Assembly: GCA_019096065.1 (NCBI GenBank)
Contig: JAGUCH010000008.1
Span: 5,461,001 to 5,525,000 of the forward strand
Direction: 5' to 3'
Length of the DNA: 64,000 nucleotides
DNA from: Paracyclopina nana
Taxonomy: Eukaryota > Arthropoda > Copepoda > Cyclopoida > Cyclopettidae
The notes under the pieces were generated by a model, which was not told where the DNA came from, ran no database searches, and saw nothing but the letters and a program-made list of their open reading frames with translations. The translations under genes were made by a program, and so were the position numbers. Below, piece after piece: positions 1-64,000 of the stretch. Every line of letters starts with the position of its first letter. Within the stretch, counting starts at the first letter, position 1.

Positions 1-1736
1 TTCTCTTCGACGTCGTCGTATCAGTGCATGGATTTGACGTCGTCGCGGCGCCGCCGAAAAATCGCAGCTGCTTTGCGCTGTCGCTGCTCGACGTCGATGG
101 CGTAGCCATTTCAGGATAAGTTTCGTCCTCTCCTGGATCATCGAGTGGCCGCTCGCACGCGTTGCATGGTAAGCAAAGCAAAGTGGCACAACGTTCGGTT
201 CATGGCCTCCTCCATGCACACGCGCATATACACACACACCGCGAAACGTCGTCGCGCCACACTGGGCAAAAAAGATGCGCAAAAAACACCCCAATGACAC
301 CTGTTAACTCGAAAAAACCAAATTTTTTCAGGGTGGCCCGTGGGCCGAGGCTGGCCCGAGGCCGCTCTCAAAACGTCCTAATGATGGCGAAGTATGGCAA
401 TTTTTTCAAGAAAAATATTTCGAGTTGGCCCAGGCCGAAAAATTAATCATGGCAGTGAAAGGCAAATAGGGGCGAAAAATGTGGTTTGCGGTTTTTTTTT
501 GCCCTATCGAGGGATGTGCCCAGTGTGTCAAGCTGCTCTTCTCGGAGCCCGAGGTGCCGGTACGCGTCTACACATGACACCCCCAACACTCACATATGAT
601 CCGGACATGTCCGGACCCCGCAAAACTGTGTACATTGTACATGACGCTACGTTATTATGCTACTTCAGAGTGCAAAAACTATGAAATGCCTTGAAATCAC
701 TTTTGCTCTCTGGTACACATGAAACGGCCCGCCGCCCTCACTTGCAGCCTGCCCGCTTTCGGCTCTTCAGATCAGCCCGTCAACGGATTCGAGAGGAGAA
801 AGCTTCGAGACCGTTTAACCTGCACCAGATACCATCACCTGTCTGGCTGCATAGCCGCATATACCAAGGTTATGCTGTAGCCATGCATGGTACATACTGC
901 TAAGGAAAGTTCTTCAATGATTTTACTGCACTCTTCTGGTAAATTCAAGTTAAATCAAGGCATGCTTCAGCTCATGCTCATCTATTAAATGAAGTGGTAT
1001 CTTGTACTATGTTCAAATTGAAATATACCAACTAGCGCAATGCCAGCAAATGGAAGCATGCCGTACTCAATTCGAAGCCTCGATCCAGTCGCAATTATGA
1101 GCCATTAGCTGCTAGCAGTGATAACAGCATTACCATATCTCTGCTAGGGTCAAAATTCGACTTTGAACTTGTTTTACCGGATATTTTGCCCAGAAACAAC
1201 TCTACTTTATTCTGGAAGCATGAATAATAATGCAAACAGACATAGCTTTTTCCACTATAGCATTCATAAATTGATAGCTCCCAAATGTTCTGGTAAATTT
1301 GTATAGAAAGCAGCGGCATTAATTATGATTCATTGAGTGTCTAGACTGAATGCAAAGAATGATTTTTAACTCGAAATAAACTGTTTACCACCAAAAATGT
1401 TCGCAACAAGTGACTGTAGTAGCATTTTGGGAGCTTTCTCGTTTTCCCTCCATTTCTGAGAAGTTGATGTTACGTTCAGATTTCTCCACTGTTTTAGTGA
1501 AAATGTTGCACTCTCTACTTTTTACTTTTCTTTTTATCAGCTATGTCTAAAGGCTGAAAATGAAATCGCTACTTTTCACAAATTGTACTACTGCCACGCG
1601 TATTTTAGGTGTATTTTTGCAATCACGAAGTGCTACCGCAAAAGTCTATAATTCGCATTGTTTTCCAGTTTATCTAATTTCACATCAACAGAATTGATTG
1701 AACAACTTTTAGTACGAGCCAAAAACTTGAGTTGCT
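1..1736. other. No gene recognised
   Basis: Short open frames occur on both strands, but none shows a family motif, and I found no spliced chain with consistent phase. The first 450 bases are comparatively GC-rich, the rest AT-rich. A perfect 16-bp palindrome lies at 600-615. The last part is the likely promoter of the small secreted gene that starts at 1737. Confidence 0.5.
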
Positions 1737-2270
1737 ATGAAGCTGCTTTTTTCTTGTTCCATAATTGCAGCTCTATTTGGCGTTTGTTTTAATATTCTCA
1801 CGAATGGAACAGTTAATAATGGAACCAGAGCACCAGCTTGGCAGGTTAAGCATATTATTTTTTAGCTCTTTAAAAAGTGTGTACTGATGTCTGTATTTGC
1901 AATAGGAATTTTTCATAGAAGTCAAGTCATCATTTGCTATGCCAGACATGGGCAATTTTACTAATGCAGTGAACGATTTGGAATCAACTTTTAGCAAGGA
2001 ATTCATTGAAGGAAAAGCTTTGAGCGAACTCATACTAGAGAGTATTGCAAACAAAAGTAATTGCCTTTTTTTTGGTTAATTATGCTACGTTTTCAGGCCC
2101 AATCGATTACATTATGGAGAGATTCCAGTTGACAGAAATGGAAGCTTCTCTTCTAAAAGTAAATACAACGGTGCATAAAATTTCCTAATTTTTAATGGTG
2201 ATTAATATTTTTTCAGGATTTGTGTAATTACATGCACGAAAACACTTACTTTGAAAATGAAGAAAAGTGA
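1737..2270 (+). CDS. Small secreted protein, tandem family member 1 (124 aa, 4 exons)
   Basis: I read four exons: 1737-1844, 1906-2056, 2097-2158 and 2217-2270. Every junction is GT-AG, and the 375 nt encode 124 residues plus stop. Introns are 40-61 nt. The protein starts MKLLFSCSIIAALFGVCF, a typical signal peptide, followed by a short region with N-glycosylation sequons (NGT, NNGT, NFT) and an acidic, mostly helical-looking remainder with few cysteines. I do not recognise the family. Intron phases are 0, 1, 0 and exon 3 is 62 nt, exactly as in the next two genes. An AATAAA signal lies at 2306-2311. A secreted product is inferred from the N-terminus; the function is unknown. Confidence 0.8.
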
Positions 2271-2421
2271 ACTTGAGCATTTTATCACACCATTTGAATA
2301 ATTGCAATAAAACATTTGCATCGGATACTTTTATTGATCTTTTGATTTCAATAATGCACTTTTTGTGCTACCATCAGATTTATGCAAGCATTATTAGTTA
2401 GGCCTTAATATTTGGGGAACT

Positions 2422-2987
2422 ATGAAGCTTTTTATCTTTGTTTTCCTAACTATCACTTTAAGTGCAGCAACTTCAAGCCACGATGGCTTCAAGAATGTAA
2501 GCATGAAAATACTACAAAAAATAAATATGTATCGGGGCACATTTCCTTTCAGTTTCTCATTCTTTTGTATGATGATATCAAAGATCCACAGTATGAGAGT
2601 GTGAATGTACTTTTTAAAAAAGTGGAATCGTTTTATGATGAAAATCATAATATGGGGATCCTAATGATGGAAACACTGAACAATCGTAATTATTTAGAGT
2701 AGCGCCAGCAATCAGTTTATTTCATCAAGAGGCCTTTTTTCTTTAGAGAGCGACAGTTTCCTCATGGATTCATTTGGACTCAACGAAAAGGAAGTTGCTT
2801 TCTTCAAGGTGAACCATCACAAATATTATAAGTGAATTTGCTTTATAAACTGATATCAATTGTCTATTTTACTATCACCGATAATTTTTGTTGAATAGTT
2901 TGGATACTCTAAGCATTTTCTTTGCAGAGTGTGGGAAATTTCTTGAAGGAATTCAACTACTATCAAGATGAAGCATTGCCATTCTGA
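2422..2987 (+). CDS. Small secreted protein, tandem family member 2 (109 aa, 4 exons)
   Basis: Exons are 2422-2496, 2553-2685, 2747-2808 and 2928-2987, all with GT-AG borders; 330 nt give 109 residues plus stop. The N-terminus MKLFIFVFLTITLSAATS is a clear signal peptide. Exon 3 is 62 nt and enters in phase 1, like its neighbours, and encodes a comparable segment ending in a Phe-Phe-Lys. If the second donor is not used, the frame runs into a stop shortly after 2685, so the four-exon model is preferred. An AATAAA-like signal follows at about 3031-3060. Sequence identity to member 1 is low, but the gene structure and the signal peptide show common descent. Function unknown. Confidence 0.78.
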
Positions 2988-3138
2988 TACAATCATATTG
3001 ATCATTTGGATGTGTTTCAATGATGTATCGAATAAAAATGCAGAATTTATGCACAATAAATCTTATCTGATCAACTCATTTTAAATCATTAGAATTTCAG
3101 CTCACTTTTGCCATTCACAGTTTTGATTGCAAGCTGAA

Positions 3139-3849
3139 ATGAGGCCACTTTTTGGATTACTTTTGCTCGTTGTAAGCCTTGCCAATGCTGAATGGACATT
3201 GGAAGACATTCGACAGTTGAAGGTATCAAGTAATTAATATCCTCATTTTTTGCGAAAATGCTGCAAATTGTGTTGTTGTAAAAAACTCTATTAGTTAATT
3301 AAAATCAATACAATTTGAATATTACATTTGAGAGTCAGTAAATGCAGCTGATTACAAACATTGCCAAGTTTTAAAAAGAAACTTGATGATTTAATTAATT
3401 GCTCATATTTAATCAATTATGCGCTTAGGATGATCCTTTGAAAAGTGGCAATTTTCGAAAGCTTGTCTCTGAAATGCTAACTTTGATGGACACTGATGGA
3501 ATTGAGGCACTAAAACAGTGGAAGAAAATGATAGATCGTAATGATAATTTATTTTTTGCAATTCATGATTTGCCAATAATGTGTTATTTCTTTTTTCTTC
3601 AAAAAGTCCAACACTCGGGAATTGAGACAACTTATGAAGTGGATGCTGAGGAATCGCACCTTTTATATGTAACTCATAATGCCTTCTCTTATATATTGAA
3701 CACCTCAAAGTAGCATTAATTTCTAGGAAATGGCTGAGTTGTTCACTAGCTCAAAATATTTGGAAGAAATGCTGGAGAGATACGATATTGATTTGAGCGA
3801 TGCATCTTACTATGATTATGAAGATAAGGATAACATTGATTCAGTCTAA
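3139..3849 (+). CDS. Small secreted protein, tandem family member 3 (125 aa, 4 exons)
   Basis: Exons are 3139-3222, 3429-3537, 3607-3668 and 3727-3849; the sum of 378 nt gives 125 residues plus stop. The N-terminus MRPLFGLLLLVVSLANAEW is a signal peptide with a good cleavage context after Ala-Asn-Ala. Phases 0, 1, 0 and the 62-nt exon 3 repeat the pattern of the two upstream paralogues. The C-terminal tail is longer and strongly acidic and tyrosine-rich (around residues 105-125). AATAAA lies at 3859-3864. The three genes are head-to-tail with 150 bp between stop and next start, as expected from tandem duplication. Role unknown; rapidly evolving secreted effectors or reproductive proteins are possible but not shown. 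Confidence 0.78.
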
Positions 3850-3864
3850 CATCTATTTAATAAA

Positions 3865-5480
3865 ACTGAAACATATTTGAAATTTTTTAAATAAACCCTC
3901 AGTTTATTTTTTTGCAATCAAAAATATACACCTCAGTTTATATAATCCACCTTGAAGAGTGAGGAAGTTTCAAATTTCACCATGTCAGCTTCAGTTAAAG
4001 CACAAATGGTGCTTTTTAATGCCGAGGGCTTAAATCATCATTCGCAGCTTAATACTGAATACTTTTTCCCTGGGCAACATGTCAAAATTCGGTGTTCAGC
4101 TGTTGCGCGTGCACACAGCACTCAAATTTCAGCTGTTGCGCGTGCGATACCCAATTCGAAACAAACCCACGAAAATTATTGCTTTGGCCTTGACCTAAGT
4201 GGTTGGAAAAAAGGCTGCCACAGGCTTTATGTTTGTTTATCTTTGTGTAATAATGTGGATGTGTGTTAGTTTTTCATCCACAGCATTCTTTGTTTTTCCT
4301 CCGGCCTTTTCGGCCTTGTTTTGGAGTCGGCACGGCCTTGTGTCCAAGCTGTCACAGCTTTCATTATTATTGGCCTCCTCAAGCTCTGCACGCTTTATAC
4401 ACGTTTTGCTCTCTCACTCTTTCTCTTGCCCACACAGGGGAAACAGTGCACAAAAAATCACCCCTTCGTTTTCACTTTGAAATAATGCTTCTCTTAAAAT
4501 TCATTCAGATTTGCCAGCATTTGGGAATTTGCGCATAACTGTCTCAGTTATGGCGAAAAATGCGCCCTTGAGTTTGTCATCTTCATGAAAAAAATATGTG
4601 ACAATCACATGATGATGCGACATTTTTTCTAGCTGAACGTAGAGTTTTTGCCCCAGTGTGTGCAGCAAACTTAGAGGTGTGAAATGCTAGCATGTAATTG
4701 AAAATATTTTTCATGTATTTTTTAGATTTCATGAAATGTTCAATTGTTAGGCATTTTAGAAGACTTAAGGCCCCACTGTGGAATTGCTCTCTTATACTAC
4801 TTTACTACTACGGCGCAGTTGGAAAGCCAAGGCTTTGTTATTGTTGGGTCGATCAGAGCAGAAATTAAATAAATAAAAACAAATACCGTACATGCATCAA
4901 TTGAGACAAACCTAGATCCTAGCAGGCTACAACTAGAAACCGTTGTCACAACCTGTTGAATGGTTAAGGAATTTTGGAAATGGAGTTGCGTGATTTAGAA
5001 AATCAAAGTTCCCATGAAAATTATTTCGGTAGCTTAATCTTCAGATTTTGGGCTAAGAAAACATGTTAGTTTATCACGAATGCAATTGCTAATAGAAAAG
5101 GAATCATAACCTTTTTGTGAATATCCTTTGTTGCTATTTGGGTCAATCGTCTCTTGCCATTGCATTAATGAGTTGCAGTTGCGCACTGTGGCAAGAAATC
5201 ACAACAAAACCCATTACAAATATTACTTTTTTTCTCTCGCAAGATTCTGCCGATTTTGAAAAGCAGAGCAGAGTGAGATGAAGCCGAGGAAAAGTCGAAT
5301 TAGACTTCTGCGAAGGTTTCCCATTACATAGAAATTACTCTATTTGTCTCAATCTGCTTTCCAAATGTTGTGTCTATAGTATACATATAAGTAGTATAAA
5401 ATCATAACAATCACAATTAACTGTTCAAGGTTTTTTTTAAACTGATGTCAACAATTAGCATTGATCTTGACCGCCTACGT
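3865..5480. other. Intergenic, no gene recognised
   Basis: No spliced or single-exon reading frame with recognisable content. An 18-bp direct repeat occurs at 4095-4112 and 4128-4145. The stretch separates the secreted-protein cluster from the 3' end of the PRDM10-like gene on the opposite strand. Confidence 0.5.
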
Positions 5481-5487
5481 TAGAAGT

Positions 5488-5850
5488 TGAAGAAACCAAC
5501 TCTGGTGGAAGATACGAACTTGGATTACTCTGACTTGGGTGTTGATATCTTGGTAATGGCTCAGCAATGTTGACAAATGAGGCTAAGTGGATCATAGCGA
5601 TACCATGATTGACAAGTCACATGGCAGCCATGTGACTTAACTTCTTCTTAAGCATGGTACTTCACATTGTTTGCCTGTTGCAGTGCCATGGTAATGGATG
5701 TCTTCAATAAGCAATGATTCACCCATTATCTATCTTAAGGAGGTAAGCATTGCTCTGCGGTTGAACAGGTTGCAGTGGGTTCGCCAAGACTTGTGCCAAC
5801 TCTGGTAGAAGATCAAAGCTTGGATTGTTCTTTCCCATGACGACACAAGA
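5488..5850 (-). pseudogene. Two decayed tandem copies of the PRDM10-like last exon
   Basis: Two stretches, about 5488-5640 and 5697-5850, align by eye with the terminal exon of the neighbouring gene (5921-6200). Shared words include the segment encoding the Asn-Pro-Ser-Phe-Asp-Leu-Pro-Glu-Leu repeat and the region around the gene's last 60 codons. Both copies carry small indels and substitutions and have no open reading frame of matching length. They look like partial tandem duplications left to decay. The first copy contains a perfect 25-bp palindrome at 5614-5638. Confidence 0.6.
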
Positions 5851-5920
5851 TGAACTGAGGTGGTACCATAGTTGATTTTGACGCATAGTCACACTTCTTG
5901 TTAAATATGAGTTGTCAAGT

Positions 5921-8900
5921 CTATGATGGGTGTCTCCGATAAGCATTGATCCACTGATTATCTTGGTCTTGTCCGTTCATAGGGGGTTGCTGTGGCTGAC
6001 CAGGCTGCTGTTGAGCAGGTTGGATCGGGTTCACCATGACTTGCACCAACTCTGGTGGAAGATCAAAACTTGGATTGCTCTGGCTTGTTGGTTGACGACT
6101 TGTCGATGGCCCAGCCATGTTGTCTTCTGGAGCCACGTGGATCACTGTGGCACCATTGTTGACAAGTCGCATGGCCTCAGCTTGTGGAACTCGGGTAAGC
6201 TGGAGGACTTCTCCATCAATGCGATACTCCAAATTGTTGTCCTGGTGCGCAAGGTTGCCATTGTTGGCATCGTCTGGCCGCCATTGATCTCCAAGATCTT
6301 CACCAACCACTGGCACCAATCGAGCGTGATCTTTCCGCAAATGCTGGAGCAACTTGGCATTGGTGGCATACTGTTTGTGGCAATGCTGACAATTATGAGG
6401 CTGTGAAGTCACAGAGCCCACCGTGGTGCTGAAGGTTGGATTGAACTTGTTCTGATCCGGTTTGTCTTGTACTGCAGCAGCTAGAGCAGCTTTGTCACGA
6501 GCTGAAGGGGGAGGCTTTTGGCCAGGATGATTCTTCAGAATGTGGCTTTTCCGCTTGGAACTGCTTTTGTAAACCTGCAAAAAAGAATCGTAGTATTAAG
6601 GATTTTTCCATGAGCAACAAATCAGATTTTGTGGATCTAGAATAGAAGAGGCATATATAAGCTTCAGATTCCCAACATCGATAACTAGCTACTAGGCTGC
6701 ATGCCGAATTTTAAAACATTGACGTCAATCATGACAACAAGGCTGCTGCACAATTTTATTTCTTTTTAAAACGAGTTGCCACAATTTTAGAACCGAAGTC
6801 CCTTCATTTTTCCAAGAGCTTCTCCATACTTGGCATTGAAATTAGCTTTTTTAGCAGAGGAGTTTGACCAATTATAAATAGTTTTCTTAATGTCAGAAGC
6901 CTCGTCTCCGGCGTTGAATTTGCTCAAGTAAATGCTTGGTTTAATTTGGAACTTGTTGTTGCGATAAATTCCAAGACTAGAGTACACATCAGGCTTGTAT
7001 ATGAGAGTACCAAGAACTGGCACAGTCCTCAAAAAGGCCTCTGTCTCCAGGATTTCAGCCTCGTTTCTGATGTCATCATTCATCACAGCAATATAATGAT
7101 CATGCCTATGTTCAGCTCCAGGAAATTTGACATCATCGATAGTAGAGATCTTGATACCCAAGACTCCTTTGGGCATTTTGCCATCAGCCAAATGCCAAAC
7201 AATCTTCTTCCAAAGCTCGTCCAAGCTGGGAGTGCTTTCAAGATAGAACACCCATTTTCCACCCAAAACTTGGTGCTTTTCAGCCAACTCCAAAATTTCA
7301 TTGAAGGTGACTTTTTTGCCGTCCGGTATTTCCTCTATAAGTTGCGTCCATTCCTCTTTGAGAGTTTGGTGCTCATCTCCAGCATAGAGAAGACTCTTTT
7401 TCTGATCCACAGTGATGGTCTTGGCAAGGACAATCAGCCTTCCAATGCCATCAGACCGACGGATCTTGCTCGGAGCAAATTCATCAAGCCATGCATTGAC
7501 TTGCTCCTCGCCTTTTCCCAATGAAAGATCGAGTATCTGAAGCTTGCCTTCTCGAGCATTGACACTCTCTAAATATAATTCTTCGGCAGTGACTCTACTT
7601 TTGTCTATCTCCATCTTGACGGTGATTTCATCAAATGAATCTCTTTAAACGGATTATCAATTTATATACAAATTGAATAATTGATAAGACCGATGCAAAG
7701 ATAATAACCTGACTACGAGGTTTCAGATTACGAAATGACTTCGTCTCGCCGAGGAAAAAGAACAAGACTGAAAAGTTTCAGCAAAATTGAAACCGCTCGC
7801 AAAATCTGAAATATCTAGTTAACTTTGAAAGAAGATAGATAAATCGAAATATTAAAGCTGCTACAAAACTTATTCATGTTTCATGTAAAGAGACATCGCT
7901 ATTTGATATGCTAGCGTATGACCAACCTATCATGACAAAGATGGCAATCCGTGCATTTATCAGAATAGTGTTAAAATCTTATTTTTGAGAATTGCAATGC
8001 CTTCTGAGCACCAACGTTGAACTGGGTCGAATAACCTATAATTATTTTGCAACTTCATGGTTTTTGGAATTTATCTCAAAAAGGCTTACTGCCAATTACA
8101 ATGCTCAATTTTAAGCACTAAAAAATGCTTTCTTTGACGGAAAACTAATATAGTTAAAGAAGTAAAGCTTTAAATATATTTTAAAATGTAATAAATAACT
8201 TATCATTGTGACAACCTAATGAGTTAGCACAAAAACATATAAATTCGAGCAGACTTTTAAAACATTATCATGGAAGTGGCAAAATTGGACTGTTCTTAAA
8301 ATTATCAAATTAGAGCGGATAAAGATGGACCCAAGCTAGCTTCGTGATAATCTGCAAAAGTTGATTTTTTCCAAGCATTTTAATTATTCTAGCAGTGACT
8401 CCAGCATATGTGTGACACGTGACCTATTCCAGAGAGATTTTAAAAGTCCACAAGCAGCGCTAGTCACAGTCCATATAACTATCATTATTATGTAGAGAGG
8501 TTTGATCTAGATTTTGCCAGAAGCTACACCATAACAGCAGCTTCGTAATAGAAGAAGGAAAAAATTGGGACAAAAATCACCTTATTGCAATACTGGCAGA
8601 AATAGTCCTTGGTGGCCTTCAAAATGGGTAGGTTGAGCTCAGGCACAGTTTCTAGAGCTATATCCGGATGCCGTTTGGCCAAGTGATTAACCAGCATGCC
8701 TCTCCTTTTGAAACCCAACAAACACTTGTGGCATTTGTAGACGAAACGATGATAATCCGTGGGAGATGTCTGAAAATCATCATATAAATTACATGCGTTC
8801 CACATAGCATTGAAAGCGTCATTTATGCCCACGTTGCAATCATGAGTTTTCCCTTGAAACCTTTACCCAAATTTACATCCACTTACTCTGGGATTGAACT

Positions 8901-11900
8901 TGCTCTCATAATTCTCGTCATTGTTGCCCTCGTCTTCTTGCACCATTGGCAATTGAGGCTGTGGAATTTGATCAAACATCGGGAGTGATGAGGAATCATG
9001 GACAGCCTCGAAATTCGCGGATTTCTTCTCCTTATTATTTTGAAGAGAGGCTGCTGCAGTTGCATTGTGAATTCTCTTCACGTGGTCCTTCAGCTTGTCT
9101 TTTCGTTTGAACGTTTTGCCACATTCATTGCACAAAAACTCTCTTTTATCCGAATGCCTACATAAGGAGGAAAAGCAATGTAAAATAGCGTTTTTATGAA
9201 ATGTCAACTTATGACGTAATCGATTCTAGGGCATTCATCTTTCAGAGTAATCTGTTGTTCTACTCACTTGACCAAATGGGCCTTCAATTTGTCCCCGCCA
9301 GTAAATGCTTTTTCGCAGTAGGGACACTGGAACCTTTTTTCAGAGTGGAAAGCCCTGATGTGCTTACGTATGAGTGCATACTCCGGAAACTCCTGAGGAC
9401 GGAGAGGAATCAATATTTAAGCTTTGCAGATTGGAAAATTGTTACCTTGAGACAACTGGGACACGTGTAGACATTGTTGATCCTGTGCACGTGAACGTGC
9501 TCCTTCAACGCGTGGATTTGGTCAAACGGGTGGCCACAAATGGGGCAATCATACGAACACACTTCCACGGCATGGATCTTGAGATGACAAGCCAAGGCTG
9601 AGTTGCTCAGGAACCTCTTGCCACACTCCTCACATGCCAAAGGTTTGCTCTCATCGGACCCATGAACTGCCATGTGTTTCTGAAATATTTAAATTTTTTT
9701 GTGGCCACAATCCAATTTGACTAAAAGCAAATATTGGTCATTCCAAATCGATTTCAATTACCGAGAGCCTCTCTTCAGAGGAGAAAGATTTATAGCATAG
9801 CTCGCATTTATGGGGTTTCCTGAGGCTGTTACTCGAGGCTGAAGCAAAAGACATATCAGCGACTGGATTAGCCTCATTTCCCATGGGAAGCAAATCTTCT
9901 TGCAAGTTTCGCAAGCCGTGACTTGTGGCATGGGCCACATGATCATCCCACGTTTGAGATTTGGCATAGCAGCTAGGACAAGTGAGGTCATCTGTGGAGG
10001 CCAAGTCTGGATTGTTTTCCGCCTGGTGGTGAGAATAAAAGTGGATTCTCATCGTGGCTTGCATCTTGAACCAGAGTCCACAGGTTTCGCATCTCGTATG
10101 TCTTCCCTTGGGATCATTGTTATGTGCTCTCCTCTTGTGACGAGCCAAGTTGAACTTTAACGAGTACTTGGCTGAGCATTCATCACATTTAAATTTCTTC
10201 TCTCCTACAGAAAGCACAAAGATAATTATAGGATAAAAAACCATGATTATGCTGTCACCTTTGTGCAGAGCGACATGACGGCTCAGACTGTATTGTCTAT
10301 CGAAAATCCGAGGACAAATGGGACACTTCAGCTTGAACTTTTCCACAGTCGAGGCGTCTTTCTGAGGCATCATCACCTTCAGCTTTTTCATGACTACCCC
10401 ATTGGGAGGAGCAATGTTCTCATGCTCATTGAGGTGCTTTTGTAGCTCTTCCGAGTTGGAAAATGTCTGGGTGCATTCAAAGCAAGGCCACGAGTTCAAG
10501 TCGTCATCGAAGCTTTGCATTTCCTCTGAGGTTGGCACCAAATGTCTCAAGCCTCGGGCAGCTCCATAAGCTGGGCTATAGCCAACTCGGAGCTCTTGTC
10601 TTGGACTGATGTTCCTCGTGGAAGTGAAGAAGAGCTGGCCATTTTCTTGGCTGAGAATCAGATTCTGCTCAGCAAACCTCTCCGCAGGCCGCACAAATCT
10701 CATCCAGTTGGACTCCTCTTCGTCTGAAACGTCAATTTTGACCACGGTCGCATTGTCATCCTCAATGACAGTGAGGACGAATTCGTGCTCGTCCCCTTTG
10801 TCTTCAGACATAGGTGTTACTTTTTTCCCTTCGAGAGGCCCAAATCTGCATGATTTAGGAATGGTCTTTCTAGCATACACGCCTCCCAGTGACCTCAATG
10901 ACAAGTACTCAGAGGGTAAGGATGCCAAAGCTCTGGTCATGATGGGCTGATCTGAAATCTGGAGCAAAACTGGCTGATGCAGCGGACACTCTGAGTCGTA
11001 CTCGATTCTGCATTGATCACAGTAATGCATAGCTTTCTTCTTCTTGATTTGCCGTCGACTCCGGTTCAAAGCTAAGCAGTTGTCCTCGTGATCGCCCAAA
11101 GGATGAATGACATTGAAGAGGACATCCTCCTCGTTCTCATGGGCAGATTTCTGCTGGAAAAATTTCTTCGGTTTAATGGCGTTGCCTGAGGTCTCTATCG
11201 TCACCGAAAACGTCTGAATATTTTGACAATTGGCAGAGGATCCGGAGGATCCAGAAGCGCCAGGATCCGGAGCGTTGTCATCGTGGTGGTCGTGATGATG
11301 ATCCTCGTGATTCTCAGGATCAAAGGAAGACTTGGAAGTGGACGACGATGAAGGTGCAGCAGCAGAGGATTCCTTCGACTCGTTCTTCTTGGACGAGTCT
11401 GAGGCCGGAGTTGAGGTTGAGCTCTGTTGTTGCTGCAGGCTATGCAGAGTCCTTAGCCTCTTGCTCAATGGACCAGTCATACTTTCCAAGATGGAAGAGT
11501 GGTGACTATTGTTGTTGGACAACATTTTAGCGGCCTCGGACGAAGTCGAGGCCACCGAAGAGGATTTCCCGGGTAGCCCAGAGAAAGCCAGGCTGATGTT
11601 GCCCAGGCCAGCCGCTGAGGTCACATCTTTCACTTCATTGTTGTTGTTGATGTATTTGAATTGGTCACTCCGACTGACAACCTCAGAGGCTGTTGACGTC
11701 GAGGCCGTCTTGAACGTTTCTGGGACCAGATTCTGCACCTGGATGTCCTCCAGATCCACAGGTGGGAAACTGGAATGGGCAGGATCGAAATGGAGGTCAT
11801 CATCAAGATCATACTCAAGGCCATTATTTCGGTGTCCATTCCTTGGTCTTGACGGTCCAGCTTCGCAAAACAACGAACTACTCGAAGCTGCCCTGTTGTT

Positions 11901-13418
11901 CGAGGATGAGGTGCTCGACGAGGCCATCGAAGACCTCGGCGGGTTGTACTGATTGTACCTCTCATCCTCCAGATTGTTGGGCACAAGTCGAAAGTGCCCA
12001 TCGTCGACCTGACCAGACGTGGAAATTCCAGAATCAATGGCGGAGTTGTGTCGACTGAATTGCGGCCGAAGAGGCCGGTCGTCGTCATCGTCGTCAGAGC
12101 TGTCCTCATAATGAGAACTCTGTGCAGGACCTTCCATCGTCAGGACGGCAGCCTCCAAAGGCCTTTGGTTGATGGAGGAGGAGTCCACGGTGCTGTCAAT
12201 CATGTCGTCCACATCCACTTGGTGATGGTTGAGAGTCCGAGGCTGTCCTTGACTAGGCGAGGGCACTGAAAGGTCTCCATCGTCGTGGACGTCAACTGGT
12301 GTAGGTGGGATGACTCCAGTCGAGGACGAGATTAAGTAGTTGTCTGCTGGAGTATGTGGGGGAACGATGGCCTCGTCGTCAGAGTCATCGTCGATAGGTA
12401 CTGGAACAGCCTCTGAGCTGGAAATGGCATTCTGCGGGAACCTTTGAGGCTGAGGTTGCACAATTCCAGATGACGAGGAGGAGGAGGATGACGATTTGGC
12501 AAGAGCCGCAGCAGCGGCAGCCATGAAGGTCAACCCATGGTGGCCTTGCTGAATTGAAGGCTGTCTTGAAGCTGCAGGACCTTCAAGGCTGGGCCTCTTA
12601 GAACTGGAAGAGTCTGACACAAGGTTCACAGGTGCTGCTGACCTCTTGTGAAGGCCCATGCCACTTGGCCCAGCCTGAGGAGAGTCTGGCCTTGATGGTC
12701 TCAAAGCTGGCCTCGATGACGATGTGCCACCCAGAGGACTTGGAGGGTTGGATATCTCCCCGTGCAAGTTGTTGACAACTTGAGATTCTGCATCTGAAAA
12801 GTTGGGAGGATGAGAGGTTGTCGAGGATGTAGTAGGAATGAAATTGTTGAGGCCAGAGCTGGAGCTGGAAGGTTGCGGCGAAAAGGTGACAAGATCATCT
12901 ATGTTTCTAGATGACGAAGTGGTAGAGGACAAATACGGTGACCTTCTCAGGTGGCTTGAGCTAGAGGCAGCAGCAAATTTAGCAATATCCTCAAGGTCTT
13001 CATCGTCATCATCATCGTCGTCAATATTGTCACTCATCATCATGACTTGGAAAGAGCCACTAACATTGCCCCTCACCTCTAACGAAGAGGAGGAGCTGGC
13101 ACCCGGCTGAGCCTCGTTCACCTCATCAGATCTGGACACATTGGAGCTGTTGCCAACCATGTCTTCTTCAGCATCATCATCCGCTGCATTACCCTGACTG
13201 ATTAACCCATTGGCCACAGCCTCAGACTCAGAGTCTGGAGATCTGGAAAAGAGATGGCCATAAATGACATTACATTGCCAAGTGTCAAAATTCTCGGCTT
13301 ACTCGTCATGTCTGTTGTTGGTGGCCAAATTATGGTCCGAGGCTGAATCTGCATCGTCGTCCCGGACATCGTCTTGACCAGATTGTCCCGGGCTCGGACT
13401 TGAACTTCTTGAAGCCAT
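5921..13418 (-). CDS. PRDM10: PRDM10-like SET/C2H2 zinc-finger transcription factor (1671 aa, 8 exons)
   Basis: Exons in order: 13418-13303, 13242-10259, 10204-9762, 9679-9446, 9392-9268, 9157-8887, 8769-8581 and 6574-5921. All borders are GT-AG and the sum is 5016 nt. The first 650 or so residues are serine-rich and acidic, with long Ser runs. A Cys-rich knuckle ([15 protein letters not shown]) then leads into a PR/SET domain with [16 protein letters not shown] and an [10 protein letters not shown] motif, which by pattern resembles PRDM10 more than PRDM15. About ten or more C2H2 fingers follow, several split by introns, including a HKGEKKFKC linker rejoined across a 54-nt intron. The C-terminus is Gln/Pro-rich. 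Family role: nuclear DNA-binding regulator; the methyltransferase activity of PR domains is often absent. The last intron (8580-6575) contains another gene. The exact orthologue is my inference. Confidence 0.8.
6787..7614 (-). CDS. DUF1917 (C11orf68/BLES03-like) protein, 275 aa, intronless
   Basis: One uninterrupted frame of 275 residues starts [17 protein letters not shown]. Around residues 115-180 it has a [10 protein letters not shown] segment, tryptophan-containing helices ([15 protein letters not shown]) and a [11 protein letters not shown] stretch. I associate this layout with the DUF1917 family, whose members are described as having an eIF4E-like fold. The assignment is from memory of family pattern and is moderate. 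The gene sits on the same strand inside the last intron of the PRDM10-like gene and has no introns itself, so it may be an old retrocopy or simply a nested gene. The molecular role is not established by the sequence. Confidence 0.6.
   Translation of the reverse strand: MEIDKSRVTAEELYLESVNAREGKLQILDLSLGKGEEQVNAWLDEFAPSKIRRSDGIGRLIVLAKTITVDQKKSLLYAGDEHQTLKEEWTQLIEEIPDGKKVTFNEILELAEKHQVLGGKWVFYLESTPSLDELWKKIVWHLADGKMPKGVLGIKISTIDDVKFPGAEHRHDHYIAVMNDDIRNEAEILETEAFLRTVPVLGTLIYKPDVYSSLGIYRNNKFQIKPSIYLSKFNAGDEASDIKKTIYNWSNSSAKKANFNAKYGEALGKMKGLRF
7615..8580 (-). other. Remaining part of the last PRDM10-like intron
   Basis: AT-rich sequence between the nested DUF1917-like gene and exon 7 of the host gene. 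No coding frame was seen. It probably contains the promoter of the nested gene. Confidence 0.5.
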
Positions 13419-13917
13419 TTTTTAGCCAAAGAATCGCATCACTCGAAGTTTGTTTTGGGTTTTCGTGGACTGGTCCATTCACTGCGGCCTCAACACTTTT
13501 GGCCTCGGGTTCAGCACACTCAGCGCCTTTATCGGGTTAGTTCAGCCTAAATCTCGAATCCGCGGTCATACAGGCCAAAATTGAGTCGACAAAATGACTC
13601 GTAGTTGTCAAATTTACGCACCGGTCTCTAAGTTTGACTTTTTCTTTTCTCCCCTTTGGACGATTCCAAAATGGCTGGCGCCTGCATTACATTCACTTCA
13701 GAGAAATCCACAGCACTCTACGATTCAGTCTGCTACGCCCAACGCGGAATTCCACCGACTTGAATGTTTGTAAACAAAAAGGAAAAGAGGCATGACGAAT
13801 TGACGAATAAAAACCGAAGTGGAAGAAAAGTGTTTTAAGCTTGCAGAGCCGATTTGAATGTGCTTAAACAGAAAATACTTAAAGTGGTAAATGTTAACAA
13901 AGCTTCTCATATTTAAC
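13419..13917. promoter_or_regulatory. Shared head-to-head promoter region of PRDM10-like and THUMPD1 genes
   Basis: The two start codons face away from each other across 499 bp. No convincing TATA box was seen, as is common for housekeeping promoters. The assignment rests on position only. Confidence 0.45.
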
Positions 13918-14767
13918 ATGCGTGGGGACACGGCGAGCTCAAGGAAGAGGAAGTCAAAAGGAAAATGGTTTGTCAACGCGAAAAAAGCAAAATATTCAAT
14001 TTGCCCCGGCATGCGTGGTTTCTTGGCATTTTGCAACAATCGTGAAAAGGAGTGCATTCGTGAGACTCGAACCTTATTCGATGAATATCAGGTATTTATT
14101 TAGTATGGAATATGACTCTGTTATTATTTGCATATGAATTTTGCAGGCCAAGTTGGACATGAAAGAAGCTGAGGATGAAAACACTGGAGAAACTGAAGTG
14201 GGCGATGTCTTTGATGCCTTAGAAGAAGAAAGGCTCAAATTGAAGCAGGCCTCTTCAGAAGAGGGCGAAGTATTCAAACTCATCAATTCGGGCGTGCAAA
14301 ATGTCCTCTTCTTCAAGACCAAACTGGCGGATCCTGTGGCATTCACTCAGAGCATCCTGGATGACATCAAGTCTAGCAGGGAGCAAAAGACCAAATTCTT
14401 ACTTAGGCTTGTTCCCATTGAGGCCACTTGCAAGCCATATGAAGACAATGTCAAAGAATCTGTGAAGAAACTACTTGAAAGGCACTTCGACAAGGAGACC
14501 TCCAAGTCATATTCGGTGCTTTTCAAGTCCAGGTGTAACAATGACTTCACCAAAGAAGCCGCCATTAAAATTGTTGGCGAGCTGGTCAGAGAACTGAGTC
14601 CTGATTCCAAAGTAGAGTACAAGACTCCAGATCTTGTCATCATGGTTGAAGTGATGAAAGGCAATTGTTGCCTTGGTGTTTTACCAGACTATTATGGCTA
14701 CAAGAAGTACAATTTGATCGAGCTGTCATCTGCTCCACCCAAAAGTGATGCGAAGGATTGCAATTGA
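13918..14767 (+). CDS. THUMPD1: THUMP domain-containing protein 1 (tRNA acetylation adaptor), 264 aa
   Basis: Two exons, 13918-14091 and 14147-14767, with GT-AG borders; 795 nt give 264 residues. The N-terminus has a basic patch followed by the CPGMRGFLAFCNNREKECIR motif typical of the THUMPD1/Tan1 family. Residues about 145-250 form the THUMP RNA-binding domain, ending in a conserved GVLPDYYGYKKYNL segment. Family role: adaptor that presents tRNA to the N-acetyltransferase NAT10/Kre33 for ac4C formation. An earlier in-frame ATG is absent, so the start at 13918 is chosen. The gene is convergent with the DUF547 gene, 123 bp apart. Length is shorter than vertebrate THUMPD1 (about 350 aa), mainly at the C-terminus. 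Confidence 0.88.
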
Positions 14768-14890
14768 TGAAAGTAATTTATTGATTGCATATAGTCAACG
14801 CATTAAGATAATATTAACAAGGTCGGATTAAAGCACCTCTTGAGTAAGTAGGATTGTTAAATGCTTAGATAGGATGACAAGTGTAAATGC

Positions 14891-16656
14891 TCATTGCTTC
14901 TCATTGTGTCCCCAATCATAGGGGATATACTTGATCTTGACCTGATCCTTGCCACATTTGGCAAATAGTTGGTCCATCTGAGCCAATTTGGCCTTGGACG
15001 ACATGTGGTCATAGATCCATTGTAAAATCTCAAATTTGTTGGCACCAAAATCCGAGTGGTACCACTTGAACAACATGGACAGGTGAACCGTGCCCCTCTC
15101 TGGCTCGATAACGATGGCATCATCGTTCTCCAAGTAGGCCTCAGTGGCAGTGGCCAATTCAGTGTCAACTTGATCAGAAGTGAAGGTCTTGATTGGGGGA
15201 CAACTTTTGGCACCACAGTTCAGTGCGAAGTGAATACGAGGCTCAACCGAGGCCAGACTAAAGGCCAGCCTTGGGTCACCCTTGGAAAAGGGGGTGATGT
15301 AGAGGGTTGCCATGCTGGGCTTGTTGCCCCTGAGGATGCCATTTTCGATGTCATTCAGCGTGAAAATGTGGCCTCCAATGTCATAGGACACAGTGGAGAA
15401 AAACTTGTACCGTTGCCATGTGGAGGAGGGCGTGCCACGCTCAATGTTCCCATGGATGACTAACGCGTTGTAAGTGTTGATAAAGAAGGCCAAGAGGCCT
15501 CGCATGCAAAGGTCACCGAGGTCAACTCGCTGTAGCTCACGTGCCATGGCTTTGTACGTTTCGAACATTGTACTTTCTGAAGTTGAGTAGAAGGTCACAA
15601 AAATGGTAATAGGTTTATAGTTAAAAGGTATACTACCTCTGATTCCATCGTAGTCCACAGACTTGCCGTCATTTGACAAGAATACCGAGTAGATTTTCAG
15701 GATCAATTTTCGCAAGTCTTCAGCTACCTCCGTGGCTGGCCTTTGCACACAATTGTTGACCTTGTCATTATTCAAGGCTGATCCAGACTGGCCCGAGCTC
15801 AATTGGTACAACGCATCTGGATCACACTTGAACACCTCCTGGGTGTGCACACCATGGCCGAACTTGCGAGTAATCAAGGACTGGCCCATTTCAATGGCTT
15901 TCTCCTTTTCCATATTTTTAGTCTCCATGGCCCAGTTGACAAAATCGAGGCCGGAAAAGGAATCCTTGAACTTTTTGCTAAGCAATCCTCCAGGACGGTG
16001 GTCTTTGACAATGCCAGACTGCCGAAGTTCATGCACGAATGCAGCATATTCATCGAGTTCGCAGTGGAACTCGAGGCCACCTTTGAGGTTTTGGGGCACA
16101 TCCAAGGCCTCTGCAGGGTTTGGCAGCAAAGGATCATCATCATTGGGAGCTTCGGTATTTGTCACCTCATCGATAATTTCTTGCAGCCTTGACTTGTCCC
16201 TGCGAAAAAAATGAACGTTTGAAATATTTACACATACTACAATATTGACACATCATTATTATTCAATGACAAGGCGCTCTTTCTCAAAAGTCGTTAAGTA
16301 AACAATGAGTAAGCTTAAAAGGAAACAGTTTCGAAATCCAGGATAAATCCTAGTTTTGATTGTAGTAAGTAGAAGGTTTACTTGACTATGGCTTGGAATT
16401 CGGCATTTCCTCCAATTTGGATGGAATTGAAAAAGATTTGGGGCACACTCGTTTTGTTGGTCTTTTCTTTCAGCCATTCTCGAACTTTCGGGGGGAATCG
16501 ATCAACGCTGACATCAATGTAAGGCAACTTCAAGTCTTGTAGCGTGGATTTGGCTTGCAGACAATGCGGACAACCCACAATGGAATAGATGACAATCCGT
16601 CCCTTTAACATTTTCGGACTCGACGTGACATTTGCCATACTTGAATTTTCTGTCAA
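14891..16656 (-). CDS. Glutaredoxin-DEP-DUF547 fusion protein, about 507 aa
   Basis: Exons: 16656-16382, 16199-15637 and 15576-14891; 1524 nt with GT-AG borders. Residues about 20-90 are a glutaredoxin/thioredoxin fold with a CPHC active site (SIVGCPHCLQAKSTL) and a SVPQIFFN cis-Pro region. Residues about 130-210 match a DEP domain (GLDFVNWAMETKNM, KFGHGVHTQEVFKC). From about 245 on is a DUF547 domain with AFFINTYNALVIHG and LNCGAKSCPP motifs. The same combination is known in nematodes, plants and some arthropods, with no firm biochemical role. The second intron is exactly 60 nt, in frame and free of stops, so its retention would insert 20 residues. An internal ATG at 16638 is an alternative start. 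Confidence 0.85.
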
Positions 16657-17188
16657 GTTTGTACGTCAAAATCAATATCAAGAGGGATCAGAGGACCAAG
16701 TCAAGCCTGCATTGATCATTACTTTTGTTAGAAAAAAAGAACCCTTATTTTTATGTTTGTTTTCGTAGATTTTTTTCGATACTTTTTCGATAGATTAAAT
16801 TGTAATTAACTCAAATATTCATTTGAGAGTATTTCATTCAAGTTTTTTGTTGTAAAAAAGACTGCCTTAAAATGCTCACATCGACTTTTGATTCAAGATT
16901 ATTGACCTACCACTTCATAGAGTCAATCATCAATTGAAAATTCTATTTATGCGACAAAAACTAAATTACTGGAAAATTGCAGGGAACATGAAATACTCAA
17001 TTAATTTTGTCAACAAATAAGGAGTGCATTTACACGTTTCAATGGCCAGAAAATGATGATTATTACTGAGAAAGTGGACTATGAAGCCTGAAAAAGATAT
17101 GCTCAAAGTGCACTACTTTCTTCATTCTTTTGAGTTACAGTTTTTGCACAACATAACTAACAAAGGAAGCTTTTGCATTCTGCTGAAA
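16657..17188. promoter_or_regulatory. Head-to-head promoter region of the DUF547 gene and MAEA
   Basis: The 532 bp between the divergent starts are AT-rich. An ATG at 17081 is in frame upstream of MAEA, but the family-like start is at 17189. No TATA box is assigned. Confidence 0.4.
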
Positions 17189-18515
17189 ATGGCAGATATT
17201 CGCTCGTTAGAGCATCCAACTTTGAAAGTTCCCTACGAGATTTTGAACAAAAAGTTCAGGAGTGCCCAAAAGTTGCTCGACAGGGACATCAGCCATGTGC
17301 AGAGCGCAGTGGTTCAAGTGGAAGATTACATTAAACATTGTAATGGCGACGTGAGCGGAATCCCAGCTTTGCTAGAAACTCTCGAAGAAAGGCTGCAGCA
17401 GCTCTCAGAAAGGTACACTTGTTAATATTGCCGTTTCTCCTTCGCTATCATTGCTGAAGTTGTAATTCAATAAAGAAAAATCATGGATGATTGTGATATC
17501 GAGCATTTCCTTGCAATTTTGTGCTGAACGCTAGTTAATATGTGTTGATTATCTATATTATGCTTTCAGGTCGGAAGAGTGCATAGTCGATGAAATGAAC
17601 ATTGCAGATTCATGCAAGAGACGCATTGATCACTTGAAAGTTGGCTGCAACCCTCCCACACCTTCAACTGAAGCTCAGTGGAAGAAGACTCGTGTGGATC
17701 GAATGCTAGTGGAGCATTTTCTGCGGGTTGGCTATTATGACACTGCAGTTAGCTTGGCCAAGCACTTTGAAATTGAAGACTTGACCAACATTGGGCTGTT
17801 CCTTGTGGCCAAAGATGTGGAGGAGGCTCTGAGCAGAAAAGATGTCACCAAGTGTCTCACCTGGTGCCATGACAACAAATCCAAGCTGAGGAAGATGCAC
17901 AGCAATCTCGAGTTCAATGTTCGATTGCAAGAATTTGTCGAATTGATCAAGGATAACCGAAGAATGGATGCCATCAAGCATGCCCGCAAGCATTTGGCTG
18001 TGGAAGACACCGATCAATTGCCACTTGTTCAGAGAGGCATGGGCCTTTTGGCCTTCCCCGTCGACACTGAAGTTGAGCCGTACAAAGAAATGCTTCGAGA
18101 TGATCGGTGGCAGTTCCTCATCGAGCAGTTTCGAACCGAAAACTTTAGGCTGTATCAGTTGTCGAACCAATCAGTTTTCGCTGTGTCACTCCAGGCTGGA
18201 TTGTCAGCCTTGAAAACCACTCAATGTTACCGTCAGACTGGAGATAAAAACAACGAGTGTCCTGTTTGTCATGCTGCCCTGAACAAGTTGGCCAGTCCAT
18301 TGCCATTTGCTCATTGCTCTCAATCCAGACTCATTTGCTTCATCAGTGGTAAACCCCTGAATGAAAACAACCGGCCCATGATGCTGCCAAATGGCTACGT
18401 TTATGGCGAGCATGCCCTCACCAAAATGGCTGCTGAAAATGATGGACAAATTGTCTGTCCAAGGACCAAGGAGATTTATCCTTTCTCTGAGGTGGAGAAG
18501 GTGTATGTCATGTAA
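17189..18515 (+). CDS. MAEA: MAEA, E3 ubiquitin ligase subunit of the CTLH/GID complex, 389 aa
   Basis: Two exons, 17189-17412 and 17570-18515, give 389 residues, close to the usual 396. The N-terminal coiled-coil start (LKVPYEILNKKFRSAQ) is followed by a LisH motif (KTRVDRMLVEHFLRVGYYDT, about 120-140), a CTLH/CRA region, and a C-terminal RING-like module with CPVCHAALNKLA and PLPFAHCSQSRLICFISGK. Family role: together with RMND5 it forms the catalytic pair of the CTLH/GID ubiquitin ligase. The start at 17189 is preferred over the in-frame ATG at 17081 because the upstream part reads as untranslated sequence. The stop lies only 84 bp from the giant retroelement, so the element probably sits in or next to the 3' UTR. 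Only a weak AATAGA-type poly(A) signal is visible before the insertion. Confidence 0.92.
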
Positions 18516-18595
18516 AATCAACCTTTTGTGAATGTCCAAATATTCCGCCTTCCCATTTGATTGTACATAGAATAGAAATGATGCTTTTTTAAGCA

Positions 18596-18599
18596 ACTC
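18596..18599. repeat. Target-site duplication ACTC, left copy
   Basis: The four bases before the left LTR equal the four bases after the right LTR (54439-54442). A 4-bp duplication suits Ty3/gypsy-like integrases. Confidence 0.8.
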
Positions 18600-19525
18600 T
18601 GGTGTGCGACGGTCACACCCTCTGAAGCCTAGGATGGTTAGCATCGGCTTCATGGTCGCGGTACCGTTCGCAGCCTCCGGGTGCTGGCCGGATGTCTACC
18701 CGCCTTGGACCCAAAGCCGCAGCCTCGGTGCTCCAACTCTGGCGAGATACATCACATGGCAAGCTTCAGTGCTGTAGACCTGTGATTGGGCCTCCTACCC
18801 ACGTCCTCAACGGCCTCAACAGCCTCAGACGAGGATGCATAACTGCCCAGGAAACCTCTATACAAGTTATGGTCAAACAAAGTCAAACAGGGTTGTCTTA
18901 TTCACTCAGCTTTTAACACCACACAAATTAATGGCAGCAAATACAAAGAAATAAGTACTGCAGTAAATATTCTTGTGGCCATCTTCTTCATGCCTCAGCA
19001 CACTTTGGAGAACTTTGGTGGGACAATAGCAGGGCAGAGCTCACTCAATGGGCCATGTGCACTTGGTCCATGTCTTGTTTCTCTGAAGTCCCCCATCGAA
19101 CTCCCCGAGTCTTCTCCTTCCTCTCCCCTCGATGCATTGCAGCGAGTTCCATCAGCTTCCATCTGCTTCTCTCCGTTATCATGCAGCTGCAGGTCCTCTC
19201 TATGTAGCAGCTAGCAACTCCTCCACACAATGGCTAGCAACTTCTCCACTCAAGGTCAGGTGAATTGCCATAGGTAAGGCTCAACGCATAGGTAGTAGCA
19301 GCAGCAGCAACAGCAATCAGAGAGTTGGAGGAGATGAAAAGGTGTTTTTTGAGAAAGGAGGTTTTGTGATTTTGAGGTGGTGATGTAGCGGTGAATGGGC
19401 AACCTTCCGGACTTCTGGCGGCTCCACGGGCTCCACGGTTTCCACCGGTTCCACTGGAGGGGTCCAATCAAGTCCTATTCTGGTCGTAACGTGCACCAGA
19501 GACATGATGTACTTATTGCCCATCA
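18600..19525 (-). repeat. 3' LTR of the giant element (926 bp)
   Basis: It matches 53513-54438 at a constant offset of 34,913. It contains a CAG-type trinucleotide tract (about 19291-19316) and four imperfect 9-10 bp units around 19421-19455. The end abutting MAEA can form a hairpin (GGTGTG/CACACC). Short ORFs inside it are present in both copies and are not considered genes. Confidence 0.93.
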
Positions 19526-19537
19526 TTCCCCGGCCCT
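19526..19537 (-). other. Polypurine tract of the giant element
   Basis: On the minus strand the bases directly before the 3' LTR read AGGGCCGGGGAA, which is purine-rich but broken by two C. Position next to the LTR is the main support. Confidence 0.5.
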
Positions 19538-19629
19538 AACTTTTTCAGCTTTTGAAATATTTTTTAAGCTCTAAAAATATAAAAAAGGTGTCATTGATCG
19601 CTTACATCACATTAAGGTTGATACAGTTA

Positions 19630-21516
19630 TTATACTAACGTCGCGCCTCCCAGGCCACTCATTCGCACAGTAAGGCGCTGATTTTGGTCAGCATCTTTCT
19701 TGCGATCTCCTCTATTGTAGCGAAGCCGTGAGCGGGACGTATTAGGTCTCACATAGCCTCCATCATCATAACATCGGCTGCATACTCGCCGCCTTTTCCA
19801 AATCAATATGCCCATACACGTGAATCCCAGTGCTGCAGACAATAGGCTCACCGTCAGGATTATTTCCCAATTATTGAATAAACCTCCAAGTTCATCTTCA
19901 GGGAATTTTGTAAAGAACTTCACCATATCACTTTCCCAAGGAGAGTCCTCGTATCCAGTACTTTGAGTTCCAAGGGAAACCTTACAATTGCTAAGGATCT
20001 GATAAGATCCTGGTTCCAGTACCATCGAGTTCTTGAAGTCATTTAAACAAGTCCTATTAATCATTGCACTTGAGACCAAATTTAAGAACCCTTTATAATT
20101 AGCACATCCCACATCAGTGAGCGTGTTAGTTTTAAGTGGCTCTAATTCACAGGCGTCAAATGGGTCACCCAGAGCTAGCCCTAAAAGTACTTTAGCACAG
20201 TGTTGGACTCCTTCTGTCAAGTCAAAGTCCTTGTTTTCACACACGGTTAAATTATGGTCATGAACGAAGCAATCACTATAGATGGGTATTTCCCGAGACA
20301 CAAACACTAGATCATTTCGACGGGTCAAATACCTATCATGCAGCAAGAATCCGTTTTTGCTTCGTGACACAATATGATATGTGACCTCAGGGGTAGGGTC
20401 CATTTCTTTATACCCAACTATTCCCTGAGTGACAAAATCTCCACTCTGCTCTGTGTTCGCCAAAGGTTCATAAACATTAGTAATGGTGGCCGCATTTCTG
20501 TCACTATTATGCGCCAAAGTTGGTATGCTGAACTGTGTGCCTGCCTGTCCAAAATTTCTGGCAAATTGCACAACTGTGTCAGCATATGACAATACTTGCT
20601 GCAGATCATTTGGTATTAATCCAGACTTCAAAAAGACCTTGCTAAAACCTTTCAGTAGTCGAAAGGCCAAAGAAACTTTCGGTGGAACTCTCAGTGGAGT
20701 GGTATTTGCTATCATGCCATCGGTGAATTTTGTCGATTTACCTGATTCTGCTAGGGCCATCACGGCGTTGTAGGCCTTTTCAAGGAAGCTTTTCCTCCCA
20801 GACAATTCTGATTTGACAAAGTCCTTATGGGTGATGACAAAGTCATTTTGGACACACATCGTTGCCTTCCCATCACTGTGTGGTGCATGGGCTTTAACTG
20901 ACGTCATGGTCTTCGGCCCTTGTCCCACAGTGAAATACCCCGTGATACACGGGTAACCTGCAATTATCTGATTGTCCGGTTTTTTCTCATACCCCACTTG
21001 AGGAAATGTGGTTTTCCCATCCAAGGACATAGGTACCTCATTGACAATCCGAAATTTTACACATAAAGTTACCTTAGTGGCAAGAGGGCTTTCCTTGGCC
21101 GTATAACGTAATAGTTCTAGAAAAACGTCCATGTCTTCATGAGTTTTAGGGGCAAATGGTACAAACCCTTGACGTTTGGAACAAGCTTTGTCGATGGTGT
21201 TAGGGGTACTCTCTTCGCCAACTGCCAACATATTCCCAATATGGACCAAGTCCTCCTTGTCCTTAACTTCTTTTACCACGGTGTCAATATTATTCAGGAC
21301 GCCAATTGTTGATTGCAAAAGGCCACTGTAATCCTTCGTATCTAACACCATAGCCTTTTTCACCATTCTAGGATGATGGACCACTCTAACTGGAACTAGG
21401 GCATGTCCGGAATGGCAAAGTGCCTCATCCAGTACGAACTGAGTATTTGGGTAGTTGGACAGGCCCCAAGTGCCAGATCCCAAAAGGGTGAGAATGAAGA
21501 CCAATTCACACGACAT
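19630..21516 (-). CDS. Envelope-like type I membrane glycoprotein, 628 aa
   Basis: The 628-residue frame starts with a signal peptide (MSCELVFILTLLGSGTWG) and ends with a single membrane segment at about residues 548-573, followed by a basic, 55-residue cytoplasmic tail. The ectodomain has many cysteines and several N-glycosylation sequons (for example ANTT, NRT, NLT). The gene lies just before the 3' LTR, where env is found in retroviruses and errantiviruses. I do not recognise the glycoprotein family, and no obvious furin site or fusion peptide stands out. A TATATAG box lies 34 bp before the ATG, suggesting its own promoter rather than splicing from the LTR. The role in cell entry is inferred from architecture and position only. 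Confidence 0.7.
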   Translation of the reverse strand: MSCELVFILTLLGSGTWGLSNYPNTQFVLDEALCHSGHALVPVRVVHHPRMVKKAMVLDTKDYSGLLQSTIGVLNNIDTVVKEVKDKEDLVHIGNMLAVGEESTPNTIDKACSKRQGFVPFAPKTHEDMDVFLELLRYTAKESPLATKVTLCVKFRIVNEVPMSLDGKTTFPQVGYEKKPDNQIIAGYPCITGYFTVGQGPKTMTSVKAHAPHSDGKATMCVQNDFVITHKDFVKSELSGRKSFLEKAYNAVMALAESGKSTKFTDGMIANTTPLRVPPKVSLAFRLLKGFSKVFLKSGLIPNDLQQVLSYADTVVQFARNFGQAGTQFSIPTLAHNSDRNAATITNVYEPLANTEQSGDFVTQGIVGYKEMDPTPEVTYHIVSRSKNGFLLHDRYLTRRNDLVFVSREIPIYSDCFVHDHNLTVCENKDFDLTEGVQHCAKVLLGLALGDPFDACELEPLKTNTLTDVGCANYKGFLNLVSSAMINRTCLNDFKNSMVLEPGSYQILSNCKVSLGTQSTGYEDSPWESDMVKFFTKFPEDELGGLFNNWEIILTVSLLSAALGFTCMGILIWKRRRVCSRCYDDGGYVRPNTSRSRLRYNRGDRKKDADQNQRLTVRMSGLGGATLV

Positions 21517-21543
21517 CTTACCAGCACAACTTCTGATCAGAAA

Positions 21544-21550
21544 CTATATA
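21544..21550 (-). promoter_or_regulatory. TATA box before the envelope-like gene
   Basis: TATATAG on the minus strand, 34 bp upstream of the ATG at 21516. This would give a very short leader. Candidate internal promoter of the element. Confidence 0.45.
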
Positions 21551-21753
21551 GGCCCCAAGACCGCTAACTTTCCTTATAAACCCAGACAAGTGTGGGCACG
21601 CCACCTTACTATGTCTAGACACTCTTTGCTTTTTTCCATTGGTTTTTATTATCATAGCATGTCGACATGTATGGTAAAAAGTTAAGAGTATTGGCCCACA
21701 ACCAAGTATTTTATCAATATGTACAATTTGATTTCGAAGGGTAATTTCATTTT

Positions 21754-23052
21754 TCAGAACTGCCCGACAAATCCATTAATCGCCTCAGTGAATACCTTGA
21801 TGTCGCTGGGGGTCATTTCCTCCATTTTAGTCTGGAGGAGATAGTTCACACGCTCCTTATTCTTATCGACTTTGGAGCGCTTAGCGTGCAATATGTCTGG
21901 TCCATTCGTTCCTGCGCCAAAAGGGCGCCCGCGCACTACATCGGCGTACAGTCTAGGTCCTCGCCTTGGTTTTTGTTGCCAAGACTTCTCCACAAACGCG
22001 GCTAGTTTTTGGGGCCTGGCCCCGGCTGTGTACCTCACGCATTGCGGATACGTTCCAATGGCTCGATCAACAAACTGGGCTACCATGGTAGGCAGGAGTG
22101 CGGTCATATCGATCTTCACGTCCAATTTTCGTGGGGCTTGAGCCACACCATTGTTAAGGCAGGACGGCGGTCCCACATACAGTTGCAAGTACGGTGACGT
22201 CAAATCATGGAACATCCGTGGGTCCCAAAATGATGAGTCCAATGTTGGCATGATCTGAATGCAGCCTCGCTTGGTATAATGTTTGGAGACTACTACAGGG
22301 AGTTGAGCTCCACCCTGTCCACGGATTCCATGAACATAATACCCAACAGCTGTTGGGCTCTGGACGGCAGACCAACTTCTGACATTGGCCAACTTATGGA
22401 CATTCTCGTCATATTCCATCTTGTCAGGCAAATTGTAGACTGGTAGATTGTCTAGCATCGGAAATATAACAAGGAAATCGGGAATCTCCCCACCTTTACT
22501 CACTGGCTCGATAATCAATTCAATGCAGTCAAAGTTTTTCACCTTCAATGGCCTACGAGGCTCGGTCCGTTCATAGGGTTCTCCATTTATCCTAATCGTT
22601 AGGTCAAAAGGCACCTCCTTTCCAACAGTCATGACCTCTTTCGTAGCTATCTTCAACAGGCTTGCATCATAATGCTGCTGTATAGTAGCTCTGGTCCGGC
22701 TCGCCTCCCTCGCATAGGCCTGTAGACCCTCCATGTGGGGAGGCCTGATCAAATCCTCAAATGGCAATGGGTACCCCAAACTGGAGGATACCCTTTCCAA
22801 TGGGACCTCGAGGGATTTCTCTTGGTCCTGGTGGCTAGTCGTCTGATTCTGGGCTTGGTTCTCAATATTGACAGCAGGCATGTTGCGATCCATAACTGGC
22901 TCATCATCCTTTAGGAGCTCACTAACCTCTTGCTCGTTGAACTCTCCAGTCTTATCAGTCTCCATCATAGAGACCAATGCAGATTCTCCTTCCATGGATT
23001 CGGTGATCAGAGACATCCTTAGATTATCGAGGCTATTCAAGCTATCGCTCAT
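21754..23052 (-). CDS. Unknown 432-aa protein of the retroelement 3' module
   Basis: The frame is open from 23130, but a TATAAAAAG box lies inside that upstream part, so I prefer the ATG at 23052 (MSDSLNSLDNLRMSLITES), giving 432 residues. The first 100 residues are acidic and low in order; the rest looks globular, with hydrophobic strands (FDLTIRINGEPYERTEPR, FLVIFPMLDNLPVYNLPDK) and a basic C-terminal region near residues 370-410. There is no signal peptide or membrane segment. I do not recognise it. A structural (matrix- or capsid-like) or regulatory protein are both open possibilities. It is intact, so it is probably under selection in the element. Confidence 0.65.
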   Translation of the reverse strand: MSDSLNSLDNLRMSLITESMEGESALVSMMETDKTGEFNEQEVSELLKDDEPVMDRNMPAVNIENQAQNQTTSHQDQEKSLEVPLERVSSSLGYPLPFEDLIRPPHMEGLQAYAREASRTRATIQQHYDASLLKIATKEVMTVGKEVPFDLTIRINGEPYERTEPRRPLKVKNFDCIELIIEPVSKGGEIPDFLVIFPMLDNLPVYNLPDKMEYDENVHKLANVRSWSAVQSPTAVGYYVHGIRGQGGAQLPVVVSKHYTKRGCIQIMPTLDSSFWDPRMFHDLTSPYLQLYVGPPSCLNNGVAQAPRKLDVKIDMTALLPTMVAQFVDRAIGTYPQCVRYTAGARPQKLAAFVEKSWQQKPRRGPRLYADVVRGRPFGAGTNGPDILHAKRSKVDKNKERVNYLLQTKMEEMTPSDIKVFTEAINGFVGQF

Positions 23053-23083
23053 TTCCAGACTGTTGCTGTAAGGCCGTAACCTG

Positions 23084-23094
23084 CCCTTTTTATA
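23084..23094 (-). promoter_or_regulatory. TATA box before the 432-aa gene
   Basis: TATAAAAAGGG on the minus strand, about 40 bp before the ATG at 23052. It lies inside an in-frame upstream extension, which argues for the downstream start. Confidence 0.5.
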
Positions 23095-23222
23095 CGCATC
23101 TTTACAGATATGCCCCACACTCTCGGGCATTTAAATGCGTGGGTTGTCCCTTTTTAAAAAACCCAAGGTCATTTTTTGTCTAGGTAAAACAGAACAAGGT
23201 AACAGGACTTATACCACTTCCT

Positions 23223-23229
23223 TATAAGA
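23223..23229 (+). promoter_or_regulatory. TATA-like box for the plus-strand spliced gene
   Basis: TATAAGA on the plus strand, about 190 bp before the ATG at 23418. With the minus-strand box at 23084-23094 it would make the 23.1-23.4 kb interval a divergent promoter. Confidence 0.35.
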
Positions 23230-23417
23230 TGGGCGCGTGCGCACACGCTCATCGTCGAGTTGCACGGACATTTTTGACTTCCTAGGTCGTGAAACGTAGC
23301 GAGGGTGCAACAGGCAGTTGCAACTCTTAGCTTTCACTTAATGTTAATCATTCTCCCATCGGACTTCGTCCAAGCTGGTCACTTTTCTAGAGATATTCCA
23401 ATCCCAATCAACTCGCG

Positions 23418-24467
23418 ATGGTCATTTTAGCCTGGGTTTCTCTAACTCCAGAGGGCAGCTCTGCAGAGGCTCCCACGGAGGTTCCAATCCAGTCATCAAC
23501 AGTGGATCCTGCTTTTGTGGATTCTCAAAACACGGGCCCAGTAGGTCCTAATGTTGCTATTCCTGAGAGTGGCATTTCTGAAGCTGAGGGTGGACCTGGA
23601 TTTGACCCAGCTCCTGTCGATCCCTTTGAAGTGGAGGTGTTTGACCCCCGAGATTTAATGCCAGCGGTACCAAATGGTTATCGTCCCATTGCCCCTCAGA
23701 GGGACTGGATCGATGAGGTTTTCAATTATCACCGATACGGTGTAATGGGATGGATCGGTCTTGGAGCCTCCATTGGGATGGCTTTGGTAAGTTCAACCTT
23801 ATGGCTAGTTTTGCAACTATGGCCAAATTTTATTTACCACCTCTTCCTTACAGATTTTGCTTGGCATGTTGGTGTACTTCTGCGTGTGGACATCACGATG
23901 GTGCCGTAGGTTCGTGGCCACGTTTCGAGCTATTCGTACGGAGTCAGCGGCTGCCAGTGGAGCCATGCAAATGCTTCCAACAAAGGCCCCATCTGAGCAT
24001 GCAGCGGTATTTCACTGCTGTACACCAGAGGTCCGAGCTTTGCCACCAGCCCCGACTATGCGTGACCCTGATGTCCAGTCGCTCCAAATGGCAATGGCTG
24101 CCATGGACCCCTATGGGACACTACGCCGGAACCCCAGCATCATGTCAGGGTTGGCCCACATCTATGACGTCCCTAATCCCAAGGGCTGGGTAAGGACCTA
24201 TCAATTTATGAACTGTAAACAGGTTACTCATGTACTCTTTTCCATGCACCTTTTCAGGTACCTGTAACTGAAGGGTGCGGACCGCGGACTTTGAAGAGAC
24301 GATCTCGCCGGGCTCGAGCCCGAGATAACCGTCGCTTGGATTCGGCAGCAGGGTCCATTCCGGACAAAGACGAAGTCAATGAGGCTGAACCTCTCTCAAT
24401 CGCAGATGAGGACCAGGATTCAGCTGGATCAAAGGCTTCCCAAGACGTCAACAGTGATGCCAACTAA
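23418..24467 (+). CDS. Antisense spliced membrane protein of the retroelement, 304 aa (3 exons)
   Basis: Exons 23418-23786, 23854-24189 and 24258-24467 are 123, 112 and 70 codons, all phase 0, with clean gtaagt/gtaagg donors and ttacag/ttttcag acceptors. Without splicing the frames close. The first 107 residues are Pro/Glu/Asp-rich; a single membrane span runs across the first junction (GVMGWIGLGASIGMAL, continuing into the next exon with ILLGMLVYFCVW). The cytoplasmic part has a basic cluster (RRSRRARARDNRR) and an acidic end. AATAAA lies at 24769-24774. It is transcribed against gag-pol and env. I know no homologue. The introns and the intact frame suggest a genuine gene; capture from a host or viral source is possible. 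Confidence 0.68.
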
Positions 24468-24768
24468 GGATCGCCACAAACTTATTGCAAGACGAAGAAC
24501 GCTCTCTTTTCGCACGTATTTAAGCGCGTTTTCTGTAACTTTTTGCACTTTGTTCTTCTTATCGCGTGCAAATTCTCACTTTATAACTTGCATTTCCCGC
24601 ATTTTACGCAGACTTTTCCACTTTTTCGAGATCTCGCAAACTTTTCGAGGCCTCGCAGACTTTTTAAAGCTGGCTTTTTGCACTTGCACTCGTCTTGTTT
24701 TTATTTTGATCTCAAAGCTTCCAATATACTCGAGTATATACTATAGTACTTGTATTCTATATATATGT

Positions 24769-24774
24769 AATAAA
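24769..24774 (+). terminator. Poly(A) signal after the 304-aa gene
   Basis: AATAAA on the plus strand, 302 bp after the stop codon at 24467. Confidence 0.5.
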
Positions 24775-24949
24775 GAATTCGAATTCAAGTGGGGTAGTAG
24801 GTATTAGCGAAGCCGTTACCTTCATCTAACAGCGCTTCCAGACTTCACGTAGAGGAGCATAATAAAAAGAGGCTTTTTCACGTAAAATTTGGCCGATTTC
24901 AGACCGGATTTGTCTGGTAGCGCGCCTTGTTTACTAAAAAGTTCAAAAC

Positions 24950-25489
24950 ATGGCGGGCTTCCTTCACGGTTTGTTCGTAAGTTTTTATTTCGAATCGAAT
25001 CCGTTGAATCCTTTCGTAAAACTGTATCTTTTCATTGGGAATGTAGAATCCTTCAACCACAACAGTGGCCCCCGCCACTGAGGCTCCCGTAGGGGCGCCC
25101 CCCGCGGCCGAGTCCGCGGCGGGGTGGCCCCAGCCACCTGCGGCCCCGCCCGCAGCCCCTTTGGGCAACGAGGAGTGCCCTCCCTGCCCCGTTCAGGGCT
25201 TCGTAAGTGCATTATTCGTTATCTATTTGGTCAAAGCTCGAAAGCTCGACTTTTTCTCGTATTGCAGGCCGAAGAGATCCTCTAGGGCGTGGCCCTGAAC
25301 GTGGCAGGGGCGGCCACCTATTATTTGGTGGCCCTGCCCGCCCTTGCCTGGGTCCACCGGGCCAGGCCAAGGGGCCTTTACCGGCTCGTAAGCCGGCTCT
25401 GGGACGAGCCCCAGGACCTGCCCAGGGTCTCGGCCTGGGTCCTCCACCTGTTTGTGGGGGAGGAGGACCCTCTCGAGGGAGTCGTCTAG
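24950..25489 (+). CDS. GC-rich antisense small membrane protein, about 128 aa (3 exons)
   Basis: Proposed exons: 24950-24976 (MAGFLHGLF), 25047-25202 and 25286-25489, all phase 0. Exon 2 is Pro/Ala-rich; exon 3 begins with a hydrophobic span (GVALNVAGAATYYLVALPAL) followed by an Arg-rich tail. Codon third positions are strongly G/C, unlike every neighbour. The third exon has two possible acceptors: gcag at 25267, which leads to a stop after five codons, and ctctag at 25285, which keeps the frame open. AATAAA is at 25653-25658. The layout (Pro-rich outside, one span, basic inside) repeats that of the gene at 23418. The nine-codon first exon is the weakest part of the model. Function unknown. 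Confidence 0.5.
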
Positions 25490-25652
25490 TAAGTCTAACT
25501 TATTCACTTAAGCTATCACAGCTTCACTATATTCATTCTTATCTTTTGCAGAAATCGTCTCGTTATCGGTAGGCCACCGCACCGGCCAGGGCTGGCCCCA
25601 ACGTGGCCCAAGGCCAGCCCGCCCCCACCAGCCAGGAGGCCTCCCAAACGGG

Positions 25653-25658
25653 AATAAA
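25653..25658 (+). terminator. Poly(A) signal after the GC-rich gene
   Basis: AATAAA on the plus strand 164 bp after the stop. A possible 3' UTR intron runs from 25489 to 25551 (gtaagt to tttgcag). Confidence 0.5.
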
Positions 25659-25902
25659 AGTCCACGTGCATAGTACTTTTTGTGTCTACTGTGTTTGTCG
25701 CAACTCATTTCGCGTTTACCTCAGTGGATAGCTCAGCCTCATCTCGCATAGGAAGCCCAGCAACTTTTCAGTCGAGTTCAGCAGTCCATTAACTTAGTCG
25801 AGCACTTTTAAGTCCAATTGTTTACATTACATGGCAAAACGGACCATAGACCATATCTCAGGTGTTGGGAATTGCATTTAAATTGCATAATTACTCATTA
25901 GC

Positions 25903-25926
25903 GGCCCAAATCCACAGATTTGGGCC
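25903..25926. other. Perfect hairpin
   Basis: GGCCCAAATC, loop CACA, GATTTGGGCC: a 10-bp perfect stem in a noncoding part of the element. It could fold in RNA of either strand. Confidence 0.6.
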
Positions 25927-25939
25927 TGTAAATAGGCTA

Positions 25940-27072
25940 GCATTCCAGCTCGACCTTGACGGCCTTGACACTGCAAACGATGCTTCAATGTTCAAGAAAA
26001 GCGTTTACTATAGCCCTGCATTCCAGCTCGGGCTTGGTGCATCACTATTATTTGAGTGTCTGCGAATACTACTGGCTGAGCTTTGGTGCTTATGGGGTAC
26101 CAATGCTAATTAGCAGCATTTTTTCCATTGACATTCCGGCTCGGCCTTGATGCAAGGGAAATTGTCCCGCATTCCAGCTAGGCCTTGAAGGTGGCTTGGG
26201 ATTCGTATCATCCCTACAGGACTGGAAAACCGGCCGTATGTCATTGCACATAGCAAAAGCAAGCTCAAGCACTAGGCAATGGCACAATAATTCTTTTCCA
26301 TATTGGGCTAAAAAACGTGTATTTTTCATTTTCTCACATGTCAGTCTACAATTTGTGCTGACCTAGCTTGTTTTGCTAATGCTGTGTTTAGCGTAACTCA
26401 AATTCTCCACTAAAAAAGAGGGGAGTCATGTGGCTGCTGCAAGACAGCCATATTTCAGCACTTATTTTATTTAACAATATGCCTAATCTTAGTGCACTTT
26501 GAACCTTTTCGTCTGTTGGTCCATCTGGCGATCATTAGCGGTATCATTATAACATTAGTCATTTTCATTCTCTTGACTTTTATGCAACGTTTTATTTTAT
26601 TCCTTGTACCCGCATAATAAGTCCCGGAATTTGAGTCACCACTCGAGCCGAGTATGGCCATTTTTGAGTTTAGTTAGGTTCAAAAACCTTCCCAGGTGAA
26701 TTGTAGGTGCACCGGCGGTTCCAATCTTCATTGTTCGTTTTAGCCTTGGGCAAAACGTTTTTGGTTCGTGGTTAGGCGCATGGTGGCGCCACCATTCTAC
26801 ATCTCCCAGCGAAGCCGCTCAAACTGGATTTTTCTAGTGTGGGAGCGTCTCTGGATTTTTGTTCCATAACAGCTTTTTGCCCCCCTTGGAGTCGGGTATC
26901 TGTTCGACAAAAGCTGGCTCAGCGTCTTTGCGCAATGCAACTCACATTTCAGTCTATCTTGCTCAAATGTTTTTTGTCTAGCCATTTCGAACAGACTCAT
27001 AGATTATGTTTTATCTGTTATCACTGACTTGCATAGCTATTATAGCTCTGCATTCCAGCTCGGTCTTGATGC
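25940..27072 (+). repeat. Five dispersed copies of a 23-bp motif
   Basis: Copies at 25940-25962, 26018-26040, 26131-26153, 26169-26191 and 27050-27072 follow the pattern GCATTCCAGCTCGGCCTTGATGC with one to four changes each. Copies two and five also share their left flank (tagcnctgc). Spacing is irregular, so this is not a simple tandem array. Confidence 0.7.
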
Positions 27073-27345
27073 GTGCATCAAGTTCGGGTGCTCATAACCG
27101 AAGTTAATTTAAAAGATTGAGGTTATCAGCACCGATCTTTTCAGCTAATTTCGGTTAGCACTAATAATAATATATGAAGCAGGTTTTGCGACATTTATGT
27201 GCTAGCGTTCAGATTTATAGGTTCACGGCAGTTTGCCATTTCCAGTTTTATCTAGAAATTTTGTTTACAATACTTTCTCAGAGCACGAGGGCGCTCAAAT
27301 TTTGTGAAATTTTGTGGGGCGCAGGCTGCATTTCCTGCGGCTACG

Positions 27346-27528
27346 TATATATACTCCCCCCCTCCACAATTTTCTGCATTTTGTGGGAACTGCAGTGAGC
27401 AGTCACACAAAATTCAGGTAAGTATGTTTTCGAATCTTAAACTATAAAAGATCTGAGCGGCTAGGCTAATTTTATTCAATTTTATTTAAACGATGGCGCC
27501 CGTGGGCACCATCCATGATATCAATAAA
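27346..27528 (+). promoter_or_regulatory. Possible short transcription unit (TATA, donor, poly(A) signal)
   Basis: TATATATA at 27346-27353, a consensus donor CAG/gtaagt at 27417-27418, a possible acceptor ending at about 27464 and AATAAA at 27523-27528 lie in order on the plus strand. The only frame, from ATG at 27493, has about 31 codons. A noncoding RNA is as likely as a peptide. Confidence 0.3.
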
Positions 27529-27807
27529 CTAAATCGTGCCATAGTAGGAAGAGAAACGCGGCACATATTGAACTTTATTTTCATTTAGAATTACAATTTC
27601 GTTTGTCACACATAGACTGTTGGGCAAATGAAATGTAAAATGGTATTTTATGGGGAAACACTTGTTCACCTCCAAGATACCCCAGTTGTATCCAAAGCTG
27701 ATGAGTTCACCAGCATATAGGTTTTTTGTTGTCTTTAGTAGCCACAAAGGAGCGGCCCATTCCAATAGAGAGTGGGTCCCCACATTTTGTTGAGGCAAGA
27801 AGACCAT
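27529..27807 (-). CDS. Small unknown ORF, 92 aa
   Basis: An uninterrupted 92-codon frame starts MVFLPQQNVGTHSLLEWAAP. Its middle (YAGELISFGYNWG) recalls the end of a SET domain, but only faintly. Two AATAAA signals on the same strand lie 43-58 bp beyond the stop (27471-27476, 27481-27486), which favours a real gene. No TATA box is assigned. It may be an exon of a larger gene. Confidence 0.35.
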   Translation of the reverse strand: MVFLPQQNVGTHSLLEWAAPLWLLKTTKNLYAGELISFGYNWGILEVNKCFPIKYHFTFHLPNSLCVTNEIVILNENKVQYVPRFSSYYGTI

Positions 27808-28792
27808 AGTTTGGGCTGATTATTCGCCCAGGCACAAAGCTGTACTTAGTATTTCAAGATCCCTTCTTTAGGGAGATGAATCCCATTTTTGTACAGATTT
27901 CCATGTTCCATCCTACTCAAAGTCCGGAGGCGCCACGACCAGGCCTGCAGTTCGAACCAGGTCATGGTCGAGACACTCTGATATTATAGGCACAGTAGTC
28001 GCTACACCCGAGTTTTTATTTCGTGGCATGTACTACTATGATATTGCTATCATTTCCATGACTGAACAGTTTTACTTCATAGTCATTTTTTATCAATGCT
28101 CATTCCTCATGTCGGAGGGTGGGCATTTTTTCTAAGTTCTTCTGAGATTTATTCAAGATCTTTCCAAGATTTTATATATATAATGTGCCAACACAAGTCT
28201 CCTCACGTATTGTGAGGTTTTATTGTGTCCCACTTGCACAGTGCCTTGTGCCAACTATTGCTGTACTTAAAGTACGTGTGTCCCAGTAACTATCAACTCA
28301 CGCGGGGCGTGGAGTGGATAGTGGTTCCATTTGGACATAGCTCAGTGGAGCTTTAACCATAGTTTTCAAAACATAACTATTCAGATGGGACATTTGCCCC
28401 TCTGGTATTACGCCCATCTGCAACTTCCCTCTTGCATGGCGTGTTTATAGTACTTTACTTTAAATAACAGTCAGACTTTATCCAGGCCAATCGGCCCATT
28501 GAAGCCTTAGTAGGGCTAAGTTTTGATTAGTGCGAAGCCCTAAGGTTGAAGTAATATAATGTCCTTGTCCTCTACGGAGGGGTAATATAATGCGTAGAGT
28601 TTATATCCATGTTCCTTGCTTTCGTACAAAGCATTTTAACTTTATTAAAAACTATTGTAAGCCTATCCCCCTTCTATAGTAGTATGGGGCATGCACGCTT
28701 AAGTACTTAAGTACCGAGCAAAGCTCAATTTGTATCGGTATTCGTCAGGAAACAGGACAAATGTATTTGTCCCATCAGTATTGTACGAGTTA
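27808..28792. other. Noncoding part of the retroelement 3' module
   Basis: No coding frame recognised. Contains a 14-bp palindrome CTTAAGTACTTAAG at 28698-28711 and two nearby copies of gtaatataatg around 28550-28590. Confidence 0.45.
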
Positions 28793-29068
28793 CTAATACA
28801 AACTTCGTTTTATTTTGTCAAAGCAAGCGAGGTTTGTATTGTTGTTGGATTGAACAAGCCCTCGAGGAAGGCCAAGTTCAATGCTTGAGTAGCATTTAAC
28901 CTTTTCTTTTTTGTACATATTCTTAGCATTGCTAACGGACTGCAAAGGTGCATGTCTCGTTAGTAGTTTTCTTGCTGTCAATGTAATGTTCAGCAACTTA
29001 TCATTACCTTTATTCATATTGTACCTTACTGGCGGGCATGCGAAGAGACATTGCCCGTTAGTATCCAT
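28793..29068 (-). CDS. Small unknown ORF after pol, 91 aa
   Basis: A 91-codon frame begins MDTNGQCLFACPPVRYNMNK, 184 bp downstream of the pol stop on the same strand. It contains four cysteines and is basic. No family recognised and no own promoter seen. It could be chance in AT-rich sequence. Confidence 0.25.
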   Translation of the reverse strand: MDTNGQCLFACPPVRYNMNKGNDKLLNITLTARKLLTRHAPLQSVSNAKNMYKKEKVKCYSSIELGLPRGLVQSNNNTNLACFDKIKRSLY

Positions 29069-29251
29069 TTCTATGATCTTTTTGGCAAGCGGACAAATTC
29101 AAGTCCGCAATTGACATTTTGCATTAACATACTTTTGGGTGCGCTTGATTGGTAAAACGGTGCGCCCATATTGGACTGACAAAGTAAAGGTAGTGACCCC
29201 ATAAAATATGGGCACTACGATTACCGTCATCACGTCCTTTCTTACGAATCT

Positions 29252-32200
29252 CTATTTAAACTTCTTAAAAGCTAGCTTGTATAGTTCATCATAGGTGAGA
29301 CGCAGCCGCTTCATTTCATTTATGTTGCTATCATCTTGGTGATCCATGCCAGTCGCTTTAAGAAACTGAATATAATCAGGGACTGCAGCCATGTTTTTAT
29401 TCAGTTTCCAATTAGGAATTACCTCTTCTAGTAACTCTCTCTCTTTTTGGTCAGGCCTTTCTTTCGTATTTGTAAATCTAACACGGGCGAATTCCTTGTC
29501 CTCCCGATCTAAAGGAGCTATTCGTGGAACATTAGGAAAGTATTTTTGTTCTTTACCAGCTTTGCTTTTCTCTTTCCCATACTTTCTTATGCCCGCCAAC
29601 TCCCTATAATCTACAGTTCCCTTTCTCTCCCGCAGTTGTCGTCTGGGAAGGATCCGTATTGGAGTGGGCTCACTAATTCCGGGATCAACTGCTGGTTGAG
29701 CAGCGGCCGAAGCCTCTGGTTCATTTGGTCCAGCAAATGGTGTGGCTGCCGAGCCACTCGGTTGGTCCGAGGATGCCACAGGGTTCGTGTCTGGAGGCTG
29801 TTGAACAGCCTGAGGAGGACTTGTATCCTGTTCAACTGTCAAAGCTACTTCCGGATGAGTCAATGCTTCCGGAGGAACAGGCTGAGCAATCGCAGGAGAA
29901 CTTGCAGGTACGTGGTTTTTATTATACTCCCGAAACCCTGCCATGGTGCGATAGTTAACGTTTTTTCTCCTCCTTAGGTTATGAGGGAGAAAACGTAGTG
30001 GAGACAACTTTTCTAGTTCATACGGAGCTCGTACGGCGACCTCAGGTGGATCCTGAGTACCAGGTTGTGGAACCACTGGGCTGACTTGCCTGACAGTGGG
30101 GTGTGTAACCTCAGGGGTAGCTGGATGAGCAAACTGCACCTTTTCGGGCGTATACGGGACACCTACAGGTGTATCTCCTGCCGAGGAGTGCTCAAGCACG
30201 TCAGTGTTTGGCACAATTTGCGTTACTCCCGCATTAGGTAACTCACTATTACTTGGTTGCAAGTCAGGTTTTCTTACTGGACTTTTCATTACAGTATACC
30301 GAACTTGAGGCTCCCCTTCTTCGGCTCCATAAATCTCTGGTTTCGGGGCACTGGGCCCTTCCATAGGATTATCAATTGGTGGAGAAGGAGGCCTTTTGCG
30401 CGGGGACAGCTCTAATTGCCGTCGTACGATATCGATGGCACTGCGTACTGCTTTCTGTATATTCTTAGACAATGGTGTACGGCGAAGGTGTTTCTTTGCC
30501 GTGAAATACACACTTGTTGTATCATCACTGTCACTACTTCCATTGTCATCCTCTTGTGCATTTCCACCAAATGGTTCAGTAGGAATTGATAGTTGCATGC
30601 CTTCTAGGCCAGCAGATAATGATTCGAGGTCAATGTCAAATTTAGAAGGTACAATGAGGGAGGCTGCTTTTTCAACTACCTCCTCTATATTGTCATTGTC
30701 CTTATTAGGAGTTTCGGATATACTTTGGTCTGGCGTATGGTACCTCTCTGGACTTTCAGGTATAGCTGGCTCATGTTGGTCACGATATTGGCCACGAAAG
30801 GCCCATTTTACAGGGCTGAGTCCTGCAAGTGTCCCTTCACTCACGTTCGAGTGATCAGGAGTACTAATATGATCAGGTTTAACACTTGGCAGATTTGGAT
30901 ATAATCGTTCTTGTTGGGCCATTTCAGCAAAGGTAGGAGGGCCACGTTGGCTTAAGGCCAGCATGTCCTCATAAAATGCCTCATTAGGCCCTGTATTTGC
31001 ACTTAGTGCAATTGCTCGTTCAATAAAATCATCCGTATCAGTGTCTGACAAAGATTCACTTGCTTCTTTGCGGACAAAATTTTTATCAGCATTGTTAGCT
31101 AGGTAGTTATCCTCTAACTTCTTACGATCATATTGTTCCCATTGCTTTTGTACGAGTTGCTTGTTTTCCTCTTGTATTCGCAAAATATCCGAGGGTTTAA
31201 ACAAGCTTGCAGCCTTTTGCATGAGAATAGAGCCAGAGCGCTTATAGGTTTGGTGAATTGCACTTGGCTCAGTGTCCGTTGCTGATGACTGTGATATTAA
31301 TGAACTTTGCGAGGCCACTATACTGGAGGCCTTAGTGCGATTCCGCAGACTATATTCATGACTTTCAGGGGCTGCCCCTTCAAGAAATTCAATAACCTCA
31401 TTTCTGGCTTTCTTACGCAATATTTCTTCCGGAGTGTAAGGTCGTTTCAGGAGGTTGGACAATTTCTCCGGAAGGAATCTATACAATTCGTGGAATCGAT
31501 AAAGCTTAACATGATCTAGGCTTACTTCGCGAGTAAGCCCATCATAAAGGTATGGCTTTACAGTCACAGTCGAATGCTGTCCAATGTCAATAACTTCAAA
31601 CAAATCATCCATAAATTTATACCGTTGTTTATTTATGGGGTGTTTTATAACTAACACTAATGATCCAATCTCTGGTTTAAAGGAAGGCCTTTCTGTAGCC
31701 TTCATTTTTTCTAAGTGGAACTGTTCTTCGAGATCATATTCACGCATGTGTTGACGCCATTCAGCTTTATGAATTTTGTCCTCGCTTTCACTAAGTATTT
31801 CAAATACATCCCGTCCTAAATGATAGGTCGGCATTTTATCAAAGAATAATGAAAAAGGTGTGGGAGTAATCTTCACCCCTTTATCATCTGTATATGCCAA
31901 ATAAGTGAGAGGGCGGTTATTTATTGCGTAAATAGAAGTCTTAAACACATCGCATAACCTCATATTGTATGAGTTAGAGTTTAGGACTAATGCACTCCTT
32001 ATTATTCGTATAGCATTTTCAGCGTAAGCGTTCGAATGCTTGTATGGCGATAAAGTTCGATAATGACATAACTCCTTAATTTTATAACGATCAACAAGGC
32101 GTTGGAGGGCCTTATTAGTCGTTAGCTGGGCACCATTATCTGCAAGTAATGTTTTTGGCACCCCAAACAAAGAAATTACTTCTTCCATAGCATTCGCTAC

Positions 32201-35200
32201 TTGCTTATATTTAGCATCCAATAGTGGCTTAGCAATTATCATCTTAGAATAAACGTCGACAAATACTAACAGGTCTTTCGCAGAAGACCCTTTGACTAAA
32301 GTTTCATCGAACTTGGCCAAATCAATCATTACTAATTCCCATGGTTGAGTCGGGATGCGGAAACGCCCCTTCCCAACAAACCTAGTATTAGCTTGGCGGT
32401 ATAAAGCACAATGCATGCACGCACCAATAATAATACGACTGATTCTGGCTGAGTAAGTTGAATACATAGATTGGGTAAAAAGAGTATTGGTCTTTTTACT
32501 CCCCAAATGGTTATGTAACAAATGAATACATGCCATTAGGTACACACAGTTGGGCATACTCATATATACTTTCGTATTGGTCGCAACACTAAAAGGTAAC
32601 TTTACATTCTTGCGAATGACCAACAGGGCACCGTCAAGGACACGATATTTTACTGCAACATCTAGTGGTACTTTCTCCGGAGGCGAAAGCATAATTAGAT
32701 TTATTATTTTTTGTGTCTCTTCACAATTCTGTTGCAACTTAATGAGTAGGTTGCGTGTAATTCCTGGTAAATGTGGCGATATTCGCCGTTTAACAGTCAC
32801 AGTATCTACTCTTAAGTTATTTTCTATATGGTTTACTGGTGAATCAAAATCAGCTTCACCATGAAATGAGTGAGATATTTTTGAAAGTATCTCTTCCTCA
32901 AGGAATTCCTCATCATCATGTTTCGCGTGAAGTAAGGTTGACGTGTCGTCATGTATAAATGGAGGTTTCGTGCCGATCATATCTACCCATTTATCATTCA
33001 AGCAATGCAACCTTTTCTGGAGTAGAGTCTTACTCATAGTTCCAGAATTTACAAGTGTATCATACACATGTGTAAGTAATTCCTGTGTCGTAAGCACCTT
33101 ATCTTTGATCGCATCAGGCAGAGGGTATTTATTTGAATAAATATCCTTCGTAATCTGTCCCGCAATAGAGTAGGGCGCATAAAATACAGTTTCACCTTCT
33201 GGTGTTTGATGGTATTTGTTTAATAATACATCTACTACTTCTACCTCTGTGCGAGGTACAGCTCTTAGTTTCCATGCTACAGGCAAGGAATATATACGAG
33301 CTGCTAATCTATGAGTAAATGCATCTTTACCAGTAAATGAACTAGCAAGTACGCTAGCGATTGATAAGCAATCCGTAACTATTACCAACCGCTCATAGGC
33401 AAATAGTATGCTTTTAAAATGATTTATCATTGTTAAAACTCCTAATGCTTCACGTTGAAATGAGTGGTATGAGAGGCACACCGATAGAGGAAAGCGTGCG
33501 CTGTGTGCACCAACACACACAGCTTTCCCATCCTCATTCACCTCCATTAATAATGCCGAGGTACTTATTACCCCAGAGTCAACCACTAAATAACCTTCTT
33601 TAAAACGTGGCAATGCCAGCGACATACCTGTTTTAATCTCGTCTATTACTTTATAGAAACATTTCTCTTGGAAAGCAGTGAAAGTGAACTTCCCTGTTTT
33701 TCCTTGTGCTGTCTGTAATACATCAAGCAGTGGAGCTGTGTATGTAGCCATATTGGGGCAGTACTGGCTTAACCAGTTTGTCATTCCAATAAACTTTTGT
33801 AGCTGTTTCTTGGTTGTAGGGATAGGGAAATCATCAAATGCAGACCTGAATTTATCGGGCATTCGCATAGTCATAATCCCATTTTCATCAATAGATATTA
33901 GGTGCCCTAAGACTGTAGCTTCTTTAACACCTAATTGGGTCTTTTTAATTTGTAATAGGGCATTTAAGTCCTTGAGGCTTTGAAACAACTTCCTCAAATC
34001 ACCTAAATGTCGTATGTAATCATCCAATGTAGCAGGCCTAGGCTTGCCAGGGTTCTTACAGGCCACGACCAAATCGTCTACATATACACATGTAAAGGGC
34101 AATATCTCAGGGTTAAGGGCCTGTTGGAGGAGCTCTGCGAACATTCTCGGAGCAATGGCGATCCCTTGTAGGCATGACTTACTTTTCAAAAAGACTGATC
34201 TATATATACTGCGAGGGGACGTTACCGCGAAGCAGCACATATCAGCACTATCAGAGTCCACAGGTAAGTTATCGTATCCGGATGTCACATCAAAAGATGA
34301 CATCAAACATGAATTAGATAACATCCCTAGCAAGGTAGGGATAGGAGGCACTATGTGCTCCGAAGTCGTAAATATCAGATTTTTATTAAACGATGTTAAA
34401 TCAACTAACAGCCGAGGCTTGCGTTGTTTCATAGGCAGCTTTTCATCATTTGGCCTTGAAGTCAAGAAACAAGGGCAAGCCGAGTACCTATTAAGTGACT
34501 TATCCACAATCTCAATTAATCCAGATGACAGCATTAATGCTATTTTACGGTCAACCTGCGTAGTTTCATACTCCGACATGTTAAATACTTTTGGCACTAA
34601 TGGTTTATCGTCCTTTAGCTGGAACTTCATGGGTTCAACATTCCATAGCCTATATGATCTAGGATCCTCCGAGAATATAGTCTTATATTCTATTAAGAGG
34701 TCCCTAAAGTCCTCCCTAACTTCATCCGGAATGTGTTCCAAATCCATGTTCAAGATCGTTTCCGGTTTTAATGGAAATGTGTAACCCGCCACTCCATTCA
34801 GAACACGGAGAGGGTCAAATTCACTTGGAAATTTCAAAAGGAGATTATAAACCTCATCATATAGTTTTTGGTTATTTCTCTCATCCTTAGAAAGCTCCAG
34901 GCTAGCTGATACAAGATCTAGTTCAGACGGACTTTTCAGGACTGTTTGCCTGATACTGGTATCAACAATAGGACCTTCATAAATAGTAGTGAAGCTTTTA
35001 AGTGGCACTTTGATGCCCATGTTCTTTGCCAAGCAAGGCTTGCACGAGCAACCATGTGGTTCAAGTACAAATGGTATAAATTTACCAAATTTTGTCTTTA
35101 TATCCTCTTTGGTAAGGTCATCAGGGTACATTTGTAACCCAGATAACACTAGCAATGCAGCGGTGGTTGCCATACAAAGTGGGTCACCTACATGCACATC

Positions 35201-37255
35201 GCCATCCATAAGTGTTCTGATCCACACGTCGTCGGCCACATTTTGGTACCGTAATTGACCAATTATTATGTACATAAGCGTGGTTAAGTAGCCAACATTC
35301 TCAGCATGTTCGCTAGGGACATGGAATATTAACTCAACATTGTTGGACAACTTAAACATGATACCATGAGCTCCAAGAACATTTAGTTCAAAATACTTAT
35401 CTAGTTCATTTCTTTGATAAGCAAGTGGGTAATTCTCATACTCATGTATCATCATAGTTATTATGACCCTATCCATCCCAGTGAGGTAGGATTCAATAGG
35501 ACACAAGGCAATGGTCATACATGGTGGGCAAATATACTTATATTTTAGCCATACTACTTTAAGTTTATCCACCATCATATTCATCTTTATTACAATGCGC
35601 TTTTGTTCGCCAGACAAAAGTTTATGTCCTGGGACAATAACAGCCCACGGTAATTCATCCCATTTTTCTCGTTTCATAAATTTGCTAATTATCACATCGG
35701 TTATCTCTTCGTAACCGTCACTTTGGTTAGATGAGATAAACACGTAATTTCCCTTTCTACTAATCATAGGCTTGTGACTTCCCCTTAGTGGCTCATAGGC
35801 ATTGAAAACATGCATATCAGTAAAGGAAAGACCATTTATATCAGTAAACTGCACAATTACGTGCGAATCTAAATAATTGCAGTAACATGACTCCATTTCA
35901 TGCTCCAGGGCCTTTAAACTAATGTTAGCCACATGTGCTGCAACCGTACTCTTAAATTTCTGTTTCTTGACAATCCTGGCTCGCCCAATCACTGCATGTG
36001 CATTTAAGTAGATGGGATCCTCAGTATTATTCCCAATATTTACTGGGAAAGTACCTTTACGAGTGACTGCAGTAAGTGCCCCCTCAGAGGTCACTCCGCG
36101 GTACTCGTTACTAGGCACAAAGTTTAAGTACTTATCCACCAATCCGGAATAAACATTTTTCTGGTGATGAGTACGACCAAGTTCGTCATCTTCGTCAGGG
36201 TCAGAATCTATTTGAATGTCATTACTGATGACAGGTAAATCATGAGGTAAACTAGCCATGGTGGTCACTTCTTCTCCAGGGAGCAGAGTGATCCCTTCAT
36301 TTATTGCCACTGGGTAGAAAGCCTCTTTTGATAGTAAGAGTGGAATTTTCTTATGTTTAGATTTTCCAGGGAAATCCATAAAGTGCTTTCCATCTTTACT
36401 AGTCATCCGGACATTATTGTCCACTAATAACGAGTTTCCTATCATTAATAGTGTATCGCAATCAGATACAAGGAAAACAGCCTGTCTGATTAAAACACGA
36501 TTTCCAAATGCAACTTGGATAGAGACAGCTTCATTCCCTGGGAATTCTTCCCCATTAAAGTTCTTAATTACATAATTTGTTTCGACCCGAGGTAGAGTGT
36601 AACCAATTTTGTCTTCGATCAGTTTTACAAGAGTGCGTGATATTATCTGCACCACTGCTCCACTGTCAAATAAAGCATGCAAACGTATTTTTCCAGTTAT
36701 CTCCACTGGTATAAAATACCTTTCACAAACATTATGTAGCTTTAATGAGTATATACTCAGCATGTCATCTTCAAGTTCCGGATTCAGTAAAGGTTCAAAA
36801 TGTGTTACTGGCTCTGCTTCATTAGCATTTACTGAGGCCAGATGTGTAATGATACCATCATTGCTACAAGTTTGTTGCTCATCATTCGTGCTACCTTTTA
36901 CAAAGTAGTACCATAAAGCTATTATTGCTCCACTACAGATTACTGTAATTGGCCAATAATTCCAACCAAATAAGCAATATTGACATATCGTTATTGCAAT
37001 CAGTATTATGCTAATCTCAATCACAGTCATAGTATGCTGAGGAACAAACCGACTTTTTCTACCCCTTATTGCAAGGACCAGAGCCTTTTCGTCCTCACTT
37101 CCACTAGTCATAATTTCAGCATTTTTTACAGATTGCTCCTTTAAATAATCAAAGTAAGCTCGTCCTACTTCTTTGTTACATTCTCCCCTCATAAATGAAG
37201 GCAAGATGTAACTATCTTTATCATTCTTATTGGGATTTTTTGTACTTGGTCCCAT
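29252..37255 (-). CDS. pol: Pol polyprotein of the giant element, 2667 aa
   Basis: One intact frame. Residues about 75-118 contain two hydrophobic, membrane-like segments (VIEISIILIAITICQYCLFG and WPITVICSGAIIALWYYFV), unusual for pol. An aspartic protease motif (ALFDSGAVVQ) is near residue 197. Reverse transcriptase with a YVDD box is near residue 1057, followed by RNase H, an HHCC zinc module near 1577-1610, and an integrase core with Asp about 1643, Asp about 1705 (LADNGAQL) and Glu about 1745 (NAYAENAIR), then a GPY/F-like module. About 750 further residues are acidic and Pro-rich and hold a duplicated motif near 2417 and 2531. The first ATG overlaps the gag stop as TAATG, suggesting termination-reinitiation. 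Typical gypsy pol is 1000-1300 aa, so this is about twice the norm. Confidence 0.9.
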   Translation of the reverse strand: MGPSTKNPNKNDKDSYILPSFMRGECNKEVGRAYFDYLKEQSVKNAEIMTSGSEDEKALVLAIRGRKSRFVPQHTMTVIEISIILIAITICQYCLFGWNYWPITVICSGAIIALWYYFVKGSTNDEQQTCSNDGIITHLASVNANEAEPVTHFEPLLNPELEDDMLSIYSLKLHNVCERYFIPVEITGKIRLHALFDSGAVVQIISRTLVKLIEDKIGYTLPRVETNYVIKNFNGEEFPGNEAVSIQVAFGNRVLIRQAVFLVSDCDTLLMIGNSLLVDNNVRMTSKDGKHFMDFPGKSKHKKIPLLLSKEAFYPVAINEGITLLPGEEVTTMASLPHDLPVISNDIQIDSDPDEDDELGRTHHQKNVYSGLVDKYLNFVPSNEYRGVTSEGALTAVTRKGTFPVNIGNNTEDPIYLNAHAVIGRARIVKKQKFKSTVAAHVANISLKALEHEMESCYCNYLDSHVIVQFTDINGLSFTDMHVFNAYEPLRGSHKPMISRKGNYVFISSNQSDGYEEITDVIISKFMKREKWDELPWAVIVPGHKLLSGEQKRIVIKMNMMVDKLKVVWLKYKYICPPCMTIALCPIESYLTGMDRVIITMMIHEYENYPLAYQRNELDKYFELNVLGAHGIMFKLSNNVELIFHVPSEHAENVGYLTTLMYIIIGQLRYQNVADDVWIRTLMDGDVHVGDPLCMATTAALLVLSGLQMYPDDLTKEDIKTKFGKFIPFVLEPHGCSCKPCLAKNMGIKVPLKSFTTIYEGPIVDTSIRQTVLKSPSELDLVSASLELSKDERNNQKLYDEVYNLLLKFPSEFDPLRVLNGVAGYTFPLKPETILNMDLEHIPDEVREDFRDLLIEYKTIFSEDPRSYRLWNVEPMKFQLKDDKPLVPKVFNMSEYETTQVDRKIALMLSSGLIEIVDKSLNRYSACPCFLTSRPNDEKLPMKQRKPRLLVDLTSFNKNLIFTTSEHIVPPIPTLLGMLSNSCLMSSFDVTSGYDNLPVDSDSADMCCFAVTSPRSIYRSVFLKSKSCLQGIAIAPRMFAELLQQALNPEILPFTCVYVDDLVVACKNPGKPRPATLDDYIRHLGDLRKLFQSLKDLNALLQIKKTQLGVKEATVLGHLISIDENGIMTMRMPDKFRSAFDDFPIPTTKKQLQKFIGMTNWLSQYCPNMATYTAPLLDVLQTAQGKTGKFTFTAFQEKCFYKVIDEIKTGMSLALPRFKEGYLVVDSGVISTSALLMEVNEDGKAVCVGAHSARFPLSVCLSYHSFQREALGVLTMINHFKSILFAYERLVIVTDCLSIASVLASSFTGKDAFTHRLAARIYSLPVAWKLRAVPRTEVEVVDVLLNKYHQTPEGETVFYAPYSIAGQITKDIYSNKYPLPDAIKDKVLTTQELLTHVYDTLVNSGTMSKTLLQKRLHCLNDKWVDMIGTKPPFIHDDTSTLLHAKHDDEEFLEEEILSKISHSFHGEADFDSPVNHIENNLRVDTVTVKRRISPHLPGITRNLLIKLQQNCEETQKIINLIMLSPPEKVPLDVAVKYRVLDGALLVIRKNVKLPFSVATNTKVYMSMPNCVYLMACIHLLHNHLGSKKTNTLFTQSMYSTYSARISRIIIGACMHCALYRQANTRFVGKGRFRIPTQPWELVMIDLAKFDETLVKGSSAKDLLVFVDVYSKMIIAKPLLDAKYKQVANAMEEVISLFGVPKTLLADNGAQLTTNKALQRLVDRYKIKELCHYRTLSPYKHSNAYAENAIRIIRSALVLNSNSYNMRLCDVFKTSIYAINNRPLTYLAYTDDKGVKITPTPFSLFFDKMPTYHLGRDVFEILSESEDKIHKAEWRQHMREYDLEEQFHLEKMKATERPSFKPEIGSLVLVIKHPINKQRYKFMDDLFEVIDIGQHSTVTVKPYLYDGLTREVSLDHVKLYRFHELYRFLPEKLSNLLKRPYTPEEILRKKARNEVIEFLEGAAPESHEYSLRNRTKASSIVASQSSLISQSSATDTEPSAIHQTYKRSGSILMQKAASLFKPSDILRIQEENKQLVQKQWEQYDRKKLEDNYLANNADKNFVRKEASESLSDTDTDDFIERAIALSANTGPNEAFYEDMLALSQRGPPTFAEMAQQERLYPNLPSVKPDHISTPDHSNVSEGTLAGLSPVKWAFRGQYRDQHEPAIPESPERYHTPDQSISETPNKDNDNIEEVVEKAASLIVPSKFDIDLESLSAGLEGMQLSIPTEPFGGNAQEDDNGSSDSDDTTSVYFTAKKHLRRTPLSKNIQKAVRSAIDIVRRQLELSPRKRPPSPPIDNPMEGPSAPKPEIYGAEEGEPQVRYTVMKSPVRKPDLQPSNSELPNAGVTQIVPNTDVLEHSSAGDTPVGVPYTPEKVQFAHPATPEVTHPTVRQVSPVVPQPGTQDPPEVAVRAPYELEKLSPLRFLPHNLRRRKNVNYRTMAGFREYNKNHVPASSPAIAQPVPPEALTHPEVALTVEQDTSPPQAVQQPPDTNPVASSDQPSGSAATPFAGPNEPEASAAAQPAVDPGISEPTPIRILPRRQLRERKGTVDYRELAGIRKYGKEKSKAGKEQKYFPNVPRIAPLDREDKEFARVRFTNTKERPDQKERELLEEVIPNWKLNKNMAAVPDYIQFLKATGMDHQDDSNINEMKRLRLTYDELYKLAFKKFK

Positions 37256-38523
37256 TATGGTTTACGAGCAGGTCGCGTCTTCCAACACTGTTCTCCCCTA
37301 AACTCAAGGTGCAATCCTTTACACAATGGGCACAATGTGCCATCGTTTCTAATCGAGGTCAAATTTGTGTTCGGGTAATTCGTACACTGCGTAGCGTAAT
37401 GCAATTGGTTGCAGAATAAGCACCCACCAGTCTGAAGCGGGTTTCCTTCAGGCAACTTTGATGTATCTATGTTAAAAGTTTTTCCCAGCCTATTTATTTT
37501 CTCAGATGGTGATTCAGCTTTCATCATAGCTACTTCAACAGCTTGCCTACTCAATTCAAAATTTGCTCGGGCCAACTCGCTTTGTAGCTCATTTATTATT
37601 TTAGCACTTCGTTGACTACGGCCAGAGGCTGCCGACATAGTGCTAGCACTTTCTAACACCTCTTCTTCAGTAGCTTCAACCATAGCAATTCTAGGTTTGG
37701 CACGCATATTGGGTACCATTGGCAGCCTCTCCTCTTTATGGGCCCTTTCCAGGTCCCTTGGCACATAAGTACCTAGGTCACTACCAATTAGGTTCATCAT
37801 GATATTGTAGGCGTGCAAACTTCTAGCAGGTATATTCGCTCTCAGCAGATAGTCGTTGTATTTGTTTACTAACGACTGGTAATTCTGAGGCCAATGACGT
37901 CCTAGAAGTGCAAAACCATCAGAGATGGCTTCAGAGACTGCATGAGCATCTCCGCCATCTCCAATGGTTGTGCTATGTATCTTCATTCGTAGTCGAAGAA
38001 TTGACTTAAGTGTGGCAGTGAAGCACTCAGTAGGCTTCCGGATCATCTCCTGAATGAGGAAGTATGGGTCCTCTTTACGCACAAACTGAGTGTAATTAAA
38101 GATATCTTGCCATAGCAGTTCCATACCATCTTTTCCTTCTCCTGCCATCCCCTTGAAATACTCACTAGTATTCTGGGATGAAGCCTCACACATAGCTGTT
38201 AACAAGGCTGCATGAGACCAATGCTGTCTGCCAGCCTCGTTTGCCATATAGTCCAAAAAATTTATTATATTCTCAGCAGTTAATGAGGAACTATGTAGGT
38301 CAAACTTTTTAGTGTATTTGTGCCTAATCTCCTTCATTGACTGTGAGCTTGCATACTTAACATGACCATTCGTAGGTACAGCAATGTAACCTCTCATGGT
38401 GGTCGGATCATAAATGCTCCTAGAAGTGTCAGCTGATACTCCAGCGGCTACACTTATCTCAGGGGTCTTTAAGTAGCCTTCTGCCAATATTTGCTTTTGG
38501 AGAGAAGTAAACTCGTCCCTTGT
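37255..38523 (-). pseudogene. gag: C-terminal half of gag of the giant element
   Basis: This frame continues the N-terminal half at 50972-52272, interrupted by the nested BEL element. It is the distal 423 codons, including a zinc-knuckle-like CLFCNQLHYATQC (spacing CX2CX3HX4C) and a second Cys/His cluster before the stop. It ends in TAATG, sharing one base with the pol start. Counting the duplicated 5 bp once, both parts total 2565 nt, 855 codons, so gag was intact at the time of insertion. In the present copy it cannot be made as one protein. An in-frame extension into the BEL LTR gives it an apparent but artificial start at 38574. Confidence 0.85.
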
Positions 38524-38867
38524 TGATGAGTCTGGACAGAATAACCCAAGCTTTTGGAGGCACGAAAGATCCACCTTGGAAGATGAACCCGGATCGGGCC
38601 GAGACTAAGTCCAACGGCTCTTAAGAAAGAGCACTGAGCTGGATAGAACGAGCCAGCTTACTGCGACTACACTGAAGGCCTCACAAAGGCCAGGATTGGC
38701 CTTTGCAAGACGAGGAGAAATAAATCTCAAATAAAAGACATGTAGTCAGTGATATATCGCAAACAGAACTGAATTGTTTATTCTCTTTTTACCGCGAACG
38801 CAACATCTTTATACTAATACACGAAACCTTTCCATTTGATGCTTCTCTGGTAAGTTTAGCTTCCACA
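38524..38867 (-). repeat. 3' LTR of the BEL/Pao element (344 bp)
   Basis: Begins TG and ends CA, and matches 50628-50971 at a constant offset of 12,104. It contains a hairpin at 38685-38704 (8-bp stem, loop GGAT). ORF3 reads 79 nt into it. Confidence 0.95.
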
Positions 38868-41800
38868 AATTCCCCCCCCCCCGTGACATCTGGGGCTAGA
38901 GGGCACGAGTAAGCAAGTGGAAGCCCGGGGTTTGTTGGGTTTTGCTTGGATTTTTGAGACAGTTGTATTGTGATTCCCACCTTGTTGGACACAACTCTCG
39001 TGTACCACGATATATTCTGCACCAAGCTGATCGCACTAGCGTGAAAAGGGGCACACGCGTAGAAATCTTCAAGTAGACGTAAAAAGGGGGTGTCTATATG
39101 GTGGTAAGCTTTGTGGCCAACAAATTCGCACCGTTTGCAGATTTCGATGAGTAGTGGGCACACAGCCATAACGTGCGAATCTGATTGACAAGGTGGGTAG
39201 ACACATTTTACCGCTGTGTTCTTGCACAAGGGTTTTGGAACAGGGATCTTTTTGGCGACGGGAATGTGTTCTAACTTGGGCGACGACGTGGGTGTGGCCT
39301 CGGCTGCCGAGGTCACTTGCTCTTGTGTGTCGCAATGCTGAGTTGACCCACATCTAAGACATCTGTGAGGGAAGGCTGCTCCCGAGTCAAAGAGCATGTC
39401 GATGACTAAGTTAAGATTCAATTCTTCAAAAGTCGCCACATTTGCGATTTCCAACAAGACTGACTTCAAGTACGGGGTGCACAGTTGCATGTCCACCGGC
39501 CGGAACATGAGTGGGTTTGCCATCTTGGCGATCATGTCCTTTTCGTTGTTGACTGTCTGGGCTGCGTCTGTGATGTACAAGTATGCAGGGCCCGGCTTGG
39601 CAGCTTTCAAAGTCATGAACTCAGAGTGTCCAAACGGTCTCACATCCTTGAGTTGTTTGTTCTGAACTGATGCTAGTTGAGGCTTGTCTTGGATTTGGTC
39701 TAGAAGGTACAACAACCACCTGGTGGTGTCGGCCGAGTCTGGCAAGTTGAGGCCCTCCATGACGGCCACGGCTTCGCGGGTTAGGAAGATTAATGGCAGC
39801 ATGGTTTCGTAGAAGAGATACAGCAGAACCTCGTCCTCCCATTGTGATGGTTCTTTAGAATAGTTCAGAGATGTCACACTGATTAGGGTCTTGCCGTTAT
39901 GCTTGACTGACAAATTGTCTCCAATGATATTGATTAGCTCTTTAGCCGCTTTCTTGTCGTTCTTCCGTTCAGGGCGGACTGGTTCGAAAACAATTGGCAA
40001 ACCCAGCTGAGTGGCGACGAACTCAGCCCCTGTTTTCAGGTGTTGGAAGTTTTCTTGTGGTTGTGGAAACGCAAAGGCTGCTCTATTTGTCGCGTCACAC
40101 AAGGACTTGACTTGAATATTCAAGCTGTTCAGGCATCTTCGATCGTGGAGGATATTGAATTGGTATTTTCGGACCGAGTCACTCTCAAGCATGTTAACTA
40201 TCTTGGGAGGTATTGGTACTCCCACAATGGGCTCCCCCAAACCTCCCGACAGCACTCTGATTGCCAAAACCACTCCGTTATTTGATGCTAGCGCTAACAC
40301 CGTGAATGCTTCTTTTGGGGGCTGCTGCGTCTTGAATCTGGCCTTCTTGTAAGCTGCATTCGACCACCCGGTAGTGTGAATAGACATGATTCTTGTCTGA
40401 GAGATGGTAGAGAAAAAGTCCTCAGTGGTGAGAGTACGGTGGATGCTTTCCCACTGTTGCACGTGGGAGTAGATGACAATGCATCTAGCGCCATGCTCTA
40501 GCAAGTTGAACGGCCCTATGCTCGCTCTAGCATCCGCCCGTGCTTGACTGAGAGGGTAGTATTTCAGGTGTCTCTTCTCGAGGCTGCCATGAGGCAATGG
40601 TGGTGACACGGGTGTTTCTATTGGCAGCATGAGAGCGCAGAACGGATAAGGGCAGGATTGAGTCGGTTCCAGTCCCGCCATAGCAGCTAGTGCCAACGGA
40701 CAGTCCGTGTGGTATTCTTTATTAGTGGCAGTGGACGTGGGCGGGGCGATAACAGGGTCCATATTGTATTCTGCACCATCAGGTTTTATGGAGATCTCTG
40801 CCAAAGTTGGGTCCGGCCCGTAGACATCATGTCCAGCGTCGACCAACCATCCCTTTAATTTTCCCGCGTCTTGTGACGGGAATTGAGCGAGCAGATTTCT
40901 TAAGTCCATGTCGCTGGACAGGAACTGTTCCTGCTGCGACTTTGGGTCCCGTTGCACTAGGTATTTGTGTCGTTGATTGGCTACAATGTTGAATATAGCC
41001 GAGTAGGTTTGAAGTGAGATTCCTCCATTGTGTTGTTGTTCGGGAGAAGGAGGAGGAGGGCTAAAGGGCCTTCCCATGGCTGCTAGGCTCTGCGAGTAGC
41101 GTGCGAGGATGGATGGATGACATTGAAGCATCACTCTTAGCGTAGGCGCGCCATCGGCGATGGCACCACATCTGAGCGCATCTTGTTGGAGGCCTGACAA
41201 GCGACAGCTGATCCTTTCAGCGAGCACTCTTTTGTCGGAGGCTACCGGGTCTCCAAAATCGACTCTGGAGCCCATTATAGCTTGAGTGGGGTCGGTATAG
41301 ACTAGGGCCAGCACCACGCAGTCGAGCTTCCTCAGCTCTTCAATATACCAGGCGCGAGCGAAACCAAACTGGCTCGCGAATTTGGTGGCTATCATGGCCA
41401 GTTGCACTTCTCTTGTCGATCTTGGCTCACTCGTTACATCCTTATAGTAGTCTATCACCTTTGGATGTTGCGACTCCCACGACGAATCACTTTCTGCGAC
41501 GTAATTTTTTGCTGCACTTATTTTCTCTCGGTCGGCTGCTCGTTCTTCTGCCCGTTGCTGTGATTGTGGATCAGCAACTTTAGGGCGGCGGTAGCTTTCT
41601 CTCCCCGGCCGCGGTCCATCCGTGCTGACAGTGTCGTCGGCGAAGATTACCCTGCGATCAGAATTGTTTACATTAAGATCAACCTCTACTAAAGCCGCCG
41701 ATGACTCGGTTCGAGCGCGTTTGCTGGCTCGGCTTTCACCGCGATAACTATACCTCTTTTTCGAGCGGCTGCCGCTCGAATCACGAGGAGAAGCACTCAT
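38789..41800 (-). CDS. BEL/Pao ORF3, unknown protein of about 1003 aa
   Basis: Placed after pol, where some retroelements carry env. The open frame extends back to 42892 over the pol 3' end, but that part reads as an out-of-frame shadow; the ATG at 41800 (MSASPRDSSGSRSKKRYSYR) gives 1003 residues. The N-terminus is Ser/Arg-rich and disordered, the middle is globular, and near residues 785-900 there are Cys/His clusters (CLRCGSTQHC; CVYPPCQSDSHVMAVCP; CKRCEFVGHKAYHH) that resemble zinc-binding knuckles. There is no signal peptide or obvious membrane span, so it is not an ordinary envelope. The last 25 or so codons lie across the purine tract and inside the LTR. Family unknown to me. The intact frame in a young element suggests a function. 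Confidence 0.75.
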   Translation of the reverse strand: MSASPRDSSGSRSKKRYSYRGESRASKRARTESSAALVEVDLNVNNSDRRVIFADDTVSTDGPRPGRESYRRPKVADPQSQQRAEERAADREKISAAKNYVAESDSSWESQHPKVIDYYKDVTSEPRSTREVQLAMIATKFASQFGFARAWYIEELRKLDCVVLALVYTDPTQAIMGSRVDFGDPVASDKRVLAERISCRLSGLQQDALRCGAIADGAPTLRVMLQCHPSILARYSQSLAAMGRPFSPPPPSPEQQHNGGISLQTYSAIFNIVANQRHKYLVQRDPKSQQEQFLSSDMDLRNLLAQFPSQDAGKLKGWLVDAGHDVYGPDPTLAEISIKPDGAEYNMDPVIAPPTSTATNKEYHTDCPLALAAMAGLEPTQSCPYPFCALMLPIETPVSPPLPHGSLEKRHLKYYPLSQARADARASIGPFNLLEHGARCIVIYSHVQQWESIHRTLTTEDFFSTISQTRIMSIHTTGWSNAAYKKARFKTQQPPKEAFTVLALASNNGVVLAIRVLSGGLGEPIVGVPIPPKIVNMLESDSVRKYQFNILHDRRCLNSLNIQVKSLCDATNRAAFAFPQPQENFQHLKTGAEFVATQLGLPIVFEPVRPERKNDKKAAKELINIIGDNLSVKHNGKTLISVTSLNYSKEPSQWEDEVLLYLFYETMLPLIFLTREAVAVMEGLNLPDSADTTRWLLYLLDQIQDKPQLASVQNKQLKDVRPFGHSEFMTLKAAKPGPAYLYITDAAQTVNNEKDMIAKMANPLMFRPVDMQLCTPYLKSVLLEIANVATFEELNLNLVIDMLFDSGAAFPHRCLRCGSTQHCDTQEQVTSAAEATPTSSPKLEHIPVAKKIPVPKPLCKNTAVKCVYPPCQSDSHVMAVCPLLIEICKRCEFVGHKAYHHIDTPFLRLLEDFYACAPFHASAISLVQNISWYTRVVSNKVGITIQLSQKSKQNPTNPGLPLAYSCPLAPDVTGGGEFVEAKLTREASNGKVSCISIKMLRSR
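38868..38882 (-). other. Polypurine tract of the BEL/Pao element
   Basis: On the minus strand eleven G followed by AATT directly precede the 3' LTR. The tract is also read as Gly codons of ORF3. Confidence 0.85.
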
Positions 41801-42201
41801 GCTGGCGAGAAAGGACAGTCCTTTCTTCCAACAGCAATCCGGTTTGTTCTTTCGAAAACAGACTTTTTCGGTGGCGCACGTGTTTTCTTGTTGATCGTTT
41901 TCAGCCGACTGCTGAGAGTTTGTTGAGCTCGGCGGCGTTATCGCACTTGTTGCGGACCAATGAGAAGGAGGGACGCGGCAACACAACACGCCGCTCGTCC
42001 AATCAGATGGAGCGCCGGCCTGCGTTTTCACTTTTTCGACACAGCATTGGTCGAGACATTTTCCGCGTGCGAGAAAACGTTGGCGTCTTTGACAACTCAG
42101 AATGTTCGAGATTTTAATGAATGATCGCCCCCTGCCGAGGCGGTCAATGTCCTTGTCAGCTGTCATAAAAGAGTAGACTGGGTGAATGACCTCCGAGCCG
42201 G

Positions 42202-45200
42202 TCATTGAATTTGCAATGTTCTCAGCTGAGTAACCATAGCGAGTCGCGAATTTTTCTGCTCTTCTTTTCGGCGCTGCGACCTTGTTTGGACTTGTAGGGG
42301 GATCACTTTGTCCTTGATGGTCTCGCGATAGTTCTTTTTCACGGAGCTTGTCGTTTTCATGGGCTTGATGGCATGTTTTGACTCGACCCACTTCTTGGCT
42401 TTTTCTTCCGCTTTTCTTTTCCTTTTTTCTATCTGCTCCGGGGTGGTGATGATGTCTTTTTCCGCTTGTAATTCTATTTCTGCGGCCGGTGGGGAAGTTT
42501 TGTTGAGTTCGAAATCTTCCTCGAACAGTTCGAGTGGCACTAAATTGGAGATGGGTCTCGACAACAGATGCTTTGCTTTCCCTGGCGGGGCGACTTGAAC
42601 TTCGGCTCTCCTCGCCACTCCATCTACTCCCCTGATGAGTCGCATCACCTTGGCGTATCTCCAATCGCATCTCCGCTCTTTCGCGTCCACGACGAGGACC
42701 ATTTGCCCTTCTTTCAGCTCTTCCCTGAATTGTCGCCACTTTGGCAGACGATGAATTTGGAAGAGCACTTGTGGCAGCCACTCGGCCCACAGGTCTTGTA
42801 AGAACTTGTCTATTAGGCCAAATCTTACTGCTGCTCTGTCTATTTGGGGCGGCTTTGCCACAGGGAGCAGCTCTCCTGGGGGCCCTAGGCATAAAAAATG
42901 CGAGGGAGTTATAATCTCTCCTCTCACCTCCCCGATCGGCCTCGAATTCACAAGAGAGGCTGCTCGCGCCGTCAGAGTGGAGAACTCGTCCAGAGTGAAA
43001 GTGTAGTGTCTATACAGTTTGTAGTAGAACTTTTTCCACAAGCGGACCCCCGATTCTGCGATCCCGTTGAAATGGGGTCCATAAGGGGGGGAGAATGTCC
43101 AGGATTTTATTCCCACATCCAACGACCACTTGCGTAAATAGTTCCAGTCAATTTCTTTCAAAACTTCTTCCAGGTCTTCGTGCCTTTCATCTCCCCAGAT
43201 AGTAGACATGGTGCTGGGGAGGCCAGGGCCGTTGTCAGACCGAATTGAATATGGCACTCCTCGCAAAGCTACCATACGCTGCAGTGCACTGTGGACGTGT
43301 TCGGTCTTCATGGATTCAGTCACTTCCGCATGCAAGGCATGAGTGTCTCTGCAGACCGTAATCAGCACGTGCCTTTTCAAGTTTGATCTTCCCAGTCTGA
43401 CTGGGAAGGGCCCGGCAAAGTCGATTGATACATGCTTAAAGGGGAGCAAATCCTTGTAAGTTATAGCGTCCTTTGGCAACGGGGCCATTTGAGGTACTTG
43501 AGGCAGCCTCATTTTCTTCTGACACGTAATGCAGTCCTTGATGACCTTTTTTGCTAGCGAGTTGCATTGTAAAGGCCAGTACCTAGTACGTGCTCTATTC
43601 AGCAGTGATTTATAGCCTCTTTCGTGATCAGTCTCGGCGTGTAGCGAAGTCAGGATGGCCTCAGCGAGGTCCGTTGGCGGTAGTATCAACCTTGCTCTAG
43701 CCAGACCAGGAATCGCCAGTTCTGAGGTGCGCCCCATGGTGCGCAGTTCTCCATGTTGGCCAAAAACTATCCTCAGTCCTGACAGTTTGGATTTTTCTGG
43801 AAAGCAGCCCCGTTGTATCAAGCATTTGAGCTCATCTTCGTAGTAAGCCAGCTGAGCTCGCAAGAAAATGCGAGATTCTGCAGTTCTCACCATTGGACCA
43901 TCGAGTGGAGCCTCTTCTTCCTGCCACTCCCGATACTCCGTCGGCCTGGGTAGTAGCTGATGCTTCTTCACAAAAGCTCGAAGCTTGGAGGCGTAGAGGA
44001 TCAGCCATCCCATAACTCTCACCAGCTTACGATAATTGGGCTTCAAATTCTCAATGAAAGTCGGCCATTCTTTGTTCTGCTCTGACTTCCAGAGAGGGAT
44101 CACTCTCAGCATGGCTTCGCTTAACTTGGTGGCTCCTTCGCTAGCTTCCGCCTCCACTGTGGAGGTGGCGAGGACAGTGCGGAAACTTTGGCTAGCTACC
44201 GCCTTTACCTCTTCAGTTTCAATAAAAACTTGCGGTGGGGGGAATTCTTCTTCTGGCCCCACTAGCCATTCTGGTCCATGTCTCCAAAGATTGCTAGCAT
44301 TGAGCTCTTCTACAGTCATTCCCTTCGTGGGCAAATCGGCTGGATTGTCCTTGGACCTCACATGCCTCCACACGTATCCTTTAGTCATGCGGTGAATATG
44401 GCTCACTCTGTTGCCAATGAAAGTTTGCCAGGCTCGCCCTGACTTGGCAAGCCAGCTCAACACGCAGGTAGAATCCGTGAAAAAATGTAGCGTGTCGAGT
44501 TTCCACTCCAAACGTTTGATTCTTCTTGACAATCTTGCCCCCAGCGTTGCTCCCATCATTTCCAGATCTGGTATTGATCTTCGTTCTGAGAGAGGGGCCA
44601 ATCTCTTCTTCGACAATAATAGGTTGCATTGAGTGGGTTGGTCGGGATACTCCACTCTGAGGTAGGCTACACATGCATATGCCATTTCGGATGCGTCCGA
44701 AAATATGATCACTGTCATCCGTGACGCCTTCGATGATCTGATGCACCGGGGAAAGGACACCTCTTTCAACTGCGCTAGCGACTCCAAAGATCGCTTCCAT
44801 GCTTTAATCACGAAACTCATCTCCTCGTGTTCAAGACTTTCCAGTGGGGTGTCCCAGTCTATGTTCATGACTGATTTCAACGCGCACACCTGCTGCATGG
44901 CTAGGCGTGGCCCCAGTGTAAGAGGATCCAGGAATCCCAACGGATCATAGATCTTTGCAGCCGCCGAAGCGAAAGATCGCAGCGTAACAGGATTGTTCAA
45001 GTAGGGGCTCCAGTCCGGAACCACAAACTTGAAGACGTCAGCTTGCAAATCCAGTACCATGCCCAAAGTCTTCTCCCCCTCAGCAGCTGAGGAGGCTTTA
45101 ATTAACTCCGGTTCTAGATGCTGCAGCGGAATGGAGCGATTGCTCACCCATTTCATCAAGGGCAAGCTAGCCTCCGTCATTATGAAGTTGCACTGCTTGA

Positions 45201-46167
45201 CTATTTCTTGAGCCTCTTCTTTAGACTCAGCTCCGGTCAGCAGATCGTCCATGTAGGTGTCCTGGATCAAGGCTCTGGCTCCCAGAGGGTGGGACGTCAA
45301 GTATTTTTTGGCATGTTCCTTCACACCAAACAAAGCCATGCATGGTGAAGAGGCAGCCCCAAAGACCAACGAGATTGATTCATAGTGCTCTCCTCTCCAT
45401 ATGAACCGAAAGTAAGGCCGGTCTGCTTCCATCAATGTGAATTGGAGGTACATCTTTTTGACGTCAGCTCCCACCATGATTGGCTTTTCTCTTATCCTCA
45501 GCAGTACATCTAAAAGGTCATTTAGGAGGTTGGGTCCGGGCAGCATAGCGTCATTTAGGCTTTTTCCTTGAAAGCGTCGTGCGCAATCATACACGACTCT
45601 TACGGGCGTGCTGGGTTTGTCTAATCTTGATACCGTTAGACCTGGTAAGTAAAATCCTCTGTTCAGGTTGTCTACCGATGGATCTAGCTTTCGCACGAAA
45701 CCGTTCTCCAAACTGCTCCTCACTTCTTTGTCAGCAGCCTCAAAGGCTGCCGGCATCTTTTCTTGTAGCCTTTTTTCGAACTTAATGGCCATTCTTGATG
45801 CTTCCTCGAGATTGCATTCTAGGGCTGGCTCGCCTGGTTTCCACATCACCGGCAACTTATATCGTTTGTTGGGGAGTTGCGTGATTCCTTTCTCCAGAAT
45901 TTCCAGTGCATATTTTTCTTCACTTGTAGTCGGCTTGGATTCTTCGTTTTCTTCCTCCAACCCTATTCCAATGGCTTCCATTGACCACAGGTTTTCAAGG
46001 AGCTTCATCGGGTCCTCCGATGGGGGTCCCAGCACCGAGGCTAGCGCTGTGATCATTTCGTTGTCCTCATTTGTGATCGTCGAGCTTGCTATTGTAGTGA
46101 AGTAACATGTTTTTATGCTTTCTTCTTCTTTTTCGCATTGTTTTTCTTTAGTATGCTCCCCCCCCAT
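42202..46167 (-). CDS. pol: BEL/Pao Pol polyprotein, 1321 aa
   Basis: Frame from MGGEHTKEKQCEKEEESIKT. Reverse transcriptase spans about residues 180-360 with an aspartate in GADVKKMYLQF and a YMDD box. RNase H starts near 475 (IIFSDASEMAYA). An integrase zinc module (HAETDHERG, CITCQKKM) is followed by a core with SIDFAGPF, IRSDNGPG and GIAESGVRLWKKF, and a DUF5641-like tail. The start overlaps the gag 3' end by 55 bp in another frame at a run of eight G (46158-46165). Expression may need a -1 shift at that run or internal initiation; an indel in the run is the simple alternative. Domains are otherwise complete. Confidence 0.9.
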   Translation of the reverse strand: MGGEHTKEKQCEKEEESIKTCYFTTIASSTITNEDNEMITALASVLGPPSEDPMKLLENLWSMEAIGIGLEEENEESKPTTSEEKYALEILEKGITQLPNKRYKLPVMWKPGEPALECNLEEASRMAIKFEKRLQEKMPAAFEAADKEVRSSLENGFVRKLDPSVDNLNRGFYLPGLTVSRLDKPSTPVRVVYDCARRFQGKSLNDAMLPGPNLLNDLLDVLLRIREKPIMVGADVKKMYLQFTLMEADRPYFRFIWRGEHYESISLVFGAASSPCMALFGVKEHAKKYLTSHPLGARALIQDTYMDDLLTGAESKEEAQEIVKQCNFIMTEASLPLMKWVSNRSIPLQHLEPELIKASSAAEGEKTLGMVLDLQADVFKFVVPDWSPYLNNPVTLRSFASAAAKIYDPLGFLDPLTLGPRLAMQQVCALKSVMNIDWDTPLESLEHEEMSFVIKAWKRSLESLAQLKEVSFPRCIRSSKASRMTVIIFSDASEMAYACVAYLRVEYPDQPTQCNLLLSKKRLAPLSERRSIPDLEMMGATLGARLSRRIKRLEWKLDTLHFFTDSTCVLSWLAKSGRAWQTFIGNRVSHIHRMTKGYVWRHVRSKDNPADLPTKGMTVEELNASNLWRHGPEWLVGPEEEFPPPQVFIETEEVKAVASQSFRTVLATSTVEAEASEGATKLSEAMLRVIPLWKSEQNKEWPTFIENLKPNYRKLVRVMGWLILYASKLRAFVKKHQLLPRPTEYREWQEEEAPLDGPMVRTAESRIFLRAQLAYYEDELKCLIQRGCFPEKSKLSGLRIVFGQHGELRTMGRTSELAIPGLARARLILPPTDLAEAILTSLHAETDHERGYKSLLNRARTRYWPLQCNSLAKKVIKDCITCQKKMRLPQVPQMAPLPKDAITYKDLLPFKHVSIDFAGPFPVRLGRSNLKRHVLITVCRDTHALHAEVTESMKTEHVHSALQRMVALRGVPYSIRSDNGPGLPSTMSTIWGDERHEDLEEVLKEIDWNYLRKWSLDVGIKSWTFSPPYGPHFNGIAESGVRLWKKFYYKLYRHYTFTLDEFSTLTARAASLVNSRPIGEVRGEIITPSHFLCLGPPGELLPVAKPPQIDRAAVRFGLIDKFLQDLWAEWLPQVLFQIHRLPKWRQFREELKEGQMVLVVDAKERRCDWRYAKVMRLIRGVDGVARRAEVQVAPPGKAKHLLSRPISNLVPLELFEEDFELNKTSPPAAEIELQAEKDIITTPEQIEKRKRKAEEKAKKWVESKHAIKPMKTTSSVKKNYRETIKDKVIPLQVQTRSQRRKEEQKNSRLAMVTQLRTLQIQ

Positions 46168-49100
46168 GCGACACCCTCGGCTGCCGAGGATGTGGCATTG
46201 GTTGGCGATTCACCATATAAAACCACGTTGCCAAGCTTAGTTTCAATGACATAAGGTGATCCCGGTTTGTGATGGCGAATGTCTGAAATCCAATCGTGGT
46301 TTTGAATTCCCAACAGCATGTCTATTTTGTCATTGGGGAGTTGTGGAAAATCAACATTTTGCAGTGATGGGAATTTTTCTTTGAGATGGGTTATTGGAGG
46401 GAGTTGCACGTGATCTATGATTTTGTCCATCGTATGAACAGTGATCAATTGTTGATCCGGAGAAATCGTTGACTGGATAATGACATTTGCCCTTTGCGAT
46501 GGCATGAGTTTTTTGCTATTTAATGACTGGATCATTTGGGGCGAATTTGTTCCTTTCAGATTCAGTGCTTTGAAAACTCGATTTGTTATGAAATTAGTCT
46601 CACACGCGGTATCCATCATGACATTGATGGTTACAAATTCTCCATTGAGCGGGTTAATTATGTTAGCCGGAGCAACAAAATAAGAGAGCATTGATGTTTT
46701 ATTAGTCACTAAGGCTACATTGGTAGGGACTGTCCCTGTAGCTGCTTCTTCTTTCGAGGATTTCACTAAGTTCTTCAAAAAGTTGATAAGGTCCTTTGTT
46801 GTGACGTCATCTTGCTCTTCGGTTTTTTCTTGCGCTCTTTCCGCCACTGCTGCAGTGGCGGTTACCACATTTTCCGGGCAAATCAACACGTTGTGCTTGT
46901 TGGATTTGCATATACGACAAGTCCATTTTTTGTCGCAGGCTGGGACCCGGTGTTGTCCTAGCAAGCAGCGAAAACATGCTCTGGATTGGACAGCCACTGT
47001 TTTTCTGTCACTCACGGAAAGGGTCTGAAATTTTGGGCATTTGAGAAGTGAATGGACTTCATAGCATGCTGCACACTTTTTGAACCATTTCAGTTTGTTA
47101 TCGACCGCGGAAGCCGCGGTCGTCAAGGCTGTAACAGCTTCAGTTTCACTGTCATACTCAGAGGAGTCTGTTTCGGCTGCCACCATCAAAGCCGTTTTTT
47201 TGGATTTGGTCATTCCATCTCCATTAAAGAGCTGACTGAGTTGGGCCTCGCACCAGTTGTCGAATATGGTGAAAGTGAATCCTTTAGGGCTGAGGATCTG
47301 ACAGTAGTGGTTGAAGGCATCTTTGGCTCTGGTCGTGAATTGCAATGCGTTCCTGGTGCGACCGTGATGACTGGCTAAATTGGTGCCTGGTATCTGTTGC
47401 AGTTGGACTGCCAGCTGACCTACTGCGGCTTGAGCTTGTGAAATGGACTCAATGTCGGTGTTGTCTATCACTCCAAGTTCTTTCAAAGAGTTGTAGGCGT
47501 AGTCAATTTGTCTTTCTACATTGCCATACATGTGCTCGAGTTTTTGCAATGCGATTTGGTAGTTTTCTGCAGTGCGTGGTAAGTAGCTGTACGACCTACT
47601 GGCCGGGCCGTTTGCAGTTTTCTCGCACAGTCGTCCGAACTTCTCCGCTACTGATATGTTGGGGTTGTCATGGACTAGGAACTTGAAGTTGTGCTTGAAG
47701 GAAAAATATTCTGATGGAACTGTTCCAGAGAAACTCGGCAAGTCCAACGGCTTCAGCTTGATATTTTGATAGAGATTTGGGGCGCTTCTGCCATATCCCT
47801 GGCTCCGATTGTGATAGTATTCATCAGGATTCCATTCTCCCTCTTCGTCTTGATTGTCGTGTCCATGGGGATCATTATGGGGGTCATCACCTCCAGGAGG
47901 TGGAGGAGGAGGGGGCCGCCCTCCGGGGGGTCCAGGTGGGCCTCTGCGATTGTGCCCCGAATAGTGGTTGTTGTCATCTCGTCCTCCATTTCCCCGTCCT
48001 CGTCCAGTTGATCCTCGTCCTCGGGGTCTGCCGTTTCCCCCCCGTCTAGGCGGAGATTCTCCCCCGGGCGGTCCTCCACCCGACGCTACTCTGAATTGTG
48101 AAACAGCTCTCTGCTTAGAGGCTGCAGAGTAGTAGAAGGAAGGATCTGCTGGTTGGTCGAAGAAGTTATCACTTTGGCCGATTGGCTCCCCAGGCAGATT
48201 CCAGGCGTCTTGGGGATGAGTTGGACGATTTGGCCTCTGGGCAGGTTGTTGGTCGGGTTCCTCGGACGAGTCGTCTGAGCTTGACCACCTGTGGTCCGGG
48301 TTGTCTAACCTCTCATCGAAGAAAGGCTGCGGCACAATCAATTCGGGCCTTTTTTTATTGTATTGATTGGCAGAGGAGGTGGCATGTTGAGCCAAGGCTC
48401 TAGCTTCGTCCTCGTTCTTCCTCTGATCAGCGGTGGTGCACACTTGGGAGGAGGCCTTCCTCAATTCTGCGACCCCCCTCAACTTCTGCTGCAGAAGAGA
48501 GGCCAGATCGCGGACAAAATCGTGCGGTTTTTGTGATTTTATTTCTCGATGCAAGTTTGCGGCCATTGCTTTGATGGTGATCAGGAGTTCCTTGTACTGA
48601 GCTGCGGCTTGAGGACTGTCCTCAAGTCTTGAATTGTTTTGGCTACTCAGTAGTCGTTGACGATAAGCTGCAGCCTCTCTCATTGCTTCTTCGATTTGCA
48701 AGCCCAGGGGCTTGTCCAATGACTGCACGAATTGTGAGAGTGACAGCTGCGGGTGAGCAGCGAGAAACGCTTCTCTTTCTTGAGCTGCCGCGTTAAAATC
48801 CTCTATCAGTCTCCCTGACCTTGACGAGTCCAAGACGGGTTGGTTTATGGCCTCAACCATCGTTCTCATTGCCGCTCTCAATTTCATTCTGAGGTCCATG
48901 TAGTGGTTGTCTAGCTCTGATAGGTGCACTTCTTGGGCAGTCATCCTCAGAGCCTGGCTCTGCTGTGACTGTACAGTGGAGGTGGAGGACGATCTGGATT
49001 CATTGCTTCTCTCCTCTGGTGCTCCGCCCTCAACTCGCGACATGGAAGTGGCCGAGGTTAAAGCGGAGGTTGCGGCCAGCATGGCATTAGCGGTGGCAAG

Positions 49101-50576
49101 AGCAGATCTACGTCCTCGATCGTCGCCAGAGCCGGAGGACCCTTGTGAGATGGCATCGACATGTTTCGGGATGTGACCCATCGACCCGCTGCGGGTCAAC
49201 GGCGGCATGGTGAATTCCGGCAGCTGGATTGCTGAGCTTGAGGTGGTTTGGGTTGGTGCTGGAGGCCGAAAGCTGAAAGATTGCAGCTGTTGCCTCTGAA
49301 GCTCCATGCGTTGGCGTTGCAATTCTTCTTGCTCTTGTTGAAGGCGAGCACGAGCCTCCTTTTCTTGAGCTTCCATTCTCTGCCTCGCTTCTTTTTCCTG
49401 GGCTTCCAACTGCTTGAGCTTCATGATTTCCCGAGACATTTGTTGCGTCAATGAGACCTGTGTATTTTGACTTTGCTCGGTCATCATCTTGACCCTGACT
49501 TCATCCAGATTGGCCACGTAGTATTCCAATGACGACACTTCTTGTTCAATGCCGGCCAATAATTGTCTGGAGGCTGCTGAAGGAAGAGTGTGGGCATATT
49601 GACGGGCGGCCTCCCTTAGCTTGTCAATGATGAGTGCGCCATTGTCTCCCAAATCCCTGAGATTGTTGGGTCGATAGGAGGAGTCCTTAATGGCGACAAT
49701 GGCTTCCCTAGCGAACTTTTCCGCATTTTGCTTGCAATTCTCCAGCATGACTTCCTTTGCTCGGGATTGTTCTCTTACTGAAGTGAGGTTGACCTCCGAG
49801 TGCCTCGACACCGATGGCGGATTGTTAAGTGAGCTAGCTCCAGATGACACTGACGCTGAACTCCCAGGCCTTGACGTTCCCCCTTGATCGGGAGCTCCAG
49901 TTCCCGGTGATAAGTAGAGGGTATTGTTGGCGGCTAAATTTGCTCGCGATTCTCTGTCCTCATCCCCCGCTGCTGCAGCGGAGGAGGAAAGGTGGAGAGA
50001 TGAAGCCATAGTTTGAGGCCGATCCACTGTCAGGTCAGGTCGAGTCTTGCTCCCCGAGTCGATTAACTGACCTAGGAAGCTGCGTATAAAGGTGTTAGGA
50101 GAAGTCCTGGGAGGTCTCTGCTCTTCGACGGCCAGAGACTGAGGTGGGTCAATGAGCCTTTCTACGCTTTGATTTGGGTCCTTTGACCGAGTTGCTCCAA
50201 AGGGTAACGGTATTAGAGTGGCCGATTGAGTAGGAGCTGCTCCTGAGCTGCTCGCTGCCGAAGTATTGTTGTCAACACCAGTAGGGACCTCGATGTCTGT
50301 CACATTGATGTCTTCCACTCGGGGCGACTTGACCAATCTTTTAGCTGCTTTTCTGCCACTGACAGTCAGTGCGGAAAATGTAGGAACAATAGACTCGCGT
50401 TTTCCCTTAGTCAATCTGTCGTGGAGCTGCTCCACCGAGATTTGAGCTGATTCCGCGACTTGTTGTGCTATTTCTTCGTCGGTTGGCGGCGGAATATTAC
50501 GCCGTCGGCTGCTGAATCTTGACGGTTGACTTCTAGCTGTGTCAACCTCTTTCTTCGTCTTCTTGGGTTTTTTCAT
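46113..50576 (-). CDS. gag: BEL/Pao Gag with protease, about 1487 aa
   Basis: The frame is open from the LTR, but the ATG at 50576 (MKKPKKTKKEVDTARSQPSR) lies after the primer site and is preferred. The first 900 residues are Ser/Gln-rich with a Glu/Arg coiled coil (QEKEARQRMEAQEKEARARL). A Pro/Gly-rich section is followed by a DUF1759-like capsid region (LDLPSFSGTVPSEYFSFKHN), two zinc-knuckle-like clusters (CFRCLLGQHRVPAC and CRICKSNKHNVLIC) and a retropepsin-like segment with the motif MMDTACETNF. The C-terminus is a lysine run beyond the G8 tract. Placing the protease at the end of gag, before the frame change, would let it be made without pol. Confidence 0.87.
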   Translation of the reverse strand: MKKPKKTKKEVDTARSQPSRFSSRRRNIPPPTDEEIAQQVAESAQISVEQLHDRLTKGKRESIVPTFSALTVSGRKAAKRLVKSPRVEDINVTDIEVPTGVDNNTSAASSSGAAPTQSATLIPLPFGATRSKDPNQSVERLIDPPQSLAVEEQRPPRTSPNTFIRSFLGQLIDSGSKTRPDLTVDRPQTMASSLHLSSSAAAAGDEDRESRANLAANNTLYLSPGTGAPDQGGTSRPGSSASVSSGASSLNNPPSVSRHSEVNLTSVREQSRAKEVMLENCKQNAEKFAREAIVAIKDSSYRPNNLRDLGDNGALIIDKLREAARQYAHTLPSAASRQLLAGIEQEVSSLEYYVANLDEVRVKMMTEQSQNTQVSLTQQMSREIMKLKQLEAQEKEARQRMEAQEKEARARLQQEQEELQRQRMELQRQQLQSFSFRPPAPTQTTSSSAIQLPEFTMPPLTRSGSMGHIPKHVDAISQGSSGSGDDRGRRSALATANAMLAATSALTSATSMSRVEGGAPEERSNESRSSSTSTVQSQQSQALRMTAQEVHLSELDNHYMDLRMKLRAAMRTMVEAINQPVLDSSRSGRLIEDFNAAAQEREAFLAAHPQLSLSQFVQSLDKPLGLQIEEAMREAAAYRQRLLSSQNNSRLEDSPQAAAQYKELLITIKAMAANLHREIKSQKPHDFVRDLASLLQQKLRGVAELRKASSQVCTTADQRKNEDEARALAQHATSSANQYNKKRPELIVPQPFFDERLDNPDHRWSSSDDSSEEPDQQPAQRPNRPTHPQDAWNLPGEPIGQSDNFFDQPADPSFYYSAASKQRAVSQFRVASGGGPPGGESPPRRGGNGRPRGRGSTGRGRGNGGRDDNNHYSGHNRRGPPGPPGGRPPPPPPPGGDDPHNDPHGHDNQDEEGEWNPDEYYHNRSQGYGRSAPNLYQNIKLKPLDLPSFSGTVPSEYFSFKHNFKFLVHDNPNISVAEKFGRLCEKTANGPASRSYSYLPRTAENYQIALQKLEHMYGNVERQIDYAYNSLKELGVIDNTDIESISQAQAAVGQLAVQLQQIPGTNLASHHGRTRNALQFTTRAKDAFNHYCQILSPKGFTFTIFDNWCEAQLSQLFNGDGMTKSKKTALMVAAETDSSEYDSETEAVTALTTAASAVDNKLKWFKKCAACYEVHSLLKCPKFQTLSVSDRKTVAVQSRACFRCLLGQHRVPACDKKWTCRICKSNKHNVLICPENVVTATAAVAERAQEKTEEQDDVTTKDLINFLKNLVKSSKEEAATGTVPTNVALVTNKTSMLSYFVAPANIINPLNGEFVTINVMMDTACETNFITNRVFKALNLKGTNSPQMIQSLNSKKLMPSQRANVIIQSTISPDQQLITVHTMDKIIDHVQLPPITHLKEKFPSLQNVDFPQLPNDKIDMLLGIQNHDWISDIRHHKPGSPYVIETKLGNVVLYGESPTNATSSAAEGVAWGGSILKKNNAKKKKKA

Positions 50577-50605
50577 TGATCTGTCCAAAGGTCCCAGGTC
50601 ATCCA

Positions 50606-50625
50606 GATCCCGGGTCGCGGCACCA
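50606..50625 (-). other. Primer binding site of the BEL/Pao element
   Basis: Two bases inside the 5' LTR end, the minus strand reads TGGTGCCGCGACCCGGGATC. It begins with TGG, as required to pair with a tRNA CCA end. I cannot name the tRNA. Confidence 0.65.
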
Positions 50626-50627
50626 TT

Positions 50628-50971
50628 TGATGAGTCTGGACAGAATAACCCAAGCTTTTGGAGGCACGAAAGATCCACCTTGGAAGATGAACCCGGATCG
50701 GGCCGAGACTAAGTCCAACGGCTCTTAAGAAAGAGCACTGAGCTGGATAGAACGAGCCAGCTTACTGCGACTACACTGAAGGCCTCACAAAGGCCAGGAT
50801 TGGCCTTTGCAAGACGAGGAGAAATAAATCTCAAATAAAAGACATGTAGTCAGTGATATATCGCAAACAGAACTGAATTGTTTATTCTCTTTTTACCGCG
50901 AACGCAACATCTTTATACTAATACACGAAACCTTTCCATTTGATGCTTCTCTGGTAAGTTTAGCTTCCACA
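50628..50971 (-). repeat. 5' LTR of the BEL/Pao element (344 bp)
   Basis: Partner of 38524-38867 with no difference noticed. The outer gag frame runs 79 nt into it before a stop, giving a spurious hybrid C-terminus. Confidence 0.95.
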
Positions 50972-52272
50972 CTTGTGCTAAGTACACTAAAGAGCTTCTG
51001 CATCTCAATCATTTTCTTTCCTGAGGATAAGTTTGGGTCAACCATCTGAAGGATTACTCGTCGGGCTGATTCCACATCCTTAATCTCATCAGTGTTAATT
51101 AACTTAAGCCTCTCAGAAATTGGAGCAGACTCATCGTAGATAACGTCAGTTTCCGGCACCATTCTTTCCTTCGTCGCAGCATCTACTATGCTTAAGGTTC
51201 TTTCTAAATTCTTACTGAAAATAGACTCTACTTTTGCCCCAACCATGTGTTTAGCCGTGATTTGTGCAGAGGCAATAATTTTATTTGCCGTGCTCGCATC
51301 ATGCATTTTCGTGTAGTAAGCTTTTACCGTGTTCAATTCCTGAATATTCAATTGGCCTCCTGACAACATCTTTTGTACCATTCTATGTACAACTTCCATT
51401 GGGGGAAGCGTGATTGAATTAGTCAAGTTATGCAAATCACGGGGGTTCATTTTAGTCGAGGTCAGGACTGACTTATTTTGGCCATCCAGGTCAGCTCCTG
51501 TAGTGAACTCATGATGGTTAGTCCCAGGTGGACTTGCTATCGAGGACATATCGGGAACGGCATTACTCGTCTCATTATTAGGAAAATGTACACTCTGACC
51601 GGGGTTTTTCCGTGGTTTTAGGTCAAGCGGTTCCCTTAGGAAATAATCACTTTGTAGCCCGTAAAGCCTCGCTACAATAGCAAATCCATCTCCAAATGTC
51701 CGTATCTTTTGCCAATTCCTTGATATCAATGTTGCAACCATTTCAAGCGTTCCTGGCATTGAACCAGTCAGGAAGCTACCATCAACTTCTTGCGTCCGCT
51801 GTGTAGTTTTCTTTTCCTCAATACGAGTTAGGAACTCATCCAGGCCAAAGCAAATGCATAACAGGGCACATGTAGTGCTTGTTAATGAAATAGGATCTAG
51901 CGCGTCGATGTATTTAACCACATTTACAACTTGGCCTACTGGGTCCTTAAGGGGCATAGTTCCGATGATTGTCTTAATATGGTCATCCAAAGATCTAATC
52001 GGCTCCCTAGGGACAAGTACTATTTGAGTCCTATCCCATACAGCTGCTACTTGTGCTTGAGTTACTGTGACAAACTCTAAAGCTTCAGGGTAAGCAACGT
52101 GTGGTATAAACCTTTGCAACTCAGCTCTGCTATTCCCATTCGGGGCGCATTGGGATAAGTACCCTTGAAAAGTGTCCTCATTAATCCCAAGATGGTTTAA
52201 CAAACGTTCCTTGACTTTCGTAACTTCCTCAGCCAGAGTAGGTCCAGCGATCCTAGAATCCTGATTAGCCAT
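50972..52272 (-). pseudogene. gag: N-terminal half of gag of the giant element
   Basis: Starts MANQDSRIAGPTLAEEVTKV at 52272 and runs 433 codons plus two bases to the BEL insertion point. The content is mostly helical with no recognisable domain, as is usual for retroelement matrix/capsid regions. It continues in frame at 38523. Truncated in this copy; the truncated product would end in LTR-encoded residues. Confidence 0.85.
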
Positions 52273-53490
52273 TCTTATCTTGTAAAAAGCGTGACGGAGT
52301 CACACTGAGTTTTTCTTATCTCTTAGAGGTGCAACGGAGTCACACGCAATATTCTGGTCTTAGTACACTACTGTGTGTACTAAATTCGGCAGTACCGAAT
52401 TGAAAGCTATACGCTGTTCAAAGCACAGGGAAGCTTGTCCTAGTTACTACGCCGCGTCAAGTGACACAGAGAAAAAAGGTTGCAATTGCTAAGCTCGTTT
52501 ATTTATTTTTTGTCGAGGCTATGAGCGGCCTAGACAAAACACACACACACACACGCACAGGTACACTCACTTATGGTATTATAACGAAAGGTTTAAGGTT
52601 TAGCACTACTGGTGCTACAGGTGGTAGGGTTTTTCTTCTAAGTCTCTGAAACAAAGGTGCATCAACTTTTTACACAGAAAAGGTATGCCACTTCGCCAAC
52701 CAGTGTCGACTCAGTGAATGAAGAATAAGTTTGCCCACTCCTCCTCGAGTTGCGGGCCGGCCAACCTTCCCTGTGCCCTCGGCAACTTGTCCAAGGTTAG
52801 CCAGTTTTTTGGGCCCCAAACACGCATTTTCCTTTGTGGCTCCCACTCTGGCTCCACGCGTGGCCTATTTGGGGTTTATTGACTCACAGCGGAGTCATGG
52901 ATTACATCATCTTCTTCCATCTGTGTGGCCAAACCCACGGACGAGACCCACTAGTGTCGCAACACTCTTGCGCTCACTCGCCCCATTATGGATAGGCAAC
53001 AGAGGCTCAGGTCGCAACCTGCACCTTGGCTGGCTTTCCGGCTGCCATGGCACCCATACTCCAAGCTATGCCATGCGGAGCCTGCACGCATGCATTCACC
53101 TCCGGGAAAGACAGTGTCATTGTTACTTTGTGTAGGCCCATCATCATAACAATGGTCCATGGAAGACTTCATCAACGGGCTGGTGGTACGTCACGGCCTG
53201 TACCTTCTTGCACTTCCCGCGCGCCAGTTCCAACCCGCCAACGGCATCAATGCGCAATTTGGGTCTAAGGGAATCTAAAGCCTACGCACCACATAGGCCC
53301 AAATGCCATCGGAGTGACCCCCATCGGCTCGTCAGCCTTCGGGATTTTGTACTGTATTAGACACACCCTGATCGCAATCAGCGTGCGGCCCAACCTGCGC
53401 CGCAGAGCAGGAATCCTGATCCACACCAAGACATTTTCCGGGACTTCATTGTTTTTGGTCATCAAACCTTTAGGAGAGAAAGTGGCCTTC
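52273..53490 (-). other. 5' leader of the giant element
   Basis: About 1.2 kb between the primer site and gag with no clear gene. An AC dinucleotide tract lies at about 52538-52556. Expected to contain packaging or translation signals, but none can be pointed out. Confidence 0.5.
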
Positions 53491-53509
53491 AATCCCTCCG
53501 GGGCCTCCA
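53491..53509 (-). other. Primer binding site of the giant element (tRNA-Thr-like)
   Basis: Three bases inside the 5' LTR end, the minus strand reads TGGAGGCCCCGGAGGGATT. The first ten bases are complementary to a tRNA ending GGGGCCT-CCA, which fits animal tRNA-Thr acceptor stems; beyond that the match is partial. Confidence 0.55.
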
Positions 53510-53512
53510 AAA

Positions 53513-54438
53513 TGGTGTGCGACGGTCACACCCTCTGAAGCCTAGGATGGTTAGCATCGGCTTCATGGTCGCGGTACCGTTCGCAGCCTCCGGGTGCTGG
53601 CCGGATGTCTACCCGCCTTGGACCCAAAGCCGCAGCCTCGGTGCTCCAACTCTGGCGAGATACATCACATGGCAAGCTTCAGTGCTGTAGACCTGTGATT
53701 GGGCCTCCTACCCACGTCCTCAACGGCCTCAACAGCCTCAGACGAGGATGCATAACTGCCCAGGAAACCTCTATACAAGTTATGGTCAAACAAAGTCAAA
53801 CAGGGTTGTCTTATTCACTCAGCTTTTAACACCACACAAATTAATGGCAGCAAATACAAAGAAATAAGTACTGCAGTAAATATTCTTGTGGCCATCTTCT
53901 TCATGCCTCAGCACACTTTGGAGAACTTTGGTGGGACAATAGCAGGGCAGAGCTCACTCAATGGGCCATGTGCACTTGGTCCATGTCTTGTTTCTCTGAA
54001 GTCCCCCATCGAACTCCCCGAGTCTTCTCCTTCCTCTCCCCTCGATGCATTGCAGCGAGTTCCATCAGCTTCCATCTGCTTCTCTCCGTTATCATGCAGC
54101 TGCAGGTCCTCTCTATGTAGCAGCTAGCAACTCCTCCACACAATGGCTAGCAACTTCTCCACTCAAGGTCAGGTGAATTGCCATAGGTAAGGCTCAACGC
54201 ATAGGTAGTAGCAGCAGCAGCAACAGCAATCAGAGAGTTGGAGGAGATGAAAAGGTGTTTTTTGAGAAAGGAGGTTTTGTGATTTTGAGGTGGTGATGTA
54301 GCGGTGAATGGGCAACCTTCCGGACTTCTGGCAGCTCCACGGGCTCCACGGTTTCCACCGGTTCCACTGGAGGGGTCCAATCAAGTCCTATTCTGGTCGT
54401 AACGTGCACCAGAGACATGATGTACTTATTGCCCATCA
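53513..54438 (-). repeat. 5' LTR of the giant element (926 bp)
   Basis: Partner of 18600-19525; one substitution noticed (54333 A for 19420 G). Followed by ACTC, the second copy of the target duplication. Confidence 0.93.
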
Positions 54439-54450
54439 ACTCCAAGTTTT

Positions 54451-54861
<411 letters not shown>

Positions 54862-56415
54862 TACACAGACTGAATGTCAAAGAATGCGGTCAAAATCGAT
54901 CAAACCGCATAACACAATAAGATGACACACTTTCGAAGCGAAGAGCTTCAGCATTTTCAGACGATCTTTACTTGCTTCAACTATTGAACTCTGCAGTTTC
55001 GAATATATTTTAAAATTGGGTTTTTATTTTTCTATGGAGCCATAAAGGTTTCGTGTGGAGCTGTCTATTGCTTCCGTTAGTTGAGTGGCCATTAAAAAAT
55101 CTGCGAAGGCCTGAACAGCTTGTATACTACATACAGTTTGATGTGCTTGGAGAGTTGCTTTCTCCGCTCTTCGTCTGTTATTGTTGCTCATGGGAGTACA
55201 CGACTTGAGTGGGCCTACATTTTAGAAAGCACTCGGCCGCCAAAGTAATCTTGCTAAACACGCGGGTCTTCATGCTGTAAATCCACGTAAAGGCCACAAG
55301 TTGTCATGGCAAGAAGCAGCTTTGCTCGGATGGTTGCACCAACCAAAGGCCAAATCTCCTGAAGAAAAAATATCAACCCCTTTTTCATGAACCAATTAAA
55401 GTGAGTGAAAAAATGACTTAAGTTGCAAATATGTAAAAATTCGCGGTTGTGCAATTTTTTCTCAAAGCTGAAAAAATAGCTGGCATTTTTTTCTGCAAGT
55501 GAGTCATGAGTCAGTCTTCCTCGATCTCTTGGCCATCTTAAAAAAGTAATTAAAAAAGCAATCTGGATTTATTTAATGTCTGTTTGCCACCATTAAGCAA
55601 GATAAATGACTCTCCATCTAGATATAGAAACTCATGGGCAGATATTACATAGATGTCAATTTTCGTAGCTCTATTTTCTGCTAGGCTTCAATTAGGCTTA
55701 ATGGATAAGGTCACAAGTATTCGTAGCAGTTGTGTTACTTGAATGGCCTTGGCCAAAACTGGTTCCATTCCAGTCATAAAAGAAGGGCTTTCACTTGCTG
55801 CCATTATTATCAAAATTGTCTAGCAAAGCCCAAATTTGAAAGCAAGCAAGCCTTTTTTGAAAGCAACCTAGGAAAAAATGTAGGCAAATCAATGGTTATT
55901 ATTTGGTTCAAAGATGGCGTTGTATGTTAAAATAAGCTACAGCGCCACCTAGTAGAATTAATTTCTGCTAATAAATGCGCTGTTCATCTAAGTCACAGTC
56001 TACGAAAAATCTCAATGGCTCGCCTTATTCTCCACATTTACCAGGGTTTATTGTGCTTTTTATCAAAAAGTCCTATTTTGATGTGAATCAATAAGTGAAG
56101 GTCTCAAAATCAATTATTCAAACTCAAAGCTACACTTTCATCATCAGAATACCAAAATGGCAACTTTCATCTTGCCATAATTTTCTTGCTTGCATAATGT
56201 AGATGAACACCGCATTATAGCGTAGGTGGGAGAGAGGAGTTGCACTGCACTAAAAGTACAGAGCACAAAGTGAAAAAGCATTACTGTTTGCCGGACGCTT
56301 GCATGGACAAGACCGCAACTTTAAAATCTCGTTTTTCCACTGTAGTAGCTATACACAACTGTAGCAATTGTGTCAGCCAAGCCTGCAACATTTTAAAGCT
56401 GCTGACGTTTTGAAA
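54862..56415. other. Intergenic, no gene recognised
   Basis: AT-rich; scattered short frames only. It should hold the promoters of the C2H2 gene (left) and of adenylosuccinate synthetase (right). Confidence 0.5.
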
Positions 56416-58928
56416 ATGGAGGCTACAAGCAAAAATGGTGTGGAAAACAAAGTGAATGTTGTCCTTGGTGCGCAATGGGGAGATGAAGGCAAGGGCAAAT
56501 TGGTCGATTTGTTGGCTGAACATGCTGACGTCGTGGCAAGGTGTCAGGTAAGAGCATTCGGCAATTTTGCAAAATATTGATTGACTGAAATGAAATCTAG
56601 TTTATGTGGTTAACTTGCGAGATCTGCACAAATGAATGCAAGTAGACTAATCGAAAGCTTAGATTTCAAAGTTCCCATAACCTTGTTCGGATAGAAGCAA
56701 AATCGTCTCAAAATATACGTCCATTGTAAGTTTGCAGCGAATTTGATGAATCAGAGCGTATTAGAAAGTCGTTTATTTGCTCTAATGATTATTTTGCAAA
56801 AATGCTCGTTAATATTGGCTTTATGCATTCAGCTTTAAATCGATTCTAAAGAAAATTAGCAAAACGATTTTTTGAGAAAAATATATTCTTTTGGCGAACA
56901 TTTTAAAACGTAAAGCCCTTTATTAAAACGAGAAAAAGTATAAGAAGCAAACATAGGAGCATGCTGCGTTAGCCTTGATGACAGGCTTTAAGAGTATAGT
57001 GGTCTATAAATAGAAGCTCGTTATTTTAATTGCACCAAAGCCTTGTGATGTAGCTGCCATTTATATTTAGAAGTAAACCAAAATCAAGAGTACCTTGATC
57101 AAGTAAAGTGTGCAAGGTCTGACAATGGTTTTATTTGCAGGGTGGCAATAATGCAGGCCATACTGTCATAGTCGATGGGAAAAGCTATGACTTTCACCTT
57201 CTGCCATCTGGGATTATATGGCCAAATTGCGTTTCTCTGATTGGTAAGTGTTCTAGCACTATACATGATGTTGATGTTCTAAAGGAATTGTCAAGTGTGG
57301 CAACGCGAGACACAAAAACCTGGTGCACTCCCATTACTCCCATTCATTTTAGAAGTGAAGAAAAGTGTCCCTTTTTCCCAAGACCTGCATTGTGTAGTTT
57401 GATCAATATAGCATTTCTTGCATGTTCATAAAGATTCGTCGTAGTTTTATTTGTTTACTTTTGAAGGAGATGTCAGCTGACGTCTGGGCTGACTAGCTTG
57501 AATGTTCGGGCCTGTACAGCAAGCGCGCACTGGGCACTGAAAAAAGCTTTTTCATGCACTTCCAACTGATTGACAGCCTTCAAAACATTGAAATTCTTTT
57601 TCACTTCAATTTAGGTAATGGTGTTGTCATCCATGTTCCCAGCCTCTTTGAAGAGCTAGCAAAAAATGAAGCCAAGGGCCTCACTGGTTGGGAAGAGCGA
57701 CTGAAAATTTCAGACAGGGCTCATATGGTGTTTGACTTTCATCAAGTAAATGAAATATTTATCAAACACCGAGCGGATAACATCAAAGTATTTTCTTTCC
57801 ACTAAAAAGGCAGTGGATGGGTTGCAAGAGACTGAAAGGTCTGAAGCCAAGGGCAAACTTGGCACCACTAAAAAGGGAATCGGTCCCACTTATTCCTCCA
57901 AAGCCACCAGAAATGGGCTGAGAGTGTCTGACTTGATGGGTGACTTTGACAAGTTTGCTGAGAAATTCTCTATTTTGGCTGACTGCCATGCAGCCAGGTT
58001 CAAAAATTTGCAAGTGGATAAACCGGCTGAGTTGGACAAGTACAGGGTCCTTGCTGAGAAGCTGAGACCTCTGGTCACTGAGACAGTTTCCTATCTGCAT
58101 GCCCAAATGAAAAGTGGGAAAAATGTGCTTGTTGAGGGGGCTAATGCTGCAATGCTGGACATCGATTTTGGAACTTATCCTTACGTGACTTCCAGCAATT
58201 GCAGCATCGGTGGAGTTTGTACTGGATTGGGCATTCCCCCTAGGAATATTGGTGAGGTCTATGGAGTTGTCAAGGCTTATACCACAAGGGTTGGAGATGG
58301 CCCATTCCCCACTGAGCAAGATAATGTAATGCAGTTTATTATCAAGTTATTATTTCCTTTTCAATTTATTCTGGAAATACTAGGAAATCGGTGAATTTTT
58401 GCAAACTACTGGTCATGAATTTGGTGTTACCACTGGACGTAAGCGAAGGTGTGGATGGCTGGACATTCCCCTACTAAATTACACAAACATGGTCAATGGC
58501 TATTCAGCTTTGGCACTAACCAAGATTGACATCCTTGATGACTTGGATGAAATCAAAATTGGAGTGGCCTACTTGAAAAATGGGGTCAAAATGGAGCATT
58601 ATCCAAGTTGTGAACAAGTAAATTTTATTTCTATTGTTATGAACCTATTTTCAAAGGAAATGGCCATTTTCCAGGATTTTGAGGGAGTTGAAGTTGAATA
58701 TATCATTTTGCCTGGCTGGAAAATTAGCTTGGCCAAGTTCAAGACTTTCGAATCTCTGCCAGAAAACGCCCAAAATTACGTGAAGACAATCGAAAACTAT
58801 GTTAATGTTCCTGGTAAGTCTCGTGTGCAATCATGTGAATGACTATAAAGTAATTGTAATTTACACTCTCATTTGCAGTCAAGTGGATTGGAGTGGGCCC
58901 CTCAAGAGATGCAATAGTTGCAAGATAG
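56416..58928 (+). CDS. ADSS: Adenylosuccinate synthetase, 434 aa (7 exons)
   Basis: Exons: 56416-56547, 57141-57243, 57615-57745, 57810-58325, 58384-58617, 58675-58813 and 58879-58928; 1305 nt. The enzyme joins IMP and aspartate using GTP in AMP synthesis. Visible signatures are the P-loop-like [16 protein letters not shown] near residue 18, GGNNAGHTV (about 45), [20 protein letters not shown], the [20 protein letters not shown] motif and [12 protein letters not shown]. The C-terminus [11 protein letters not shown] is family-like. Length agrees with the eukaryotic enzyme (about 430-457). The fourth exon follows an acceptor with a poor pyrimidine tract (actaaaaag). The first intron (593 bp) is the longest, and no other gene is seen in it. 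Confidence 0.95.
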
Positions 58929-59657
58929 TAAAAGCATTCTCTTCCATTAAGAATACATATTTAAAAATGCTTTTAGAGTTGACTGCTACTTTTTCTGATC
59001 ATTAAAAGTGTGAGATTTGCTTTTCAGTGTTCAATACATCTGATTAAAAACTCAAATCATCGATCCAAATTATTCAATAAATGTTGATTTAATAAGGGCT
59101 TGTTCACAAAAGGAAAATTATTATGTAATAAACAAGCCAAAAACGCTCAAAAATCAAATCCTTGAATAATAATTGATGAATTAAATAAGTGACTAGGTGA
59201 ACAGGGCATAATTAATATTCTTCAAAAAATTATTCAACAAAATGTGTCACTATTTTTCAGGTAATGATGGGGGGCATTTGATAGATCGCACTTTATTTAT
59301 GCAACAAATTTCGTGTTCAAATTTGGATGTTGTGTTAATTCATTGGGCTACAATAAGTAATTTATTATACTATATAACAATAAATAGATGAATTCTGTAA
59401 TGCATCTAGCACCATTTGAACAAATCATTATATTATTTAAGTGAACTCAGCCCATATTGCACAATTTTTTTAATCACGTCAATGCCTAAATCTTTCAAAT
59501 ACGTAAAAATCATAGAATAACAAAAAAGCTTAAAATAGCTTGGCAAGCGGATTTGAAGTATAACAGCGCAAACGCTCTGGTAACTCTGCTTATTTTGCGC
59601 TACTTCTAAAGTTCTACACATTTCATAACAACAAAGTTGGGTACAAAAGGCTAGAAA
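58929..59657. other. Intergenic, no gene recognised
   Basis: Very AT-rich, with no coding frame recognised. Separates adenylosuccinate synthetase from CCDC43 on the same strand. Confidence 0.5.
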
Positions 59658-60389
59658 ATGTCAAGTGAATTCGAGTCTTGGCTGTGCAATCGGTTGTCGG
59701 AATTCAATGCTGACGGTGAAGTTTTCTCAACTTACATTCTCGGTATCCTTGACAATGACTCAGAAACAGCCCAGGAAAAAGAGGACAATCTTGCCGACCT
59801 TCTGGATGGTCTTGGCCTTGATGATGGCGTTCCTGAGCCTTGCCAAAGAATCAAGGCTGAAATCTGGTCAAAATGGACTCATTCTAAAGCTGATTCCTCC
59901 TCAAAATCGTCCTCTTCACCCAGTGATTCAAAGGTAAACAAACTCTCGTTAACCCGGCGCCATCTCGCGGAATTTTAATGCTCACATGTGACATAATTTT
60001 TATTTAAGGTGAAGGCGCTTGGTGCTGCAGTTGTGGCCCATGCTGAATCTCAAACCAAGGCTTATGTTGCATCCAGAGGTCACCATTCTGCTCAAGATGA
60101 CAAAGACAGAGAAGCCATCAAAGCTGCTGTTCTGGCACAATTTAATAATGCCACTGAGGAGAGTGATGGGAGCGAAGAAGACACTGGAGGTGAAGATGAA
60201 GATGAGTTCAAAAATAGCAATGCCGAAGCTGTGGCCAAAGCTCAAGCTGAGCAAAAAGAAAAGTGCAGAGCTGCTGCAATGGCCAAAAAGGAGAAAGATA
60301 AAGAAGATCGGGAGAAACAGAAGAAAGAGCAAGAGGATCGCAAGAAAAAGGCCCAAGAAAAGGCCCAAAAAGGAGAACGACGACGATGA
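59658..60389 (+). CDS. CCDC43: CCDC43-like coiled-coil protein, 218 aa (2 exons)
   Basis: Exons 59658-59933 and 60009-60389, phase 0, 657 nt. The N-terminal 80 residues (ESWLCNRL, STYILGILDND, a short acidic Leu-rich helix, then CQRIKAEIWSKW) match the PWI-like fold pattern of CCDC43. The middle is acidic and the last 60 residues are an Ala/Lys/Glu coiled coil ending in a basic GERRR tail. Vertebrate CCDC43 is about 224 residues, so the gene seems complete. The biochemical role is poorly defined in the family. AATAAA is at 60395-60400, just after the stop, where the gene meets ZC3H15 tail to tail. Confidence 0.8.
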
Positions 60390-60486
60390 TTAAGAATAAA
60401 GAATTGACACGTTTTTCTAGACCTGTGAAAAATCGACATTGATGCAGAATGTATAAATCTTTTATTGACTTCCACAAAAAAATTAA

Positions 60487-62253
60487 TCATATGTCCAGGT
60501 TGTGCAGGTCCTCCTCCAGTTCTTCCAGGTCTTCATCGTCAAAGAGGTCTTCATCTATGGCAGTGGCACCAACATCTTCACTTCCACCTCCTTCTGCTCC
60601 AGCTACGATGAAATATAATTAAATGCCTACTAATTATTAATGAATGGCTTACCAGTTTGTCCTTGGAGTTGCTTAAGCTGATCTGAGGTGGAATCTTCAA
60701 GGCCATCCTCCATGATGCCATATTCATCGAATTTGATCTCGTGAACCTTGACAGTATCGTGATCAGCATTGTCTTCATTCTCTCTTGACATTTTGGCCAA
60801 ATCATAAGCTTCTCCTCCTTCCTCATCATCATCCTTGAATTTCAAATAGATTATAGCAATGGATTTACAATTATGAAAAACACGACTCTTACCTCGTTAC
60901 AAACAAGCTTTGGATCATAGGTGAACATGTCACGACCAGACATGCCCACTGTTAATCCAGCCTTGACCTTGTCCTTCTTCTTCTCGTTTTCCTTCTTGAT
61001 CTGCTCGTTCTTCTCGCGGATCTTCCTCTTTTTCCACGCCACGAAGGTCTGGAGGTTGACAGGAGTCAAGGACTTATTTTGAGCACTCAATTCAGCTCTT
61101 TTTTGCTCGATCAACTCCTCTATGCTAATTTCATCTTTTTTCTCCTCCTTTTTCTTGTCCTTTTTCAGCACGAAGCCAGGTGGAAGCGCGTGTCGATACA
61201 TGCAATCTTTCCCACCATTGGGACAGCTCCAAAACCAACCATACTTGTTGTTTTCAACCGCATCCAAGAAGAATTTGCAAATCTGAAATGTTAAAAAATA
61301 TTGGAATCCTTTCTAATGCTGTGAAGGTAAGAAATTACAATTTCGGTTTGGTTCGACTTCTCCCCTCCGTGTTTCGAGTTGACAACATCAGCAAGCTTCT
61401 CATCGTCCCAATCGTCCATGAGGTCATTTTCCTTGTCTTCTCGTCCGTCAGCATAAATGCTCCTTTTGGCGCTTTTTCGCTCCACATCAGGGTCATGGGA
61501 GAATTTGCACTTGTCACCCTTCTTACACAAACCCTGCTTGAAAAAGGCACAAAATACCGACTTGGGATCGACGCCTACATGCAAAAAAATCATATAACCA
61601 TTATATATACATATCTAAACAAAAAACACATAAAAGTAAAGTAAAGTTTTCATACAAATTATATCATCAAAACAAAGTTGTTTTGCTAAAACTATTTTAC
61701 TTTATTTTGAAGATCATCATGGACCTTAACAATATCTTAACAATGTATATAGAAGTTATATTTTCATTACTTGAGGCACAAGGACCCAATAATCAAAAGC
61801 TACTCAAATGTCATTAAGGTTACGTTAAAAATTGGAAATTCTGATATTTCAAAATGGAAGCTTTAAAAATGTTAAATTAAAATATTAAGTAAACATTTCG
61901 TTACCTGCTTCAACTTTTTGAGTGGTCACAGGCTTGAAAATGTTTCTTTGCTCCTCCTCCAATTTTTTGGCCTCTTCTTTTCGCTTTTTCTCCGCCAATC
62001 GCTCCTCTTCGAGCTTCTTGAAGCGCGGATCACCTCCAGATTTAACCTGTTTCTCCACCTGAGCGATGAACTTTTGCGTTTTGGCTCCTTTCTTGTTTTT
62101 CAAGCCGAAAGTTTTGTCCTACATTTAAAAATAGAGTCATTTTTGACACTTGACTCGGCTCACGTCTTATCTCACCTCTATGACCTTTTCTTTCTTTTTG
62201 AGCTCGGTCTTTTTACTGGGGCCTTTATCGGCGGCGGGCTTTTTCGGCGGCAT
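60487..62253 (-). CDS. ZC3H15: ZC3H15 (DFRP1), CCCH zinc-finger partner of DRG1 GTPase, 404 aa (6 exons)
   Basis: Exons: 62253-62176, 62118-61905, 61574-61339, 61282-60893, 60833-60653 and 60602-60487; 1215 nt with GT-AG borders. It begins [20 protein letters not shown] and has a conserved [17 protein letters not shown] segment, two CCCH fingers ([19 protein letters not shown] near residue 106; a second with [18 protein letters not shown] near 195) and a charged DFRP region. The acidic C-terminus ([14 protein letters not shown]) is also family-like. Family role: binds and stabilises the ribosome-associated GTPase DRG1. Length is close to the usual 426. Convergent with CCDC43, 97 bp between stops. 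Confidence 0.93.
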
Positions 62254-64000
62254 TTTTTCAGAAAAATTGAAAAAAAAATGAACGAAATTCGTCAGAAATT
62301 CTGAGACGGCAACCAAACGTGGCTAGGGCGAGTGGCGGAAAAAGTTAACGGTTACCTTGGTTTTTACTCATTTAATAAGTCAAAAAAGTTTCAAAAATGC
62401 CGAACACGATTATTAATTAGCAGTTGTTGGACAAAGCTTAATATCTGGTAGCTCTGCTAACGCAAAACGTAAACACCAACTTTTCGCGGAAATTTTTAGG
62501 AAACAGTCACGCAATATGTCAATTTTGATAAGATTTCAAGTGACATTTTTAATCTCAAGAACGCTCATGATGGTTAAGCGAGCGGTATAGAAATGCAAAT
62601 CATAACAATAACATTTGCTACGCAGCTTCCTTTCGGCCGTCACGGGCAAAACTTACAATGAAACGGACATTGTGACATCGCTACCAGATAAAGATAGTTT
62701 CTTAATCGTACATCTAAAAAAGGCTGCTTTTACTAATTTCTGGCGAATTGCAAGTTACGTTGCTCAGGGCACATTGGTTTGACGCTTGCTTTTTTTTTTT
62801 TTTGTATTTGAGTCAGCCTATAAGGCATAGAACGAAACAACCCCCGCCTTACACTTTTTAGCAAAGTGTATTGATTTTTATATGTTGGCAATTCTTTTAT
62901 TGAAACAATAATCATTATTTAAATTGTTTTTAAGATGAGATATGTCGAAAATTTGGTATTGTTTTACTCAGTTAGCTCATACATGATGCTCATAAGTTTT
63001 TTTTTGCCTCAAATTAAGTAAAACGATTTTAAAACAAATTGGTGGTCAGCTTCCGTTTACCAGTAAATGTTTCCCGCATTTGATCGCAAGTAGGCGTTGT
63101 ATTGTTATGATTTGCCTTTCTATTGCTGCAATCATTGCTTAAAGCTGAGACCTTATCAAGCCTCTTCTAATAATGCTTTCTTCGCCATTTGACCCATGGT
63201 CAATAATATAGAAAGCTATATAAATTAATTAAATGTTTCCACCCTGTTAGGGATCCTCAACTGTTCACGCAAACGGCTCTTTGTCGATACTGTAACGGAT
63301 TATTTATTTGTTCCAATCTTACCAAAACGGCATGGTTTCTCTATCATTTTTGATAAAAGCTACGGGCCTATTATAATTGGTTAAATGCAACGTAAATAAT
63401 TTGATATTGCTACCATTAATTGCTTTGTGGGAGATAATAAAGGAAAACATTCTTATAAGTTAAAGTCCTCTTGTAATCAATGCACAATTTTATTCCCTCG
63501 CTCACAGCGCCATCTAACGAGCGCGTGTTCTATCGTAAAGATAGAGCTAATTTTTTGGCTGAATCAAGGCTGTTAGTATAGTTTCGAAATAAATTTTGTA
63601 CTCTGTTATCAGAGTTAGATGCCTTGCAAATGAATGCATGAAATGAGCAAATATCATGCGCAGATAAGCCTTTATACGCGTAAGCACATCATTTTAATGA
63701 GGCTTCAACAAAGGCTGACATCTAAAAGTCATCTGTCAAAACTTCATTGATGATGTTGAAAGTAACCTTATAGAAGTAACTTAATAAAGAATCACAATTC
63801 GATTCCAATTTATGAAAATATTGCAAGAATATTGATTATCTACAGTTCGGCCGCAGCAAGTTTGATATATCTGAAATTCGCTTAAATTGGCAGAAGCTAC
63901 GATTTTTCGAAATCGTTTAAAGGAAGTCGATGATGGCAAAGATAAGAAGCATTGAAATTTGCCCTTAGCGCGGAAACAAGTTTTAGTAAGCTGCTCTACA
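62254..64000. other. Intergenic, no gene recognised
   Basis: Upstream of ZC3H15. AT-rich with short frames only; no RNA gene recognised. A run of about 13 T is at 62791-62803. Confidence 0.5.

What the first reader, a model, noticed from the sequence alone, without database searches (positions are those of the whole stretch)
18600..54438. A 23.4-kb, recently inserted LTR retroelement with an ambisense gene module
Seen: matched 926-bp LTRs with ACTC target duplication, gag and a 2667-aa pol, then 9.7 kb with two further minus-strand genes and two spliced plus-strand genes. Known Ty3/gypsy elements and errantiviruses are usually 5-12 kb with all genes on one strand. With one LTR difference noticed in 926 bp, the copy is young and its genes are intact apart from a nested insertion. 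I infer an undescribed lineage of giant, possibly virus-like retroelement.
Basis: partly seen in the sequence, partly recalled or inferred. Interest (0 to 1): 0.95.

Follow-up and report, generated by a model that had tools for sequence, protein, structure and literature searches.

The report
Giant virus-like retroelement with two-way genes
A small invertebrate's genome carries a 23-kb virus-like jumping element with two intron-bearing membrane-protein genes on the strand opposite to its gag, pol and envelope-like genes, an unusual layout that related element families in the same genome largely share.

Summary
The element has 926-bp LTRs (one mismatch, ACTC duplication) and measures 23,386 bp without a nested BEL/Pao element that splits gag. 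It is a stable family: of 17 LTR pairs examined, 12 span 23.1-23.6 kb, 16 have 4-bp duplications, 13 lack LTR substitutions. All 12 compact copies keep the module, though X is in one piece in only 3. Four more RT families (93, 87-89, 66-69, 51% identity), one place read in each, share sense genes X and env. Antisense gene A has counterparts in all four, weak by sequence in two; antisense gene B is in three and absent near all 7 RT matches of the 66-69% family. A and B show purifying selection. Env has no detected relatives; X none in the smaller libraries searched. Best reading: an undescribed lineage of giant env-bearing Ty3/gypsy elements with ambisense, host-spliced accessory genes. Giant gypsy elements (Burro, Ogre) and antisense genes behind pol (Grande, Retand) are known separately, so this is a new variant. 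Expression, splicing and infectivity are untested.

The parts
53513..54438 (-). 5' LTR (element reads on the minus strand)
   Evidence: 926 bp, one mismatch to the other LTR, ACTC flank
18600..19525 (-). 3' LTR
   Evidence: 41 LTR matches in the genome, 40 of 127 candidates scored
53493..53509 (-). candidate primer binding site, three bases inside the 5' LTR
   Evidence: sequence read; a tRNA-shaped pattern found no matching tRNA, so unproven
19526..19536 (-). candidate purine-rich tract ahead of the 3' LTR
   Evidence: sequence read; by eye only
50972..52272 (-). gag, first piece, cut by the nested element
   Evidence: ORF, translation; no Pfam match
37255..38522 (-). gag, last piece, with zinc-knuckle-like Cys/His motifs (motif meaning recalled)
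   Evidence: ORF, translation; no Pfam match
38523..50971 (-). nested BEL/Pao element inside gag (not part of the element proper)
   Evidence: identical 345-bp LTRs, duplication CTTG, Peptidase_A17, DUF1759 and DUF5641 over their Pfam cut-offs
29252..37255 (-). pol, 2667 aa: two predicted N-terminal membrane helices, protease, RT, RNase H, integrase, long C-terminal extension
   Evidence: RVT_1 48.4 bits over its cut-off; rve 30.5 (cut-off 32.6), RNase H and protease models below their cut-offs; motifs; helices by hydropathy; start overlaps the gag stop as TAATG
25660..29251 (.). spacer without a recognised gene; five same-direction copies of a 20-nt motif
   Evidence: no Rfam match at gathering score in the window
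24950..25658 (+). antisense gene B, spliced; exons 24950-24976, 25047-25202, 25268 or 25286 to 25486; TAG at 25283-25285; AATAAA at 25653-25658
   Evidence: exon 3 has 79 matches in the genome, 77 without stops; dN/dS 0.12-0.19 in 3 comparisons
23418..24774 (+). antisense gene A, spliced, 304 aa, one predicted membrane helix; exons 23418-23786, 23854-24189, 24258-24467; AATAAA at 24769-24774
21754..23130 (-). gene X, 458 aa, function unknown
19630..21516 (-). env-like gene, 628 aa: hydrophobic N-terminus, one predicted C-terminal membrane helix (552-570), four N-glycosylation motifs

Best explanation
It is one copy of an undescribed lineage of giant, envelope-bearing Ty3/gypsy-type retroelements that resemble endogenous retroviruses. 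Shown: the order LTR, gag, pol, spacer, (B and A on the opposite strand), X, env, LTR; many young copies; much the same order behind pol in related families. Inferred: the LTR drives gag and pol, with pol reached by termination and re-initiation at TAATG; X and env come from spliced subgenomic RNA or from a promoter between X and A. Inferred: A and B are transcribed from the integrated copy in the opposite direction from their own promoters, spliced by the host, and encode small single-pass membrane proteins that help an enveloped particle or change the cell surface. Inferred: their introns survive because the RNA that is reverse-transcribed is the sense RNA, in which they are not recognised. 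For B, the TAG seen across families is either a second 3' splice site or a read-through stop, which would give a short and a membrane-bound form.
For: 12 of 17 LTR pairs span 23.1-23.6 kb, 16 of 17 have 4-bp duplications, 13 of 17 no substitution. Module in 12 of 12 compact copies. 37 of 40 near-full-length env matches have no stop. X and env align in families 2-5. Intron 1 of A lies inside the predicted membrane helix in all five families. Splice dinucleotides of A intact in 10 of 10 extracted copies, of B in 4 of 4. dN/dS of A 0.15-0.36 (8 comparisons), of B 0.12-0.19 (3). B exon 3: F1-F2 4e-23, F1-F5 5e-14. All 57 A matches and 78 of 79 B matches lie within 12 kb of a listed X, env or RT match.
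Against: No transcript was seen. Env has no detectable relative, so 'env' rests on topology and place. Gene A likeness is not significant for F1-F4 (0.21) and weak for F1-F5 (1.7e-4), centred on the hydrophobic helix. B was not found in F4 (0 of 7). X matches in one piece in only 3 of the 12 compact copies, and the pol frame reaches 2,646 aa or more in 13 of 38 near-full-length F1 RT matches, so many copies are damaged or carry assembly errors. LTRs of families 2-5 were not examined.
Confidence: 0.7

Rival explanations
1. A purely intracellular giant retrotransposon: env-like, X, A and B act inside the host cell (export, assembly, countering silencing) and there is no extracellular stage.
For: Env has no relative among known viral glycoproteins; many near-identical copies in one genome are compatible with intracellular spread.
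Against: Env-like keeps a hydrophobic N-terminus, a C-terminal membrane helix and conserved cysteines in diverged families, and 37 of 40 near-full-length matches lack stops.
Confidence: 0.35
2. A and B are host genes captured by one element ancestor and now passengers.
For: They have introns and poly(A) signals like host genes.
Against: No A or B match away from the elements was seen in this genome; intron places are shared by diverged families and both genes show purifying selection.
Confidence: 0.1
3. The antisense transcription unit acts as RNA (regulation or silencing of the sense RNA), and the proteins do not matter.
For: Antisense regulatory RNA is discussed for LTR elements (PMC7264820, passages); antisense transcripts would not overlap gag, pol, X or env unless they read on past their poly(A) signals.
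Against: dN/dS well below 1 in A and B and stop-free frames in 77 of 79 exon-3 matches of B.
Confidence: 0.08
4. An assembly artefact or a one-off composite insertion.
For: This copy does hold a nested element.
Against: Twelve compact copies of the same length and content at other places, each with a 4-bp duplication.
Confidence: 0.01

Closest known systems
Burro giant gypsy-like elements of planarians (PMC6431247, passages)
   Same: Invertebrate, giant Ty3/gypsy-like, extra coding capacity, env homology
   Different: There env lies in frame between gag and pol in one huge polyprotein; the passages mention no spliced antisense genes
Ogre of plants (same passages)
   Same: Up to 25 kb, Ty3/gypsy
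   Different: Size owed mostly to long LTRs; 1-2 extra ORFs
Grande, RIRE2 and Retand of plants (PMC7264820, PMC11963269, passages)
   Same: Antisense genes between pol and the 3' LTR, long pol-3' LTR region
   Different: Plants; Retand sense ORFs there encode no predicted membrane regions; the word 'intron' was not found in either text; known antisense products are nuclear or carry a TRP28 domain
Errantiviruses / Drosophila gypsy (PMC7879559, whole text)
   Same: LTR element with gag, pol and an env downstream of integrase
   Different: Three genes on one strand and much smaller (the latter recalled); RT relation untested
Deltaretrovirus hbz and HIV-1 asp (PMC10186651, passages)
   Same: Antisense genes of retroviruses; hbz RNA is spliced; ASP is predicted to have membrane helices
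   Different: hbz is driven from the 3' LTR; here A and B lie inside the element without overlapping a sense gene
Bdelloid rotifer LTR elements such as TelKA and Vesta (PMC5408684, passages)
   Same: Invertebrate LTR elements with env-like and other added ORFs
   Different: The passages describe ORF3 types behind pol; none is described as a spliced antisense gene
Troyka (PMC12440569, abstract)
   Same: LTR retroelement near gypsy
   Different: 3-bp duplications and CG..CG ends; here 4 bp and TG..CA

Membership tests
Metaviridae (Ty3/gypsy) | Order protease, RT, RNase H, integrase in pol | tested here: met
   RVT_1 over its cut-off; rve, RNase H and protease models match in that order but below their cut-offs; motifs
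Metaviridae (Ty3/gypsy) | RT falls among named Ty3/gypsy clades | tested here: inconclusive
   Pol hits are 21-25% identical (only proteins of 1467-4667 aa were candidates); tree of 22 rows without named clades puts it on a branch of 3.28
Metaviridae (Ty3/gypsy) | LTRs with short target duplication | tested here: met
   4 bp in 16 of 17 pairs
Metaviridae (Ty3/gypsy) | tRNA primer site | tested here: inconclusive
   Candidate site, no matching tRNA pattern found
Errantivirus | RT in the errantivirus clade | not tested
   No named reference clades at hand
Errantivirus | env homologous to errantivirus env | tested here: not met
   No Pfam match to E 0.1 and only chance-level ones to E 1; no protein match to E 0.001
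Troyka | 3-bp duplication and CG..CG ends | tested here: not met
   4 bp and TG..CA
Retand/Grande-type antisense genes | Antisense gene between pol and 3' LTR | tested here: met
   A and B on the plus strand
Retand/Grande-type antisense genes | TRP28 domain (Retand) | tested here: inconclusive
   The stretch 23418-23909 had no Pfam match; the spliced proteins A and B were not scanned

The most novel reading that the evidence does not exclude
A deep lineage of ambisense animal retroviruses: besides gag, pol and env it keeps a fourth sense gene and a block of host-spliced antisense genes for membrane proteins. In gene B a TAG kept across families acts as a switch (second 3' splice site or read-through) between a short and a membrane-anchored product, and pol carries its own membrane anchor.
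Probability: 0.35. Interest if true: 0.9.

Novelty: new variant of a known kind. Interest (0 to 1): 0.78.

Why it matters
An LTR element must pass its whole genome through one sense RNA, so a gene with introns is expected to keep them only on the opposite strand. This lineage seems to have used that for two conserved protein genes over long divergence, in an animal. It offers five families and many near-identical copies for testing how antisense genes are expressed and kept in an LTR element, what orphan envelope-like proteins look like, and how a 23-kb RNA is packaged and copied.

Tried and rejected
Structure prediction of env and X from single sequences gave mean pLDDT 31.5 and 33.1, so no fold search was run. 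Relatives of env: none at E 0.001 among the 7,997 best candidates of 5.8 billion proteins; env and X: none convincing in the PDB by sequence or profile, no Pfam match over its cut-off, none in viral contigs. X, A and B were not searched in the large protein database (its 3 searches went to env, pol and a host gene). Primer tRNA pattern: no match. Host by nematode SL1: no match, but the controls were silent too, so it says nothing. Rfam on the window: no match. Troyka rejected. Artefact rejected. Listings show no paper on such an element; the library lacks most subscription journals, so this is no proof of absence from print.

Limits of the counts. Lower bounds: LTR search scored 40 of 127 candidates, env 70 of 121, X 92 of 109, RT 95 of 372, A+B DNA 40 of 73. 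dN/dS: 9 F1 loci against the window copy; A of L035 and X of L074 and L075 were dropped for frameshifts, L034 gave no module; comparisons share the window copy and are not independent. dS between F1 and F3 or F2 for A was saturated, so only proportions are given there. For B exon 3 (F1 against F2) two other frames also had no stop. The pair L065/L066 has no duplication and one short LTR.
Full report
The element. The 926-bp direct repeats, their single mismatch and the ACTC duplication are real. The span of 35,839 bp contains a nested BEL/Pao element (38523-50971, identical 345-bp LTRs, duplication CTTG); without it and its 4-bp duplication the element measures 23,386 bp. On the element's strand (window minus) the order is LTR, gag (cut in two by the nested element), pol (2667 aa), a 3.6-kb spacer, then on the opposite strand genes B and A, then X (458 aa), an env-like gene (628 aa) and the LTR.

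Copies in the same genome. The window lies in a 92-Mb assembly of 10 contigs. An LTR search returned 41 matches (40 of 127 candidates scored). I fetched 16 further LTR pairs: 15 of 16 have matching 4-bp flanks, 13 of 16 have no substitution (one of these has a 2-base gap) and three have 1, 3 and 3. With the window 16 of 17 have duplications, 13 of 17 no substitution, and 12 of 17 span 23,093-23,564 bp; the other five, the window among them, span 27.7-35.8 kb. All 12 compact copies hold env and X matches. Ten of them are among the 40 scored A+B DNA matches, all of which span bases 1 to at least 2228 of the 2240-base query; the other two were read directly: 92.5% over bases 1-2236, and 85% over bases 186-2240.

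State of the genes. Of 72 env matches, 40 cover at least 619 of 628 residues at 88-100% identity, and 37 of these 40 have no internal stop. Of 96 X matches, 37 cover at least 447 of 458 residues at 89-100%, 36 of them without a stop; but in the 12 compact copies X matches in one piece in only 3, and in several it breaks near residue 404. Of 38 F1 RT matches over the whole query at 97% or more, 13 sit in an open frame of at least 2,646 aa, one of these with a TAG listed. So the LTRs are young while many copies are damaged, or the assembly has small errors.

Related families. RT matches fall into groups at about 97-100%, 93% (one place, on C9), 87-89% (full-length ones), 66-69% (7 places) and 51% (7 places) (96 matches). 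I call them F1 (window), F3, F2, F4 and F5. One place of each was read. Env aligns with the window's at 64% (F3), 44% (F2), 28% (F4) and 23% (F5, part only); X at 60 and 77% (F3, two pieces), 41% (F2), 24% (F4) and 21% (F5, part). The F3 copy is degraded, with X and env split, and the F5 copy has X in two frames. LTRs of F2-F5 were not examined.

Gene A. Three exons; introns of 67 and 68 nt, not multiples of three. GT and AG are intact at both introns in 10 of 10 extracted F1 copies (11 tried). Exons 1 and 2 are 369 and 336 nt in F1, 381 and 336 in F2, 366 and 333 in F3. In all five families intron 1 falls inside the predicted membrane helix; the start of A in F5 was not resolved, and exon 3 of the F3 copy has a stop. 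Likeness is clear for F1-F3 (7.6e-86) and F1-F2 (1e-7), weak for F1-F5 (1.7e-4) and not significant for F1-F4 (0.21; F3-F4 0.003); there the case rests on place, direction, helix and intron. dN/dS against the window copy is 0.15-0.36 in 8 open comparisons. Between F1 and F3 the frame has ps 0.78, pn 0.28 and no stop, the other five frames 13-20 stops. Exon 1 has 57 matches in the genome.

Gene B. Exon 1 has nine codons; exon 2 is rich in Pro and Ala; exon 3 has a membrane-like stretch (hydropathy 1.57, just under the 1.6 cut-off that I used, in F1; 2.14 in F5) and a conserved Arg-rich tail (F1-F2 4e-23, F1-F5 5e-14). dN/dS is 0.12-0.19 in 3 comparisons. Exon 3 has 79 matches, 77 without stops. 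In the F1, F2 and F3 copies read, the first 3' splice site is followed by six codons of which the last is TAG, in F5 by four, after which the conserved frame goes on in phase. TAG can itself end an intron, so the simplest readings are a second 3' splice site or read-through. In 74 of 79 matches the open frame is 67, 68, 69 or 77 aa, the length expected if a stop lies directly ahead of exon 3. B lies within 12 kb of 7 of 7 F5 RT matches and 0 of 7 F4 ones.

No home outside the elements. All 57 A matches and 78 of 79 B matches lie within 12 kb of a listed X, env or RT match, the last at 12.4 kb; the anchors were part of those lists. No free host copy was seen in this genome; other genomes could not be searched.

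Other features. The gag stop overlaps the pol start as TAATG in F1 and F2. Pol begins with two hydrophobic stretches in F1 and F2, ahead of the protease motif. DSG, YVDD and integrase-like motifs are present (their meaning is recalled). The spacer carries five copies of a 20-nt motif in the window and in L074, four in L075 and L076, five looser ones in F3, none in the F2, F4 and F5 pieces held; 30 single-base shuffles gave 0.03 matches on average.

Relatives elsewhere. Best pol match: about 24% identity over 43% of the RT-integrase region, among proteins of 1467-4667 aa only, so pol proteins of ordinary size below that were not candidates. In a tree of 22 rows F1 and F2 form a branch of length 3.28 against a median end branch of 0.5; several rows are weak and no named clade is included. 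Env: no match.

Host. The MAEA gene beside the element is nearest to proteins without an organism name (78-84%) and then, among others, to a EukProt protein Tk06994 at 66% (that this prefix is a copepod, Tigriopus, is recalled). Named NCBI matches are mostly arthropods with some other invertebrates. A small planktonic copepod is my guess, not shown.

Comparison. Burro, Ogre, Grande, Retand, hbz and bdelloid elements each share some of the traits. None of the passages read combines a sense env with spliced antisense membrane-protein genes. Hence a new variant of a known kind; membership in Ty3/gypsy rests on RT and domain order, and errantivirus membership is untested by RT and not met by env.

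Noticed in passing
38523-50971: Nested BEL/Pao element of 12.4 kb with identical 345-bp LTRs and a third long ORF (38789-42892, 1367 aa) without a Pfam match over its cut-off and without a clear membrane helix beyond a weak stretch.
   Followed up: partly
25940-27069: Five same-direction copies of GCATTCCAGCTCGGNCTTGA-like motif in the spacer, also in the F3 copy, not in F2, F4 and F5 pieces; perhaps a protein-binding or insulator-like array.
   Followed up: partly
17595-18600: The element begins 85 bp behind the stop codon of a host MAEA-like gene (CTLH domain), so it may touch that gene's 3' end.
   Followed up: no
29252-37255: Pol has two hydrophobic stretches near its N-terminus (70-119) in F1 and likewise in F2, and about 600 residues between protease and RT without a Pfam match.
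   Followed up: partly
G000: In several F1 copies the X match breaks and changes frame near residue 404 (C7:175235, C8:5823465, C3:691207, C9:460736, C4:3727553), a shared break in one subfamily or a recurrent assembly error.
   Followed up: no
G000: The genome holds many RT matches with long open frames (150 scored of 658 candidates), so several LTR families look recently active.
   Followed up: no
27340-27425: TATATATA-like stretch and a splice-donor-like CAG/GTAAGTATG on the plus strand in the spacer; possibly a third antisense transcript (read).
   Followed up: no
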